The notes under the pieces: model-generated
Seen by the model: only the letters and a program-made list of their open reading frames with translations
Told to the model about the DNA's origin: nothing
The model's database searches: none
Made by a program: the position numbers and the translations under genes
Source of the DNA: Euborellia annulipes
Lineage: Eukaryota; Arthropoda; Insecta; Dermaptera; Anisolabididae
Reading direction: 5' to 3'
Length of the DNA: 64,000 bases
NCBI GenBank assembly: GCA_023213315.1
Contig: JAKCPI010012705.1
Coordinates: forward strand, 24,533-88,532
Part shown: one piece after another, positions 1 through 64,000 of the stretch
Numbering within the stretch: the stretch's first letter is position 1
Layout: every line of letters starts with the position of its first letter

Positions 1-504
1 TCCTCCTCACACTGCACTCTTATCTTTATATTTGTTGTTGTTGTTGTTGTTGTTTATAAAAGAAAGATCCATGCCTCTTTAGTTAACATCTTCTCCCTTC
101 ACTGCATTTTGGAGAAGAGGTGTGACAACATACACAAAAAAAAACAAAGGACCATTTGCATACTCTATTAAAAAAAAAACAACTTTTCTTGAGAAATTTC
201 TTCTTCCGTTATCTGGGTTGTTAGCTTGCTTAGCAGAGTCATTGAATTTTCTCAGGATTTTGAATATAATTATTAATTTCTCATTCAATAAAAATGTTTA
301 TTTAGGAAATCTAACGAAATTATTATTATTTTTTTTTAATAAATTCACAATGAACCAAAACAAGTACTAGCCGCTCAGCCCGCCTTTGTTGGATTCCTCT
401 TTTGTTATTTGTTTCTCCCTCACTTCTTATCATCGCAATAGGCTCGGTTTCGCTGAGGGTTGGTGACCCCGAGGAATAAAAAAAAAAAACTGAAAAAATA
501 CATA
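1..504. other. AT-rich flank, no gene seen
   Basis: No coding region is supported. There is a short GTT microsatellite at about 39-54 and several A/T homopolymers. The open frames here are short, lack codon structure, and overlap low-complexity runs. Confidence 0.5.
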
Positions 505-1020
505 AGTAAATTACTAGTACCCTTTGGCTGATGTGATTGAAATTTCTTGAAATACTTGCGACATAGGTACTTGGCTTAAGTATAAAATTTGAGTAACGAG
601 AGTTTTTTTCGTTTTTGAGTAATTCCCATAAACCCACACTTTTTGATATTCACTTGAAATTAATTTAATTTATTGTGAAAAAATCTTAAATTTCAAGAAT
701 TTTCGATTCCAGTTAAAATATCAAAACATAATGTTTATGTGAATTTCTCTGAAAGAGATTTTATTGCTTTTAAATGCCTGTTTGATTGCTTTTCTTGAAA
801 TTGCCATTAAAAGGAGGCGATTCCTTTTAGCTTGAATTTGACGTCATTTTCACTATCATTTGAATGAATTTCAACTGAAATATCAAAAAATGTGGATTAA
901 ATTAAATAACTCAATAAGGAAAGAACTCTCGATACTCAAATTTTATACTTTAGCTAAGTACTAATGCCCCAAGCATGGGCAGGAATTTCATTCCAATCGA
1001 CCAAATAGTACTAGTACTTC
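505..1020. repeat. Inverted-repeat element
   Basis: The left arm (about 510-660) reappears as the reverse complement at about 870-1018. Both arms contain a TAGTAC...TTTGG end and the phrase AGTATAAAATTTGAGTA. The spacer is AT-rich. The arm sequence resembles the inner part of family A (TAGTAC, then a run ending near TATAAAATTT), so this may be a palindromic relative. No target duplication was identified. Confidence 0.6.
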
Positions 1021-1029
1021 ACTGAGTCA

Positions 1030-1345
1030 ATTTTTATTTTTCTCACAATTGGCTTTAGCGATTTTGTTTAAAAATCAATTATATTTTAGATGCTCTTTAA
1101 AATGTATATTCTTATTTTGTAGACAAAATTGTCCACTTTAATTTTGTACTTTATAGGAAAGTAGAAGCCATGGTAACAAAATATAATGTATGTATTTAAA
1201 TTTTATATCTTGAATTCTAATATATTACCGGAAACTAAGGATATGTTGACACAAAAAATCTCGTGTGACAAGCACAGAACACAACTTTCAAATGCCGTAG
1301 GTAAGAGCAAGTGTGCAGTGCGACCAGCCACACCAGATTTTTCTC
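1030..1345 (-). mobile_element. Family A element, diverged 5' part
   Basis: A diverged copy of family A in reverse orientation. It contains the CCATGGTAACAAAATATAA stretch and ends in the hairpin module with CTGGTGTGGC and CTCGTGTGAC arms (about 1255-1345). The distal half seen in full copies such as 41949-42639 is missing. No protein is encoded. Confidence 0.7.
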
Positions 1346-1988
1346 GAGCAAAAAAAAAAAAACTTTTCATTCGATACCGGCAATCAAGTACAGATATGAG
1401 TAAAGTATCGAAAAATCGAGTAAAAAATGATGAAAAGTACCGAAACTTTTTTCGTGTCCCTACTCTCATCATATACGTCTTTCTTAATGGTCCCGGCAGC
1501 CGAAAAAGACGATAAATTATATTAAAAAACGAAGATGATCATTTCTCTACGACCTCTTTCTCTCGCTGATTGACCTTTACAGAGAAAGCGCATCTGAGGA
1601 TGCCAAGCACCTGCGCAGAGAGAAGCAAGGACACAGGACCCTCAGCTCATCTAATCAAGGATAATTGGTCAATCATCCGGAAAGAAGAAACGTTCAAATC
1701 GGTCTCAAACACTTTCCCGTATTTACATTCTTCTTGTGGTTGATTTTTATTGAATTGTAATGATCATATAACTTCAGGGCATGTAGCTGAGGAATAAAAA
1801 GAAGAGAGTTTAAGATTGAAACATTATTATTCTATTACTAGCCGGTCCGCTCGCCTTTGGCGGGCTTTGTGTCTAGTCAGGACACTCTCCGCCTCTTTTT
1901 CATTAATCATAATTCAGACAATATATTCGTAAGGAAATGAGATATGCAGACAAGAGAAATAAAAAATTTCATTAACATAGAAACCACT
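1346..1988. other. Unassigned sequence between repeats
   Basis: No gene was recognised. Positions 1551-1690 are less AT-rich than the surroundings but contain no convincing exon. A CCGGTCCGCTCGCCTTTGG stretch near 1842 resembles low-copy repeat sequence near 370. Confidence 0.35.
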
Positions 1989-2647
1989 TTTTACTTTCTC
2001 TTACCTCTATATATATGTTAATATATATAGAGAGAGAAAGTATTGGATTCATGTCAAAAATTCGATGTCGAGATTTTGATGGATCTTCACGTTTTGAGGT
2101 CCCCTGAATCCAAAAAAGTGGTTTTCGCAACATGGTCTGTCTGTCTGTGTGTCTGTGAACAAAATATCTCAAGAACGAAAAGAGCTAGGAGGTTGAAATT
2201 TTATATTTAAGTTAGGCACCCCCATGGGACGTGACACGAAGCTTTTGAACAAAATCGACCAAAGAGTACTAGTACTTTACTGATGCACTTTTTCAGTTTT
2301 TTTAGATTTTCTCTAAATTTGCTCCAACGATTTTTTTTAAAATTCAAAAATCAATTATTTTTTAGATTCTCAATAAAATGTATATTCTCATTTTGTCTTT
2401 GAAATCTTCTGAAGACCACTTTACTCTTGTACTCCATAGAAAAGATAGGAGAAATGGTTGCCATGGTAACAAAATATAAATATTTTCCGATATAAATTTT
2501 ACATCTTGAAAATCGAATATACTGTACTGTCGGAAACTAGATATATGTCGACACAAAAAATCTGGTGTGACAAGCACAGTACACAACTTTCGATTACCGA
2601 AGGTAAGAGAAATTTGTGTGCTGTGCGCCAGTCACACCAGATTTTTT
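1989..2647 (-). mobile_element. Family A non-autonomous element, near full length
   Basis: Reads in reverse from the tail hairpin (ACTTTCTCTTACC followed by a TATA-rich hairpin and GAGAGAAAGT, about 1989-2040). It continues through the landmark CAAAATCTCGACATCGAAT, here reversed, to the head hairpin (CTGGTGTGAC arms, about 2555-2647). The head contains CTTTCTCTTACC and the tail ends GGTAAGAGAAAG, so head and tail share an inverted sequence. No open frame is conserved between copies, so it must depend on another element's enzymes. Confidence 0.8.
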
Positions 2648-2648
2648 C

Positions 2649-2775
2649 GATTCAGTGGACCTGAAAACGTATATATCATTCAAAATCTCGACATCGAATT
2701 TTTTGACATGAATCCAATACTTTCTCTCTCTATATGTATTAACATATATATATAGAGGTAAGAGAAAGTAAAAAG
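2649..2775 (+). mobile_element. Family A tail fragment
   Basis: Starts within the ATTCAGTGGACCTGAAAACG stretch and runs to the TATA-rich tail hairpin and GGTAAGAGAAAGTAAAA. It abuts the reversed copy at 1989-2647 through that copy's head hairpin, giving a tail-head-tail arrangement. Confidence 0.7.
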
Positions 2776-3297
2776 ACAAGAGGGAACGTTAATTGCAAAC
2801 GTTTATTATAAAACGTAACAAATGAATTAAATAAATTCTTGCATTTATATAATTGAAATATAGCAAGAGTTTGTTGTTGTTGTTGTTGTTGTTTACTTAA
2901 GCATGAGTCATAAAGGAAAAACAATCAAGAAATCAAAATCGAATAATTTATTTTTTTATTTTTTTCTTTAATTTGTTTTGTGTTAAGATAGGAGGCGGAT
3001 GAGGGGGGGGGGGGCGGCGGGGGGGAGAAGAAGAGGAGGTCAGCACTTTGGGATGTGAGAATGGAAACAGCAACAATCTCTCAAGCCACACACACACACA
3101 CACTTGTTGGCTTATTGCATCCACTCACTCACCTAAATTCTATATCTGATTTTTCTATATTAGTCGAGTGTTACATTCGATTTTATTAGATTTATTTAAT
3201 CATATGCACAGATAAATTTAAATCATGTATCTCAAATACGACTTGGATGATCAATAAATAAAAAAAAACTTAATGTTAAATTTATAGGTTGGCGGTT
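2776..3297. repeat. Simple repeats, no gene
   Basis: Holds a GTT microsatellite (about 2871-2892), a poly-G tract broken by C (about 3003-3025) and a CA run (about 3089-3102) in AT-rich DNA. No coding evidence. Confidence 0.6.
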
Positions 3298-3560
3298 AAA
3301 AATATCTGGTGTGACTGGCGCACAGCACACAACTTTCTCTTACTTCGGTAATCGAAAGTTGTGTACTGTGCTTGTCACACCAGATTTTTTGTGTCGACAT
3401 GTATTTAGTTTCCGACAGTACGGTACATTCGATGTTCAAGATGTACAATTTATAAGTATGGGAAAATATTTATATTTTGTTACCATGGCAACCATTTCTC
3501 CTATCTTTCCTATGAAGTACAAGAGTAAAGTGGTCTTCAGAAGATTTCAATCACAAAATG
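3298..3560 (+). mobile_element. Family A element, 5' part
   Basis: Begins with the head hairpin (ATCTGGTGTGACTGG ... GTCACACCAGATTTTTT, about 3304-3390). It continues through the GTCGACATG and CCATGGCAACC landmarks, then stops after TTCAATCACAAAATGAGAAT. The distal half is missing. Confidence 0.8.
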
Positions 3561-3795
3561 AGAATATAGAATAGAAAGATATTTATTTCAAATAATAATA
3601 CAAATAAATAAATTGAAATAAATACAAAATTTCCCTTTACCCTTTTTGGGTTTCGGGTTCTAATCATTATTTCTTTTCATTATTTACTCTTTATCTTCTT
3701 CCTCCTCTCCATCAATCTTCCTTATCAGCTCGATCGTTTCGTTGCTGGGACCTCCTTGCAGTTCCTTCCACCATTCTTTTATTTCCCGTCCTAGC

Positions 3796-4662
3796 TAGGG
3801 ATGAAACGATACGAGTAAATACAAGTACTTACTCGATACTTTTCTTTCGATACCAAGTACTTTTAGAATTGATACTTTGAAATCGAGTACCAAGTAAGTA
3901 TCGATCAAAAATACTCGTATCGATACTCGGTCCATGTACGCGATGATTAGTTAGGCCGGAAGAACATTTACGTCCATTTGTTCTTATTTACAATAGAAAT
4001 AAGTGGAATGGTTTGTACCACTATATTTTAATATTTAATATACAAGTGTTTAACAAGGAAATATTTTGAAAAATTATTATTTTTGTGTAGTAGGTACCTC
4101 TAAAACTGAATTTTTTTCTTATTCGTAATTGTTTTTTTTTTTTTTTTTTTCAAGAACTTGATGTTTTATGGCTGTGGAAATTTAATCAAGATTTGCAGGG
4201 ACTTTGCAGCCAGGAGATTAAATTAAAAAATCTTATTTAAATTTGCCGACGTTTCGGTCGCTAATCACGACCTTCTTTATTATACATGATCTTAGGTATT
4301 TTAATATTCATTGCAATTACCAGGTAAATATACAATTTATTTTTACTTTGTTATGTACGAAAATATTATCATATACTTGTTACTCGGAGGTCTCCGATGA
4401 TGAAGATCGTGATTGGCGACCGAAACGTCGGCAAATATAAATTAAATAAAAGATTTTTGTTTAATCTCCTGGCTGCAAAGTTCTCTTGATAATATCAGCA
4501 CTTACTGCTGTTTTTGCTCATCTTTAATTGTACGAAAAAATTGACCGATACGAGTAAGTATCGATACTTTTCAATCGATACCGAGTAGGTACTCGATACT
4601 TTGAGACCGATACCGGAATCGAGTAAAAGTATCGATACCTCAGCGGTATCGTTTCATCCCTA
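3796..4662. mobile_element. hAT-like non-autonomous element with 8-bp target duplication
   Basis: Terminal inverted repeats TAGGGATGAAACGATAC and GTATCGTTTCATCCCTA are flanked by an exact 8-bp direct repeat GTCCTAGC (3788-3795 and 4663-4670). Both ends carry many GATACCGAGTA-like motifs. An 8-bp duplication points to the hAT superfamily. The interior holds a separate palindrome (4178-4488) and no transposase. Confidence 0.8.
4178..4488. mobile_element. Palindromic element with hammerhead-like core, nested in the hAT
   Basis: The left arm (TTTGCAGCCAGGAGATTAAA ... GCCGACGTTTCGGTCG) is repeated inverted on the right (CGACCGAAACGTCGGC ... TTTAATCTCCTGGCTGCAAA). The GACCGAAACGTC module is present. 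The CTGANGA half is degenerate in both arms (right arm GATGATGAAGATCG). A related half-copy lies at 32210-32325. Confidence 0.75.
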
Positions 4663-4875
4663 GTCCTAGCTTGTCTTTTATAGCCGGGCATTCTTCTACA
4701 TGTCTTCCTTCTTCTTTTTCTTTCTTGCATCCTCTGCAGTATTTGCCTCCTCTTCCCTGGTTTCCTCTCCAGATACTTCCACATCTGGCTCTTGCCCAGA
4801 GTTTTCGTATCTCTTCATTATTTCCTTTCAAATATTCTTCCCCTTCTATGTCATTCTTGATATATTTGTAGTAGT

Positions 4876-4972
4876 GGCCAAAAAATCTGGTGAGACTGCA
4901 CGGTGCACAACTTGCTCTTATCGAAGGGTAAGAGAAAGTTGTGTGCTGTGTGACAGTCACACCAGATTTTTA
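4876..4972. repeat. Family A head hairpin only
   Basis: Arms AAAAAATCTGGTGAGACTG and CAGTCACACCAGATTTTT enclose the CTCTTACC-like loop. The rest of family A is absent on both sides. It bounds the dead non-LTR fragment. Confidence 0.75.
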
Positions 4973-6301
4973 ACTTTTACATTTATTATATTTTCTTTGC
5001 AATTAGTGATTTCTCTTGGAATAGGTTTTGAAAAACGATATAGTATTAACAAAATTCAGTTTTTTTTTTTTTGGCTATCTTAATTTTAAATCTTTAAAAT
5101 TTAACGGGGAGAGAGAGAGAGAAAATAAACTTTCTCTCTTCCTCTTTAAATATGAGAAACAAATAATTAGTTGAAGATGCGTCGGCTTCTCATTAATGAG
5201 AAGACAGACTCACTTGTTATGAATAGCGAAAGAAGGAAAAAGAAGCCTTTATGAAAAATCTTTTATTTATTTTAAATAGGTAATAGCCTAGAAAAGGAGA
5301 GAATCCTAATTAATTTCGTAAGGCAAACTAACGAATTGCATTCACTGACATGAACGCAAAATTCAAGGCTTAAGCTGGGTAATTATTAAATCTTTTTTTT
5401 TTTTAATTATCTGTAGGATTATTGTTTATGATAAAGGTCAAAAAAAAAGTAATAATTAATGTGAAAAGTGACGTAACAAAGCACGTGAGGTAAAAAAAAA
5501 GCCCTCGGGGCAAGAGGTGTGTGTTTTCGCTTCTTCCTTTATTTTCACTTTATTTGCCCCCCCAATGCAAGTTAAACAAATCTGGTGTGACCTAATAACA
5601 CTCTTTGGCCGATTTTGTTCAAAAGTTTCGTGTCACGTGACCGGGGGTTGAGGAGCGACGTCTAAACGTACTTAAAAAAAAAAAACTAGACTATTATAAG
5701 GAATTTTTCAATGCGGTTTTTTTAAATGAATTAAATTCATAAGAGATTATTGGGACATCGAGCTATAATTTTTTTAATGATGTATTAAAAAATTATCGTA
5801 ATTAATTTTTTTTGTTATCGAGCAAATACAAAAAAAACAATCTGTCCCAATAATCTTTAATTTTTTTTAATTTAAAAATGAATTTATTGTTATTATTAAT
5901 CACATATTAATTAAGAAATTTTTAAAATAAGCTTAGATGATTTATTTAAAAATCAACTGTCAAATTAGTTCAGCATTCTTGCAATAGATGGCAGGCTAGT
6001 CTAACAGCCGATCCCCTAATAGCGTATATTTATATGCTTTTATAAACGATACATAATATATAATAACATTTATAAAGTATTTATTGTTAAAAGATCAATG
6101 AAAATCAACCAAATGCATTAGATAGTATTAGCTACCATTCTGACATCTCTTGGCAAATTTTTGAATTACTTGATACTTTTTATGACACACAACGCCATCT
6201 TATTTGGAAAAACATGCGTAACACCTTCGCTCTTATTCCGCCTTAAATATAAAATTTCAACCTCGACTAATATGCTTGTATTTTTTTTTTTTGTTTTACA
6301 G
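4973..6301. other. AT-rich intergenic, one family A remnant
   Basis: A short remnant of family A lies at about 5575-5650 (AATCTGGTGTGAC, then the distal CTCTTTGGCCGATTTTGTTC and TTCGTGTCACGTG landmarks with the middle deleted). The sequence near 6270-6301 is a polypyrimidine tract and TTTTACAG acceptor for the exon at 6302. The initiating exon of that gene was not found. Confidence 0.45.
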
Positions 6302-6520
6302 TGGCTATTGATGTTGGTTGGTGTAATTCTTGCGGCGACAAAAGCGGAAGAACAACACCATCATGCAGATGATCAGAATGGGGCGTTGGATAACGAGATT
6401 CCAGAACCTCCACCGCTGACCCTCGACCCTGTCCTAAGAAGAGCATTGCTCAGGGCGCTTGAACAACTTGAAAAAGAGTCAGCTGACATTGGAACAGGGC
6501 TAGAGTCGGACAATTCACAG
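6302..6520 (+). CDS. Secreted Gln/Pro-rich protein, signal-peptide exon
   Basis: The exon opens right after a long T tract and TTTTACAG and closes at CACAG|GTAACA, in phase 0 at both ends. It encodes WLLMLVGVILAATKA, a hydrophobic stretch with a signal-peptidase-like end, then an acidic, His-rich segment and an amphipathic helix (LRRALLRALEQLEKE). The open frame reads further upstream, but that part is a T-rich intron. The true start codon should lie in an unseen upstream exon ending in phase 0. The protein is therefore probably secreted. It joins in frame to the exon at 9821. I do not recognise the family, so no function is given. Confidence 0.72.
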
Positions 6521-7785
6521 GTAACATCTTAATTATGCATTTTACTATAATGGATAATTGGAGATGTCATCCAAATTGGGATTATCTAGGTCATTTTAAT
6601 CGGTCATTTGAAAAACAACTTAAGTCAACAAATTAAAATTTTTCAGGAATCACTAAAAACTGTTTCATTCACAAATAAACGAGATTTAAAGGGCTTTTTG
6701 GGCTCAATACAGTATTTGTGGTTTAAAAGATTGAAATGTCGAATAACCTTCACAGTTTATCAATATTAATCATAAAAAACCTAAAAAAAAAAAAACTATT
6801 CTTGACTTTTTCTGTTTTAGAAAGAATCAGGTTTAGTGGTTCATAATTTAAACAAAAAAATCATATTAAACATATTTTTTTTATTGCTTATTATTTAAAA
6901 TTACACTTAAATTGTAAACATTAACTTATTAACGTGTTAAATGATTTAATTTTTCATATTTTATTATCTTTATGGTGCACAATCATATTCTCCATCATTT
7001 ATCATCTGTATTACTCTACGAGGAGAGAGAGATGATCTGACACCCGTCCTGTGGAAGGGATGTAAAGAAGGTTCCCTCTCAGTAATCAATTCTTCGAAAA
7101 GAATCGGTGCTGAGGGAGTTCCTCCTCAGACTGTGTTTTTATCCATCGCATCTACCTTTAAGGATGCATTTACAGCAAAAAAAGTATATGTCGATAGTAG
7201 AAATATGTCTAACTCCACTTTTTTTTCGAAAATCTTTTTTTTGTATTTTCTGTTGAAATATATCATTCTCATTATGCCCTGAACTGGGTAAGAGCGTTAT
7301 TCAAATTTTTATGATTAGCTTAACAACTACCTTATCCGAAAGATAGCTAGTTTGAAAACTACATAGCGTTTTCAAACTCCCACATGCCCCCTGGGCAATA
7401 ATGCTAGAAGGGGTGTCAGGGGTTCGCATCCCGTCAACACCAAATTTTAAACAGATGTTTCTACAGATATTGCTATTTTATGCTCGATTCAAAAGACGTA
7501 TTCGTGACAAAGAAAAAAAAATAAATCGAGTGTTATTAAAGGATTTTCACTCTTTCGTTGATAGTTCCATGGCCTCTCTCTCTCTTTGAACTCTCTCATA
7601 TGTAAATAAATAATTTCACCTTGAAGGTGAAAATATTTTTTCTTTTTATTCTATTCTATTAAGAACATAAATTTATAAATACAGTATGTTTAAAAGAGAG
7701 AATAAATCTCTAGTGAAGGCGACTTTTTCCTAAGGAATTTTTGGATAATTTCTTTGAAATCTAAAAAAAAATTGAGTTTTCAAAG
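6521..7785. other. Intron of the secreted-protein gene, 5' part
   Basis: AT-rich intron. At 6548-6600 a piece (ATCCAAATTGGGATTATCTA) matches the outer arm of the palindrome at 22470-22850. At 7420-7436 a GGGGTTCGCATCCCG box looks like the B box of a tRNA-derived SINE remnant. No exon seen. Confidence 0.45.
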
Positions 7786-8130
7786 CAGTGGTTCTCAAGG
7801 GTACCGCGAGAAAGCCTAAGGGGTGTCGCGAGATATTTAGAAAAAAAATAAATAAATAAAGAGGCGGAAAAATTTTTAGTAGGGCGGCAAAAATTTCGTG
7901 CCCCTAAAAAAAAAAAGTAAAATGATTTTCACGGGAGGGGAAAAAGGGAAAAAATTTCGTTTTGCCAGGGAAAAAAGAAAAGGTGGCCGTGGCCTCGTCA
8001 AGACTTCGGCTAATCTCGTCTTCCTCCGCTGTCGCTCGGGCGCTGGGAACGCATTTTTGTTATGTTACATTTACTCCCAAAGTCGCATTAAAGAACTTCG
8101 TTCCAAAAAAAAGAAAGGGTGCCCCTAGTG

Positions 8131-8647
8131 AAGCGATTTCCAAACTGTGAGGCGCGGACTAGTCTAACAAGAGGAGACGCGAATATTAGCCAAATGAAAA
8201 TAGGAATAAATAAAAAAAAATATTTTTATATAAATTTATTGTGAGGTCTATCTATCTTTGTGCCTGGAAGTATTATTAGGGCCGAGTGAAAAAAGATTCC
8301 AAGACATTTTGCAGTCAAAATTATTTCTTTTATTGTGACGTTTCGGCCACTGGCCTAGGCCATCTCCAGAGCCGGAGGCGAGAATAAATGAAATTTTAAT
8401 TTTGAATGAAAAATGAAATCGCCTCCGGCTCTGAAGATGGCCTAGACCAGTGGCCGAAACGTGGAATCCTGGAACGGCACAATAAAAGAAATAATTTTCT
8501 TGGAATTTTCTTTTGACTCCGCCTTAATATTTTTTAGCATTAAAAATATTTTTTTTGTATTATTTTACAAAATTGGGGAGGAGGGGAGGCGTCATATGAT
8601 TAAATATTTATAAGGGCGCGTTGTAACATAAAGTTTGAAAACCACTG
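8131..8647. mobile_element. Inner hAT-like element
   Basis: Bounded by exact 8-bp repeats CCCTAGTG (8123-8130 and 8648-8655). The right end AAAGTTTGAAAACCACTG is a good hAT end. The left end AAGCGATTTCCAAACTGTG is its diverged inverted partner. It is inserted in the outer hAT and itself hosts a palindromic element. Confidence 0.7.
8284..8523. mobile_element. Palindromic element with hammerhead-like core
   Basis: Arms of about 100 bp. The right arm reads GGCTCTGAAGATGGCC ... GGCCGAAACGT. After GAAACGT the sequence is GGAATCC, so the strand that should pair with GGCT is damaged here. The half-copy at 26299-26405 keeps it (AGCC). Left arm is the reverse complement. Confidence 0.75.
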
Positions 8648-8726
8648 CCCTAGTGTGTAATGTTATACCCAAAGCACCTTTTGTTGTGCTGTGGACTTCA
8701 AAAGGTTGGGAAACACTGTTCCAAAG

Positions 8727-9820
8727 AATGGAAAATTTAAATTTGTTGAAAAAAAAAATGCCGAAATTTTGATATAATCATAAAGCAAATTTTAGCCGAG
8801 GGGATAAAGCAGTAAAACAAAAAATTATATTTCTTTATTCAATAACAGCTAAAGAGAAAACACATCCAAGTAACTTCCTGCGTTCCCCATAAATAAAACA
8901 GTCAAGTTTAGTTTATAATCCAGGGTTTTGAAAACTTGAGTTCAAATCCACCTTGTGACAAAAAAAATAATTCAATTCTATTTTAAATGCTTCTTCCTGA
9001 GAAAGGAAAACGGGAACCCACCTCAGTATTATTCATTCCCATGAAAGATACTCCTCAGAGTAACCACAACGTGTCAGGTCTGACACTAATGACTGAATAT
9101 AGAAGAGAAAGATACTCGTAGGTGTATCTGGCGTAGGTGTAGATGTAGAGAACAGGCTTTGCGTTCATTTGATGATATTTTCAATCATTATTTGGGAAAA
9201 TTTCAGCGATCAATGATCGTAATCTTGTGGACATAAAATTTTGTCTTGGAAAAAACCCCGAGAAAAAGACTAAAGGCCTTAAATCGCACTATCTGAGATT
9301 ACACGACATAACGGTATCATTTGCACGAGGTTTCGTAATCTACTTTTTGGACGATCAGGAATACGTGCGATTTAATATTTTTTTGGAGTCAAAAGTTTAT
9401 TTTCAATAAGTCCACGACCACCCAAGTCTTGAAGGAAGAGAATCACTGAAAGTTATGACAACATGTGATTGAAAATGCAGGGATCGGCTGCTGATAGTGC
9501 TAACCCACAATTATGACGGGTGTTCATGGATCATGGACCATCAATTGACCATTAGTCTGTACTAATTGTACAATTAGTTTCTCAGCCAGATAAAGTGATC
9601 TGACAGTAGCAAACAAACTTCCTATTGGTGTTTTGTTTGTTTCCTGAGTTTAAAATTGAAATATCTCACAAATATATATTTGTGGTTTAGCACTATCTGC
9701 GGCCGACTCCTTCAATTTCATCAAAGTCGAGGAGATAAGATATGTTTTTGGATCCATGAAATCCCACATGTCTGGGAATTTTTAATCATTAATTAATTTT
9801 TCTGTTCTTTCTATTTTCAG
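8727..9820. other. Intron of the secreted-protein gene, 3' part
   Basis: No exon supported. A GAGTTCAAATCC box near 8939 suggests a decayed tRNA-derived SINE. The intron ends with TTCTTTCTATTTTCAG at 9820, a strong acceptor. Confidence 0.45.
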
Positions 9821-11407
9821 ATTTCAGAAGAAGATCCTCTGAATTTTCCAGAATTTGATCATAATACAAATTCTTATCCAAATGAAGAAGATGTTCCTGC
9901 AGAAATCAATGAACAAGTTTATACCCCGCCGCCAACGCCTCCGCCCCCACCTCCACCCCCAACTACAACAACGACCACAACAACAACAACACCGCCACCA
10001 CCAAAATATGAACTTGATGAACATGGATTTATCAAATTGGATCAATTTAAAGTGCCGGCAAGAAAGGGCGGGAAAACTGTCCGTTTTGATCACCCGGAGG
10101 CTTTAAGGCAACCGATTTTTGTACCGGACGCTGATCCCGAGGCCAATGCAATTGAAAGCAATACGATAAGCACCACACAGAAGACAACGAATAGCAAGAA
10201 ACAAGAGGGAAATGGCACAGAGGTTAGCATATTCCAAGCTCCGCTGGTGGCTGCCTTTACTGTCAAGCAAGATGAACGTGGCCAACCCCAGAGTGTGGAG
10301 CCCCTCTTCAAACTGCAAGTGGACGGTCGTTCCAAGACGCCAGCAAGAGCGACTCCATCCCCTCTCTCCCAATCTACTTCCTTAACGCGCGAACAAGAGC
10401 TTGAAGCCAAAACCAGAGAATTGGAAGCGGAATTGGTGAGACTCCAACAAGCCCATCGATTGCAGCAACAGGAACAGTATCGAATTTATCAAGAAGAGCA
10501 TCGAAGACAACAAAGTTTGTTGCTTGAAGAGCAACGACGACTTCAACAACAGCAATTAAATCGTGGCAAATTCGGGCAACTTCAATCAGCAACAAGCATT
10601 GAAAGGCCGTTTCCATCTCTGACCAATGATCGTGTGCCTGCACAAGAAACAATTCAGTCAAGTTTTCAACAATCTTTCAGCCAAGGGAATACTAATTTTA
10701 GACTCACCCCACAGGCGCAACAACATCAACAGCAACAACAATTCCCACCATTCCCACCTGGAGATCAGGCATTGCGATCTCAGAGACAAGAACAAGGCAC
10801 CGGATTCGCTGAATTGAAATCTCCGTTATTCCCTCTCGAGAGTCTCCCACCACCACCACCATTGCCTCTTCAACTCGCCCCAATCAACAACCATTTTCGG
10901 TCTCAACGTCAAGAACAGGGCACTGGGAACGTCCAATTCCAAAAAAGCATAGGAACATTCCTCGGTGACCAACGTGTACCGCTCACTACTTTCCAACAAC
11001 AACCCCAACAACATTTCCAATCATTCACAAGAGGTCGCTCACAGAGGCAAGAAACTGGCACTGGTAACCTCGGATTGAACACATTCTCGCAACAAAATTT
11101 CCCACAAAATTTCAACAACAATTTCCAAAGGCCTCTGTTTCACAACAATCAACCACAACAATTCCAGCCGCAATTTCCTACAAATTATTTTCCAATCCAA
11201 CAGACAACTGTCAGGCCTCAAGAACAATTTAGAAATCTCTTCTTGAGGTCAGGCCTTGGTCAAGATGTGGCCGGATCAGTCCGTCCTGAAGACCTCAACA
11301 TTGTCTCGGAGGTTCTATCATTAAACCACCAGCGAGTGGACAGTTCAGAAGTCATTCCGGCCATCACAGAAGGTGTTGTTACTGATTTGAGGCCTCCAAC
11401 GATTTAA
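9821..11407 (+). CDS. Secreted Gln/Pro-rich protein, main and last coding exon
   Basis: Starts after CTATTTTCAG in phase 0, continuing the frame of 6302-6520, and ends at TAA 11405-11407 (528 residues). In order: an acidic N-terminal part; a Pro run followed by a Thr run (about exon residues 35-62); a basic segment (PARKGGKTVRF); a segment with AFTVKQDERGQPQ; a Glu/Gln coiled-coil-like region with REQELEAKTRELEAELVRLQ; then a long Gln/Phe/Pro-rich low-complexity region. Three near-identical units RSQRQEQGTG, RSQRQEQGTG and RSQRQETGTG recur about 45-65 residues apart. With the upstream signal peptide this suggests an extracellular, possibly matrix or cuticle-associated protein; that is inference. 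No enzyme motif is seen. Confidence 0.8.
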   Translation: MSEEDPLNFPEFDHNTNSYPNEEDVPAEINEQVYTPPPTPPPPPPPPTTTTTTTTTTPPPPKYELDEHGFIKLDQFKVPARKGGKTVRFDHPEALRQPIFVPDADPEANAIESNTISTTQKTTNSKKQEGNGTEVSIFQAPLVAAFTVKQDERGQPQSVEPLFKLQVDGRSKTPARATPSPLSQSTSLTREQELEAKTRELEAELVRLQQAHRLQQQEQYRIYQEEHRRQQSLLLEEQRRLQQQQLNRGKFGQLQSATSIERPFPSLTNDRVPAQETIQSSFQQSFSQGNTNFRLTPQAQQHQQQQQFPPFPPGDQALRSQRQEQGTGFAELKSPLFPLESLPPPPPLPLQLAPINNHFRSQRQEQGTGNVQFQKSIGTFLGDQRVPLTTFQQQPQQHFQSFTRGRSQRQETGTGNLGLNTFSQQNFPQNFNNNFQRPLFHNNQPQQFQPQFPTNYFPIQQTTVRPQEQFRNLFLRSGLGQDVAGSVRPEDLNIVSEVLSLNHQRVDSSEVIPAITEGVVTDLRPPTI

Positions 11408-11487
11408 GAGTTAGAGAAAAAGAGAAAATACCTTTCTAAAAAGCCAATGCATTGTTGAAAAAAAAATGTACATATTTAATTATTATT

Positions 11488-11493
11488 AATAAA
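11488..11493 (+). promoter_or_regulatory. Polyadenylation signal
   Basis: AATAAA lies about 80 bases after the stop codon at 11407, with a second overlapping AATAAA just behind it. The position fits the end of the secreted-protein transcript. Confidence 0.6.
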
Positions 11494-13812
11494 ATAAAAA
11501 AACTAATTTAATGTTTGTTCTTAAATGAAAAACAAGAACTTCGCTCAATTTTTTTTTTTTAATTTAAATTACAAAATATTGCCATTTAAGTTCGAAACAG
11601 GGCGATTTAAGATGTAACAGGGAAGAGAAAAATTGTGTTTTCTATTTTGAGAAACGCTAAACAATGAAAAAAGAATAGTTTTTTTTTTATTATTAAGGCT
11701 ATTATTTACCTTTTTTGGTCAAAGAATTTAATGAAGAGCTCTAGATTCAATGAAGGAATGTGTATGACATCAGATTAGATAATATTAATAAGAAATTTAC
11801 AATTTATTCATTCTTCACAAATGATCAGTCATATACTTAATTGTAGATGCATGAAGATGAAATCAAAAAAACTTGTTTATAAAATCCTTTATTGATAAAA
11901 TTTTATTATTACATATTTTCATTCCTCACTGGTTTATTTTAGATTAAATAATATATATTTGCCTCAGATGATACCTACATATTTAAAAAAAAAAAAATTA
12001 TAATTAATTAAATAAATAGAAATAGGTTATAAAAAGAATAAACAAACAACAATTAAATTCAAAGAGACCAAATACTAATGGCACTGAATTAATGAGATGT
12101 AGAAGATATATAGCTATATAAAAAGTTGAAAGTTCTCATTCATTATATAGAGATTTAATAAAATCAATTGGATACCAATTGATATAATAAATGGACAGAA
12201 AAGGGCAGTCAAGATTAAAATAAATTCTAGCGTGATCTGCCTGTCAACTTGTTAAAAAGGAAATTGATTTTATTATTTTTACTTTTTCCTTCTATAGATA
12301 CGAGTAAACTTGATAAATAGAAGACATGATTTTTTATTATTTTCCGCCATCTTAATTTCCCCTTTATATTCTCTTAGTTTAATATATCTTAAATTACTAA
12401 ACTAACATTTTTAATATAAATTATTATTGAAATTAATATTCGAATATTATTTTGTTATAATATAAATCAAATATTTAATCAGAATCTGTTTGTTATTATT
12501 ATTTTTTTTAATTCTCTATGTAAATAATTTTCTTTTATTATTACAAATAAAATTTTAAAAAAAGTAAAAAATACAATAAATAAATATAAATTTCATTCAA
12601 ACTTTAAAATTATTAGTAATTAGATATAAAGATCTAAAAATTAATAATGAATTTTAACCTCAAATAATGAAATTTATATTCTTTGATTTATTGATTGTTA
12701 TTGCGTTTTGTTTAATTCTTCTTAGCCATAAATTAAAAAAAAATCATTCAGGTAATATTATTAATTTATTGTTTACTTGCCTTAAATAAATAAAATGAAA
12801 TTGCAATACTTTCTCTACTTCGTATACGAGAAAGTAAAAAAGATTAAAATTATTTATAATATCATTAAGTTACAGTCAAACCAAACAATCCAAATGTATT
12901 TTATAAGTTATTTTTCATTGTATATACAGTACAATAGAGATAAACGAAATTTTCTTTTAATTAGAAAATCAAATTCCGTTGACAATTAGAAATTAATAAT
13001 TAAATAACCTAAAAAAAAAAAAAATTGTGGATATATTGATTGTTGCGTCATTTAATTTTAAATTATTTTATATTATATCCCATCGTTGTTCATGCCATTG
13101 TAATACACTTATTGTATATTTGTCACGTTCATATTGTAATACTTTCTAAAATAAAAAAAATAATATTTAAATTCTTGTTTCAACAGATTTTAATTTTTCC
13201 ATCGAAATCATTAGCTGATTAAAAAAAAAGAAGAAAAAGGGTTAATCAGAGAGAGGAAAAAGGAAAAAACCGCAAAAAATTATCCGGATTAACACAGAGC
13301 TCTCTCTTAGAAAAAAAATTAAAAAAATGACTGGAAACCCCAGATAAAAGTGTGTAAATTAAGCGGCAAAAATCGCACTTAAGACTAATTTTCTTGCAAA
13401 AAGTTTAAAGTTTTCTAATAATTAAATTAAAGAACACTTGCTCCACTATGAAAATTAAATTATCAGTGTATTTGTTAAAATAATATTATTTGCTTTATGT
13501 ATTTTGTAAATAACTATCTATATATTCAAAGGAAAAAATTAAAATGACAATTCTTTATTCAATTCATTTTATAAATATACATTAGAAATACATGTAGCCA
13601 ACATTTAATTTTTTTACTGTTAACCGACTTCACTTTTTTATTTCATTTCAATCGGTTCTTATTTTTTGTAGTCAAAGGAAAAAAATTCAATTGGAAATGA
13701 TGTAACTTGACGAGGTGCCGGTAGATGGCTACGGCCAGAGGCCGGTTGGGTTTGAGGTGTGTGTCTTCGTGCACGAAAGCACCTCGGGTAAGTAAACGGG
13801 GATCGCTATAGG
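11494..13812. other. AT-rich intergenic, no gene seen
   Basis: Very AT-rich, with long A and T runs. At 12807-12838 a small hairpin (ACTTTCTCTACTTCGTATACGAGAAAGT) resembles the tail hairpin of family A. Nothing else was recognised. Confidence 0.45.
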
Positions 13813-14219
13813 CAGGGGCGACGGAACGAATTTGAATCAGGGGGGGGCAAAAAATTTTTTTTAGAAAATTAAAATAATTTAATATGTTTAAATAGTATAA
13901 AACAAAAACAAATCTACTATAAAACTTTAAAAATTTTAAATAAAATCACAAGTTTAATAAAATTAAAATTTTAAAAAATTTGATAGTGATTTTATCAAAA
14001 ATTTTTGGAAAAATTTGGAAAAAAATGAATTTCTTACTCTTTTAATTTTTTTTAATTTAGAAGATTTTATTTTTCAAAAGAAAAAATATATCATTTTTAA
14101 AAATCATTTTTCATCACCTATCATTTTTAAAAATAAATGAAATAAAAGAAGAAATTTTGCCCCCCTCTGTAGGTTGCCAGGGGGGGGGCAATACCCTTGC
14201 CCCCAGTCCGGCACCTATG
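13813..14219. mobile_element. hAT-like MITE, G/C-tract type
   Basis: Starts CAGGGGCGACGGAACG and ends CAGTCCGGCACCTATG, flanked by exact 8-bp repeats GCTATAGG (13805-13812, 14220-14227). The inside is AT-rich with runs of G near the left and runs of C and G near the right. No coding capacity. Confidence 0.75.
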
Positions 14220-15163
14220 GCTATAGGAATTTCAAAATAAAATAAAATAAAATGTGCTTGCTAAAATTTAAGATGAAAATAGCCAGATAAATTGACTTAT
14301 ACATTTAGAAACCGATTAACATAATAAGCGTACTTTATTTTATATTTTTTAATTAAAATCTTGTGCAAGGTTTTTCAAAATTTTTTTGTCACAAGGCAAA
14401 AAAAAACATAACAAAAAATAAGAATAGAAGGAAAAATTGAGCCATTTGATCATTTTAAGGGAAGGAAAGGGGGGGGGGCTCAGGTTGGAGGATGGCTCAG
14501 AGGAACGAGTCCCTCTTAATTCGGGCACCTCGGATGGCTTTTATTATAAAAGGAATTTTTTTTTATGGCTCTTGACTTGAGTTCAACCGTCTCTGTAATG
14601 GAGCAAATTAATTAAATAAAGAACGAAAGTGAAGATGAATAAATTAAAAAACAAAATATAAAAGATAAAATTCATTTTATTTCTTTATCTAGCAAAATAT
14701 ATCATCTGGAAGACACAAATATTATATAAATACTCTAGCAAAAATATAACATTCTTATATAATTTTATATTCATATATCTCACACTCTCTCTCTCTCTCT
14801 CTCTCTCTCTCTAAATATATAAATATACAATAGGCCTATTTATTTGCATTTAGTCAATAAAATTTGTTTGTTTTAGGGTAGAGGCTAGATAAAATTAAAA
14901 ATAAAAAAGTCGATGGGTAGAATGAAAGAAAAAAAAAAACAAAATCAATTTTTTTTTTCTTTTTTTTGACTCGTTTGTGTTTTTTTTTTGTTCAGTCAAG
15001 AGATTTCCTGAAAAGAAAATGAGAAAAAAAAAAATAAAATAAAAAAAATTAAATTAAAATAAAAAATATTCGGGAATATCACAATTAAATATATTGGAAA
15101 ATTTGAGAAAATTTCTCTAAGGGTTCCTTCTCTTCTTGGATCCTTTACAATTTACATTCTTAT
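14220..15163. other. AT-rich intergenic, simple repeats
   Basis: Contains a poly-G tract near 14470, a CT microsatellite (about 14785-14812) and many A runs. A GAGTTCAACC box near 14580 may be a SINE remnant. No gene seen. Confidence 0.45.
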
Positions 15164-16170
15164 CAGGGGCGTATATAAGGAGGGGGGAGGGGGTCCAGGC
15201 CCCCCGAAATTTTCCAAATACATATATATTAGAGCCAATAGCGGAATCAGGGGGGCAGAGGGACCGCCCCCCCCCCCATTGGACCGACAAAAATTCAAGT
15301 TTTACCAATAGATAGGATTAGAAGGCCTTGTTATTGCCTATCTATTGGTAAATCTACAGTCCTGGGTGAGTGCAAATCAAAAGTTTTATATAATATTTTA
15401 AAACTAAACAAAAAAATTATAAATTTGCCAGAATGTTTTTTATTATTCAATGTTATAAAATTTATTTACATTGACTTTCAATTTTTTAAATGAAATAAAA
15501 AAAAAAAAATTTGGGCCCCCCTTGACCAAGTCCTGGTACCGCCACTGATTAGAGCCCTGCACGGGTACGGATAGGCCCGTAAGCCAGTTACCCGCTCGGC
15601 CCGCGGGCTTTGGAGGCCATGAAAAAATTACGGGCGGGCCTGAAGAATGGTAAAAAATTAAGGGCAGGGCGGTAAGTCAAAACAATTACGGACACGGGCC
15701 AAGAATCGGCCCGTGCAGGCAGGGCCGGATCTAGGGGGGGGGGGGCAGTGAATGCGTGTGCCCCGGGCGGCAGATTTTAGGGGGCGGCAATTAAAGATTT
15801 ACTAAAAAAAAAGGTAAAATGATATGAATTTTGTATAGAAAATTTTAAGGAGAGGGCGGCAAATTAAATTTTGCCCTCCCTGCGTGCAGGGCTCTAATAT
15901 ACATGGAAAAGTTTTTTCCGCAGGGTGAAAAATTTTGGTTTCGCAAAAGCAAAAATGTTCCGCGGGGCGGCAAAAATTTTCGTGCCTCTAAAAAAAAAAA
16001 AGGTAAAATGATTTTCACGGTCGGGAAAAATAAATTTGATTCCGCATAAACAAAATTTTTCGCAGGGCGGCGCGGAAAAAATTTAGTTTCTTTAAAAAAA
16101 AAATTTTCCGCAGAAACATTTTTGAGTTCAGCCCCCCCCCCCCCCCGGAAAATTTCTATATACGCCCCTG
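15164..16170. mobile_element. Outer hAT-like MITE holding further G/C-tract elements
   Basis: The left end CAGGGGCGTATATAAGG and the right end TTTCTATATACGCCCCTG are inverted repeats. Flanks are ATTCTTAT (15156-15163) and ATTCTTAA (16171-16178), an 8-bp duplication with one mismatch. Inside, an element with ends AATAGCGGAATC and GGTACCGCCACTG (about 15237-15546) lies next to one with ends AGAGCCCTGCACGGG and CGTGCAGGGCTCT (about 15551-15898). The latter holds a CAGGGCCGGATCT type element. All are non-coding. Confidence 0.7.
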
Positions 16171-16244
16171 ATTCTTAAATAAAAGTTTGAATTGTAACAA
16201 GATATCCACTTAATATATTTAGTATTTTCCAAATTTCTAAATTT

Positions 16245-16722
16245 AGCAGATATGAGTAGGATGGCAGCCAGGAAAGAAGTCAGACAAAAATTTAATCATT
16301 CTTTATCTAATTTTATTTCGACGTTTCGGACACAAATCGTGCCCTTCCTCAGGACAATCGATAGTTAGTAAAATACAGATGGGCGTATTTTGTTTATTAA
16401 CAATATAAAAACACAATTCACGGGAGTGTTTCTTGCTGAATATATTTGATGTCATTCATTGACGCCTTTCGCATTAAAATCTTAAATCTTAATGCGAAAG
16501 GCGTCAATGAATGACATCAAATATATTCAGCAAGAAACACTCCCGTGAATTGTGTTTTTATATTGTTAATAAACAAAATACGCCCATCTGTATTTTACTA
16601 ACTATCGATTGTCCTGAGGAAGGGCACGATTTGTGTCCGAAACGTCGAAATAAAATTAGATAAAGATTGATTAAATTTTTATCTGATTTCTTTCCTGGCT
16701 GCCATCCAACTCATATCTGCTA
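16245..16722. mobile_element. Near-perfect palindrome with hammerhead-like core
   Basis: Two arms of about 220 bp meet near 16480. The right-arm module (16614-16646) reads CTGAGGA, one A, GGGCAC, loop GATTT, GTGTCC, GAAAC, GTC. The left arm (16320-16353) is its inverse. Outer ends carry GGCAGCCAGGAAAGAA and its inverse. Arm identity is high, so it is young or was recently duplicated. Confidence 0.85.
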
Positions 16723-19700
16723 ATAGTTCAGCCATCATCTCAATATTATTTCTAAATTTATTTATCAAAAATAATTAAATAAAATTATTTTTAATTTTTA
16801 AAATATTAAATGAAAAATTTGTTGAAATTTTAAAATATTCTAATAAATTAAATTTTGTGACTATGGGACACCCTGTATATTAATATTTGTAAAGTCCAAA
16901 TGTCCGAAAAGAAGCCATGAATGTTTATTAATTAACTTTACTTACAATTAGACAATTTGATTTATATTCATAAAAATAAAGTTTCACTTTAAAAAACAGC
17001 AAAATTGAAAACACAAAAAAAAAAAAAAAAAAAAAAAAAATAAAAAAAAAGCCAACATGCCCAGAAGAGAGAATTTTGCATGCGTTTAGTGAATTGAGAG
17101 GGGGAAGGGGGGGGGGGGTGGAAGAGGAGGGGAGGGGGAAAGTACTTTTTAAAGAAGTTAAAAAAAGAGAATTTTTTTTGTTAATATTCCAAAAAAAAAA
17201 GAATTTATACATTAAATTTATTTTGAATTTTTTCTTAACAGAAAAAAATAATCACAATTTTATTGCAACATTCCCAAACAAATATATATACGTATATAAT
17301 ATATATATATAAACATTAAATATAAATTTTTGAATTTATAAAAAAAAAATTTCTTTTTTGAATTAGTGCTTTGATTCTCAATCGATTAAAAGAATGCCGA
17401 CCCCGCAGTGAGAATTAAAATCCCAAAGAATATAATCTAAAATGACGTAGTTCTCCGCCACACCGGGAATTTTTTTGAAATCTTTTTCCGTTTCTATTTT
17501 TCTTATTCAATTGAAAAGAACCTCGGATCCGCGAATTATTTCTTGTGCTGTGGGCCTGAGGTTCGCTTCCTGCCCCAAGCCGAAATTAAATTGAAAATGA
17601 CTCGAAATACGTTGCAACCAATAAATATATTGAAACATATCGCCTAGTGTTTTTAATTACCGGCAAAAAAAACGACCAAACTCGCTCAAAATTTTCACAT
17701 ACGCATTGAAGATGGCCGATTAGAGGGACCGAAAAATTTGCAATGAATTGAAGTGGTGAGAGAGAAGAAGTAGAAGTTTTTTCTCCTTATCTTCCTAATA
17801 ATTAATATTATCTATGGATAAAAAGATTTTAATCAGGCTATAAACCTTAAATATAATTTAATTAATTCAGGGGTCAAAGTCGGTCTTGAGCCAAAAAATC
17901 CTAGGGTCAATAAAATCCATTGATTATAAAATAAAAAATTCTATAAATGACTAGAAAGAATTAAGTAGAATAAAAACCAAAGATAATTGTATTTTAAACA
18001 CAAAAATTCTAGCTTTGGCACTTGTAATTACGAAGACATTTGAAAAATTGATAAAAACTTTATAAAAGTTGAGTTGCTTACATAAATAAACAGGAAGAAA
18101 GAAAGAGAAATTTTAAGCATCTTGATTGTTGAATTTCTTGCTGAATACAATAATGAAAAAAAAAGTAAATGACTATTTGAAATAAAATCAGTGGTTAACA
18201 TATAACCTCATGGCCTTATAATTAAAATTTAGGAGAGATTAATACTGAATTTTGGGAATAAAAAATAAGGCTAAGTAATAGGTGAGGTTGGGTATACAAA
18301 AAAACAAAATATATTGAAAAAAATATTTATTTTTTTTAAATATATTTTGTTTTTTAGTATGGACAGAAGAAGAAGGCCTCTCAGCCCCACTTGGTACTTA
18401 ACATTACGTTAGCCCTATTTTTTATTTATTATATTTAAAAGTAAACTCTCCGAGTTGTGCAGATATTTAATTTGTTTTGTACTGAGAAAAATCTAAAACT
18501 CTCCAAATTATAAATTATAATTTAATGAATGAATAAAGTGTATGAGTTTGTTTGATGTTTTTTTTTTTTTTTTTTTTAATAATCATAATTAATAAATTTT
18601 TCAACAATAAAATTCAATGAATAAAATTTAATTTAAAGAATATAAAATTAATTATCTAATATGCGCTTTTTAAACATGGCGCATGGTAAAATATTTTCAA
18701 TTTTTTGTTGTCCCACTTTTTGTATTCAGCAAGGGAATTTATTATAACGTCTTTCTAGTAGAACGATCCAAGAGTTCATGCCCGTGTCCCGATACAACCT
18801 AACCTCTAAATAAAACGTAGAAGAAAATAAGAAGACCGGTATCAATAATAGATTGAGAATACACACATTAATACAAACGAAACAAATATAAATATTTTAC
18901 AAATTAATTGATTTTTAACAAATCTTTTTTATAAAAAGTTCATTTTTTTTTGTTTGTTTCAATTATTATTTTCTATGTATAAAAAATATAAAAATTTATC
19001 CGCTATCAAATTACAAAAACGTATTTATATCACAAAGAAAAAAAAAATCACTAAAGTGAACAGCGTAGCTTTTGTTCTCCAAATTTCATCATCCTATAAA
19101 AATACAAAATCATTTATGATAATTTAATTAGATTTGATACAATTTGCATGCAACGGAAAGAGAGATGAAGTGTTAAAAAAAAGTTAATGTATGGATGATT
19201 AAAAAAATTTTTTTTCTATATTGCAGTGTCATATAATAAAGACATTTGAACCTCGTTGTGGGAACAATAATCACTTTTTAGTAAAATAATTATGAAAAAC
19301 ATATAACCAAGTATTTAATAATTTAAATAAGCGAATTTAAATTATTTAAAAAATTGCAATATAGTGTATTATAACAACTTTAAGAAAAAATATAATTAGA
19401 TTCGTATAGAATGAATTTTATTCCATATCACTAGCAATATGAGAAAGAAAAAGGAACATGCATTAAAAAGATTTTATTAATATAAACAAAAAATTATTAT
19501 AAAATATAAGGATATAAAAAAAGTTGGATTAAAAAATAAAAAGGAAGAAAAGGATTTCCATCAAAGCGGTAAATTATACAAAATTAGGTTAATAAATTAT
19601 GACAGGTTAATCTGGAACATAAGAAAGAAATTATGAATAAAAATGATAATTAAAAGGAAAAGAAGAGAATCTAAATAAAAGATTTCTTTTTTTTTCGCCT

Positions 19701-20039
19701 ATCCATTTTCCTGGGACGGGATGGAAACTCTTGACCCCAGGATCTAATGCTCTCAAAGGCAATATCACAAATACGTGAAATTCATAACGACAGAATTTAT
19801 TTTGACGACGAAAAGGATCAATTGAAAGAGATCTTTTATTTGTATATTCTCTAAGGAAATTATTTCTTGTGTACCCCAAAAAATAAAAAGAAAATTTTAA
19901 GCAAAAAGCAAGCAGCAAAGAGAAAAGAAGATGGATTAGAATTATTCTTAAAAAATTGAAGTTTTTATTTGAAAAAATAAAATCACATGGAGATTGCAGC
20001 TATTTTATTATTAAAAATTTATTCTGTGTTACAAGCATT
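16723..20039. other. AT-rich intergenic, no gene supported
   Basis: Contains an A tract (about 17016-17050), a purine-rich tract (about 17095-17150) whose open frames are low-complexity artefacts, a perfect hairpin around 18298-18352 (ACAAAATATATT arms) and SINE-like B boxes near 17562 and 19720. A mariner-like terminal piece GGGACACCCTGTATA lies at 16866-16880. No exon recognised. Confidence 0.45.
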
Positions 20040-20275
20040 TGATTTTCTGTTTATTTGTAAAAATTACAACGTTTCGGACTCTCATTCTGTCGCCTTCTTC
20101 AGGTACAATTCAGCTAAGATTATAAAGGTTGTTACATCTCAATTGAATTGAGATTGTCACAGATGTAACAACCTTTGTAATCTTAGCTGAATTGTACCTG
20201 AAGAAGGCCACAGAATGAGTGGCCGAAACGTTGTAATTTTTACAAATAAACCACAGTTAAACCGAAAAATCAAAT
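20040..20275. mobile_element. Palindromic element with hammerhead-like core
   Basis: Right arm module (20195-20235): TAC, CTGAAGA, one A, GGCCAC, 7-base loop, GTGGCC, GAAACGTT, GTA. Stem II is six perfect pairs and TAC/GTA can close stem I. The left arm is the inverse with a few changes. Arms continue into AATTTTTACAAATAAA. Confidence 0.8.
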
Positions 20276-20501
20276 TCTTTTAGTAATGATAACAACTGTG
20301 AAAGCCTAGACTCCAAAATGAACAAATGAATATTTCGTATTTATGAGCAATCTTTTAAAAATTATTTAATTTGTTTTTTCATTAGGAATTTATAAAACTC
20401 AGAAAAAGAGTTATGAAGACAATAAATAGTTCACGGCGAGCCCATCTTCTCTAATATATTGAATAGAAATGTGTGACGATTTGCAAAACACCCGTGGCTT
20501 G
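20276..20501. other. AT-rich spacer
   Basis: No feature recognised between the palindrome and the MITE. Confidence 0.3.
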
Positions 20502-20709
20502 TAGAGTCGGCCCCACAAAGTCCTGAAGTGCTCGAGAGCCTTGAGCTTAGGCAACCGAAATGTTTATTCGTCGGATGTGTTGTCTTAAAAGTAGCTTGGA
20601 TGAATTATTTATTTTAACACTATTGGTTTGGCTTTCCGTTACTCCATTTGGTTGACTAAGCTCAAGACTACACTCTCGATCACGACAGTCACTTGTGGCG
20701 CCGACTGTA
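20502..20709. mobile_element. TA-flanked MITE (CAGTCGGCGCC type)
   Basis: The right end CACTTGTGGCGCCGACTGTA and a decayed left end TAGAGTCGGCCCCACAAAG are inverted. Inner arm motifs CTCGAGAG, GAGCTTAG and their inverses match the second copy at 38768-38940. The TA boundary suggests Tc1/mariner-type mobilisation. Confidence 0.7.
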
Positions 20710-21238
20710 CTAAAGATGATCCCATCACACTGGGATCGAAATATTTACAAAATACACAAATTATCTGTCTCTAGCTGTAAATTAAAAGTTTTAATGGAGA
20801 AATGGAAAGCAATTGCTAAATTAATAACACATTCCATCTTAATTTCATCAAATTATACAGATGCGGGAAATATAATTTTTTGTAAGTGAATTGCTCTAAT
20901 CGTAGAGTTATAATCACCGGAATGGTTTCTCTATACCGTTCGAAAATTATAAAATAGGGAGAAATAAATTATATTTCTATGTACGATATAAAGACATTTA
21001 CAAAATATTAGTGACTTGCGAGTTAGTTTAGTGCAATTAACTCCAAAAACGGGCAAACCCCAACACCCAAAGAAAAAGTTTCCCTCCAACGCCAAATTGT
21101 TCTATCCCCTCCCCGTAGTATGTAATAAGAAGTGTTTTCTCCGAAATATTCACACTCTAAAAAGTTATTTTCTCATTGCCAAAAGCCTAGCCTGCACCTA
21201 TTATCATTCATATTTCTTGGCACGCCACATCCTTTTGT

Positions 21239-21340
21239 ATTTCCAATAAAGATTTTCATTTTTTTAATAAAAACAATGAAATAATCAAAAGTAGAAAACG
21301 CATAGGTGGGACTTAATATTGACCCTCACTGTACATAAAT
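21239..21340. mobile_element. Half copy of TA MITE (CAGTGAGGG type)
   Basis: Carries one arm, AACAATGAAATAATCAAAAG, ending ACCCTCACTGTA. It matches the right halves of full copies at 40624-40833 and 61779-61996. The other arm is missing. Confidence 0.65.
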
Positions 21341-21449
21341 GCGCTAAAGTGAACTAACTGTTCAGGAGATAAAGAGGGGTAAAATTTGCTTTGTTACATT
21401 TTAATACTCTATTACATTTTTTATAATTTTTGAGCCCGCTCCATATTTT

Positions 21450-21625
21450 TTTTTTTTTTTTATTATTTAAGGTCTTTCGGCATCTGAGGGCATTTAGACC
21501 TGGTCCCTATTTATTTCAAATGATTGGTATCCAAATAAATTTTTCCCCTGGGACGGTATACGAACCCTTGACCTCTGGCACGAGAAGCTAATGCTAATGC
21601 CATAGGCCAAGAAGCTTAAAAGCTC
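21450..21625 (-). mobile_element. tRNA-derived SINE fragment
   Basis: On the - strand a TGGCCTATGGC box and a GGTCAAGGGTTCGTATACC box resemble the A and B boxes of an RNA polymerase III promoter. They are followed by a body with ATTTGGATACCAATC-like sequence and a TTTCGGCATCTGAGG-type stretch shared with other SINE pieces here. Length and decay suggest an old copy. Confidence 0.55.
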
Positions 21626-21894
21626 GCTCCACATCTGTAAAATTTGATGGAGTGCGTTATGTAAATAAATAAATAATTTTACTCTGGAAAGCGATCGCTT
21701 TCCATTTCTTCATTAAACCTATTGAAAAATTAAAAATATTAATATCTACCATCTCCATGTGTCCGTGAAAAAAACAAAAAAAAAAATCATTGTTTAAATA
21801 ATATTAGAAAGCGAGTTCACCAATTTGATTTGTTTTAAATAATTGCCAACTGCACAAACATGATGTGTGTGATTTTTGTTTAAAACCATTTATA

Positions 21895-22015
21895 CCTCCC
21901 AGCCACTATTTATTTCAATTGATTGGTAACCAATTCTATTGAAATAAATAGGGACGGGGAAGCGAACTCCTGGTGGAGTATTCTACCACTATGCTTCGGT
22001 TCAGGAATTGTTTCT
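21895..22015 (-). mobile_element. tRNA-derived SINE fragment
   Basis: On the - strand AGTGGTAGAATACTCC and GGAGTTCGCTTCCC look like A and B boxes, followed by GGGACGG-like and AATTGGTTACCAATC-like body sequence shared with 21450-21625. No gene. Confidence 0.5.
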
Positions 22016-22136
22016 TACATATAAATGTGCGAAAATGTGCGATGATATGGACGAGATTCTGATTTTGTTTTGTTTTGGGGAGAAGTGAAATAAAAAAAAA
22101 AAATAAATAAACCCACACACACAAAACGACAGAAAC

Positions 22137-22233
22137 TTACATGTGCTCAGGATGTCGCCTTAAAGCGTCAATCATTTGTTCGCCAGTGATTTCTTTTGTG
22201 CACACTTGGTGAATCGCCGTAAATAATGGAAAC
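22137..22233 (-). CDS. Gpdh1: Gpdh exon 8 (C-terminus and stop)
   Basis: Opens after CTCGAATAG and encodes residues 319 (split) to 350, ending RRHPEHM and TAA at 22137-22139. The last codons read CAC ATG TAA GT, so a good 5' splice donor (AT|GTAAGT) overlaps the stop. In Drosophila this gene makes isoforms with different C-terminal tails by alternative 3' splicing; a similar choice is possible here but no alternative exon was identified. Confidence 0.95.
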
Positions 22234-25200
22234 CTATTCGAGAAAAAAAGAATTGTTAATTGTCAATTTAAATTTATTTAAGGACCCCAACCCCTCCTTG
22301 ACTAAGATGTGCGTGTAATTAGATAGTCAGTTGGCATGATTAAACAAATATAACAAACATTAATAAAGTATCTGTTGAATAATTTAATAATGATTTTAAT
22401 ATCATAAACGGCGTGTGATTAAAAGTAAGGTTGAATATTAAATCATTTAACAGATACTTTGTTAATTATAATGGAGAATTGGAGATAGCATCCAAATTGG
22501 GATTATCTACGTAGGTTCAATAAAACTCCCAGAATAAGACGTTTCGGCCTGCATTTATTTGGCCATCTTCAGTTATTGGGAATTATACACACGTGATCAA
22601 ACCAGGACTCGTCAATAATAAAATTTATTTGCTTCAAACAAAATTATATGGCTCCTGTGCCCAAGCTCAGAGATAATTCTTTATTATTGACGAGTCCTGG
22701 TTTGATCACATATGCACTTGCATATGTTTATAATTCTCAATAACTGAAAATGGCCAAATAAATTCAGGCCGAAACGTCTAAATATGGGAGTTTTAGTGAA
22801 CCTACGTAGATAATCCCAATTTAGATGATATCTCCAAAAAATTAGTCCGATTATGAATTCAGAATGATTAAATATATTGAGAGATGGAAGAATAAAATAT
22901 TTTTTCTCGATTCCCCCAGGACATATTTGCGTTTACCTGGGGAATATCTCTTTTAATTTGATACTCACTCTTCTTCCATTTCTTTCTCTTTGAGCAAATG
23001 ATTCACTTCTTCGGCTGTAATTGGCCCCTGGAGTTTTTGACCATTCAATAATTCCGTTTCCAATTCGTCAATTGACTAAAAAATAAAAAAATTAAATTAA
23101 TATATAATGACATATAATGGTAAATGTACTATGGAAGTGTACTGTGGAAGTGCAGGCAGCCAAAAATAAAACTCTCAATTCCCTGTGGATGTTGAGACGT
23201 TTCGGGCAAAATTCCATCCTCAGTGAACAATTCTATTTCAAAGTTAAGTCTCTATAATTATATATAGTTGGTATTTTATTCTACTATGTATTCTATTTAA
23301 TTAAATAAATATATGAGTTTAAAAGTCTTTATAATATTAAAATTTGCTATTTCCATACTACATATCCAGACATTAAATATCATTATTTATTAATTTAATT
23401 TCATAGGTCTTTGTCTTTAATGACATGAACATGTTGATTGTTAATGGGCATGCATTTCTATTTATTTATTTATTTTATTTTCTTTTTTTTTTTTTCTTTT
23501 TTTCCTTTTGTTTTGTTTTGTTGTATTTGTTATTGTATTTAAATTTGTATTGTGTTTGTTGGACCTAGCCACCGAGGACTGGTGCCTCTAAGCGGGTCGT
23601 AATAAATTTATTTATTTATTTTTTTATTTATTACTTGGTTCTATCTGGACCTATGAAAATAGCAAATTTTAATATTAGTTCCGGGATGACCGAGTTGAAG
23701 CTCGGAGTTTTTGTTTTTTTTTTTTTTGTTTTTTTATAAAATTGGAAAAATCTAAAAAAAAAAAGTACAACAGTAAAGTACTAGTATTCGAAGACTTCCA
23801 AAAACGAGACCTAGCATAATTTGTTTTGGTTACCGGAAGTAGTATATAGGCCTATTTAAAATTTAAATAAAAACTTTAAAGAGAATATTGAGAAAATTGG
23901 AAAAAACTAAAAAAATACATCAGTTAAGTCAAGTGCTCGAGGTTTTTTAAAGACGAGACCTAGCTTAATTTGTTTCGTATACCGCATATAGTAAATAATT
24001 AAAATTTGAAAGTGTTAAGTCCAATATTAATCTTCTACTTGGCCGTGGTTTTTCCCAAATGTATTGTTTACGTTGTTTATTTCTCCTGCATTATGTTTTG
24101 TAATCTTTACGTGTAAACTTTATATATTAAACTATTTTCTTTCTTCCGTCTATCCGCTGTATATTATTTAAAATTATAATAGGTTATGGGCCCAGGACGA
24201 CATTGGATTGTAAAAAGAAATTGATTGAATAATTAAGATTGAATTAAGATTGATTGAAAAATGAACGATAAGATGGAAGAAATAAAAATAATTAAAATTC
24301 GAGACGAAGGATTTGAGGTATGGAACTATCAAGTGAGAACCTATTTAGAAAGTATTAATGCTTGGAAGATTGTTAATGGTGAGGAGAAAAGACCGTCAGG
24401 AGATAATGAAATAAAAGATTATGATAGAAGAGCAGCGAAAGCTAAAAGAATAATTGTATCAAGTCTTGAACCCAAAGAATTAAAACATATTCTAAACTGT
24501 GAAACAGCAAACGAAATTTATGATAAGTTATGTTTCCTTTATCAGCAGAAAAACGATTATCAAGTTGAACACTTAATGCAAAAATTCTTTAAGTTGGAAT
24601 TTGGTACGGGCTCAATGGCTGATTTTTTAGCACGAGTTTTTTTTTTTTTTTTTTTTTTTTATAAAAACACTCACACTTTTTTCTCATTCACACTCACACT
24701 CGCACACACATTCACACAGTCTTTTCGGCAACTCAGGCCATATAAGACTTTTTACGATATCCGTTATTGATAAATATACATATATGGGGTCCAGGCATTC
24801 TTATTTAAGCCATTTGGTATCCAAATGGCTTAAATAAAATCATCGGACTGCCTGGGGTCCGAACCCGCGACGTTTGGTATATGAGGTTAGCACGCTAACC
24901 TCTACGCCATGCCCCGAGGGCTAGCACGAGTTGAAACTGTAATAGCTCAGCTAAAAGCGCAAGGTGAGAAGTTAAGTGATCAAATAGTTATGAATAAGAT
25001 TTTATCTAGCATTCCACATTCTAGTTATAAAAACTTCGGTACAGCCTGGGATAGTTCACCGACTGAAAAGCGAACTCTAAACAATTTGATATCACGTCTA
25101 TTGAAAGAAGAGACTAAGCTCAATGAAAACGAAAAGAGTGAAATAAGATTTATTCAAACTTTTTTATGTTTCAGATGCAAAAGTTCCACTCATAAAATTA

Positions 25201-28200
25201 AAGATTGTCCTAAAATGAAGAGTGTGAAATGTTATAATTGTAACGAAATGGGTCATTTTAGTAAATATTGTAAAAATAAAAATAATAATTCGAATTTTAA
25301 TGGTAATAAGCAAAGATATATGAATAAAAATCAAACTCAAGGTACTAGCAAATCAAATGAAAAGCACGAAGCAAGAAATGTAAATTTTGAGGGAGTAACT
25401 TTTCTTTCGGAAAGCCCTAACGAAGATAATGGTATTCGAATTAATCAATTCATATTTGATTCGGGGTCATCTCATCATATGATCGCTGAAGAATGGATTC
25501 CCTATATGCATAAAATTGAGAAAATGCCGAATGAAATTAAAATTAATGTAGCAAAAGAAGAAACTTTCTTAAAATGTCAATTGAAAGGGAATTTATCGGT
25601 AAAAACAACAGGTGGTAATATTAATTTATGTGATGCTTTAATTGTTCCAGGTATCAAGAAAAATTTAATATCGGTAAAGAAAATAACGAGTAAAGGATTC
25701 GAAGTAGATTTCAATGAAAATTTTGTTACTATATCTGGAAATGGACAAGATGTTAGATACTATACAGAAAATATTTATGAAATTAAAGCGTGGCCATTAA
25801 ATGAAAAGGCAATGTGTAATGAAACAAATTGGCATGAAAAATTAGGACACATTGGAAGTCATGGATTAAAACAAATGAAAAATGAAAAAATGTTAACTGA
25901 ATGCGAATCCTGTATTAAAAGTAAATTAACTAAGAAGCCATTTAATAAAACAAGACGTAGGGCAACACGATGTGGAGAATTAATCCATAGTGATTTGGTG
26001 GGTCCAATCACACCGAACTCACTTGATGGAAAGAAATATTTCGTAACTTTCATCGATGATTTTAGTCATTTTGCGGTAATTTACACTATTAAATATAAAA
26101 GTGATGTCTTTACAGTTTTCAGGGATTACGCAGAAAAAATCAAAAATAAATTTGAGAGAGGTATCTCGAGGCTACATGTAGATGGAGGAAAAGAATATGA
26201 AAGCGATGAAATGAAAAAGTATTGTTCTGAAAATGGAATAACGATTGAAACTACGATTAGGTATTCACCACAGCTGGTGAGAGGGAAAAACTATACATAG
26301 CCTCCGGCTCTGAAGATGGCCTAGACCAGTGGCTGAAACGTCAGCCTGGAACGGCAATAATAAAAGAAATAATTTTGGCTGCCTATGTCTTGGATTTTTT
26401 TTTTGACTCCTCAATATACATATAAGTATTTGATTAAGTTAGTTAAATTGCCTTTTTTGCAAAAAACAGTTTTTCACCGGTTTGGTGCAAGCAAGTTTTA
26501 TTAGAATGGCTTCTCATACAGAAAATTCTATCATATCTGACCCAGCAAGATTTTAACTTCTACTAAAAACTAAAAAAGTACATTAGTAAAGTACTAGTAG
26601 GCTACTCGAGGTTTTTCAAAGACGAGGCCTAGCATAATTTGTTTCCTATGTAAATATTTAAAATGTGAATGAAATTGGTGAAGAGAAATTCCAAAAAAAA
26701 AAAAAAAATGGAAAAAAAAAACTAAAAAAGTACATCAATAAAGTACTAGTACCTGAATTTTCCCAAAGATTAGACCTAGCGTACTTTCATATTCGAATCG
26801 AAATTAGTAAATATTTTTAATTTGAAAAAAAAATCTGGTGTGACTGGCGCACAGCACACAACTTTCTCTTACCTTCGGTAATCGAAAGTTGTGTACTGTG
26901 CTTGTCACACCAGATTTTTTGTGTCGACATGTATTTAGTTTCCGACCATAGGGTACGATTGAATTCAAGATGTAAAATTTATAAGTATGGGAAAATATTT
27001 ATATTTTGTTTCCATGGCAACCATTTCTCCTATCTTTTCTATGTAGTACAGGAGTAAAGGGTCTTCAGAAGATTTCAATCACAAAATGAGAATATACATT
27101 TTATAGAGAATCTAAAAAATAATTGATTTTTGAATTTTAAAATTTGGAGCAAATTTTGAGAAAATCGAAAAAAACTGAAAAAGTGCATCAGTAAAGTACT
27201 AGTACTCTTTGGCCGATTTTGTTCAAAAGCTTCGTGTCACGTCCCATGGGGGTGCCTAACTTAAATATAAAATTTCAACTTCCTAGCTCTTTTTGTTCTT
27301 GAGATATTTTGTTCACGGACACACACACAGACACACACACACAGACAGACAGACAGACAGACCATGTCGCGATAAACCACTTTTTTGGATTCAGGGGACC
27401 TCAAAACGTGTATATCCATCAAAATCTCGACATCGAATTTTTGACATGAAACCAATACTTTCTCTCTCTATATATATTAACATATATATAGAGGTAAGAG
27501 AAAGTAAAAATCGTTAGAGCCGTTTTCGAGAACTGATGTGTTTGCAAACAAACATACATTGCTCATTTAATAGTATGATAAGATAAGATAAAGACTTTTA
27601 AACTCATATATCATTATATTATTTAATTAAATAGAATTCGTAGTAGAATCAAATATCAATTTTATATAATTAGAGACTTAATGAATTTGTTCACTGAGGA
27701 TGGGCGAATAGATCTTGCCCGAAACGTCTGAGCATTGACAGAGAATCGAGTGTTTTATTTTGGCAGCACGCCTGACTTCAAATTAATAGATTAAGTCTAT
27801 TTATTTTTTGATGTTAATACGTATATTTGTTGCACCTTATCAGTTTTGATGAACTGCTCAGAGATGCGTCTATTTCTTCCTCCAAAGCAAGTGGTGATCA
27901 GATCAGCGACGCCGCAGGATTCAAAAAACGTAGAGAGTTTAGCACCAGGATAGAAAGTATTGACAAATTTCACCATCTCCATTAATCCTAGCCGGATGAT
28001 AGCCGCTTTAGTGTTATCCCCAAGTTGCATGCCGTCCACAAAACCAGCACCACAAGCAACTATATTCTATAAGTCAAATATTAAATACATTACAAGATAG
28101 AGAGAAGACAAAAGAGAGAATATCTTTCAAATATACTAGTATTATACTAAAAAGAAAAATTAAAACATCCTCTTTTAAAAGAATTACTATAGCATTTGTT

Positions 28201-31200
28201 AAAATAATATTGAGAAACTGAGAGAATAAGAGATGAATATATTTTATTTGATTTTTTGGTGGTTACTCGTCGAGACTTCCTCCAACGAAAACTTTTAAAT
28301 GCTTTTGTTTAACTTGCTTTCTCAAAGTCAATAACTTTTAAATTTTAATAACAAATTCCAACAGGATTCTGCTTTATAAATTTTTTAAAAGCAAATCATC
28401 CAGACTCTAGATATTGTCTTGTTTTTTTGGACAATCTGGACGATCAAATAATTTTACCCAATGGGCCGTTAGAAAATTTTATTACTAACAGAGGTACAAA
28501 AGTGGGCGGTTTGACTATCCCTGATTTAAATGATACAATAGTAAGAATTATGTATTCATATGTATTGTATACACTTTGATATACTGTATATATATTTACA
28601 AGTTTTTATATATGCACTGAACTTCGCTTAACGAGCGCCTCGCATTACGAGCAAAACAAATTGAAACAGAATGACTCGCTTAACGAGCGACGTTTCCCAA
28701 CACTTCGTCAAAATAAAAGTTTGTCTAAATAAAAATTAAATATACAAATTAAACCCTAGGTTATTTGTTTCAAAGGTTTTATTAATTAAAAAATTAACAC
28801 TTGATACGTATTTCGACAATTCCTACAATCCATCCACTAAGAAGGCTGATGAGTAGCACTGAGACCTAGAGACCACGTCTCCCATCTTGTTGGGGGGATC
28901 TTGGGTGGTGGTTGGGACTCTTACAGGAGATTTAGATATGCGACCTTCATCTACCATGTTATCTGTACGCGCCTCCCACCCTATATTTACGATATTCTTT
29001 TTCCCGGCACTTCCACCAGGGCGCGGGGTTTGGATTGCCCGAGGCACACATCGGGCCTTATGTCACGATCTTTCGAGTTTGGAATGCCCTCCCCCTGCAT
29101 GTCCGTGGAGCTTCCAATTTCAGAACCTTCCGTTCCCTGCTATCCGCTGGGGGTGAGAGATTCTGGGAGATTTTGAGACATATATGGCGCCGTTTTTGAT
29201 CGGAAACTTGGTCACCTGATTCCTGCCCAACACTGTCGCGAGTCGAATGATCGATGGATATAAGTGGGTTCTTAATAAATGTATGACAAATTTACTGTGT
29301 ACACTATGAGGGGCAACCTGCCCTATGTACATGTTTGAATAAATAAATAAATAAATAAATAATTAGAATGTTATCACTTCTGATGATGACAAGGAATTGT
29401 CGAAATACGTATCAAGTGTTAATTGTTAATTAATAAAACCTTTGAAACAAATAACCTAGGGTTTACACAGTCCCAGTTATCAATTTTGCAAGGATATGGA
29501 AGTTATTTGGGAAAAATTTTCCCAAGTAACTTGCATATCCTTACAAAATTTAATTTGTATATTTAATTTTAATTTACAAAATGTTTCAACGAGAACCAAC
29601 GGTCGAAAGTTTAAATCTTATTTGTCTAAATCAGTGGTGCGCAACCTATCTTCATTTACGACCCCCATTTTTTTGAAAAAATTTATCGCGACTCTTGAGT
29701 AGACAGTAGAGGTCTTTTTTTTAATCGTCAACGTACGGTAGTTAAAATGAAACTATTTCTGAAATGTCCTTTTAGCGCGATATATTTTTTATTGTCATAT
29801 AAAGTTCTTTAAATTTGGCGACCCTGAAAATTTTTCTCGCGACCCACGGGTTGCGCCCCACTGGACTAAATAGTTTATAATTTGGCTTTTATATTTAATA
29901 TTTGCGCACTTTTAAATTTAGTGATTATAATTTACAAAAAAAAAAAAAAAATTAAATTAGAAATATAATGTTATTATATTAAAGGGTTTTTATTAAAAAC
30001 TATCAAAAATTATTTTTTTGATTAGAATTTTAAGGTTGGAGCGCAAAAGGGCCCGGGCTTTTTTCGATGTTTGGAACAATATTTCAGTGTGTTCGCGAAA
30101 ATAAAAAAAAATGTTCGTTTCAATTATATTGCCTGCAAAGAGCAAGTTGATCGCTCATCAACAATACAGTACAGTAGGCTACAAGAGAGAGGTGCACAAA
30201 TATAACTACTGTTTATATACACTTGACCTCAAAAATGTATAAAATAGAAAAAAAAAAAATAATTTACAACCTTGGATCTATTTCTATTTTATTTTAGAAA
30301 CAACTTCTTACTTCCTTAATAGAAAGAGAAAAAAAAACAGTTGATAAAGCAAAAAAAAAAGTGGATCTAAATACGTAGCTACAAGATAAAAAGAAATAAA
30401 AATATACACTTGTGACTTTTCTAAATTAATAATAATTTATTATTATTATATACAAACTGGTTTTGTTTATACCTTAAGTGCTCCGCAGACCTCGACGGCT
30501 TCGACGTCATCGACAACAACAACACGGAAATTATCCGTTTGAATTAAATCCTTTAAAAGTGGAGCTACTCTCTTGTTTTTGCATCCTAAAAGAAAAAAGA
30601 ATTTTTTTTTTAGAAATAAATTCGAATTCTGTGGAAGGAGGGAGCTCAAGGGCCGGATCTAGGGGGGGGGGGGGGCAGTGGGTGCATTTGCCCCAGGCGT
30701 CAATTAAAGAAAGATTTAGTAAAAAAAAAGGTAAAATGATATGAATTTTGTATAGAAAATTTTAAGGAGGGGGCGGCAAATTAAATTTTGCCCCCCATAA
30801 AAAATCTCGGTCCGGCCCTGGGGAGCTCTAATCATTAAGTTAGATTTAATTAGAAAAATTACATATCAATCCATGGGTGGCGATATAATTTAATGAATTT
30901 CATAGGATTAAGCTTAACACAAATTCCAGGTTTAGGTAGATGGATTTTGTAGTTTTTAATAAGGAAAAACAAATTTTCTCTTATTCTTTATTAAAATTTA
31001 TCGGCCATCTCGATGCGCAATCTAAGTTTCGTCCTATCAGACATCATCAGGGCCTGCAATAAATATAAATTCTCTTTACCATGTCATACACAAAACATAT
31101 TACATTACTTGTTTTTTTTTTTTAATTACAAAAAAACTTGTCTTAAAAATTAAAATACATACAAAAATTCTTTTTTGTTATTTTTTTACCTCAATTTTAG

Positions 31201-34200
31201 AAGATCCATTCAAATATATTTTCAATCACATATATAATATTATTTGATCTTCAGATTTTAAACTATTTTCAAATAATATTATATATACATGAAACAATTT
31301 TTACCATCTGTTGGCTAATTAAGGTGATTGAATGGGTCTTCTAAAATTGAGGTAAAAAAATAACAAAAAAGAATTTTTGTATGTATTTTAATTTTTAAGA
31401 CAAGTTTTTTCTGTAATTAAAAAAAAAACAGGTAATATTGTAATATGTTTTGTGTATGACATGGTAAAGAGAATTTATATTTATTACAGGCCCTGATGAT
31501 GTCTGATAGGACGAAACTTAGATGGCGCATCGAGTTGGCCGATAAATTTTAATAAAGAATAAGAGAAATTTTGTTTTTCCTTATTAAAAACTACAAAATC
31601 CATCTACCTAAACCTGGAATCTGTGTTAAGCTTAGATTAAATTAATGAATTGGAAGAGGGTCACAATCAAAAAGAGAAGCTTTATTTAATTTCAGTAGAG
31701 ATTCTCTTTACTATCATAAGCCTTCTCAGGGGTACAGAGATCTTAAAAGGAAAATAAAAGGCCGAGCAGCTAGGTTTATTTCTTTAATAGAGAACCCACA
31801 GCGACGTTTCGGTCGACTATGCGACCATCTTCATGGCTAGAGATCAGTCATTAGAAAAACCTCTTAAGTTCTTTGAATTCATTACGATCTATCAGAAATT
31901 TATATTGACTTCTGGCGCTGAATGCATTATATCTGATAGATCGTAATGAATTTTATGAAATGTCCGTCAAAGAACTTAAGAGGTTTTTCTAATGACTGAA
32001 CTCTAGCCATGAAGATGGTCGCATAGTCGACCGAAACGTCGCTGTGGGTTCTCTATTAAATAAATAAACCTAGCTGCTCGGCCTTTTATTTTTTTACTAC
32101 GTATTGATTCAGCTATTCACCTCGCTAACATCTTAAAAGGAGTTGCCTTGTGTGATTATACAATACAAGCGAACAATTTCAATGTAAGTATACTTAAAGT
32201 TTTATATCTATGGATATTTAATCAGGATCCGAAAGACTTTGTATTCAATTAGGAAACTAAATTAAAAAATCTATTTGATTTTTTATTCGCTGACATTTCG
32301 GTTGCTAATCCCGACCTTCATCAGGGCAAAGGGGGGGGGGTAAAAGGGTAATTACCCCCCCCCTATATATATTAACATATATATAGAGGTAAGAGGAAGT
32401 AAAAAGTACAGATGTGAATGTGTAGTTGCAGATTGCAGATACCTATGGTTGTTTCGCAGAATTTTCCCTCAGCAACTTCATTAGCTAGATTGGCACCCAT
32501 TAAGACGCAGACTTCAATTTTTAATAATTTCTTGATTACATTGGAAATTAAATCGATGCCTCCGCCTTCAGGACGATCAAATCCCTGAAGACAAAATTTA
32601 AAGAAAAATATCAATTACAGGGTTATAAAAAGTATAAACTAATCTTTCTCTAATCCTCAACAATAAAAATCTTAGAAATCTTAAACTGATAAGCAGGTCT
32701 ATTCTTTAAAATTTAAAATAAACAAATGGGTTTTAAAAAGTAATGTAGAAACAATCAGCGTTAAAAAAAATGCTATTCTCTAAACAAAGTTTTAACAGCG
32801 ACGTTAACATGTTGCTTTTATTTCAAAGCTATCAAAATCATAACCTTACTTTTTAGGTTAAGGTCCCCATTTTTATTTTAAACACGACGTTAAAATATTA
32901 AAGCCACCCCCTAGACATGGCATTAATTTTTAACACTATTTACTAAATGTTAACGCTTTGGCTTTAAAGTTTTTGTTTACAGAATAGCTATTTGAGGCAA
33001 GGAAGTGATTTTGAATAGCATTTTTTTAACGCTTACATTACTTTTTAACACCTACTTATTTATTTTAAATTTTAACATCTTTTTTAGAGAATAGACCTGA
33101 AGAGGTGTTTAGTTTAGGCCTATAGATTAAAACCCCCACGGGAGAACGTGAGTGGGACTTCCGTGAGTGGCTCATTTTTCGTTTTTAAGAGTTTAGGTCA
33201 AGAAAAAAAAAAGAAAAGAAAAAGAGAAATGAAAATTTTTGAAGATATTTAAATTTTTTTTAATTTAATTCTTGTGCTAGAGGGGGAGGGGAGGGGGTTC
33301 AGTGGTTCACATCAAAAAATGTAATTCAACTTCCAAGTCTTAATTTTTTTTTTTTTTTTGGAATGGGTGCATAAGGTCCGAAGACCTATAATGACCAATA
33401 GTCACATGCAGCCAGGAAGAAAATAAAAACAAAAGGAGAAGCATAAAGGGGAAACTCAACTGCGGGAACTGAGAAGATGCCTGTTGAGGTTAGACTTGAA
33501 AGTCTGAAGATTGTAGGTTTTGGGGAAGATAGACGCAGGGAGCTTGTTCCAATCACGGGAGGTCATGGGGACAAAGGAAGAATGAAATTGATTTGTTCTG
33601 TTAGTCGTGATCTGAACAGCATAGGGATGCTGGGAAGATGCCTCTCTTGTGTTCCGTGAATATGTTGCATTGGGTGGGATAATTGATTTTAATTCGGCAG
33701 AGCATTGACCATAGTAATACTTGTACTTGGTAATGTTTGCCGGAATATAAATATAAATCAAATTTTTAAGTGTTAATTTTTAAAATTTTACATTAAAAAT
33801 ACATTTTTTTTTTTTTTTTTTGAAAAAAAATATTTTTTTAATTACCTCCTTTACCCCCCCCCCTTGTATCCGCCCTTGTTGTGTACGTGTGTATGTGACT
33901 GAACTCCTCCTAAACGACTGAATCGATTTTGATGAAATTTTTTGGGAGAGTCCCGGAAAGGTTATGATTCACCAAAAATCTTAAGTTAATGAATAATAAT
34001 AATTAAATGGTGAAGCTTTGAGAGAATTTTCTTTCTTGGCTGCCTCTGCTTCCATACTTCGTTTAATAAAGATACACAGCCACAAATTACAACTTCCAGT
34101 TCAGTTGAAATAAATTTTTGTCGTATGAGACAGGATGTGAACCCTTGACCTCAAGTTCACAAGAAACTAATTAAGGTCAAGGGCGCCAATTCAAAGAATC

Positions 34201-37200
34201 AAAACTAGAAATTGCCTCAATCACAAGGAAAGATTTTCAAAGTCTGCCTATTGAACTTCCTATGAGTAGAGGGAGGGGGAAGGCTTGAGTTAGGTAGTTA
34301 ACCATCTATTAGAATACAAGCGCCTGGCTGGCCAGAAAAGCAACCAGCAACACTGGCAAGTCGTTGTGGCTGACTATAATGAAGCCAGTTAATTTCATTT
34401 TCTTTTAATTGTCTAATTGACTGCATCACATCAAACTCAATTCATTTTGCAATCTCTTTTAGAAGGCTGTGAGGAAGCCATTAATTATGTGCTGATTAAG
34501 CAAATTAACGACCAACACAAGCAACTAGAATTTTATTTTTACTGCAAAGGCGTTCAACAGTTAAATATTTTATGTAATTTTTTTGTTTAAGGTCTTTTTC
34601 GGCATCTAAGGCCATTTAGACCTACACCAATGGTTCTTAACCGAAAGCTCCGTAAGCTTTTTGCAAGTTTCTCAAAATTATGAAAGATATTTAACTTCTG
34701 GGATTTCAATTACTCCAGAGTTAGATTGATTTTTATTCTCCTAATCTAAGAAGATTAAAAAAAAAAAAACCAAATGAAAAATAAAATTAAGCCTTGGTTG
34801 TTTAAAAGAAAGGAATTTTTTTAATGAAATTTGAACTTTAATCAATAGGTTTTTTTTTTTTTTGTTCCAAGTTCAATTTTTGCAATGTTTATGAGTCATT
34901 AGAGATAATTATGAATAATAATAAATTAAAAAAAAATATTAGTACTCAGGATTTGAATACTCATCAACATCAAATCTAGTATTCGCTGCGAAATTCCTAT
35001 AACTTTTTAGGTTATTAATTCTTAAAGTTGACGATTTCTCTCATAGGGAAATGTATAGAGAAACATTTATGTATTCTTTACATTTGTGTATTCCATGAAT
35101 GTAAACAAATCCTCAAGCAGGCACTGGTTTGGAACGGAATAATAATAATAATTTTCTTTTCTGCCCACGGGGCTTGGTCTGAGTTGGTAGCGTGTCTACC
35201 TTCTATACCGAACGTCGCGGGTTCGGACCCCAGGCAGTCCGATGATTTTATTTAAGGCATTTGGATACCAAATGACAAATAGAAATGCCTGGACTCCCAA
35301 TAGATACTATCATATATAACGGTTATCGTCAAAGTCTTATATGGCCTAAGTTGCCGAAAAAGACTGTGTGAATATGTGTGTGAGTGTGAATGAGAAAAAA
35401 GAGTGTTAAAAAAAAAAAAATTATTTTCATAATTAAGAAGAAAAGCTGGAGGGGGGTCAGGGGGGCTAAGCCCCCTGTCTAGAAAGCTTCTAATAATTAA
35501 AAAACAGGCGGGCTCCCCTGTCTAGACGTGAAGCCCGCCGAAGTCTGAAAAAGATGGGATGAGACTCGCATGCAAAAAAAAAAAGGTAAAATGATTTGCA
35601 AAAGCGGAAAAGGTGCGGAAAAAAAATTTAGTCTCGCTAAAAGAAAAGGGGGAAAACGAGGGGAAAAAAAAAAAAATTTCCGCAGGGCGGAAAAAAAAGG
35701 AAATTTCAAAAAAAAAAAAAAAAAAAAAATGATATGAATTTTTTATACGAAATACAAGTTCCGGTTTCGGTAACAGTTTCGGCTGAAAATCTTGTTTCGG
35801 TCGGACCCTACTAAATAGACAATATTTTTTCGATTTACCGAAGTTTAATCTGAAAAGTGCGGATTATCGCGGTTCGATTGTATTAAAGTCATTTTTCGCC
35901 TGCCGCAGTTTAAGATAAATATTAAACACACTCAATAATCAAATATTAGTTTAAGTTATTAAATAAATTATTTATTATCTTAAATTGAATTATATAATAA
36001 TAGAACTTTGAAAGCGGCTGAATGTTCAAGAGTGTTTAAAATAATGTCAACACAACATGATAAATAAAGGGGGCGGGGGGTATCTTTGGTGACAAATAAC
36101 TTCTCTCTTTAAGGTCAAGTTCATATTATATAAAGCAGAGGGAGTTGAGGTCCGTGGCCTATTTATATCAATCAAGGTGACAAAAACAAACAAGCACCTC
36201 CTGTATAATGTCAATCATTTTCTTGTTACGAAATTATAAAACGCAACAACGAAAAATGTTAAGACGATTATTTAAACGCTTACAACGAGATAAGATTATA
36301 TAATTATTTATAAATGAAGGTCTTATCGATTATTATTTCTGTAAACATCTTAAAAAATGTATTAGGAAGATGGATGTATGAATCGAGTTTTTTTTCGCTC
36401 TGAGGCACACGGCCTCCTGGGGACTAATTTTAATTTTAAAAAAAATTTTTTTAAACAATAAGAGCAAGCAGCCAGGTAGTTAGTCTCCACGAAATGAAAC
36501 TCTCTATTGAGGAAACAGTATCGGTTTTAATGAAATATAACCATCATCAGTCCATTTATCGAGCTGAAAGCATTGTTGAGTTAGAAAAAATCAAAATAAC
36601 AAAAAAACTATTTGAATATTTACAAACAATATACCGGGTGTCCCAGGTGTCACGCACCCCATTGTTGGGATCGAAAGAGAAAAATATTCTGAGCCCAAAA
36701 ATCCATGTTTGGAATTTTTTGATTAAGTAGTTAATTAGTAATTAATTAATAAAAGTGACCAATCAGGAGCGCGCTACAGAAGAATAGAAAATAAGTGGGA
36801 TAGTAGTAGATAAATGACAGAGAAGCTTCACGTAAATTGTTTTGGTTAATTAATAAAATAATAATTATTATTATTGAAGTACAAAAGTAATAATCTCAAA
36901 ATAAATGACAGAGAAACATTAGGTAAATTATTTTTGTTAATGAAAAAAATAATAATTTTTGAAAATTATTATTATTATTTCATTCATTAACCAAAACAAT
37001 TCAGCTGAAACTTCTCTGTCATTTATTTTGAGATTATTACTTTTGTACGTAGGTGAAGAATAAAACGGCAGATGTTGATATTATTTTTTATTAGTTAAAT
37101 CTCTAGGCTATCGATTTCGTCCTTATTGACATCATCAGGCCAGCTGGAAACAAGATATTTAACATAATTTGACAAGAGTAATATACTATAAAAATTGCAC

Positions 37201-40200
37201 ACAAAAATTCTTTGATTAAACATTTTACCACATTAGTAATAAACAAAGTACATATATTATGAACCATATTCTTTTCTTAGAATTCATCTTCCTTCATCTT
37301 CCTCTCCAAATAATATTTTTCAAAATATAAAAAAATTAAAAAAGAATATGGTTCATAATATATGTACTTTGTTTATTACTAATGTGGTAAAATGTTTAAT
37401 CAAAGAATTTTTGTGTGCAATTTTTATAGTATATTACTCTTGTCAAATTATGTTAAATATCTTGTTTCCAGCTGGCCTGATGATGTCAATAAGGACGAAA
37501 TCGATAGCCTAGAGATTTAACTAATAAAAAATAATATCAACATCTGCCGTTTTATTCTTCACCTACGTAATCATATCAACTGCAGAAATGGAGCAATACA
37601 TATATCATTACTTTTGTACTTCAATAATAATAATTATTATTTTATTAATTAACCAAAACAATTTACGTGAAGCTTCTCTGTCATTTATCTACTACTATCC
37701 CACTTATTTTCTATTCTTCTGTAGCGCGCTGCTGATTGGTCACTTTTATTAATTAATTACTAATTAACTACTTAATCAAAAAATTCCAAACATGGATTTT
37801 TGGGCTCAGAATATTTTTCTCTTTCGATCCCAACAATGGGGTGGGTGTGCGACACCTGGGACACCCGGTATATAACTGATACCTACAGTGTGAATTCAAA
37901 TGACAAAGCATTGAGTTATATTACGGTGTTGTCGGTACCTGGCTGCTTGCTCCTTTACCCTCTTATTGTTTAATAATATAACAGCCACTTTATTTCTTCA
38001 AAAAAAAAATTATTTTTCTTTAAAAAACACTCACACTCACATACACACAGTCTTCTCGGCAACTCAGGCCATATAAGACTTTTTACGATAACCGTTAATT
38101 AGTAATCTATCTATTGGGGGGGGGGCGGGCCGCCCCTTTTTTTTTTTTTTTTTTTTTTTTTTCCGGCGGGTCCAGGCATATTTATTTAAGCCATTTGGTA
38201 TCCACGGCCCGAGGGCAATTTAAAAAAATTCTTTTTTTTTTCTTCAATAAAACAAACGTCGGGGGGCCTGTCAACGGAGAAGGCCAACAGTCACCACAAT
38301 CGTTATAGTTAAGCGATGACAGCTCGGGATCGGTGACCACGAGCAATCAGCATGTGGAACGTCCCTCGGTAGCCATCGATACTATATATTTTAATTATAT
38401 GAATCTTCTTCTTTCTTAGCTTTATTCCCGTAGTGCGAGGTTGGTTTTTTTTGGGACAGGAAGAAATAGAACAGGCCGGCCCGTCGTACGGTTGAAAATA
38501 TAAAAGGAAGGGACAGACATGTAAAGAGCAGGACTGCCAGTCCCAGCTCGGGTAGCTCGTGTTCGCCATCCACGTACCCACAAGATGAGCAAAAATTATA
38601 TGAATAAATTAAATTAATCCCTAAATGGCCTCTTTAGTCGAAAAGGGTTAAAAAAAAAATAAAATAAAACAAACACCTATCGTCTATCCGATTAAATTTC
38701 TATCGAAGGGGGGGGGGGGGGGGAACAAAATGATCTGAGGAATTGAGTTTCCCAGCCTTGCCCCGTACAGTCGGCGCCACAAGTGCCTGATGTGCTCGAG
38801 AGTGGATCTTTGAGCTTAGCCACCGGAAGTGTTATCTTCAAAGCTTTTTTTTCCCTTAAGTTGCATTAAAAAAAGATGATGTGACTAAACTCAAGGAAGC
38901 CTTGAGAGAGAAACACAGACACGCCGGCTGTACCAAAGTCCCCAAAAAATTATAATATGTGTACTTGGGAAGGGACACAAATGTCCTCTCAAATCCCGGA
39001 GGATTCTGACTATATAATTAAAGAAATCTTTTAGAACACCCAGCAACTAACTGGGAATGGAAAATTCAAGGTCAAATAAATCCAAATCCCAAAGAGTAAT
39101 TAAATATTCAAGATAAGGATTTTGTGTCTATGTTTGTTTGAAATTATCTCTTGGCTTAAAGATAAACCAGAAGAGCCAAGAAGAGAGAGAGACTCACCTT
39201 GATAAGCGATAGAGCGACAGATGTGGGCCGCACTTTGCCCACTAGTGTTAAGCATATGGAACGAACAAATTGATGGGGCACTACAAAAATAAGGACATCG
39301 GCCTCTTGAGCTGCTTCTGTTACATCTGGGATGGCAACCTAAAAACAGAAGAAGCAAAAAGGGGGATTAAAGCCACGACATACACACTTGAAACTTCACA
39401 TTGAGAGCAAAAGGGAATCAAAGTTAAAGCCCTCTATTTGGACCCTGTTATGCATTAATGTGTCAAGCGCCAAAAATAATTCAAAATTGAGTTAAGCCCG
39501 GAATATTGTTTCAAATGCTTTAATTAATAGTATTTTTTATGAAATATGTCCTAAAAAAATTTATATTTAATATTACTTGCACAATTGACAAAAAAAATTA
39601 TATATAATCCAATGAAAACAAAAAACTTTATTGTTAATTTTCTCAAAACTCGGTATGTGGCGCTTGACACACGAATACTTAACAGGGTTCATTTAATTCC
39701 TCTTAAAATATAAAACATTTATTTATTTTAGATCTCAGCAATCATTAAGAACTTCAATTATACTTTATCTAAGTGCACAATTTAAATTTTATATTGAGAT
39801 TTTTAGATTTTTTCAAATTTTACTTTCTCTTACCTCTATATATGTTAATATACGGTATATAACAGTTATAGAGAGAAAGTATTGGATTCATGTCAAAAAT
39901 TCGATGTCGAGATTTTGATGGATATACACGTTTTAAGGTCCCCTGAAAAAAGTGGTTTTCGCAAAATGGTCTGTCTGTGTGTGTGTGGGGGGGGGTGTGT
40001 CTGTGAACAAAATATCTCAACGAACGGAAAGAGCTAGGAGGTTGAAATTTTATATTTAAGTTTGATACCCCCTTGGGACGTGACACGAAGCTTTTAAACA
40101 AAACCAAAGAGTACTAGTACTTTATTGATGTACTTTTTTCTTTAAAATTCAAAAATCAATTATTTATTAGATGCTCTTTAAAATGTATATTCTCATTTTG

Positions 40201-43200
40201 CCATTGAAATATTCGAAGACCACTTTAGTCTTGAACTTCATAAGAAGGATAGAATAAATGATAATGAAATTTAAATATTTTCCCATGTTTATAAATTTTA
40301 CATCTGTTGTGAAAAGCACAGTACACAACTTCCGGTTACCGAAGGTAAGAGAAAGTTGTGTGCTGTGCGACCTATCCACCAGTTTTTTTTTTTTTTTTGC
40401 ATTAAGGAACTGCTGCATTCTGGAGGATTAGTATTTAAATTCGGACATGGTCCATTATTACAACGATTAACTACCATAATTTACTATCCAAAAAAGGATC
40501 AACAAAAAACCCCAAAATAATTACTTTTGGATTTGTTCCACTTTTGCTTTGAACCAATCATATGAAATTGCTCAAATTTGTTAAAATAATTAATAGACCA
40601 AAAAATTTAAAATTTTGACCGTACAGAGAGGGACAATATTAAGTCTCGCCCATGCGTTTTCTACTTGTGATTATTTCATTGTTTTTATAAAAGAAAATGA
40701 AAATCTTTATTGGAAATTTTCTAGGTTTGAACCATGAAAGTTTCCTTTAAAAAATATATAATATTTTTTTTTAAACAATGAAATAATCACAAGTAGAAAA
40801 CGCACGGGCGAGACTTAATATTGTCCCTCACTGTACATACTAATAAAACACTCGGTTATCTATTTCAAGAAAATTATTAATTTAATTGAAATAGACCATT
40901 TTTCTACTTTTTTAAGTCTTAAGAAAAGGAAATCTCAGGGAGAGATTTTTTTTTCAAGGTTATTTATTCTAGAAGGAAAGGCGGAAGAAATAGGTTTAGG
41001 AAATTGATCGGGATATGGAGGTATACCAGTATAATAGAAATAAATTAAGATTATGTTAATAGCAATAAAAGAATAAATAGAAAAGAAAAAAAAATCAATT
41101 CTAATTATTATATAAGAGAGACATTTTAAATTTACTTCCTAAATAAATTCCATTAGATTATATCATTGGCCTAATGAATTCGAGAGATAATTTTGGAATG
41201 CCCTATTAGAAAATATGGCTGAATAAATACTCAATGTTTACTTTCTCTTACCTATATATGTGTAATATAAGCATATATATTGATATATATATTTAATTGA
41301 GGTGTATAGCTGATAATATGATTTATTTGAGGTTCAGGAATTCTCCAATGAGCAACGCAGCTAGTTGTTTTTTCAATTTTTATTAATAAATGCAAAGTGC
41401 CAGGGTCAACGTTTCGGTCGCATATAGGACCATCATCAGGGCCAAGCCATTGTCAATGTATTATTCCTCATGGTCATATTGGTCAAAGAAATTATTAACA
41501 ATGCAATAGACTCAATGACCAAATTATTAGAACCAGTGTGTTATTATGGACTGAGAGCGAGTGAATCATTCACTCGCTCTCAGTCGAAACGTTGGCCCTG
41601 GCACTTTACATTTAATAATAATTGAAAAAACAACTAGCTGCGTTGCTCATTGGAGAATTCCTGAACCTCAAATAAATCAAATTATCAGCTAGAGAGAGAG
41701 AGAATTAGAAAGTTTTGAATTTAGAATTTAGAATTTAGATTTAGATAGAATTCATTTAAGGCCACTGCCTCTTAGAGAAAGTACAAAAGGTGTGTAGCAA
41801 ACAGATACAAGGCGGTGGTACTAGTCGCTATCAATTTTCATTTTAAATAACAGTCAATTGAAAAAAACATATCAAATAAATTTTATTTTTAAAAAAAAAA
41901 AAAAAAAAATTTAAATATAAATTCTAATAAATAATACAAATGAAAATAAAAAATCTGGTGTGACTGGCGCACAGCACACAACTTTCTCTTACCTTCGGTA
42001 ATCGAAAGTTGTGTTCTGTGCTTGTCTCACCAGATTTTTTGTGTCGACATGTGTTTAGTTTCCGACAGTACAGTATATTCGATTTTCAAGATGTAAAATT
42101 TATAAGTATAGCGAAATATTTATATTTTGTTACCATGGCAACCATTTCTCCTATCTTTTCTATGGAGCACAAGAGTAAAGTGGTCTTCAGAAGATTTCAA
42201 TGGACAAAATGAGAATATACATTTTATTGAGAATCTAAAAAATAATTGATTTTTGAATTTAAAAAAAAATCGTTGGAGCAAATTTAGAGAAAATCGAAAA
42301 AAACTGAAAAAGTGCATCAGTAAAGTACTAGTACTTTTTGGTCGATTTTGTTCAAAAGCTTCGTGTCACGTCCCATGGGGGTGCCTAACTTGAATATAAA
42401 ATTTCAACCTCCTAGCTCTTTCCGTTCTTGAGATATTTTGTTCACAGACACGACAGACAGACAGACAGACACACACACACACACACAGACAGACCATGTC
42501 GCGAAAACCACTTTTTTGGATTCAGGGGACCTCAAAACGTGAAGATCCATCAAAATCTCGACATCGAATTTTTGACATGAATCCAATACTTTCTCTCTAT
42601 ATATATATTACATATATACATAGGTAAGAGAAAGTAAAATATATAAAAGAATGATAATGAATAAAAAACAATATTCGCAAGACCAGGAGATACCGGAGAT
42701 CGCCCCAGGGAGGGCCATCTTACAGCACTATATTAATCAATGGTGCTCATAACGTAGTCAAATAGACATTTTTTAAATGTACGCAACCTTTAATCGATCT
42801 AATCTCACATGGCAAAGAATTCCATAGCCTTGAAGATGACACTAAAAATGACTCCCCAAAGGATGTCGTTCTATGATTTGGGATCAATATTTGTCCCTCA
42901 TCAGAGCGCAGCAACCTAATCCCAGCCTCACTCCTGAATTTAAAGAGGTCGTAGAGATATTTAGGGCTTTTGTTAGCGAATAAATTATAAAGGAACACTC
43001 CCAAAAAGAAGCGTCTACGGGCCTTTAGGCGCAACCATCCCAATTTCCGATAAAAAGGTGTAATGTGCTCATAGATTGGGACATCAAAAATAAATCTTAT
43101 GCAAGCGTTGAGAACTCTTTCCAGTTTAAGATTCATTTCACCAGAAAGGCCACCATAGACAAGACACCCATAATCGAAATGAGGGAGGATGAACGTCTTG

Positions 43201-46200
43201 ACCAAATGAACCCTTATATTGGTAGGAAAGAGCTCCGAGTTCCTTCTGAGCTGATATAAGATTTTATGGACCCTATTTGAGATATGCCCTACGTGGTCCC
43301 TCCAAGAGAGAGAGAGAGAGAGAGAGAGAAAGTATTGAATTCATGTCAAAAATTCGATGTCGAGATTTAGATGGATATACACGTTTTGAGGTCCCCTGAA
43401 TCCAAAAAAGTGGTTTTCGCGACATGGTCTGTCTGTCTGTATGTCAAGAGCAGATACAAGAAGGTGGTGGTAAAGTGGGTAATTCGAGAGATATTTTTTT
43501 TACCTCCCCCCCCCCCCTCGGTTGGAAATTTTTTTGTTTTTAATTTTATTTTGATTTATATATATATATATATTCTGGTAAACAAGTACAGAATGCACCT
43601 TTAAATTAAAAAAAAAAGAAAAAATTGTGTGCTGTGCGACCAGTTACACCAGATTTTTTTCCCTTTTTTTATTATATTTAAATTTGTGTTGTTTGTTTGG
43701 ACCTAACCACCGAGTGCTCGTGCCTCTAAACGGGTTGTTAATAAATAAATTTATTTAAATGTTTTTTCCCCTTTCGGCTACTGAGGCCATTTAGGAGTTT
43801 TGCGGTATATGGTTAGAAATATGATTTGATTAGAAGCCAAAAGGGCTGTCTGACTGATAAGTGTTCGTAATTTATTAGAAAGATAATTCTAATCTATATT
43901 TATAGGTTTTATTAATAAGATAAGAACAACATTTAGAAAGTTTGAAGAGAGAGAGAGATAAATAATTTTATGGAAAAATTTTATTATTTTCTCTCAAATT
44001 GTATCAATAGGCCTATATAAATAGAAAATTGTAAAGTCCATTACAAGATGACTCGGTTTCGAATCCCGCTTATTGCAAGAAATTCAATAGAACGGAGTCT
44101 AATGAGGGGGGATCAGGTGGACTTCTGATTACCTATACCTTTTCAACATCAAATACTTTTCTATTTGAAAAAAAAATTATAAGTATGTTAAATAAGCAGG
44201 TTTTTTCACAAATTTTGCCGCCCCAGGCGCGTGCCTAGTTCGCTTGTTCGTAAATACGGCCCAAATTAGTTATTAAGAAACTTTTGAAAAGTGAATATAT
44301 CACAATCAAAGGTATCCAAGAATTGAACAAATTCTTTCTCGAGTGTGGAAGTGGCTGTGATTAATATCTTAGAAGATTTGCAGGAGGTGGCAGCCAGGAA
44401 GGAGCGTCTCCAAAACAACGAAATTCGTGACGTTTCGGTCGGAATTTATTTGACCCTCATCAGGCAATCAGACTACAATAGATTTTTATTCATAATTAAC
44501 ATTATTAACAGTTAATATACAGTAGAGTCCCGGTAATCCGAACCTCGCTAATCCGAACTCTTTTTGCGTACGATTTTTTTTTTTTTTTTTTAAGAGGAAT
44601 ATAAATGAAAATTAGACATTAAAGGAACTTTATTTTATTAAAAAATACGAATTATAAAAAATAGAGTTTAATATCACCGACAAGTTTCACGGTTTACAAC
44701 GTTATAAATACGACTTTATTATCAAAATTAGCTAATTCAAGCTTACAATTCCGGTTAATCCGAACTTCCCGATAATCCGAACGACCCTCGGTCCCAATTA
44801 GTTCGGATTAACGGGACTCTACTGTATTGCAATGGCTGTTATTAGTAAGTAAAAATAAAAAATAGTATATATTAACTGTTAATAATGTTAATTATGAAAA
44901 AAAAATCTATTGTAGCCTGAATGCCTGATGATGGTCAAATAAATTTCGACCGAAACGTCGCGAATTTCATTGTTTTGGAGACGCTTCTTCCTGGGTGCCA
45001 CCGCCAGCCCTTCTTCCAAGAAAAAATTCTACTTAACTATATTATGCATAAATATATTCGTATTTGAAATTCCCATCCCCTCTAAGAAACAAGAATGACC
45101 ATTATTCGTGGTGTATATATGGTTAGGCCCGTGAAGCCAGGGCTTAGGGCGGCAAAATTTAGATTCGAAGAAATTTCAGACTCAAATTTAGTTATAGTGA
45201 CGGCGCGGGGGAAGAGAGGGGCGGCATATTAGAATATTAGTAAGGAGGGGGTGGCAAATTAAATTTTGCCCCTCCTAACAAATCTCCTAGTTCCGGCCCT
45301 GATTGATAAGATTTGAAATTTTTTTTTTATCTTTCAATTTACTCTTTGTATAAATAAATTGAAATAATCTGTTTGAATAATATTGCCATCTGGCATATTA
45401 AATGTTGACTTGTTTAAATTAAGATTCAATCAAGGACAGCAACTAATTATTTTTATTAGCTAGAAAAAATTTGATTTCTCTCCGAATATTCAACGCCCCC
45501 CATACCCAAAAAAAAAATATTTTTTTCAAAGATAAAAAAATCTGGTGTGATTAACCAACAGCACACAACTTTCTCTTAATTTGTGTACTGTGCTTTTCAC
45601 ACCAGATTTTTTGTGTGTGTCGAGATATATTTAGTTGCCCATAGCACCTCAGTTCCAAACTTGTCCACGCGATTCATAGATGGCCGCTAAAAATGCTTCC
45701 ACATCAGTAAAGTGTAATTTAAACAATTTTCACGAAAAATTTCACTCATATACTTTTTAAAGAGCATAAAAAAAAATAGCTCATTTATGAATTTCAATCA
45801 AAATCGTTGCAGAGAAAAAAACTTTTTTGGACTCAGGGGACCTCAAAATGTGTATATCCGTCAAAATCTCGACATCGAATTGTTGACATAATCGCAATAC
45901 TTTCTCTCTGTATATTACATATGGGTGGGGGTCATTCCATGCCAAATCGACAAATTTTTTTCCTGACCCCCGCGGATTTCGCTGAAAATTTCCTATCTTT
46001 TTTCTACCCCTTAAAAGACATTTTTGAGAATTTTTTCAAATTTTTTTATCCAACTAAAAAAAAGTTATGGATTTTTGAAAAAAACTGTTCTTTTTTTTTA
46101 AATAACTATAACTTATTTTAAAATTGATATTTCGGAACCCCGCAAGACTATAAAAACTTTGTTTTTTAATGTAGTTTTCAGAAAAAAATACAAAAATTAT

Positions 46201-49200
46201 TTTAGAAGCCCGGATATATGAAATATTTCAGTTTTTTTGAAAAAACCATAATTTTAGTCCGACCATTTTTTTTTTTTTTTTTTAACTCAAAAAAAAAACT
46301 TCAACAATTCTACAATTATCCCCCTAATTTCAAGATGTGCCGACGATCGCTTCTATTTTTTTTTTTTTTGTTATAAAAAAATTTTTCTTGAAATTTGGTT
46401 TATTTTACGTAACTTTTTTATGAAATTTTTTCAGCTTTCTCGTGAAACTTAAGAAGTTGAAAAATGATATTTTATTCGAAAATTATAAGTCATCATCTTA
46501 CTAAAAAATGTTTTTTTTTTCAGTAAAGTACGAGACTGAAAAAAAAAACAAAACTTGGAAAAAAATTTGAAAAAATTCTCAAAAATGTCTTTTAAGGGGT
46601 AGAAAAAAGATTTTCAGCGAAATCCGCGGGGATCAGGAAAAAATTTGTCGATTTGGCATGGAATGACCCATATATAGCTAAGAGAAAGTAAAAAAGTTTT
46701 ATTAGAATTTATCATTTAATATTCTTTTATTATTTTCCCGTATACGAAATTAGAGTCCAAAAATTCAATCTCTGAGTACATTTTTGAAATTATATCTGTG
46801 TGGGACTTAAAAATGCAAAACCTGTCCATAATCATACAGATACAATCACAAAATAAAATAATCAGTCGTTTTTAATTAAAATTTTAAAATATTGTTAATC
46901 GGTAATGATGCAATTTGGATAATACATGTGCGTGAATATATAAATAATTATAAAGCCCTAAATGGGGATTACATAACAAAATTTAATATTTTTTGAAATA
47001 TACCATCAAATATTAAAAAAAAAAAAAAACTTTCCATCGTTAAACTGGAAAATATTTGTATAGCGAGTATATCATTCAAGGTCGAATGATGGAATGTTGT
47101 TCCAAAGAAGGGCTCATATTGAATGCTGATTATTGGATGGAAATTTACTAAGGGAGAAGAGAGAAAACAAACCGGTCCTAGGGCTGCTAGCGACTAGAAA
47201 TAACTAGGAATTTAGAAATTGAATTTATCGATTGTGTAACAAAAAAAAAAAAAATACTAATTCCTTTTCAAACATATGTAAAATGAAAGAGATAATCTAT
47301 TTTCGCGCCCTAAACAACTTGCCGAGAGCTTATCAATCACTTATCGTATTTTGTTTGGATAACAAAAAATTCGTAGGCAGAAACGCCTACGTATATAAAA
47401 ATGTTTTGTATTATTTTAAAAATTAATGTCCCCTTCATAAAACTTTCTTTGCATACTCGAAATAAGCGTGATTATCTCAAAAAAACTGGACAGTTTTCGT
47501 AAAAAAGTTTAGGAATAAAAACTGTTTAAAATATGTATTCTCTCATAATAAAACAAAAAAAAATGAATTACAAAATTGGATAAAGTACCATTTTAGTAAA
47601 AGAAACACATATTCGCGATTTCGTTGTGTTTTTAAGATATTGTGATAATTTTTATTGAAAGGAGGTATATAGCTGAGTGTTGATAATCAAATAGGAAGAA
47701 TAAATGAGCAAGCAGCTAGTTATATTTCAATTTATTAATAAACCAGGGCCGACGTTTCGGTCACATATGGGACCATCCTCAGGGCCAGGTTAATGTCTGA
47801 AATTAGGTGGGGGCGAAGGGGGGCACTTGCCCCCTCCACCCCAGGCGCTTCAAGCCTTTGGCGCCCCTGGATACCGCCCTAGGGCATCTAAAATATAGCC
47901 CACGGAAGGTGATTTTATCATATTCTTTCGATAGATTGTCGAAAAAATTAAAGATTTCTTTAAAATTATATTACAACTTAAACAAACGGCGCCCTAGTTG
48001 AGTTTTGCCCCCTCCGCCCTCAAAAGCTAGTTACGCCGCTGTTTCAGACATTAACCTGGCCCTGAGGATGGTCCCATATGTGACCGAAACGTCGGCCCTG
48101 GTTTATTAATAAATTGAAATATAACTAGCTGCTTGCTCATTTATTCTTCCTATCTAGAGGTTGAATTTTTTTAACGATTACAATACTTTCTCTCTGTACG
48201 TGTGCATAGGTGGGAATCGTAGATTGGGAAGATAAAGAGAATAAAGCCAGCCTCCTTCTCTCTCACCGCTTCAATTTATTGCATATAAACAATACATAAA
48301 AGGAGCAGGCAGTGAGATAATCAATCTCCAAGAAGAAAAACTCCTCGTTAAGGAAATAGTTTCGGCTTTAATTAGATAAGGCCATCTTCAGTTAAATTAA
48401 AGCCGAAACTGTTTCCTTGACGGAGTTTTATTTACCTGGCTGCCTGCTCTTTGTATGTATTGTTTAAATACAACAGTCATGCTTAAAATCGTCACAGAGA
48501 GAGAGAGAGAGACAGAGAGACAGACCAATTTGCGGGACCCACTTTTTTGACTCAGGGGACCTTAAAACGTGTATTTCCATCAAATCGAATTTTTAACATA
48601 ATCGAATACTCTCTCAGTATATATTACATGTATAGGTAAGAGAAAGCCAAATATTTCGGCTCCTATACAGGGGCCATCCATGGGCGTACCCAGCGAGGGG
48701 CAGGGGGGGGCAGCTGCCCCCCCTAGAAGCAACAAAAAAAAAAATTAAAGTTTATAAAGTGATGAAACGAAACAAAATTGGTGGTTGGCGAAGGGGAATG
48801 ATTCTTTTTGTTAGGACTCGAGGGTTTTTAGGCCTTTAATTCGAAGGCTTTACCCCTCTATATAAAAAATAGCTATGTCACAATCTGGAGGACCATGATC
48901 TGCCCCCCCTGGACGACCATGATCTGACCATGCCCCCCTAGATTTGATCCTGGGTACGCCCATGGGGCCATCTTTAGTGAATTTTCGAGGAGATTGGCAA
49001 AGGTATAAAATAGGCCTAATTGAGAAAAAATTAGGCTTCGTGTCTAGTCGTTTTTTGCCAGTATATGATCTAATTAAATAGTCACATGCAGCCAGGAAGA
49101 AAATAAAAACAAAAGGAGAAGCATAAAGGGGAATCTCAACTGCGGGAACTGAGAAGATGCCTGTTGAGGTTAGACTTGAAAGTCTGAAGATTGTAGGTTT

Positions 49201-50318
49201 TGGGGAAGATAGACGTAGGGAGCTTGTTCCAATCACGGGAGGTCATGGGGGCAAAGGAAGAATGAAATTGATTTGTTCTGTTAGTCGTGATCTGAACAGC
49301 ATAGGGATGCTGGGAAGATGCCTCTCTTGTGTTCCGTGAATATGTTGCATTGGGTGGGATAATTGATTTTAATTCGGCAGAGCATTGATTTAATTCCCTG
49401 CCTGACAAAGAACCTTTACCTATGACAATCCCTATCAAAAATTCATAAATTAACTGAAAATGGCCCTTCTCTCTGTACTCGAGAAAGTAAAATAATTAAT
49501 TGAAGGAAAATATTATTGGTACATGAGAAAATGCTATTTGTAAAAAGCCACAGGGGTCCAACCCTCCAAAAAAATTATTTAAAAAAAATAAATATATTAG
49601 TGTTAAAATTTTAAATACTGTTTTTGTTAGAATTTATAAAAAATATTTTTTTATCTTTAAAATGTATTCATTTAGGGGGGTGGGATTATCTCTCAGATCA
49701 TCCGGGAACCCCCCCCCCTCCCTTCAATTGAAACAATTTTCTTGCCCGGCCCATTAAAAAACAATAATGGAAATTCTCAGTTGATTTTGGTTGAGAAAAA
49801 AAGGTCAAATTTAAAGGCTCGTACCCGCGTGGGTAAGCAACACAATTGATCTCTAAAGACAGACTAGAAAAGGCTTGGGATTCATAAAATTGTAAAAAAA
49901 ATCAAATCAAGGGAAATCAGACACATATAAATTGTAAGTAGAATATAATATTAAATATTGTTAGATGCAAAGGAGGTTATGTACCAATATTAAAAGGAGA
50001 GGGAAAATTTAGCAAATACTCACCACATTAGAAGGGATAATATGTCCTGGCAAATATTTGACATTTTCATGAGTTGTATTTATAATTTCAGTTAATTTTC
50101 TATCAGCTATGATTTCTTCATAAACATACATTGACACACGATCTTCAAAACTATCTAATAATTTGGCATTGTATCCAACAATTTTGGCAATAGCTGATCC
50201 CCTGAAAATTATTATTATAATTAAAAAAAACGAGAAATTATTAAAGAAAATAAATGTGATTGAATTGAACATACCAGTTGCCTGAGCCAATGATGCACAC
50301 CTTTTTTTTACCAGTCAT
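22137..50318 (-). CDS. Gpdh1: Glycerol-3-phosphate dehydrogenase [NAD+], cytosolic (whole gene, 8 exons)
   Basis: The enzyme interconverts dihydroxyacetone phosphate and sn-glycerol 3-phosphate with NADH in the cytosol, linking glycolysis to lipid synthesis and the glycerophosphate shuttle. Coding exons on the - strand: 50275-50318, 50024-50201, 39198-39338, 32443-32584, 30473-30585, 27836-28066, 22969-23075, 22137-22233. All junctions are GT/AG and in phase, giving 350 residues, the usual length for this family. Visible motifs: the NAD-binding GSGNWG (residues 11-16), VVPHQF (93-98), Lys121 in [28 protein letters not shown] with Lys206, ADLITTC, GGRNRR with Arg270, and the C-terminal HPEHM. 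These match the family's cofactor and catalytic sites. Introns range from 73 bases to 10.7 kb and are filled with mobile elements, but no exon is damaged. Confidence 0.96.
22470..22850. mobile_element. Palindromic element with hammerhead-like core, Gpdh intron 7
   Basis: Outer arms ATCCAAATTGGGATTATCTA and its inverse; inner arms carry the core. Read on the - strand, the left arm (22528-22580) has CCC, AATAA, CTGAAGA, one T, GGCC, loop, GGCC, GAAACGTC, TTATT, CT, GGG. AATAA/TTATT and CCC/GGG can pair, giving a full stem I with an internal loop. The right arm is diverged (CTGAAAA). Confidence 0.85.
22969..23075 (-). CDS. Gpdh1: Gpdh exon 7
   Basis: Starts after TTTTTTAG, encodes residues 284-318 plus two bases of 319 ([20 protein letters not shown], then a Glu/Lys-rich helix), and ends at [20 protein letters not shown] is a family signature in the C-terminal substrate-binding domain. 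Confidence 0.95.
23150..23345 (-). mobile_element. Left arm of a split hammerhead-like palindrome
   Basis: Its reverse complement matches 27585-27775: both carry AACTCATAT, TTTAATTAAATAGAAT, GAGACTTA, TTCACTGAGGATGG and GAAACGTCT. The arms now lie about 4.2 kb apart and bracket the copia element. Stem I bases are changed in this arm. Here the loop half GAATTTTGCCC has replaced part of stem II. Confidence 0.75.
24008..24180 (+). mobile_element. Probable 5' LTR end of a copia element
   Basis: AT-rich sequence beginning near TGTTAAGTCCAATATTAATC and ending just before a primer-binding site. The 3' LTR is absent, so the LTR start cannot be fixed by comparison; the start given is a guess. Confidence 0.4.
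24181..24196 (+). other. Copia primer-binding site
   Basis: GGTTATGGGCCCAG matches the primer-binding site type used by copia elements, which prime on an internal half of the initiator methionine tRNA. It lies 65 bases upstream of the element's ATG. Confidence 0.6.
24261..26280 (+). pseudogene. copia-type Gag-Pol, 3'-truncated and interrupted by a SINE
   Basis: The frame starts at ATG 24261. Gag comes first, cut at 24636 by a SINE and resuming at about 24922-24930. Two CCHC zinc knuckles follow ([14 protein letters not shown] and [14 protein letters not shown], about 25168-25273). Next are an aspartic protease site (FDSGSSHHM, about 25456), an integrase zinc-binding region ([13 protein letters not shown] with CESC) and the start of the integrase core ([14 protein letters not shown]). 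Coding ends after TIRYSP, where the element is joined to half of a palindromic element (26299). Reverse transcriptase, RNase H and the 3' LTR are missing. It cannot move by itself. It lies in Gpdh intron 6 in antisense orientation to the gene. Confidence 0.9.
24637..24921 (-). mobile_element. tRNA-derived SINE inserted in copia gag
   Basis: Flanked by exact 9-bp repeats TAGCACGAG (24628-24636, 24922-24930). On the - strand: A box TGGCGTAGAGG, B box GGGTTCGGACCCC, a body with ATTTGGATACCAAATGG, then a GTGTGAATG-rich 3' part and an A tail of about 18 (seen as T on +). Complete from head to tail, so it is among the best preserved SINE copies in the window. Confidence 0.92.
26299..26405 (+). mobile_element. 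Half palindrome with intact hammerhead-like core
   Basis: Matches the right arm of 8284-8523. Core at 26306-26346: GGCT, CTGAAGA, T, GGCC, loop, GGCT, GAAACGTC, AGCC. The closing pair GGCT/AGCC is preserved here but lost in the 8.4-kb copy. It joins directly to the broken end of the copia frame. Confidence 0.8.
26828..27510 (+). mobile_element. Family A element, full length
   Basis: Head hairpin (26835-26920), the CCATGGCAACC and CAAAATCTCGACATCGAAT landmarks, a CA/GACA microsatellite (about 27318-27360) and the tail hairpin ending GGTAAGAGAAAGTAAAAA. Very close to 41949-42639 in order and length. Confidence 0.88.
27585..27775 (+). mobile_element. Right arm of the split palindrome, hammerhead-like core intact
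   Basis: Core at 27688-27734: TGTTCA, CTGAGGA, T, GGGC, loop, GCCC, GAAACGTC, TGAGCA. TGTTCA/TGAGCA gives six pairs including one G-T, and GGGC/GCCC four. The inverted partner is at 23150-23345. Confidence 0.8.
27836..28066 (-). CDS. Gpdh1: Gpdh exon 6
   Basis: Starts after TTATAG and encodes residues 207-283, ending AAG|GTGCAA. It holds [34 protein letters not shown] and GGRNRR, the core of the substrate-binding domain, including Arg270. Confidence 0.96.
28611..28700 (+). mobile_element. pogo/Tigger-like terminal fragment
   Basis: CACTGAACTTCGCTTAACGA followed by CTCGCATTACGAGC and ACTCGCTTAACGAGCG resembles pogo-type terminal repeats with repeated CGCTTAACGAGC motifs. Only one end is seen. 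Confidence 0.45.
28745..29468. mobile_element. Palindromic element with hammerhead-like core, filled by a non-LTR fragment
   Basis: Arms 28745-28850 and 29368-29468 share AAACCCTAGGTTATTTGTTT and TAACACTTGATACGTATTTC. The right arm has the best dimer-type core of the window (29374-29417): CACTT, CTGATGA, T, GACAA, GGAA, TTGTC, GAAA, TACGTATC, AAGTG. The left arm has lost the CTGATGA box. Confidence 0.85.
28880..29361 (+). pseudogene. Non-LTR retrotransposon 3' end (RT C-terminus)
   Basis: One frame gives [20 protein letters not shown] and, after a frameshift, another gives [14 protein letters not shown] with FRTFRSLL. WNxLPxxV followed by F..F...L is the usual C-terminal end of Jockey/CR1-like reverse transcriptases. 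An AATAAATAAATAAATAAATA tail (about 29337-29361) marks the 3' end. Dead: 5'-truncated and frameshifted. Confidence 0.7.
29632..29863. mobile_element. hAT-like MITE
   Basis: Ends CAGTGGTGCGCAACCT and GGGTTGCGCCCCACTG; flanks GTCTAAAT (29624-29631) and GACTAAAT (29864-29871), an 8-bp duplication with one mismatch. Confidence 0.82.
30473..30585 (-). CDS. Gpdh1: Gpdh exon 5
   Basis: Opens after TTTTTTTTTAG, completes residue 169 (Gly) and runs to Lys206, ending AAG|GTATAA. Encodes [14 protein letters not shown] and VEVCGALK; the final Lys is the conserved active-site lysine of the family. Confidence 0.95.
30648..30820. mobile_element. hAT-like MITE (AGGGCCGGA type)
   Basis: Ends AAGGGCCGGATCT and GGTCCGGCCCTG with exact 8-bp flanks GGGAGCTC (30640-30647, 30821-30828). 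A G run and AATTTTGCCCCCC inside. Same type as the element near 15720. Confidence 0.82.
30905..31640. mobile_element. Long palindrome with complete type-I hammerhead-like core
   Basis: Arms of about 330 bp meet near 31265 (TAAGCTTAACACA ... TGTGTTAAGCTTA ends). The + strand core at 31489-31540 has all three stems: GGCC/GGCC, GTC/GAC, and CTT(A)GAT/ATCGAG with loop GGCGC, plus CTGATGA and GAAA. The - strand partner at 31003-31054 has changes at the cleavage position. Confidence 0.88.
31750..32105. mobile_element. Palindromic element with hammerhead-like core
   Basis: Ends GGCCGAGCAGCTAGGTTTAT and its inverse. Right-arm core near 32006-32044: AGC, CATGAAGA (an extra A in the CTGANGA box), T, GGTC, loop, GACC, GAAACGTC, GCT. 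AGC/GCT can pair. Probably inactive because of the altered box. Confidence 0.8.
32200..32330 (-). mobile_element. Half palindrome related to 4178-4488
   Basis: On the - strand: GCC, CTGATGA, A, GGTC, loop, AACC, GAAATGTC. Keeps the CTGATGA box that is decayed in the 4.2-kb copy. The opposite arm is missing; a G tract and a family A tail hairpin (about 32365-32404) follow. Confidence 0.65.
32443..32584 (-). CDS. Gpdh1: Gpdh exon 4
   Basis: Starts after TTGTCTTCAG, encodes residues 122-168 plus one base of 169, ending ATAG|GTATCT. Carries [14 protein letters not shown] right after Lys121, [14 protein letters not shown] and KFCETTI. Confidence 0.96.
32605..33369. other. Gpdh intron 3 sequence, nothing recognised
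   Basis: AT-rich with repeated TTTTTAAC/GTTAAAA-type phrases between 32700 and 33075 (ACGTTAACATG, ACGTTAAAATATTA, TGTTAACGCTTTG). An old palindrome-like repeat is possible, but arms could not be paired with confidence. Confidence 0.35.
33370..33762 (-). pseudogene. Non-LTR retrotransposon 3' end, copy 1
   Basis: On the - strand the frame encodes [18 protein letters not shown] and [14 protein letters not shown], the C-terminal end of a Jockey/CR1-like reverse transcriptase, then a short 3' UTR with CTTCCTGGCTGCATGTGAC and an A-rich end. 5'-truncated. Nearly identical to 49079-49388. Confidence 0.78.
34090..34200 (-). mobile_element. tRNA-derived SINE remnant
   Basis: On the - strand GGTCAAGGGTTCACATCC serves as a B box, followed by sequence like the SINE body at 21450. 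A short GAAATAAATTTTTGTCG end is left. Decayed. Confidence 0.4.
35155..35420 (+). mobile_element. tRNA-derived SINE, near complete
   Basis: A box TGGTCTGAGTTGG, B box GGGTTCGGACCCC, ATTTGGATACCAAATG body, GTGTGAATG-rich part and an A tail (about 35405-35419). Same family as the SINE at 24637-24921. Confidence 0.82.
35421..36454. other. G/C-tract repeat pieces and AT-rich intron
   Basis: 35440-35760 holds pieces of the G/C-tract repeat type (GGGGGGTCAGGGGGGCTAAG, GCAGGGCGGAAAA). The rest is AT-rich Gpdh intron 3 with no exon. Confidence 0.4.
36455..37990. mobile_element. Three-level nest: palindrome within MITE within palindrome
   Basis: Outer arms AAACAATAAGAGCAAGCAGC (36457) and its inverse near 37945-37972, with a decayed core at about 36500-36545. 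Middle: a TA-type MITE (36629-37872) with ends TACCGGGTGTCCCAGGTGTC and GACACCTGGGACACCCGGTA and arms of about 260 bp. Its GTGTCCC ends resemble mariner. Inner: a palindrome (about 37035-37570) with core CTGATGA, T, GTC, loop, GAC, GAAAT (about 37479-37504). A further short inverted repeat of the MITE arm lies at 36885-37050. Confidence 0.8.
38015..38215 (-). mobile_element. SINE fragment interrupted by low-complexity sequence
   Basis: CACTCACACTCACATACACA, TTCTCGGCAACTCAGGCCAT and AAGCCATTTGGTATCC match the 3' part of the SINE at 24637-24921. A G run and a T run (38115-38162) have entered the middle. Confidence 0.6.
38216..38767. other. Less AT-rich block, function not recognised
   Basis: 38230-38590 has higher GC than its neighbours but its frames show no known protein. 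It ends in AATAAATTAAATTAATCCC and could be a repeat 3' end. A G tract lies at about 38708-38722. Confidence 0.35.
38768..38940. mobile_element. TA-flanked MITE (CAGTCGGCGCC type)
   Basis: Ends CAGTCGGCGCCACAAGTG and CACGCCGGCTG, flanked by TA. Second copy of the family at 20502-20709. Non-coding. Confidence 0.78.
39198..39338 (-). CDS. Gpdh1: Gpdh exon 3
   Basis: Starts after TTCTGTTTTTAG and ends AAG|GTGAGTC, phase 0 at both ends. Encodes residues 75-121: [26 protein letters not shown] and the SLIK end with catalytic Lys121. Confidence 0.96.
39825..40395 (-). mobile_element. Family A element, nearly full length
   Basis: Reverse orientation: tail hairpin near 39828-39876, GT/G microsatellite, TACTAGTACTTTA landmark, and the head hairpin (about 40310-40385) with a damaged CTATCCACCAG arm. 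Several internal deletions relative to 41949-42639. Confidence 0.8.
40624..40833. mobile_element. TA-flanked MITE (CAGTGAGGG type)
   Basis: Arms of about 85 bp: CAGAGAGGGACAATATTAAG and its inverse, followed by TTTTCTACTTGTGATTATTT. Flanked by TA. Tc1/mariner-type. Copies at 61779-61996 and half at 21239-21340. Confidence 0.85.
41235..41300 (-). repeat. Family A tail hairpin fragment
   Basis: ACTTTCTCTTACCTATATATG followed by TATA-rich sequence; nothing else of family A is attached. Confidence 0.5.
41310..41690. mobile_element. Palindromic element with hammerhead-like core
   Basis: Arms share GAGGTTCAGGAATTCTCCAA and GTGCCAGGGTCAACGTTTCG. The left arm on the - strand reads GGCC, CTGATGA, T, GGTC, loop, GACC, GAAACGTT, GACC. 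The right arm keeps GAAACGTTGGCC but has lost stem II. Ends carry GCAGCTAGTT. Confidence 0.8.
41949..42639 (+). mobile_element. Family A element, full length, reference copy
   Basis: Head hairpin 41952-42038 (CTGGTGTGACTGG arm and GTCTCACCAG arm enclosing CTTTCTCTTACC), middle with CCATGGCAACC and TAAAGTACTAGTACTTTTTG, a GACA/CA microsatellite (42450-42490), CAAAATCTCGACATCGAAT, and the tail hairpin (about 42590-42635). Confidence 0.88.
42690..43303 (-). pseudogene. Non-LTR reverse transcriptase C-terminal part
   Basis: On the - strand an open frame from about 43303 to 42747 encodes [47 protein letters not shown] and, near the end, [18 protein letters not shown]. IxPHFxYxxxVW/Y and LWNxLP are conserved blocks downstream of the reverse transcriptase active site in Jockey/CR1-like elements. 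It is 5'-truncated at about 43303, where a GA microsatellite and a family A tail begin. Confidence 0.85.
43304..43665. repeat. Family A fragments
   Basis: 43304-43445 is a GA run and the distal part of family A reversed (ATTCGATGTCGAGAT, GTTTTGAGGTCCCCTGA). 43617-43660 is half a head hairpin (GTGTGCTGTGCGACCAG, CACCAGATTTTT). TA and C runs lie between. Confidence 0.65.
43666..44384. other. AT-rich intron with SINE-like remnants
   Basis: TTTCGGCTACTGAGGCCATTT (43775-43795) matches the SINE 3' part; GGTTTCGAATCCCG near 44057 is a B box. No exon seen. Confidence 0.4.
44385..45010. mobile_element. Palindromic element with hammerhead-like core
   Basis: Arms start GGTGGCAGCCAGGAAGGAGC and end with the inverse. 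Right-arm core (about 44930-44965): GC, CTGATGA, T, GGTC, loop AAATAAATTTC, GACC, GAAACGTC, GC. The left arm has G instead of T after CTGATGA. A pogo-like MITE occupies the spacer. Confidence 0.82.
44520..44824. mobile_element. pogo/Tigger-like MITE in the palindrome loop
   Basis: Ends CAGTAGAGTCCCGGTAATCC and ACGGGACTCTACTG, flanked by TA. Repeated TAATCCGAAC motifs near both ends are typical of pogo-type termini. No transposase. Confidence 0.85.
45011..45534. other. G/C-tract hAT-like fragment and AT-rich intron
   Basis: 45130-45302 has AGCCAGGGCTTAGGGCGGC at the left and CCTAGTTCCGGCCCTGATTG at the right, an imperfect pair like the AGGGCCGGA MITEs. No clear target duplication. Confidence 0.45.
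45535..46700 (+). mobile_element. Family A element split by another inverted-repeat element
   Basis: Head hairpin 45538-45612, distal part 45820-45927 (GACTCAGGGGACCTCAAAAT, AAATCTCGACATCGAATT), tail GCTAAGAGAAAGTAAAA at about 46677-46693. The middle of family A is shortened, and 45928-46670 is an insertion into the tail hairpin. Confidence 0.75.
45928..46670. mobile_element. Inverted-repeat element with TCATTCCATGCCAAATCGAC ends
   Basis: Arms of about 120 bp or more: GGGTCATTCCATGCCAAATC and its inverse; inside, GCTGAAAAT and AGACATTTTTGAGAATTTTT pair with their inverses. It is inserted in an ATAT-type site. A relative with the same end type is at 54343-54990. Superfamily not recognised. 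Confidence 0.75.
46701..47654. other. AT-rich Gpdh intron 2, nothing recognised
   Basis: No exon, no clear repeat. The open frame at 47232-47426 is AT-rich with no recognised similarity. Confidence 0.35.
47655..48150. mobile_element. Palindromic element, both hammerhead-like cores intact
   Basis: Both arms keep GGCC, CTGAGGA, T, GGTC, CCATATGT, GACC, GAAACGTC, GGCC: - strand at 47747-47786, + strand at 48058-48097. Ends carry AAGCAGCTAGTTATATTTC and its inverse. The spacer (about 47800-48037) is a G/C-tract insertion (GGGGGCACTTGCCCCC near its left, TTACGCCGCTG at the right). Confidence 0.87.
48300..48460. mobile_element. Short palindrome with hammerhead-like core
   Basis: Arms GAGCAGGCAG...AAACTCC and their inverse surround TTTCGGCTTTAATTAGATAA. 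On the - strand: CTGAAGA, T, GGC, loop, GCC, GAAAC. The smallest of the group; only one core fits in it. Confidence 0.65.
48480..48655 (+). repeat. Family A distal fragment
   Basis: GA/CA-type microsatellite, TTTTGACTCAGGGGACCTTA, AAATCGAATTTTTAACAT and the tail hairpin with GGTAAGAGAAAG. Confidence 0.65.
48679..48964. mobile_element. hAT-like MITE, G/C-tract type
   Basis: Ends CATGGGCGTACCCAGCG and CTGGGTACGCCCATG with exact 8-bp flanks GGGCCATC (48671-48678, 48965-48972). Confidence 0.85.
49079..49388 (-). pseudogene. Non-LTR retrotransposon 3' end, copy 2
   Basis: About 310 bp nearly identical to 33414-33712, with only a few substitutions (one near 49216, one near 49251). Encodes the same [15 protein letters not shown] block. 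5'-truncated at the same position as copy 1 within a few bases, then different flanks. Confidence 0.82.
49389..50023. other. Gpdh intron 2, 5' part
   Basis: AT-rich, one small family A-like tail hairpin (CTCTCTGTACTCGAGAAAGT, about 49469-49488) and G/C runs near 49675-49720. No exon. Confidence 0.4.
50024..50201 (-). CDS. Gpdh1: Gpdh exon 2
   Basis: Starts after AATTTTCAG (completing Trp15) and ends AATGTG|GTGAGT at residue 74. Encodes [39 protein letters not shown], the NAD-binding Rossmann part. The intron before it is only 73 bases. Confidence 0.96.
50275..50318 (-). CDS. Gpdh1: Gpdh exon 1 (start)
   Basis: ATG at 50316-50318, then [15 protein letters not shown], ending TG|GTATGTTC. GSGNWG is the dinucleotide-binding loop. 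The start fits the family's usual N-terminus (three Lys just before the first beta strand). Upstream, 50319-50530 is somewhat GC-richer and could hold the 5' UTR and promoter, but no element is certain. Confidence 0.95.
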
Positions 50319-51205
50319 GTTTTATTGAATTAGATTTTTTCAGTTCAAATGAAAGCGTTTTAATTTGTGAGTGACAGAAGGAAAATGCGTGTGCGTGTTA
50401 AACGGGAATTTTATCGGCCTAATGAATGAGAGGCCGGCAGCAAACCTTGGACTTTAAGCGGCCTGCCGCCGCAAATTTAGCAACAATTCCATCAGCCAAG
50501 AGATGCAAACAGAAGTGCCAACTCCCACTCTAATTTTAAAAAACAAAATCACTAGGGTATTCATATTCTATTTGACCATTTGACAACCAGGGAATAAACA
50601 ACAACAACAATTGACAATTCTCTCCACATATATATCTTCTATTTAATAAGAAAATCACAAATATTGTTGTAATGTCTACTTTCCATTAAAATGGGAAGAC
50701 TACCAAAAAATACTGATACTCTTGTTGATTGAATAAAAAAAAAAAGCTTAAATTTAAAGAAATATTGAAACAGAATCAAAAAGAACTCTTTTAATTGAAC
50801 ATGAATCAACATATTCGTTCAGTAAAAGGAACGATTTTTCCTCTCTATGGGCCATTCCAAAGAACTGTCACTTTGAAAATCAATATGGCTGCTGAGTGAC
50901 ACACATCAATTGTTTTACATAGGAATTTATATGATGTTTGCTTTTGAGTTATTTAGGCTCTCCAAAATTTTGTGATATTATTAATTGTGCTCGTAAAGGA
51001 TATCAAGAGAAGTAAAGATTATTTACAGAATTAAAGTTTAAACTGACATCTTTCACAAGTGGGTCTCTCCCAGGTATACAAGGCAGGCGCTAGTAACGCC
51101 TACGCCAAGCCCGATTGTCGCCTCCGGCATGGAGGCGGGTAAGGCCTGGTCATTTTTGGCGCCTCTCATCCAACAACTCGTGGTTCCTCTAGAAATTATG
51201 TAATA
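50319..51205. other. Region upstream of Gpdh
   Basis: No recognisable gene. 50395-50500 has a GC-richer stretch with GCGGCCTGCCGCCGC, possibly the Gpdh promoter or 5' UTR. 51060-51185 holds a G/C-rich repeat piece (AGGCAGGCGCTAGTAACGCC, ATGGAGGCGGGTAAGGCC). Confidence 0.4.
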
Positions 51206-51292
51206 AAAAATCTGGTGTGAGGTCGCACAGCACACAATTTCCTCTTACCTTAGGTAATTGAAAGTTGTGTTCTGTGCTTGTCATACCAGATT
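51206..51292. repeat. Family A head hairpin only
   Basis: AAATCTGGTGTGAGGTCGC arm and GCTTGTCATACCAGATT arm with TCCTCTTACC in between. Confidence 0.72.
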
Positions 51293-53009
51293 CATATAAT
51301 AAGATCATATAAATTTTGTAAGAAACGATTCAAATTTTAAGGGAATAAAGTGTCCTTTTTTGGAATGCCTGAGCTTATCAATATACAAAATTTTTATTTT
51401 TTATCGGGCTGCTTTATAATTTTATCTTTTTATAATTCTGTTTGAAGTATTTTGTTGTTTTTAAGGATTAGCCGATACTTTTAAATAAGACAACGTTACT
51501 AGGAGGCACCACGAAGTACTTCCTTCCAAGCCCCCCAAAAAAATTATCTTCATCTTCTTTTAAAGTCTTCGATCCAGTGAATAAATGGCCTTTCTCTAGC
51601 AGCTTGTGGACATTTAAAAAAATTTATTTTTCCCTGTATCTTGAAAGTGGTAGAAAATAAAAAGAAACAAATTCTAGGACATTCTTCGATCTACCAGTAT
51701 TTTAATATTAATAAATGATGTCCAAATAATTTATAGAAAAGTTTCTTGAATGAGGTGGCGAATAGCTAAGCAGGGCAATTTGCAGATTAAGGTACTGGAA
51801 TGAGCTAATCCAATTTCGTGTTCGAGAAATTTCCTCATTGGGATTGAAAGGTGCGAGATAATATCACTCTCCAGTAACAGACACAAATGAGTCAATTTCA
51901 ATTCTTGAATGTTGCAATTTTTACGTCTATGAAATTTTCTTTTCTTCAAAGTAATTCAACTTCAATTCTCGATTTGTTTCAATTGTATCACAGGAAATAA
52001 TTTGCAAAATATATGAGTGAATTGCAGATATAATATAATTATTTTCTGAACGGTCTTTTGCTTGAGGATCGAAATTGTCAATTTTCTGAGATTTCATTCA
52101 TGTTTTCTATATTTTAATAGATCATCTACAAGTTATCTGAAAAAAAATTTTATTCTAATAATATTCAATTGAAATTATTTAAATGTATAATATATTAATT
52201 TTAAAATATTTAAAAAATTACCTTTTAGCAATTACACCTCTAATACCTACTAGGAAAAAGATTCCATTACAGAATAAGATTAGAATCGATCGGGTTGTGA
52301 AGTTAAATACAACTTTCGGCATCGCTGGCTTTTTAAATATTTATTATAAAGACTTTATAATAAAGTCAGATGTATAGTGAGCACATTTTTTGTCGCTCTT
52401 TTAGATAAATATTATTATTTATTTATGAAAATGAGTCGTCCTTAAAAAAAAAATTGAATTACTATTGACTCTAATCATTGAATTATGAGAATATCAAGTT
52501 AGTGGACTATTTACATTTCATTTGCGAGATTTTTTCTCTTCTCTCATACAAATATTCACTAATTAAATGTAAACACCAAAAAAATCATCTCTTTTAGTTT
52601 TCCGACAATAATTATTTACCTATGGAATATATTTAAATGTCTCAATTGTGTTATTAAACATGTTATAATTCTTGACCTGAAAAAAAAAATTTAAATTAGC
52701 CTTAATTATAATTAGTTAATTTATAAGAATTTTGAATTAGTGTTCTAATTTATTTATATTTACCTTTAAATTTCCAAAAAATATTGAAAATTTTCTCTCT
52801 TCCTCACTTTTTCCCACTCACATAAACACTAAAAATAAACACCAAAAAAGATATTTTCATTTAAAACAAAATGTGTATGTAGTAAATGAAAATATTAAAG
52901 TCCTAAAGAACAGCAAGAAGGTTTTAAATAATTAATTATTCCTTGCTTGCCGAATACAAATTATATACTATATATATATATTTGATCAATATATATATAT
53001 TTACCGAAA
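51293..53009. other. AT-rich intergenic; possible decayed or unassigned exons
   Basis: No secure gene. 52622-52677 on the - strand has a strong acceptor (T10 then CAG) and a donor (ATAG|GTAAAT) around a short frame ending YIP and an in-frame TAG. 51731-51949 holds a cysteine-containing - strand frame. Both are discussed as possible pieces of the TIMP-like gene. Confidence 0.3.
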
Positions 53010-53340
53010 ACCGGGAGTCTGAGGAAATCGTATTAGTGAGAATGAATGTGAGTTTTTGGATTGCGAGCAAACGAGTGCGGGGGCTAACGAAGAGATCCTA
53101 CCTAGCCTAACACAAAATACGAAGATAAGAGAGAGAGTATTTGTAACCCCGTCTCCACCATCAGATCAGTGGAGCCCTCGGGTTCCTAGCCTCAAGGATT
53201 GCAATTTGGACCCTCCAGGCTATTCCTGGAGAAACGGCAACCCTTCCCTGACTCGCTTTACTCATAGAGCCACCTCAAACCCACTCTCAAAGATACAAAA
53301 ACATCAGACTCCCGAATGCGCCAACAAAGAAGTCTTTTAG
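53010..53340 (+). other. GC-richer block with open frame, function unknown
   Basis: A + strand frame (about 53056-53340) has balanced composition unlike the surrounding AT-rich DNA, with SPPSDQWSPRVPSLKDC and GYSWRNGNPSLTRFTHR. It lacks an in-frame ATG at its start, so it would need a spliced start or is a fragment of a repeat. No family recognised. Confidence 0.3.
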
Positions 53341-53944
53341 CAAAACACAAGAACACTTGGAATCCGGGATTCCATCTTTCAATCAGATCTGACCGCATCT
53401 CCTTATTAAACGTTCATAGAATAAATCAACGAGAATATCTTTCATTTTAGCCCTCCGTTAGGATCCTAAATTAAAGAAACAAATCAAGGGATCCTAACAA
53501 AACGAGCTAAAAGATTAGAGTAGGCACCTGAAACTAATAGCAACAACAACATCAACGACGACGACGAATATCCAACAAAAGCCTAAAATGAAAGTATTCA
53601 CGTTGATTTCTCCACTATTGAATTCACAAAAATTAGCTGCAGGTTCAAAAAAAATCCCTCTCGTTGGTTCGTTGGCATGGTGCACCCTCCACCCTTCTAG
53701 ATTTAAATCTTTAAACTACATTTAAGGTGTAAAAATAAATTTTCTAAATTATAAATATCAAAAAGTGAATACAATTAAATTTGTATTCGTTTAGCAATCA
53801 CACCTTAAGCCCTGGGTATTAAGAAGATGATAATGAAATCCCGCGGCGGAAGAGCCTCTTTACTATTTGAGGTCAGCTGAAAAAAAGAACATCCTAAAAA
53901 GCTAATCTAATCTACCCCCTTTAATATTCTTGCACCATGCATAA

Positions 53945-54122
53945 TACCTTTGTTCTGTTGACCCTCAGGAAACTGTAACAAAAGAGAAAAAAAATAAATT
54001 AAAATCAGATCATTTATATATATTTGGATTTATGGGTGTTGTCTAGAGAATGAAATATTTACCTCCTGAGGGGTTGACGGTCGCTCGAAGCTCCTTGCCT
54101 GCCACTCGTAGAGCTGATCCAT
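53945..54122 (-). CDS. Candidate first coding exons of an unknown gene
   Basis: Two - strand exons fit together. Exon 54063-54214 (acceptor TTTTACAG, donor CAGGAG|GTAAAT) contains ATG at 54120-54122, with an upstream in-frame TAA, and encodes MDQLYEWQARSFERPSTPQE. A 25-base exon 53945-53969 (acceptor CTTTTGTTACAG, donor AAAG|GTATTA) continues in frame as FPEGQQNK. A next acceptor near 53883 would add only three or four residues before a TAG. Product not recognised. It may be the start of a gene whose other exons I could not find, or a short upstream frame in a 5' UTR. Confidence 0.35.
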
Positions 54123-54151
54123 CCCTGCGGCTGCACTCGTAGAGCTGATCC
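54106..54151. repeat. Short direct repeat CACTCGTAGAGCTGATCCA
   Basis: The 19-base word occurs twice, at about 54103-54121 and 54133-54151. It lies within the candidate exon 54063-54214. Confidence 0.7.
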
Positions 54152-54253
54152 AGTTGATTGCACTTAACACTTAACACTGAGCACTGATCACAATTGCCAT
54201 GAGGAAACACAAACCTGTAAAAGAGAAATTGTTTAAAAATCTATCCTTTAGAG

Positions 54254-55061
54254 CAGCGGTTCCCAACCCGGCGGGCCGCGGCCCAGTTGTGGGCCGCGGA
54301 CGACTAAGAAAAGATAAAAATTATATAAAATCATATAAATATGGGTCATTCCACGTCAAATCGAAGGGTTTGAAAAATTTTAATTTTTGATTTCCTCCAT
54401 TTTTTGATATTTTGTAGTACCCCTTAAAATTTTTTCCAACAAACAACTATTCATTCTACAACTCTTTAGGCGTTTCCAGTTGTTGGTACTCCATGGCTAC
54501 TATTTTTTAAAAATGATTAATAGAAAAAATAATTTTTCAAATTTTCAAAAATCGAAAAAAAAATAGTAGGCATAGAGATCCCACGACCAGAACCACCTGA
54601 AGAGTTGTAGAATATATAGTTGTTTGTTGGAAAAATATTTAGGAAAATCGAAGTATGCGTGATTTTCAGAAAATGACTAAAATTTTGAATTTTGAAAATG
54701 ATATAGGAAACTTATTCAAAAAAATTAATTGTATTTTCTCTTGAAAACTTTACAAAAAAAGAGAAATTTCAAAAAAAAAAAAAAAAAAAAAAAATTGGGA
54801 AATTGGACCATTTTTGTAGGAATTGCGAGCAAAAACCCGAAAAAAGAGGGGTTTTTTTTTCAAAATTTGAGCCCAAAATCTCAAAATTTACCAGGAGGGG
54901 TTTTTTAAGGGGTACTACAAAATATCAAAAAATGGAGGAAATCAAAAATTAAAATTTTTCAAAGCCTTCGATTTGGCGTGGAATGCCTCATATAAACTGG
55001 GCCTCAGCGTTTTTTTTACGGTAAAAGTGGGCCGCACATCAAAAAAGGTTGGGGACCACTG
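54254..55061. mobile_element. hAT-like element with nested insertion
   Basis: Ends CAGCGGTTCCCAACCCGGCG and AAGGTTGGGGACCACTG; flanks CTTTAGAG (54246-54253) and CTTTAGGG (55062-55069), an 8-bp duplication with one mismatch. Next to both ends are GGGCCGCGG and GTGGGCCGCACATC. The interior is an inserted inverted-repeat element. Confidence 0.85.
54343..54990. mobile_element. Inverted-repeat element with TCATTCCACGTCAAATCGA ends
   Basis: Arms of about 110 bp: GGGTCATTCCACGTCAAATC and its inverse (with GGAATGCC), then TTTGATTTCCTCCATTTTTT and TACTACAAAATATC and their inverses. Same end type as 45928-46670, different interior. No open frame. Confidence 0.78.
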
Positions 55062-55069
55062 CTTTAGGG

Positions 55070-55500
55070 CATGGGTCGGCAACCCGCGCTGTATTATATA
55101 ATGCCGCCTTTTCATTCAAACACACAAAGTTTTTTTTTTAATTGACCCCCCCCTCCAAAGCCTTCACCAAAACAAAAAAAAATACTTATTGTTTTCCTTA
55201 ATTTTTTTTAAATAATTATTTTATTAACTCTCATAAATTCTAAAATCTAAAATAATGGAAAAAAATCTTTAATATTTACGAATTTTGTATTAAAATTATT
55301 TTTTATTTCAAGAAAAAAAATTTTATTTTATTTGTTTTTTATTTATAATTCTTATATTATCTAAAAAAAAGTTTCTCCACTTTAAGTTTCTTGAATATGG
55401 GGGGGAACCCCCCTCTCCCGGGTGTTCATAAAATTTTTGGGCCCCCCCCCCCCCCAAAGCAGAAATCCTGGCTACGCTACTGAAACTCCTCATTCGACTT
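55070..55500. other. Decayed repeat pieces
   Basis: Begins ATGGGTCGGCAACCCGCG, a hAT-like end, and ends GGCTACGCTACTGAAACTCC after C and G runs. Target duplications not identified. No gene. Confidence 0.4.
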
Positions 55501-55750
55501 TTTGAGTTTTATTGTCACACTTCAGCCCTGAGGATACGTATCGACTGCAAGCTTTGCACATCTTTTTTTTGTAAAAGGAAACTTTTGAGCAGCAGAAAAA
55601 AAAAGGAAATTCAAAAATTGATTTCATATAGCAACCCTAGTGCCCAGGGATTTATCTCCAATTAATGGATTTCTCGCAAAAACTTTTTATTCTAAAGTGT
55701 AGTTTGATCATTAATGAATGTATCTAACTATAAAATGTAAATGTACTTAC

Positions 55751-55875
55751 CAAAATGTAGAAATTATAGAAATCCTGGTCCAGAGCGACATGTGCCCTGT
55801 TAACCATGTCAAGCCGACTAAAGGCGATGCTTAAAGGTCGAGCAGACAAGCACAGGCAGGCAAAAGCAGGATAAA
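55751..55875 (-). CDS. Timp: TIMP-like protein, exon with mature N-terminus
   Basis: Flanked by a strong acceptor (TTGTTTTTCTTTCTAG) and donor (TTTTG|GTAAGTAC). Joined to the exon at 60208-60328 (split codon G|TT) it reads VYPAFA, then CLCLSARPLSIAFSRLDMVN, then RAHVALDQDFYNFYIL. TIMPs inhibit metalloproteinases with a mature N-terminus C-x-C right after signal cleavage, then P-x3/4-A-F-x3-D-x-V-x-R-A-x-V. Here AFA precedes CLC, and the Pro, Ala-Phe, Asp, Val, Arg-Ala and Val positions all align. The usual third Cys of this stretch is Ser. Later exons are unproven, so it could be a pseudogene. Confidence 0.55.
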
Positions 55876-55939
55876 CTAGAAAGAAAAACAAGAGAATTAC
55901 GAAAAATTTATTGATATTAAAGCTTTTTTGGTTTGAAAT

Positions 55940-56030
55940 ATTATTATTATGGGAACTTTTAATCATAGACCACATTTTTGTATTAAATGTGGCCTATGAT
56001 TAAAAGTTCCCATAATAATTAGGAAAAACT
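55940..56030. repeat. Near-perfect hairpin
   Basis: TATTATGGGAACTTTTAATC and AGACCACATTT pair with their inverses across a short ATTTTTGTATT loop (about 55945-56022). Related one-arm sequence at 62225-62295. Confidence 0.75.
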
Positions 56031-56348
56031 TCATCTCATAAGTATATATACAAATATATATATATACTGTATATAAATACACACACAGAAGATAATTTAG
56101 TAAATATTTTTTTGAATATTTAGCATAATTGGGACAAAAAGCTCCCTACCCGATGTGTTCCAATAGGAAAATTCACGATTTTACAAAAATAGTTTTACCC
56201 TCCCAATTCGGGAATTTAAGTGTTTTTCCTGGGCTACATAATGCTCTCTATAAGGGTGAATTTATCAAAATCAATTAAAAATAAACATAAATATATGTTT
56301 TAAATCGGGTGGAATGAAACCAGCTTTTAATTAGATCAACTGTCACTT

Positions 56349-56379
<31 letters not shown>

Positions 56380-57160
56380 GGATCATATTATTATTATTAA
56401 TAAATATAACATTTTTTCTATTTAAATTTTGAATCCTTGTCATTCTTCAAGCACAAATTGCATTCAAATAATAAGTGTCTGTAACTAAATTGTACTTGAA
56501 AATCACAGGATTAGAGACCCAAAGTTGAACAAATAAAATAAAAGAGAAATTTTTTTTATTTATTAATAAGATAAGAATCAGTGGAATCCAATATATATAA
56601 ATGGGGATATAAATTCATAAATGATTTTGATAAATCCATTCTCACCTCTTTCAAATTAGAAAATAATCATCTTTTATTTTAAATATAAAAATTGATTTTT
56701 TCTAAAAAATATATATACTTAAGGATGTCAGAATTATAAATATTCGTTTAATAATTTTAAAAAGAAGCTTACAAAGGGGAAAAGATGAATAAATATATAT
56801 ATAAACAAGTTGAGAGGCGCGGCTTCGCCGCGCCATTCCCAACCTGCCCTGGCGGGCGGCGTCTCGGGACGTGATCAGTAGTTTTCCCCTTAATTTTAAA
56901 GCCCATATGGTTTTTGCCCAAATGAAAATAGACTGAATCAAGTTTAAAATAATTGAATATTTGCCCTGCCCGGCCTGTGGGTTTTGAAGACCATGAAAAA
57001 ATTATGGGCGGGTAGCAAGTCTAAATTTCACTTTAATAAACTGATTAGGAGGACGGGCATGCAAATGAAATCGGACGGGCAAGGACCTATTAAAAAATAA
57101 AGGGTCGGACTAAGCCGAGCGCACAACTTTGCCCACCCACTATTCAAGAAAAGAATATAT
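56031..57160. other. AT-rich intergenic with TA runs
   Basis: A TA microsatellite at about 56350-56373. A GC-rich patch at 56815-56880 (GGCGCGGCTTCGCCGCGCC) forms a strong short hairpin. No exon. Confidence 0.4.
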
Positions 57161-57164
57161 TGCC

Positions 57165-57435
57165 CTCCCCCCCTAGAGCCCCCTAATGGTCCGATGGTAT
57201 ACATATTATATATCATTTTACTCGGAAGAAAGTCTCTAGTTTCTGAATATTTCTGAATATATAAAAAAAATTATAGGTTATGTAAGAAAAAAATATTTGC
57301 CCCCCCCCCTAGAGCTCCCCCTAATGGTCCGATGTTATACATATTATATATCATTTTACTCGGGAGGAAGTCTTGTTTCTGAATATATAAAAAAAAGTAT
57401 AGGTTATGTAAGAAAAAATATTTGCCCCCCCTTCT
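57165..57435 (+). repeat. Tandem repeat, unit about 135 bp
   Basis: The block CCCCCTAGAGC ... CCCTAATGGTCCGATG, then ATACATATTATATATCATTT and GGTTATGTAAGAAAAAA, occurs twice. A third partial unit starts at about 57423. Units differ by small deletions. Confidence 0.75.
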
Positions 57436-57539
57436 AATGGTCCGATGTTTAGCAAAAGCTTTTCACTTCTTGGCCTCTACCCCTAGTTTATGGGTGCAAA
57501 ATTTCAAAACAATTGAACAAATAGTTTTTGAGTTTTCGT

Positions 57540-57720
57540 TGACGAAAAAATTTACCACAGACACACACACACACATAGAGACATCATTCCAAAAACTTCT
57601 TAAATGGATTCAGGGAACCTCAAAACGAATTTTGGCAGCTTCAGAAAAATTTCGATTTTTTTTACGATTACATTAACTTTACCTCAACCTATGGTTGATG
57701 GTCAAAGTTAAAAATAAACA
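57540..57720 (+). repeat. Relative of family A tail, hairpin-ended
   Basis: CA microsatellite, GATTCAGGGAACCTCAAAAC, then a hairpin AACTTTACCTCAACC / GGTTGATGGTCAAAGTT. The same hairpin type recurs at 61378-61426. The order matches the family A distal half but the sequence is distinct. Confidence 0.6.
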
Positions 57721-57889
57721 ATTTTAAAATATTTCTTTTTTCTGACATCTGAAAAAGTTTATTTTTTATTATAAATTTAAATATGTAAAAAAAAATTAAA
57801 TATTTTTAAATAATTTTTTTTTTATTTGACGTATTATTTAAAACTTTTTATTAAATAAAACAAAATTTATAAAATGTATGATTCAGGGG

Positions 57890-57990
57890 TATCATACATC
57901 GACAAAGTCTTAAATGGCCTAAGTTGCCGAAAAGACTGTGTGAATGTGAGTGTGAATGAGAAAAAAGTGTGAATGTAGGCCTAAAAAAAA
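57890..57990 (+). mobile_element. SINE 3' fragment
   Basis: GACAAAGTCTTAAATGGCCT, AGTTGCCGAAAAGACTGTGT and GTGAATGTGAGTGTGAATGA with an A tail; matches the end of the SINE at 35155-35420. Confidence 0.72.
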
Positions 57991-58169
57991 AATTCCTAGA
58001 CATTCATTCATTCATTCACTAAATTTTCGTCGGTACGGGAGGGTTTGAAAAATTTCCGGGTCTGAAGAATGGTAAAAATACCCGGCGCTAAGTAAAAAAA
58101 AAATAAGAATATGAGCCAAATGAAATGTTGTGGTCGTGGAAGGCTCTATGAGGAAATGAGTTGAAAATG

Positions 58170-59700
58170 ATTTTTTGCTATGTTTTGAAGATATCTGAAG
58201 AAAAAATTGAAATAATCTATAATTTCGTTCATTTTAGATACTAAGCCATGCCTGAGAATACTGCAATGTGGATCATTCAGAGCGAGCAATCAAACAAAAA
58301 AAAATTTCTTACATTTTAGAAGTGGTTTTAAATACCCTAAACAATTTCTGAATTAAATGAAATGGTATTCATTATTTACAAAATTTAATCTAGAATGTGA
58401 AAACCTTTGGATATCCAAGATATCTTTTACCATTAAAAAGATATAGCTAAAATTGTATACAAATATCTCGGAAAAAAAAATAACTACTTAAAAGTTTGTC
58501 TCGTGAGTGACGAATAGATAGTATACTAAACCATGTCTGAGTATGCTGTAATGTGGCTCATTTGTTTCCAAATTTAATGTAGAATAATACAAAATTATGA
58601 AATTGAAGATATCTCTTAATATTCAAAAAATATAGCCGAAAATTGAAAGAAACTCTTCAAACAAACAAACAAAAAATAAAAATTTCTTCCATTTTTAGAA
58701 AAAGTTTAAAGAACTTAAATAGAGGCTTATCAGGTCCAAACTGGGCTCGTTTTAAAGGAAATTTAATGTAGATTATAAAAAGTAAATCATATCTAAGACA
58801 TTGATAATCGTTTAAAAAATATGGCCATGAATATGAAAAAAATTAATAAAAAAAAATTTTGTATCACACGCCAAAAGTTGCACAGCCGCTAAACAATGCC
58901 TTAGAATAGTGCAAAGGGTCTCATTCTTTTCCAAATTTAATGTAGAAAAATACAAAAATATAAGATTAAAGATATCTCTTATCATTCAAAAAATATAGCC
59001 AAAATGTAAAAAAATAATCGGCTAAAAATGAGTTTTTTGTAATTTAAAAAAAGGGGGTATAACTTTTTCATGATTTTGGATTTTTCTAGTCGTCAGCAGA
59101 TGGTACTGAATCAAATAAAAAAAACCGCAATTGTCTAGCTTGTCTAAAGACACAGATGTTTAAAAACCATCTCAAAAAATGAAAATTTTCATGTTATTTT
59201 TTTTCACTCTTGAAAATTAAATAGAAGGGGTTGATGAAAAAAAAATGAAATTTACCTGACTAAAAGTATAGTATGAGAGGATCATTTCGCAAAAAAAATT
59301 ATTGAAATTGGACTATAAATACTGAAGCAAAAAAATAATGAAAATGAACTGAAGCCGCGGCAAAATCATCAAAAATGAGGTTCTTTTTGCACGAATTATT
59401 TATATGTGTAAACAAACCTCAAAAATAGTTAAAAGAGGTTTGTCATTTTCAAAATTTAATGCAGATTATTGACTAATTCAGATATAGAAGATATCTTTAA
59501 CCGTTTAGAAGATATGAGTGAAAAAATGAAAAAATATCGTGAAATTTTTGAAAAAACATCGAAAAAAAATGAGTTTTTCCCCTCTTAAAAAAAAGTGGTA
59601 CAACTTTTTTAAGATTTTGGATTTTTCTATTTGGTTTTAGAGGATTCTGAATCGAATGCAAAAAACCCCATATCTCTAGGTGGTCTAGAAGTACCTTAAT
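58170..59700 (+). repeat. Degenerate tandem repeat, about 170-190 bp period
   Basis: The phrase AATTTAATGTAGA, followed about 30-40 bases on by AGATATCTTTTACC-like and AAAATATAGCC-like words, recurs at about 58382, 58568, 58759, 58930 and 59452. A longer unit with ATTTTGGATTTTTCTA and AGATGGTACTGAATCAAATA-like words recurs at 59070 and 59605. Unlike the nearby MITEs it has no inverted ends. Confidence 0.65.
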
Positions 59701-60207
59701 CAAAAAACGTCTTTTCAGCTTTATTATAATATAGATAAAGATGATTCCAAAATGAAATCAAAACTATTTGGAAATTTATTTTTTGTTCATAAAAGGAAAA
59801 AGTATTTAGAATTCAACTGCATCACAAAAGACTTCCTAGAAATTAAACATGCGACCTATTTAAATAACATTTAATGGAATAGAATTTAATAGAATAGAAT
59901 AGAAACAAGTGTAAAATGGAATTATATTAAAATTTTATTACCTGTAATCTGTCAGTCTGATTTTGATAATTTGGAACACAGATTATATTTAAAATTCACT
60001 CACATTTAAGAAAATAATTAGAGAAATTAAAATAATTAATGAAACGCAATGAAGGATTGTCAAAGAATATAAATAAATATGAAAAGAGATGCAAGGTTAA
60101 CTAGGCAACTCACATACACATAAAATGATTTAATTTTGTTAGAAATAAATATTAAACAATAAAATCATGCGAAATGAATTAATTATCAAACGAAATAATT
60201 ATATTTA

Positions 60208-60328
60208 CCTCTAAACTGTGCTAAAAAAAGGATGAGATAGGCATTCACGTGTTTCGACGGGCACAAACATATTTGACAGGTCCAGAGAAGCTGCCAAAAT
60301 GGACGACCAACTCTTTGACAATTAATCA
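60208..60328 (-). CDS. Timp: TIMP-like protein, signal-peptide exon
   Basis: The acceptor TTTTTTCCCTCAG ends at 60340; ATG is at 60326-60328 and the exon closes at AGAG|GTAAAT (60208) in phase 1. It encodes 40 residues ending in the hydrophobic NAYLILFLAQFR. With the exon at 55751-55875 this gives a plausible long signal peptide ending PAFA just before Cys-Leu-Cys. Phase match (1 base plus 2 bases) supports the join. The intron would be 4.3 kb. The alternative is an unrelated short exon. Confidence 0.45.
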
Positions 60329-60344
60329 TATTAAAAATTTCTGA

Positions 60345-60888
60345 GGGAAAAAATATTTTTTTATAAATTAAATTATTCTAACTTTAAAAAATAATTTTTT
60401 ATATAAATTTTTATTTTTCTTTTAATTAATTTTTCATTATTAAAAAAAAAAATTAAATTCAGATGACAGTTAAAAATTAGTATTTTCTTTTTTCAACGCA
60501 ATAAAATTATTTTAAAAACAAAATTAATTATAAAAAATTCTTACAACCTTATTATTAAAGTTAAAATAATTTATTATTTAATTTTATTTTTCATTTGGAT
60601 TTTGTTATCTGGGATGCTGTTTCCTATCTGTCATCAGTTGTCTATGAAAATAAATATTTAATAAATTTGATATAAAATGCAAATTTTTTTCTTTTAAAAA
60701 ATTATTTTAATTATTAAATTATTTTGTTTTTCATTTTATTTTTTATATTACCACATGAATATATTGCGTAAAACTTAATTCCCATATTATGCGATATGAC
60801 ATTTCTATTATTTTTAATCTTTCTCATTTAGAAATTTTTCCAATTCTGAAACCCGTTATTATTAAATAGAATATATAGGTTTATATAA
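60345..60888. other. Very AT-rich spacer
   Basis: No feature seen apart from A and T runs. Confidence 0.4.
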
Positions 60889-60889
60889 G

Positions 60890-60946
60890 GAAGGCCTTTA
60901 TATATATATTTTCCTCTCGGCTGCTGAGGGTTTATTGAATTGTATA

Positions 60947-61009
<63 letters not shown>

Positions 61010-61092
61010 CGACCCCCGGTTGTCATCGGTATAATATAATTCAATAAACCCTCAGCAGCCGAAAGGAAAATATAAATATATAAAGGCCTTCC
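60890..61092. repeat. Inverted repeat around a long TA microsatellite
   Basis: Arms AAGGCCTTTATATATA, TTTCCTCTCGGCTGCTGAGG, GTTTATTGAATT and their inverses. The centre is a TA run of about 55 bases (60952-61006) followed by ACGACCCCCGGTTG. One arm is shorter. Confidence 0.75.
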
Positions 61093-61239
61093 ATTACATG
61101 ACCTCTCAGCCAACATTTGATAATAATTTAATCTTTCAGCTTCTTTTACTGGTGGTTATCCCTATTTTTTCCTACGGGTATCGTTTTTATTCTCATTCTC
61201 CCGTCCCCAGACCTAACTTATATCCTCACAAATAAAACG

Positions 61240-61430
61240 TTTTCGAACAAAGCGTTTTGTCCAAGAGCAAAACGTTTTGCTCAAAGCCAACACACACCAA
61301 TCGAGCAAAACGCTCAATGGCAAAACATTTTGTTCAATGATGGTGTTTGAGAAAAATGAGTTTAAAGTTTGTTTTTTCAATTTTTAACTTTGCCCATCAA
61401 CCGTAGGTTGGACAGGTAAAGTTATTGTTT
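61240..61430. repeat. AAAACG/CGTTTTG motif cluster and hairpin
   Basis: Words AACGTTTTCGAACAAAGCG, GCAAAACGTTTTGCTC, AGCAAAACGCTC and CAAAACATTTTG crowd 61235-61340. A hairpin AACTTTGCCCATCAACC / GGTTGGACAGGTAAAGTT follows (61378-61426). Confidence 0.6.
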
Positions 61431-61778
61431 TTATATAAAACTAGCCAGGGGCTGCGCCAACTTGTTGATTTTGTGTTTCCATATTGAAGAAATCTGATTA
61501 TAATTAATTTTCCAAAATATTTAAGAGGTTCAGATTATTACTACATTACTCCCTGGTCCATGTACTATATGTGTACTTAATTTCAAATAGATTCATTGAA
61601 AATTCCGCCCTGCGGAAAATTTTTTTTTCTGCAGTGAAATCATTCGACCTTTTTTTTGGAAAACTTTATATTTTTCATTTTTGGTTTATCTAAATATCTC
61701 GCGGCACCCCTTAGTGATAAAAAAATAATTGAATCTTTTGAACTTTTTTAGTAAATCGGCTCTCCTGAAAATTTAGCT
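61431..61778. other. AT-rich, G/C-tract repeat fragment
   Basis: Contains AAATTCCGCCCTGCGGAAAA, a piece of the G/C-tract repeat type. No gene. Confidence 0.35.
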
Positions 61779-61996
61779 CAGTGAGGGACAATATTAAGTC
61801 GTCACACCCATGCGCTTTCTACTTGTGATTATTTCATTGTTTTTAAAAAAATATTATATATTTTTTAATGGAAACTTTCATGGTTCAAACCTAGAATAGA
61901 AAATTTCCAATAAAGATTTTCATTTTCTTTTATAAAAACAATGAAATAATCACAAGTAGAAAACGCCTGGGTGGCACTTAATATTGTCCCTCACTG
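61779..61996. mobile_element. TA MITE (CAGTGAGGG type)
   Basis: Ends CAGTGAGGGACAATATTAAG and its inverse; arms continue into TTTCTACTTGTGATTATTTC. TA is seen on the right only. Close relative of 40624-40833. Confidence 0.83.
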
Positions 61997-62766
61997 TACC
62001 TTTTCATGTGGACAGTCATATATTTTTTTTTGAATTTTGGAGGGGAGGGAGGATCTATGGCCCTGATCCACAATATTTGGATCCAGATATATTATATATA
62101 TAGATCTATATAACTAGAGAAAAATTTGCCCACGGAAGAAAATCATAAATTGCCATTTATGTAAATAAGTTGTTAAGTTGTCCTGAATCTCACTTAATTT
62201 GAAGACGATTGATTTATTTATCACGAATGTGTTTATTAAAGCTTTTGTGGTTTGAATTATTATTGTTATACAAAAATGTGGTCTATAATAATAAAAGGAT
62301 TGATTTACTTGGAAAAAAGCTAATAAATATTGATAAATTAATTGCATCTCAATCAAGTTAATAAAGGAAATTAAGGGAACGACAAAAAAAGGGAAGGTGA
62401 TAAAAATTGAATGGGTTAAATATGTAATCAATAATAATACTTCTTCAAATGGGTTAAATATATATATATATATATACATGTATATATATTTTATAATTTA
62501 TTAGATTAAAAAAAATTACTTACGATTTTACGATTCGTTTTATTAATATATATTTATATTCATATATTTAATTTGCAAGAAAAGATATGACTTAGTTTAT
62601 ATATATATAAGGGTTTGGGTTGGGAATACAAATAGAATAAAATGTTATATTTAAAAAAAAAAATAAATAGAAGAGAGATTAATGATCCGATTCATTTTCC
62701 TAAAAGAATAGAGAAAATAAATAAATAAATGTAAATATTAAATATTCAATGATTATAGAAACTTAC
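61997..62766. other. AT-rich, intron or 3' flank of PHF14
   Basis: No exon recognised. TA microsatellites near 62090-62110 and 62460-62480. The one-arm copy of the 55.9-kb hairpin lies at 62225-62295. Confidence 0.4.
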
Positions 62767-62875
62767 CGTGGGGTCGCAATCAGCGCAATGCCAAGAATAT
62801 CCCCTCCTTTTGGGGGATTTCTTAACGGGCGGATCAAGACATGTAAAGTGATAGCATTTTTGACATTCGTCGCAT
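62767..62875 (-). CDS. PHF14: PHF14, second half of the last PHD finger
   Basis: After acceptor TTTCAG the exon completes Arg (AG|A) and reads CDECQKCYHFTCLDPPVKKS, PKRRGYSWHCADCDPT, ending ACG|GTAAGT. With the upstream exon it completes a C4-H-C3 PHD zinc finger. CDEC, CYHFxCLDPPxKKSPK and GYxW match the C-terminal finger of PHF14, a nuclear chromatin reader with several PHD fingers. Coding continues downstream (phase 0), but the next exon was not found in the window. Confidence 0.88.
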
Positions 62876-62957
62876 CTGAAACGTTCAAATGATTTCATTA
62901 TTATCGGTATTAAAACAAGTTTTTTTTTTTTTTTTTTTTTTTCAATTATTAATTTAC

Positions 62958-63238
62958 CTAACGAGATTTTGATTGGATCCTGGACCCTGACAGACATCGC
63001 ATTTAGTCATTTGATCAACCTCGCGAGTTTTTTTAGGAGCACTCGATCTTCTATTACTAACAGTAGAGGATGAAGTGTCAAAAGAGGCAGAAGCAACAGG
63101 TCCAGATTCTCCTAATGATTTAACTGGAGCCGTCACAGGCGGGGTATTTGATAAGAGTACCACTTGGTGTTGTGGAGAAACTGGCGCCCGAACCGGATTT
63201 GTTGAAACTGATTCTGTAGTCGAACTGGCGACGAACAT
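62958..63238 (-). CDS. PHF14: PHF14, linker and first half of the last PHD finger
   Basis: The frame runs from about 63238 to the donor GTTAG|GTAAAT. It encodes a Ser/Thr/Val/Pro-rich linker, then KKTREVDQMTKCDVCQGPGS and NQNLVR, the first two zinc ligands of the finger finished in 62767-62875. The 3' border is firm; the 5' border is not. The in-frame ATG at 63236-63238 follows an in-frame stop. A good acceptor (AATTTTCAG, about 63291) feeds a different frame that reads KPILPPNGEEPNGARF. So a frameshift, an unseen splice site or an assembly error lies near 63200-63240. Confidence 0.75.
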
Positions 63239-63574
63239 TTGAAGCGCGCCCCGTTAGGTTCCTCGCCATTCGGAGGAAGAATGGGCTTAATCTGAAAATT
63301 AAAATTTTGATTAATTCGCCTCTATATTAGTATTTTTCTCTTTATGGGCTATCTGTTTTGTCATAGTCTGATTATAAATTTTATTATATTTTAATTGCAA
63401 TTGACTTTATATTATACTATAGTAATTCAAATATAAATATAGACGATGTTATGCAGGAAGGAACTAAGCGCCTAAATCTGAGATAGGCACAATTGTAAAC
63501 AAAACCAAATATTTATCATTTTGGGAATCAAAATCCATACTTGGAAAAAAAATATGCAATTTTTAAATAATTAT

Positions 63575-63650
63575 AAATGCCCTCGGGGCTTGGATACCAT
63601 TTGGATACCAAATGGCTTAAATTAGAATGCCAGGACCCCCAATATATATA
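63575..63650 (+). mobile_element. SINE fragment
   Basis: CCTCGGGGCTTGGATACCATTTGGATACCAAATGGCTTAA and AATGCCAGGACCCCC are SINE head and body pieces joined by a deletion. Confidence 0.6.
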
Positions 63651-63659
63651 ATTATTAAT

Positions 63660-63900
63660 ACAACGGCAGGGGCGGCGCGTCCACTAGGCAAACTAGGCGG
63701 CCGCCTAGGGCGGCGGCCTGGAGAGGGCGGCAAAAATGTAAAAATAAAAAAAAATTTTGGTTCCTTGCAAAATGTTCCGCAGGCGGCACACCAAATTTTG
63801 GTTCCGTGTGCGGCAAAAAATTTTGTGTCTCAAAAAAGGTAAAACATTTTCCGGACGAGAAAAATTATTGTGACAATGTAAGAAATATATATAAAGGGCG
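63660..63900 (+). mobile_element. G/C-tract repeat fragment
   Basis: GGCAGGGGCGGCGCGTCCAC at the left, then CCTAGGGCGGCGGCC and GGCGGCAAAAAT blocks like those at 7858-7930 and 15960-16080. The right end was not identified. Confidence 0.5.
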
Positions 63901-64000
63901 CTAAAGGACTAACTTGCCCCGTTTTGCTAAATAACCTTGGCACGGACCTGTAAAGAGGTATATCTTGTTTTTCTCTATAAAATGGCAACTTATCTCAAAG

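Follow-up and report, generated by a model that had tools for sequence, protein, structure and literature searches.

The 64,000-nt stretch of Euborellia annulipes DNA analyzed here (the window) carries short palindromic insertions at high density, nearly all of them with a hammerhead fold, and the question that this locus raises is what these insertions are and how they came to be palindromes. A sequence-only reading had listed 13 inverted pairs, a split pair (23.2/27.7 kb) and two half elements (26.3 and 32.3 kb), and every one of them was found. It had also described a shared CTGANGA module, and the loose pattern CTGANGA-N(8-30)-GAAA indeed matched the window 32 times against 3.94 expected, with 0/100 shuffles reaching 32. 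Four of these matches (2409, 3540-, 27068- and 42190-, the minus sign denoting the strand) are members of an unrelated dispersed repeat, and some further ones look like chance. In a tolerant scan, with one core mismatch allowed, a stem II of at least 4 pairs and G-U counted, exactly one extra base after A9 was present at 21 places, none at 0 and two at 2, the means of 40 Markov sequences being 2.6, 2.3 and 1.6, respectively. The window was also searched with our own model, R1, trained on 15 window modules; those at 29.1 and 37.3 kb were excluded for their longer stem III, and were not recovered by the search. R1 returned 31 places at E<=1, of which 27 were at E<=0.015. Fifteen of these 27 are training rows, and the places beyond training include opposite-arm partners, a copy at 36.5 kb and the degenerate 4.3 kb pair. 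Two copies lie beyond the earlier list, namely that at 36.5 kb, found by R1, and one at 20.7 kb, found by the tolerant scan. The arms had been called largely unrelated, a description that fails for 8.4/26.3, 4.3/32.3 and 31.9/41.5/47.9 kb and, weakly, for 22.7/44.7 kb. The elements are as follows (+ and - give the strand).

4241..4436: 4.3 kb element, degenerate hammerheads at 4241-4287 (-) and 4390-4436 (+), R1 27.0 and 22.7 bits; tail-like sequence on the left, with tail helix.
8330..8470: 8.4 kb element, hammerheads at 8330-8376 (-) and 8424-8470 (+), R1 33.5 and 41.3 bits.
16246..16747: 16.5 kb element, 502 bp, head-to-head, hammerheads at 16313-16359 (-) and 16607-16653 (+), R1 45.9 bits each; arms of 238 nt, 98% complementary; 27-nt tail on the right arm; 13-bp target duplication ATTTCTAAATTTA at 16233-16245 and 16748-16760.
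20049..20251: 20.2 kb element, hammerheads at 20061-20109 (-) and 20191-20239 (+), R1 35.0 and 46.8 bits.
20703..20752 (+): 20.7 kb single module, stem III ATAT, stem I TGTA/TACA, G5 = A, R1 34.2 bits; no inverted partner within 20300-21300.
22479..22837: 22.7 kb element, hammerheads at 22531-22579 (-) and 22737-22785 (+), R1 49.6 and 39.7 bits.
23189..27735: split pair, hammerheads at 23189-23230 (-) and 27687-27735 (+), R1 38.1 and 45.1 bits; arms related (78% over 184); the interval holds a copia-type retrotransposon (gag/integrase domains at 24258-26300) and the 26.3 kb half element.
26303..26349 (+): 26.3 kb half element, family of 8.4 kb, R1 45.0 bits.
28773..29443: 29.1 kb element, module at 29380 (+), stem III ATACGTAT, stem I 5/5 paired; the left arm ends in loop II.
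30900..31637: 31.3 kb element, 738 bp, head-to-head, hammerheads at 31016-31057 (-) and 31486-31527 (+), R1 30.2 and 30.6 bits; stem III not self-complementary; target duplication of 13/14 bp at 30886-30899 and 31638-31651.
31752..32129: 31.9 kb element, 378 bp, head-to-head, hammerheads at 31796-31841 (-) and 32002-32047 (+), C3 = A, R1 39.9 bits; 38-nt tail on the right arm; 12-bp target duplication ATCTTAAAAGGA at 31740-31751 and 32130-32141.
32285..32331 (-): 32.3 kb half element, related to 4.3 kb, R1 40.9 bits.
36508..36557 (-): 36.5 kb degenerate module, R1 18.7 bits, E 0.015, followed by a CCTGGCTGCTTGCTC stretch, as in other copies.
37049..37603: 37.3 kb element, 555 bp, head-to-head, modules starting at 37138 (-) and 37477 (+), not recovered by R1; stem III ATCGAT; arms of 230 nt, 100%; 37-nt tail on the right arm; target duplication of 15/16 bp at 37033-37048 and 37604-37619.
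41307..41691: 41.5 kb element, hammerhead at 41401-41446 (-), R1 48.8 bits, with tail helix; the right arm ends within stem II at a 37-nt palindrome; a search for a target duplication found none.
44323..45014: 44.7 kb element, 692 bp (including what looks like a nested insert within the loop), head-to-head, hammerheads at 44422-44470 (-) and 44918-44966 (+), R1 39.2 and 47.3 bits; 51-nt tail on the left arm; 8-bp repeat TCCAAGAA at 44315-44322 and 45015-45022, alone not above controls.
47691..48153: 47.9 kb element, head-to-head, hammerheads at 47744-47789 (-) and 48055-48100 (+), R1 50.9 bits each; arms of 112 nt, 100%; tail-like sequence on the left, with tail helix; no target duplication in the search made for one.
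48297..48475 (bounds by eye): 48.4 kb element, hammerhead at 48349-48398 (-), R1 36.4 bits; the palindrome is centred inside the module.

By eye, one arm of the 29.1, 41.5 and 48.4 kb elements ends within the module.

The module opens with CTGANGA and a single extra base that is nearly always present; stem II, GAA, a short stem III, H17 and stem I follow in this order. CTGANGA was perfect in 15 of 17 modules, the exceptions being those at 31.9 kb (C3 = A) and 20.7 kb (G5 = A); ACGT was present in 11/17 copies, H17 was G in one module (the right copy of 8.4 kb), and in the copy at 47.9 kb the span from A9-T-G to H17 measures 26 nt. Stem II had been reported to pair in most copies in spite of its differences in sequence, and with one extra base after A9 it formed 60/68 Watson-Crick pairs in the 17 modules, a number that fell to 22 with no base skipped and to 24 with two skipped. 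When the partners were swapped 43.6±2.6 pairs were obtained, and 0/20,000 permutations reached the observed value. Stem I, placed in the exact hammerhead register, gave 46/68 Watson-Crick pairs versus 21.7±4.0 when swapped (again 0/20,000 permutations), and was lost on one-base shifts, with 52/90 pairs at the register and 16-29 at the other offsets. In the permutation and covariation tests each element or half was represented by a single module, with opposite arms excluded, and from the covariation test the 29.1 and 37.3 kb modules, misaligned by MAFFT, were excluded as well. The cells changed on both sides numbered 33 versus 11.9±2.7 in shuffles, and the covariation score was 0.633 at the register and at most 0.164 when slid; the pairs changed on both sides (6 versus 4.8) were not above shuffles (83/500). 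Stems I and II of a hammerhead are supported by covariation in exact register, and the core order proposed from the letters alone stands. G-U pairs were not clearly in excess of A-C mismatches (10 versus 7), so that strand-specific (RNA) selection is not demonstrated by this count.

The stem III tract (4-8 nt) was self-complementary in 14/17 modules and not in the other 3, and its sequence variants remain self-complementary, in line with a hammerhead architecture. Since the tract is self-complementary and does not pair in cis, two copies would have to share it. Hammerheads of Penelope-like elements reportedly 'cleave RNA as dimers' (Lunse, Weinberg and Breaker, 2017). In energy folds of seven modules the monomers yielded only parts of the hammerhead fold and 5/7 dimers formed an extended duplex between molecules, an inter-copy stem III being formed, among the seven dimers folded, only by that of 29.4 kb. 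The covariation of stems I and II and the stem III variants indicated that the module is a hammerhead of minimal type I, and its RNA is predicted, from sequence, to be probably capable of hammerhead-like self-cutting.

One textbook feature is departed from, in that stem II does not directly follow A9: all 17 modules have one extra base at this point, which the sequence-only reading had taken as its main caution. The extra base is a nearly fixed feature of the 903-Mb genome, where strict matches with it numbered 41,014 (reversed-pattern control, 0) and those without it 313, many of the latter being readable as having G as the extra base. It also has a phage precedent, in sequences that align to Rfam Hammerhead_3, below threshold, with the same extra base as an insertion. 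A viroid hammerhead with an extra core nucleotide, reportedly after A9, is attributed to De la Pena and Flores (2001); it shares the additional nucleotide with the window modules, but is a full hammerhead. A pattern scan of viral contigs gave 84 places, by estimate about the chance level, with at least 4 stem II pairs in 33 of the 84 and also a stem I in 3 of those 33. Several viral places, which we take as precedent only, resemble hammerheads of phages that share the extra base.

The stems were also examined in other copies of the genome. At the first 30 genomic loci listed stem I gave 85/120 pairs versus 38.4±5.2, and at the 24 of them left after partners were dropped, 66/96 versus 31.3±4.5, so that the covariation of stem I across genomic copies is replicated. 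A head-to-head geometry was found at 23 of 30 genomic places examined and 7 were without a partner. ORF-less relatives of window families are present elsewhere, the 26.3 kb family at loci L106 and L107 and the 20.2 kb family at L088, and in copies with ATG at A9 the longest frame from this ATG was at most 57 aa.

Which kind of element do these hammerheads belong to? A search of the window for a Penelope-like element (PLE) gene, with 8 frames compared with Pfam and a GIY-YIG motif search, yielded none, and the GIY-YIG regular expression had no credible match in the window, in 30 genomic loci (L085-L114) or in 198 kb of contig C11. A loose motif match in the window lies within a 39-aa frame. In the genome there are at least 118 matches to PF01541 (GIY-YIG; 150 of ~700 candidates scored), with open frames of up to 852 aa, and GIY-YIG matches show the head-to-head geometry on 9 contigs. 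Three of these at least 118 genes were examined in detail, and in all three a same-strand hammerhead lies downstream, 329, 423 and 581 nt past the stop codon. Two of the genes are flanked by direct pLTRs that match each other at 100% over at least 301 and at least 200 bp, respectively, with a hammerhead in both pLTRs, and the third has on its 5′ side an inverted and a direct pLTR fragment with the junction inside the hammerhead. In two of the three, stem III is a 3-bp hairpin (by eye). The RT domain (PF00078, E 2.9e-13) was detected in the one gene whose middle was read; a PDB search with the RT fragment gave no match. The pLTRs of the three genes match no window family, and the matches found stem from adjoining sequence.

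With the hammerhead located beside GIY-YIG genes, the best reading of the window elements is that they are pairs of PLE pLTRs, head-to-head and devoid of ORFs, and the fit with Penelope-like elements suggested earlier was borne out. The ORF with RT and GIY-YIG domains is found in same-genome elements that carry the same module, not in the window; pLTRs in variable order, direct or inverted, occur at the three genes and as the head-to-head pairs of the window; of the five elements that show a duplication, four have the optional one-sided tail of the 30-40 bp kind; and short target duplications of variable length are present in 4/13 window elements. We put the probability that the window elements are hammerhead-bearing Penelope-like pLTR insertions at roughly 0.9, and the best explanation is that several PLE families are represented, by copies severely 5′-truncated to their pLTR ends. 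An Rfam scan of the window, a check proposed earlier, gave nothing at gathering score, and no hammerhead among 22 sub-threshold matches, most of which fall to microRNA families and cover palindromic or repetitive sequence; the microRNA matches over palindromes are spurious. Rfam also found no hammerhead in the pLTRs of the three GIY-YIG genes, and therefore its negative result in the window weighs little.

Hammerheads in PLE pLTRs have been described as having a minimal or absent helix III, as dispersed in non-coding DNA and as following a dimer logic, in the sections of PMC7761336 and PMC6155905 drawn on here. Those of the window are like them in pLTR position, minimal helix III and dimer logic; the extra base after A9 is present in practically every Euborellia annulipes module.

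The ends of the elements bear on how the palindromes arose. Target duplications of 12-16 bp were detected in 4/13 elements, lengths matched by 0.6-3.2% of 156 control pairs, and the other 9 had no convincing one. In the five elements with readable ends the duplications measure 8, 12, 13, 14 and 16 bp, and four of the five have a one-sided tail (27, 38, 37 and 51 nt), the fifth (31.3 kb) having 6 nt. The tail ends 115-135 nt from A9, and the opposite arm 77-101 nt from A9. These four one-sided tails of 27-51 nt and five duplications of 8-16 bp fit an insertion primed from both broken DNA ends, a mode that we slightly favor. An element protein would make staggered cuts, ~8-16 bp apart, in the two strands at an AT-rich site, and both 3′ ends would prime reverse transcription on element RNA, each from one of two putative start sites that lie ~77-101 and 115-135 nt downstream of A9. 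Synthesis would halt once a few hundred nt had been copied, and the ends of the two cDNAs would then be joined. The product would be a palindrome whose hammerheads face outward, with a target duplication and a one-sided tail. In the source RNA two hammerheads may pair via stem III and be cut after H17, and the palindromic copies, with one sense hammerhead per strand, would be end products rather than sources.

Parts of this scheme resemble what is described for PAc, a Poseidon element of Anolis carolinensis, in the portions of PMC11167929 cited here: its hammerhead sits where the pLTR meets the ORF, the limits of the tail are set by two RT start sites, the protein cuts and extends both DNA strands, and the targets are AT-rich. 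The PAc RT start is placed there 111-118 bp into the ORF, to be compared with window tails that end 115-135 nt from A9. The same portions state that cleavage by the PAc hammerhead required the presence of protein and that the hammerhead was dispensable for insertion in vitro, and they describe PAc in tandem and no pLTR-only palindromes.

Further than this, two-ended insertion might be the dominant product of Penelope transposition in the Euborellia annulipes lineage, giving tens of thousands of pLTR-only palindromes, with the extra-base hammerhead and a downstream stem-loop as signals, a proposal that we rate a little short of even odds. The stem-loop would be TGGCTG/CAGCCA or TAGCTG/CAGCTA, with its 3′ strand in the tail and the start sites on either side. 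In a test of the tail helix on 29 arms, own partners scored 4.34 versus 4.08 for swapped ones, a weak difference, and the helix was perfect on only six tail-bearing arms.

The same PLEs could have given palindromes by fold-back self-priming of one cDNA or by copying of antisense RNA, an alternative that we consider unlikely, but worth weighing. Inner-junction palindromes seen by eye at 41.5, 20.2 and 16.5 kb are in its favor, and such an origin is the one preferred for the head-to-head pLTRs of the rotifer Adineta vaga in the passages of PMC3846280 that concern them. However, the tail is one-sided in four of the five readable elements and the other arm ends shorter, 77-101 nt from A9, a pattern that resembles the use of two start sites more than copying, and the anole PLE protein cuts and extends both strands according to the cited part of PMC11167929. 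The arm ends of the 31.3 kb element, at most 6 nt apart, do not discriminate between self-priming and two-ended priming. The Adineta vaga Penelope elements, as presented in the same passages of PMC3846280, have head-to-head pLTRs, an optional 31-bp tail on one of them, duplications of 8-10 bp and junction palindromes; most retain ORF sequence, and solo pLTRs and sequence captured between solo pLTRs are also mentioned. Head-to-head pLTRs, tail, duplications and junction palindromes are shared with the window, whose copies are, in contrast, ORF-less and dense.

Doubtful, too, is the view that the palindromes form non-autonomous families of their own, comparable among Penelope elements to MITEs, and are propagated in palindromic form with PLE protein supplied in trans, rather than being mere truncated copies. 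The ORF-less recurrence of window families, the geometry at 23/30 genomic places and the lack of any frame above 57 aa from the ATG at A9 would all agree with it, but in the three genes the PLE hammerhead lies 329-581 nt past the stop codon, so that truncation within a few hundred nt yields the same ORF-less product, and the GIY-YIG matches on 9 contigs share the head-to-head geometry. The metazoan retrozymes of PMC7229834, in the part of that paper used here, are likewise non-autonomous with a type I hammerhead, and form direct tandem repeats of 150-450 bp; the retrozyme alternative raised earlier was rejected for the window elements, whose units are head-to-head instead of in direct tandem.

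DNA transposons with long terminal inverted repeats and an incidental hairpin motif would account for long, highly complementary arms, but are very improbable, given that the duplications vary from 8 to 16 bp, that the ends are asymmetric in four of the five readable elements, that some arms stop within the module and that the same motif adjoins GIY-YIG genes in identical repeats; a MITE/TIR transposon was rejected for having neither a fixed-length duplication nor symmetric ends. A chance or compositional artefact, a loose motif picked by eye that Rfam does not recognize as a hammerhead, is left with a negligible probability by the enrichment and permutation controls and the reversed-pattern control of 0.

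The association of hammerheads with PLEs, their action as dimers, inverted pLTRs and tails have already been published, and the window is a new and very dense member of this group; we do not claim that ORF-less PLE palindromes are undescribed. The role of PLE ribozymes is called a mystery in the cited section of PMC7761336, and the elements touch on what makes PLEs retain a hammerhead and insert head-to-head with a one-sided tail. With over 40,000 strict copies, spread over many families, the genome amounts to a natural mutational scan of the motif, which reveals what is held, i.e., the extra base after A9, a mostly self-complementary stem III and stem I, in a hammerhead class that the Rfam models miss here, and many copies with readable ends help to work out how both DNA ends are extended. 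Elsewhere in the genome, on C5140, one direct triplet with a 113-nt spacing was observed.

The palindromic elements of the window are real, and their nature is essentially that proposed in the sequence-only reading, whose positions were borne out: thirteen inverted pairs, one split pair and several halves were found there. The components are already known; what a specialist would take away is the nearly fixed insertion in the core, the density of the modules, and ends readable as two start sites. Where both arms carry the hammerhead-like module, the copies face outward, i.e., the left one lies on the minus strand and the right one on the plus strand (head-to-head). A model built from 15 window modules detected 27 modules at E<=0.015 in these 64 kb, 15 of the 27 being its own training rows. 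The same model found 35 at E<=0.01 in 198 kb of another contig of this genome, C11 (about 1 per 5.7 kb), so that the window is module-rich but not unique.

The fold was tested on 17 modules, with no element or half represented twice, and the core rather than the helices served as their anchor. Allowing exactly one base between A9 and stem II gave 60/68 Watson-Crick pairs in this stem, compared with 22 for no base and 24 for two; the extra base was T in 14 modules and A in three. Stem I, which had no role in module selection, was paired at 46/68 of its first positions, against 21.7±4.0 with halves swapped between elements (0/20,000 permutations), and these counts uphold the hammerhead order read earlier from the sequence. 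Stem I pairing was 35/56 vs. 18.7±3.8 without the three elements of chosen stem III sequence or length, 40/68 vs. 21.3±3.8 with stem III fixed at 4 nt, and 38/52 vs. 16.3±3.6 with related groups thinned, and shifting the register lowered it from 52/90 to 16-29 (18 rows, both 8.4 kb arms included). When 15 modules were aligned with MAFFT (those with a longer stem III, two in number, were omitted as misaligned), 86% of cells were paired, compared with 62% in shuffles, and covariation scored 0.633, where slid partners gave no more than 0.164; pairs changed on both sides showed no excess (6 vs. 4.8 in shuffles). Families that have diverged still keep these helices, so selection for this fold probably acted on the source elements.

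Stem III cannot form in cis in the window modules. Its tract is self-complementary in most of them (ACGT in 11/17; ATAT, ATCGAT and ATACGTAT in 1/17 each), as would be expected if two hammerheads share stem III, and reads ATGT, ACTT or ACTA, not self-complementary, in the remaining 3/17. With a single sense hammerhead on either strand of a palindrome, no dimer can arise within the palindrome transcript; the palindromic copies are probably end products. For the anole element, PMC11167929 describes hammerhead cutting only in the presence of protein, and insertion in vitro did not depend on this cutting.

An Rfam scan, proposed earlier as a check, returned no hammerhead in the window, nor, up to E 5, beside the three Penelope-like element (PLE) genes described below, and at gathering level it gave nothing in 12 phage contigs with hammerhead-like sequences and the same extra base. 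In viral contig L041, two sequences give sub-threshold alignments to Hammerhead_3 (34.2 and 27.0 bits, where the cut-off is 48.5), with the extra base as an insertion:

L041 883-928, 1408-1453, 2281-2324 (-): hammerhead-like, type III, single extra T after A9; two are the sub-threshold alignments.

The extra base had been the main caution. It is present in 17/17 modules. Given that Rfam is also silent on phage sequences with the same base, and that the L041 alignments show this base as an insertion, it is better taken as a sign of a variant core than as an argument that no hammerhead is present. The same extra T was seen by eye in viral contigs L065, L031, L027, L035, L029, L069, L038, L003, L034 and L042, in type I form with a full stem III. 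Sub-threshold Rfam microRNA matches at window 16446-16519, 20109-20190 and 60887-61095 (e.g., mir-1256, E 2.4e-9) seem only to reflect palindromic inserts; such matches could mislead microRNA annotation.

The strict pattern CTGANGANGG-N(8-24)-CCGAAACGTY matched 41,014 times in the 903-Mb assembly (window at G000:C9218:24533-88532), and its reverse 0 times. Without the extra base 313 matches were obtained, many of those listed being readable as an extra G before GG. In the 198 kb of C11, an exact core with at least 4 stem II pairs occurred at 14/0/2 places with one/none/two extra bases (Markov expectation 0.1/0.1/0.05). At 30 genomic loci, the first places listed and thus non-random, stem I, which lies outside the pattern constraint, was paired at 85/120 vs. 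38.4±5.2, and at 66/96 vs. 31.3±4.5 after removal of six pair partners (shifted register, 16-32/96). Three modules in direct tandem with 113-nt spacing were observed at G000:C5140:26561-26819 (-), a possible retrozyme-like or satellite arrangement.

Scoring of 150 among 710 candidates gave at least 118 GIY-YIG (PF01541) matches in the genome, the longest open frame reaching 852 aa. By eye, head-to-head pairs of listed matches, 0.3-5 kb apart, occurred on nine contigs; the sole tail-to-tail pair among the listed matches was 9.3 kb apart. Three of these genes, examined through short stretches, carry the module past the stop codon:

C15649, 329 nt past stop: GCTGCA-CTGATGA-T-GGGT...ACCC-GAA-ATAT-T-TGCAAA
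C4744, 581 nt past stop: TAGGTC-CTGATGA-T-GGTCC...GGATT-GAA-ACC...GGT-T-GACC
C4577, 423 nt past stop: CTCA-CTGAGGA-A-GGCT...AGCC-GAA-ACC-CGAC-GGT-C-TGAG

By eye, stem I has four perfect pairs in all three, each also has the extra base, and 2/3 show a small stem III hairpin; the window-built model scored them 31.3, 14.6 and 16.7 bits, respectively. Upstream of the ORF, 301 bp with the module are repeated in C15649 (100% identical), the module recurs in C4744 (200 bp identical), and in C4577 inverted and direct terminal repeat (pLTR) fragments are joined within the hammerhead. The middle of the C15649 frame (400 codons without a stop) matches reverse transcriptase (PF00078, 2.9e-13). According to PMC3846280 and PMC11167929, PLEs are defined by the combination of RT and GIY-YIG with pLTRs in direct or inverted orientation, and the Penelope-like assignment made earlier is supported.

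Convincing target duplications flank four elements (16.5 kb, 13 bp; 31.9 kb, 12 bp; 37.3 kb, 15/16 bp; 31.3 kb, 13/14 bp). The 8 bp at 44.7 kb are by themselves not above 156 control pairs, and against these none stood out in eight elements. Measured from A9, the arms end at 101/128, 77/115, 84/121 and 84/135 nt in four elements with unequal arms, and at 139/145 nt in the 31.3 kb element; the tail sits on the longer arm. In six tail-bearing arms (4.3L, 16R, 32.0R, 41L, 44L, 47L) TGGCTG/TAGCTG pairs perfectly with downstream CAGCCA/CAGCTA, which amounts to few independent cases, since 31.9, 41.5 and 47.9 are related, with one covarying pair; across all 29 arms the test was weak.

PMC11167929 reports that the PLE protein of the anole acts on both DNA strands, cutting and extending each, that reverse transcription has an internal start, most frequently 111-118 bp inside the ORF region, and that the tail is the stretch between two RT start sites. 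Two-ended priming on an RNA of this type would yield a pair of outward-facing copies of which one has a tail. With the hammerhead 329-581 nt past the stop in these three genes, a copy cut short after a few hundred nt loses all coding sequence; a separate non-autonomous family is needed for no window copy, although one may exist.

Other sequences noted in the window are as follows:

window 24258-26300: within the 23.2/27.7 kb split pair, gag and integrase domains of copia type, which end at 26.3 kb next to a half element
window 28833-29360: LINE 3'-end-like sequence (by eye), then an (AATA)n tract, in the 29.1 kb loop
window about 44520-44830: nested element with CAGTAGAGTCCCGGTAATCCGAAC / GTTCGGATTAACGGGACTCTACTG-like ends, in the 44.7 kb loop
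window 17699-17745, plus strand: weak module match (20.8 bits); what follows it resembles, by eye, the 3' part of the 48.4 kb family

The LINE-like stretch may be either a nested insertion or a template switch, and the 44.7 kb insert presumably resembles a pogo/Tigger-type DNA transposon. By its sequence the window is insect DNA; the best relatives of its longest frame, matched over short parts only, are from termite, stick insect, cockroaches, sawflies and wasps. An unrelated dispersed repeat (TCTTCTGAAGACC..TTTACTC..TGTAC..CATAG; four copies, at 2409, 3540, 27068 and 42190) fits a loose hammerhead pattern. An inverted repeat at 54339-54993, starting ATATGGGTCATTCCACGTCAAAT (arms 91 nt, 96%), is without a paired hammerhead module. 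A palindromic element without the module, with inner sequence GCGTTTTCTACTTGTGATTATTTCATTG, occurs twice (40621-40836 and 61805-61973) and is perhaps a DNA-transposon derivative.
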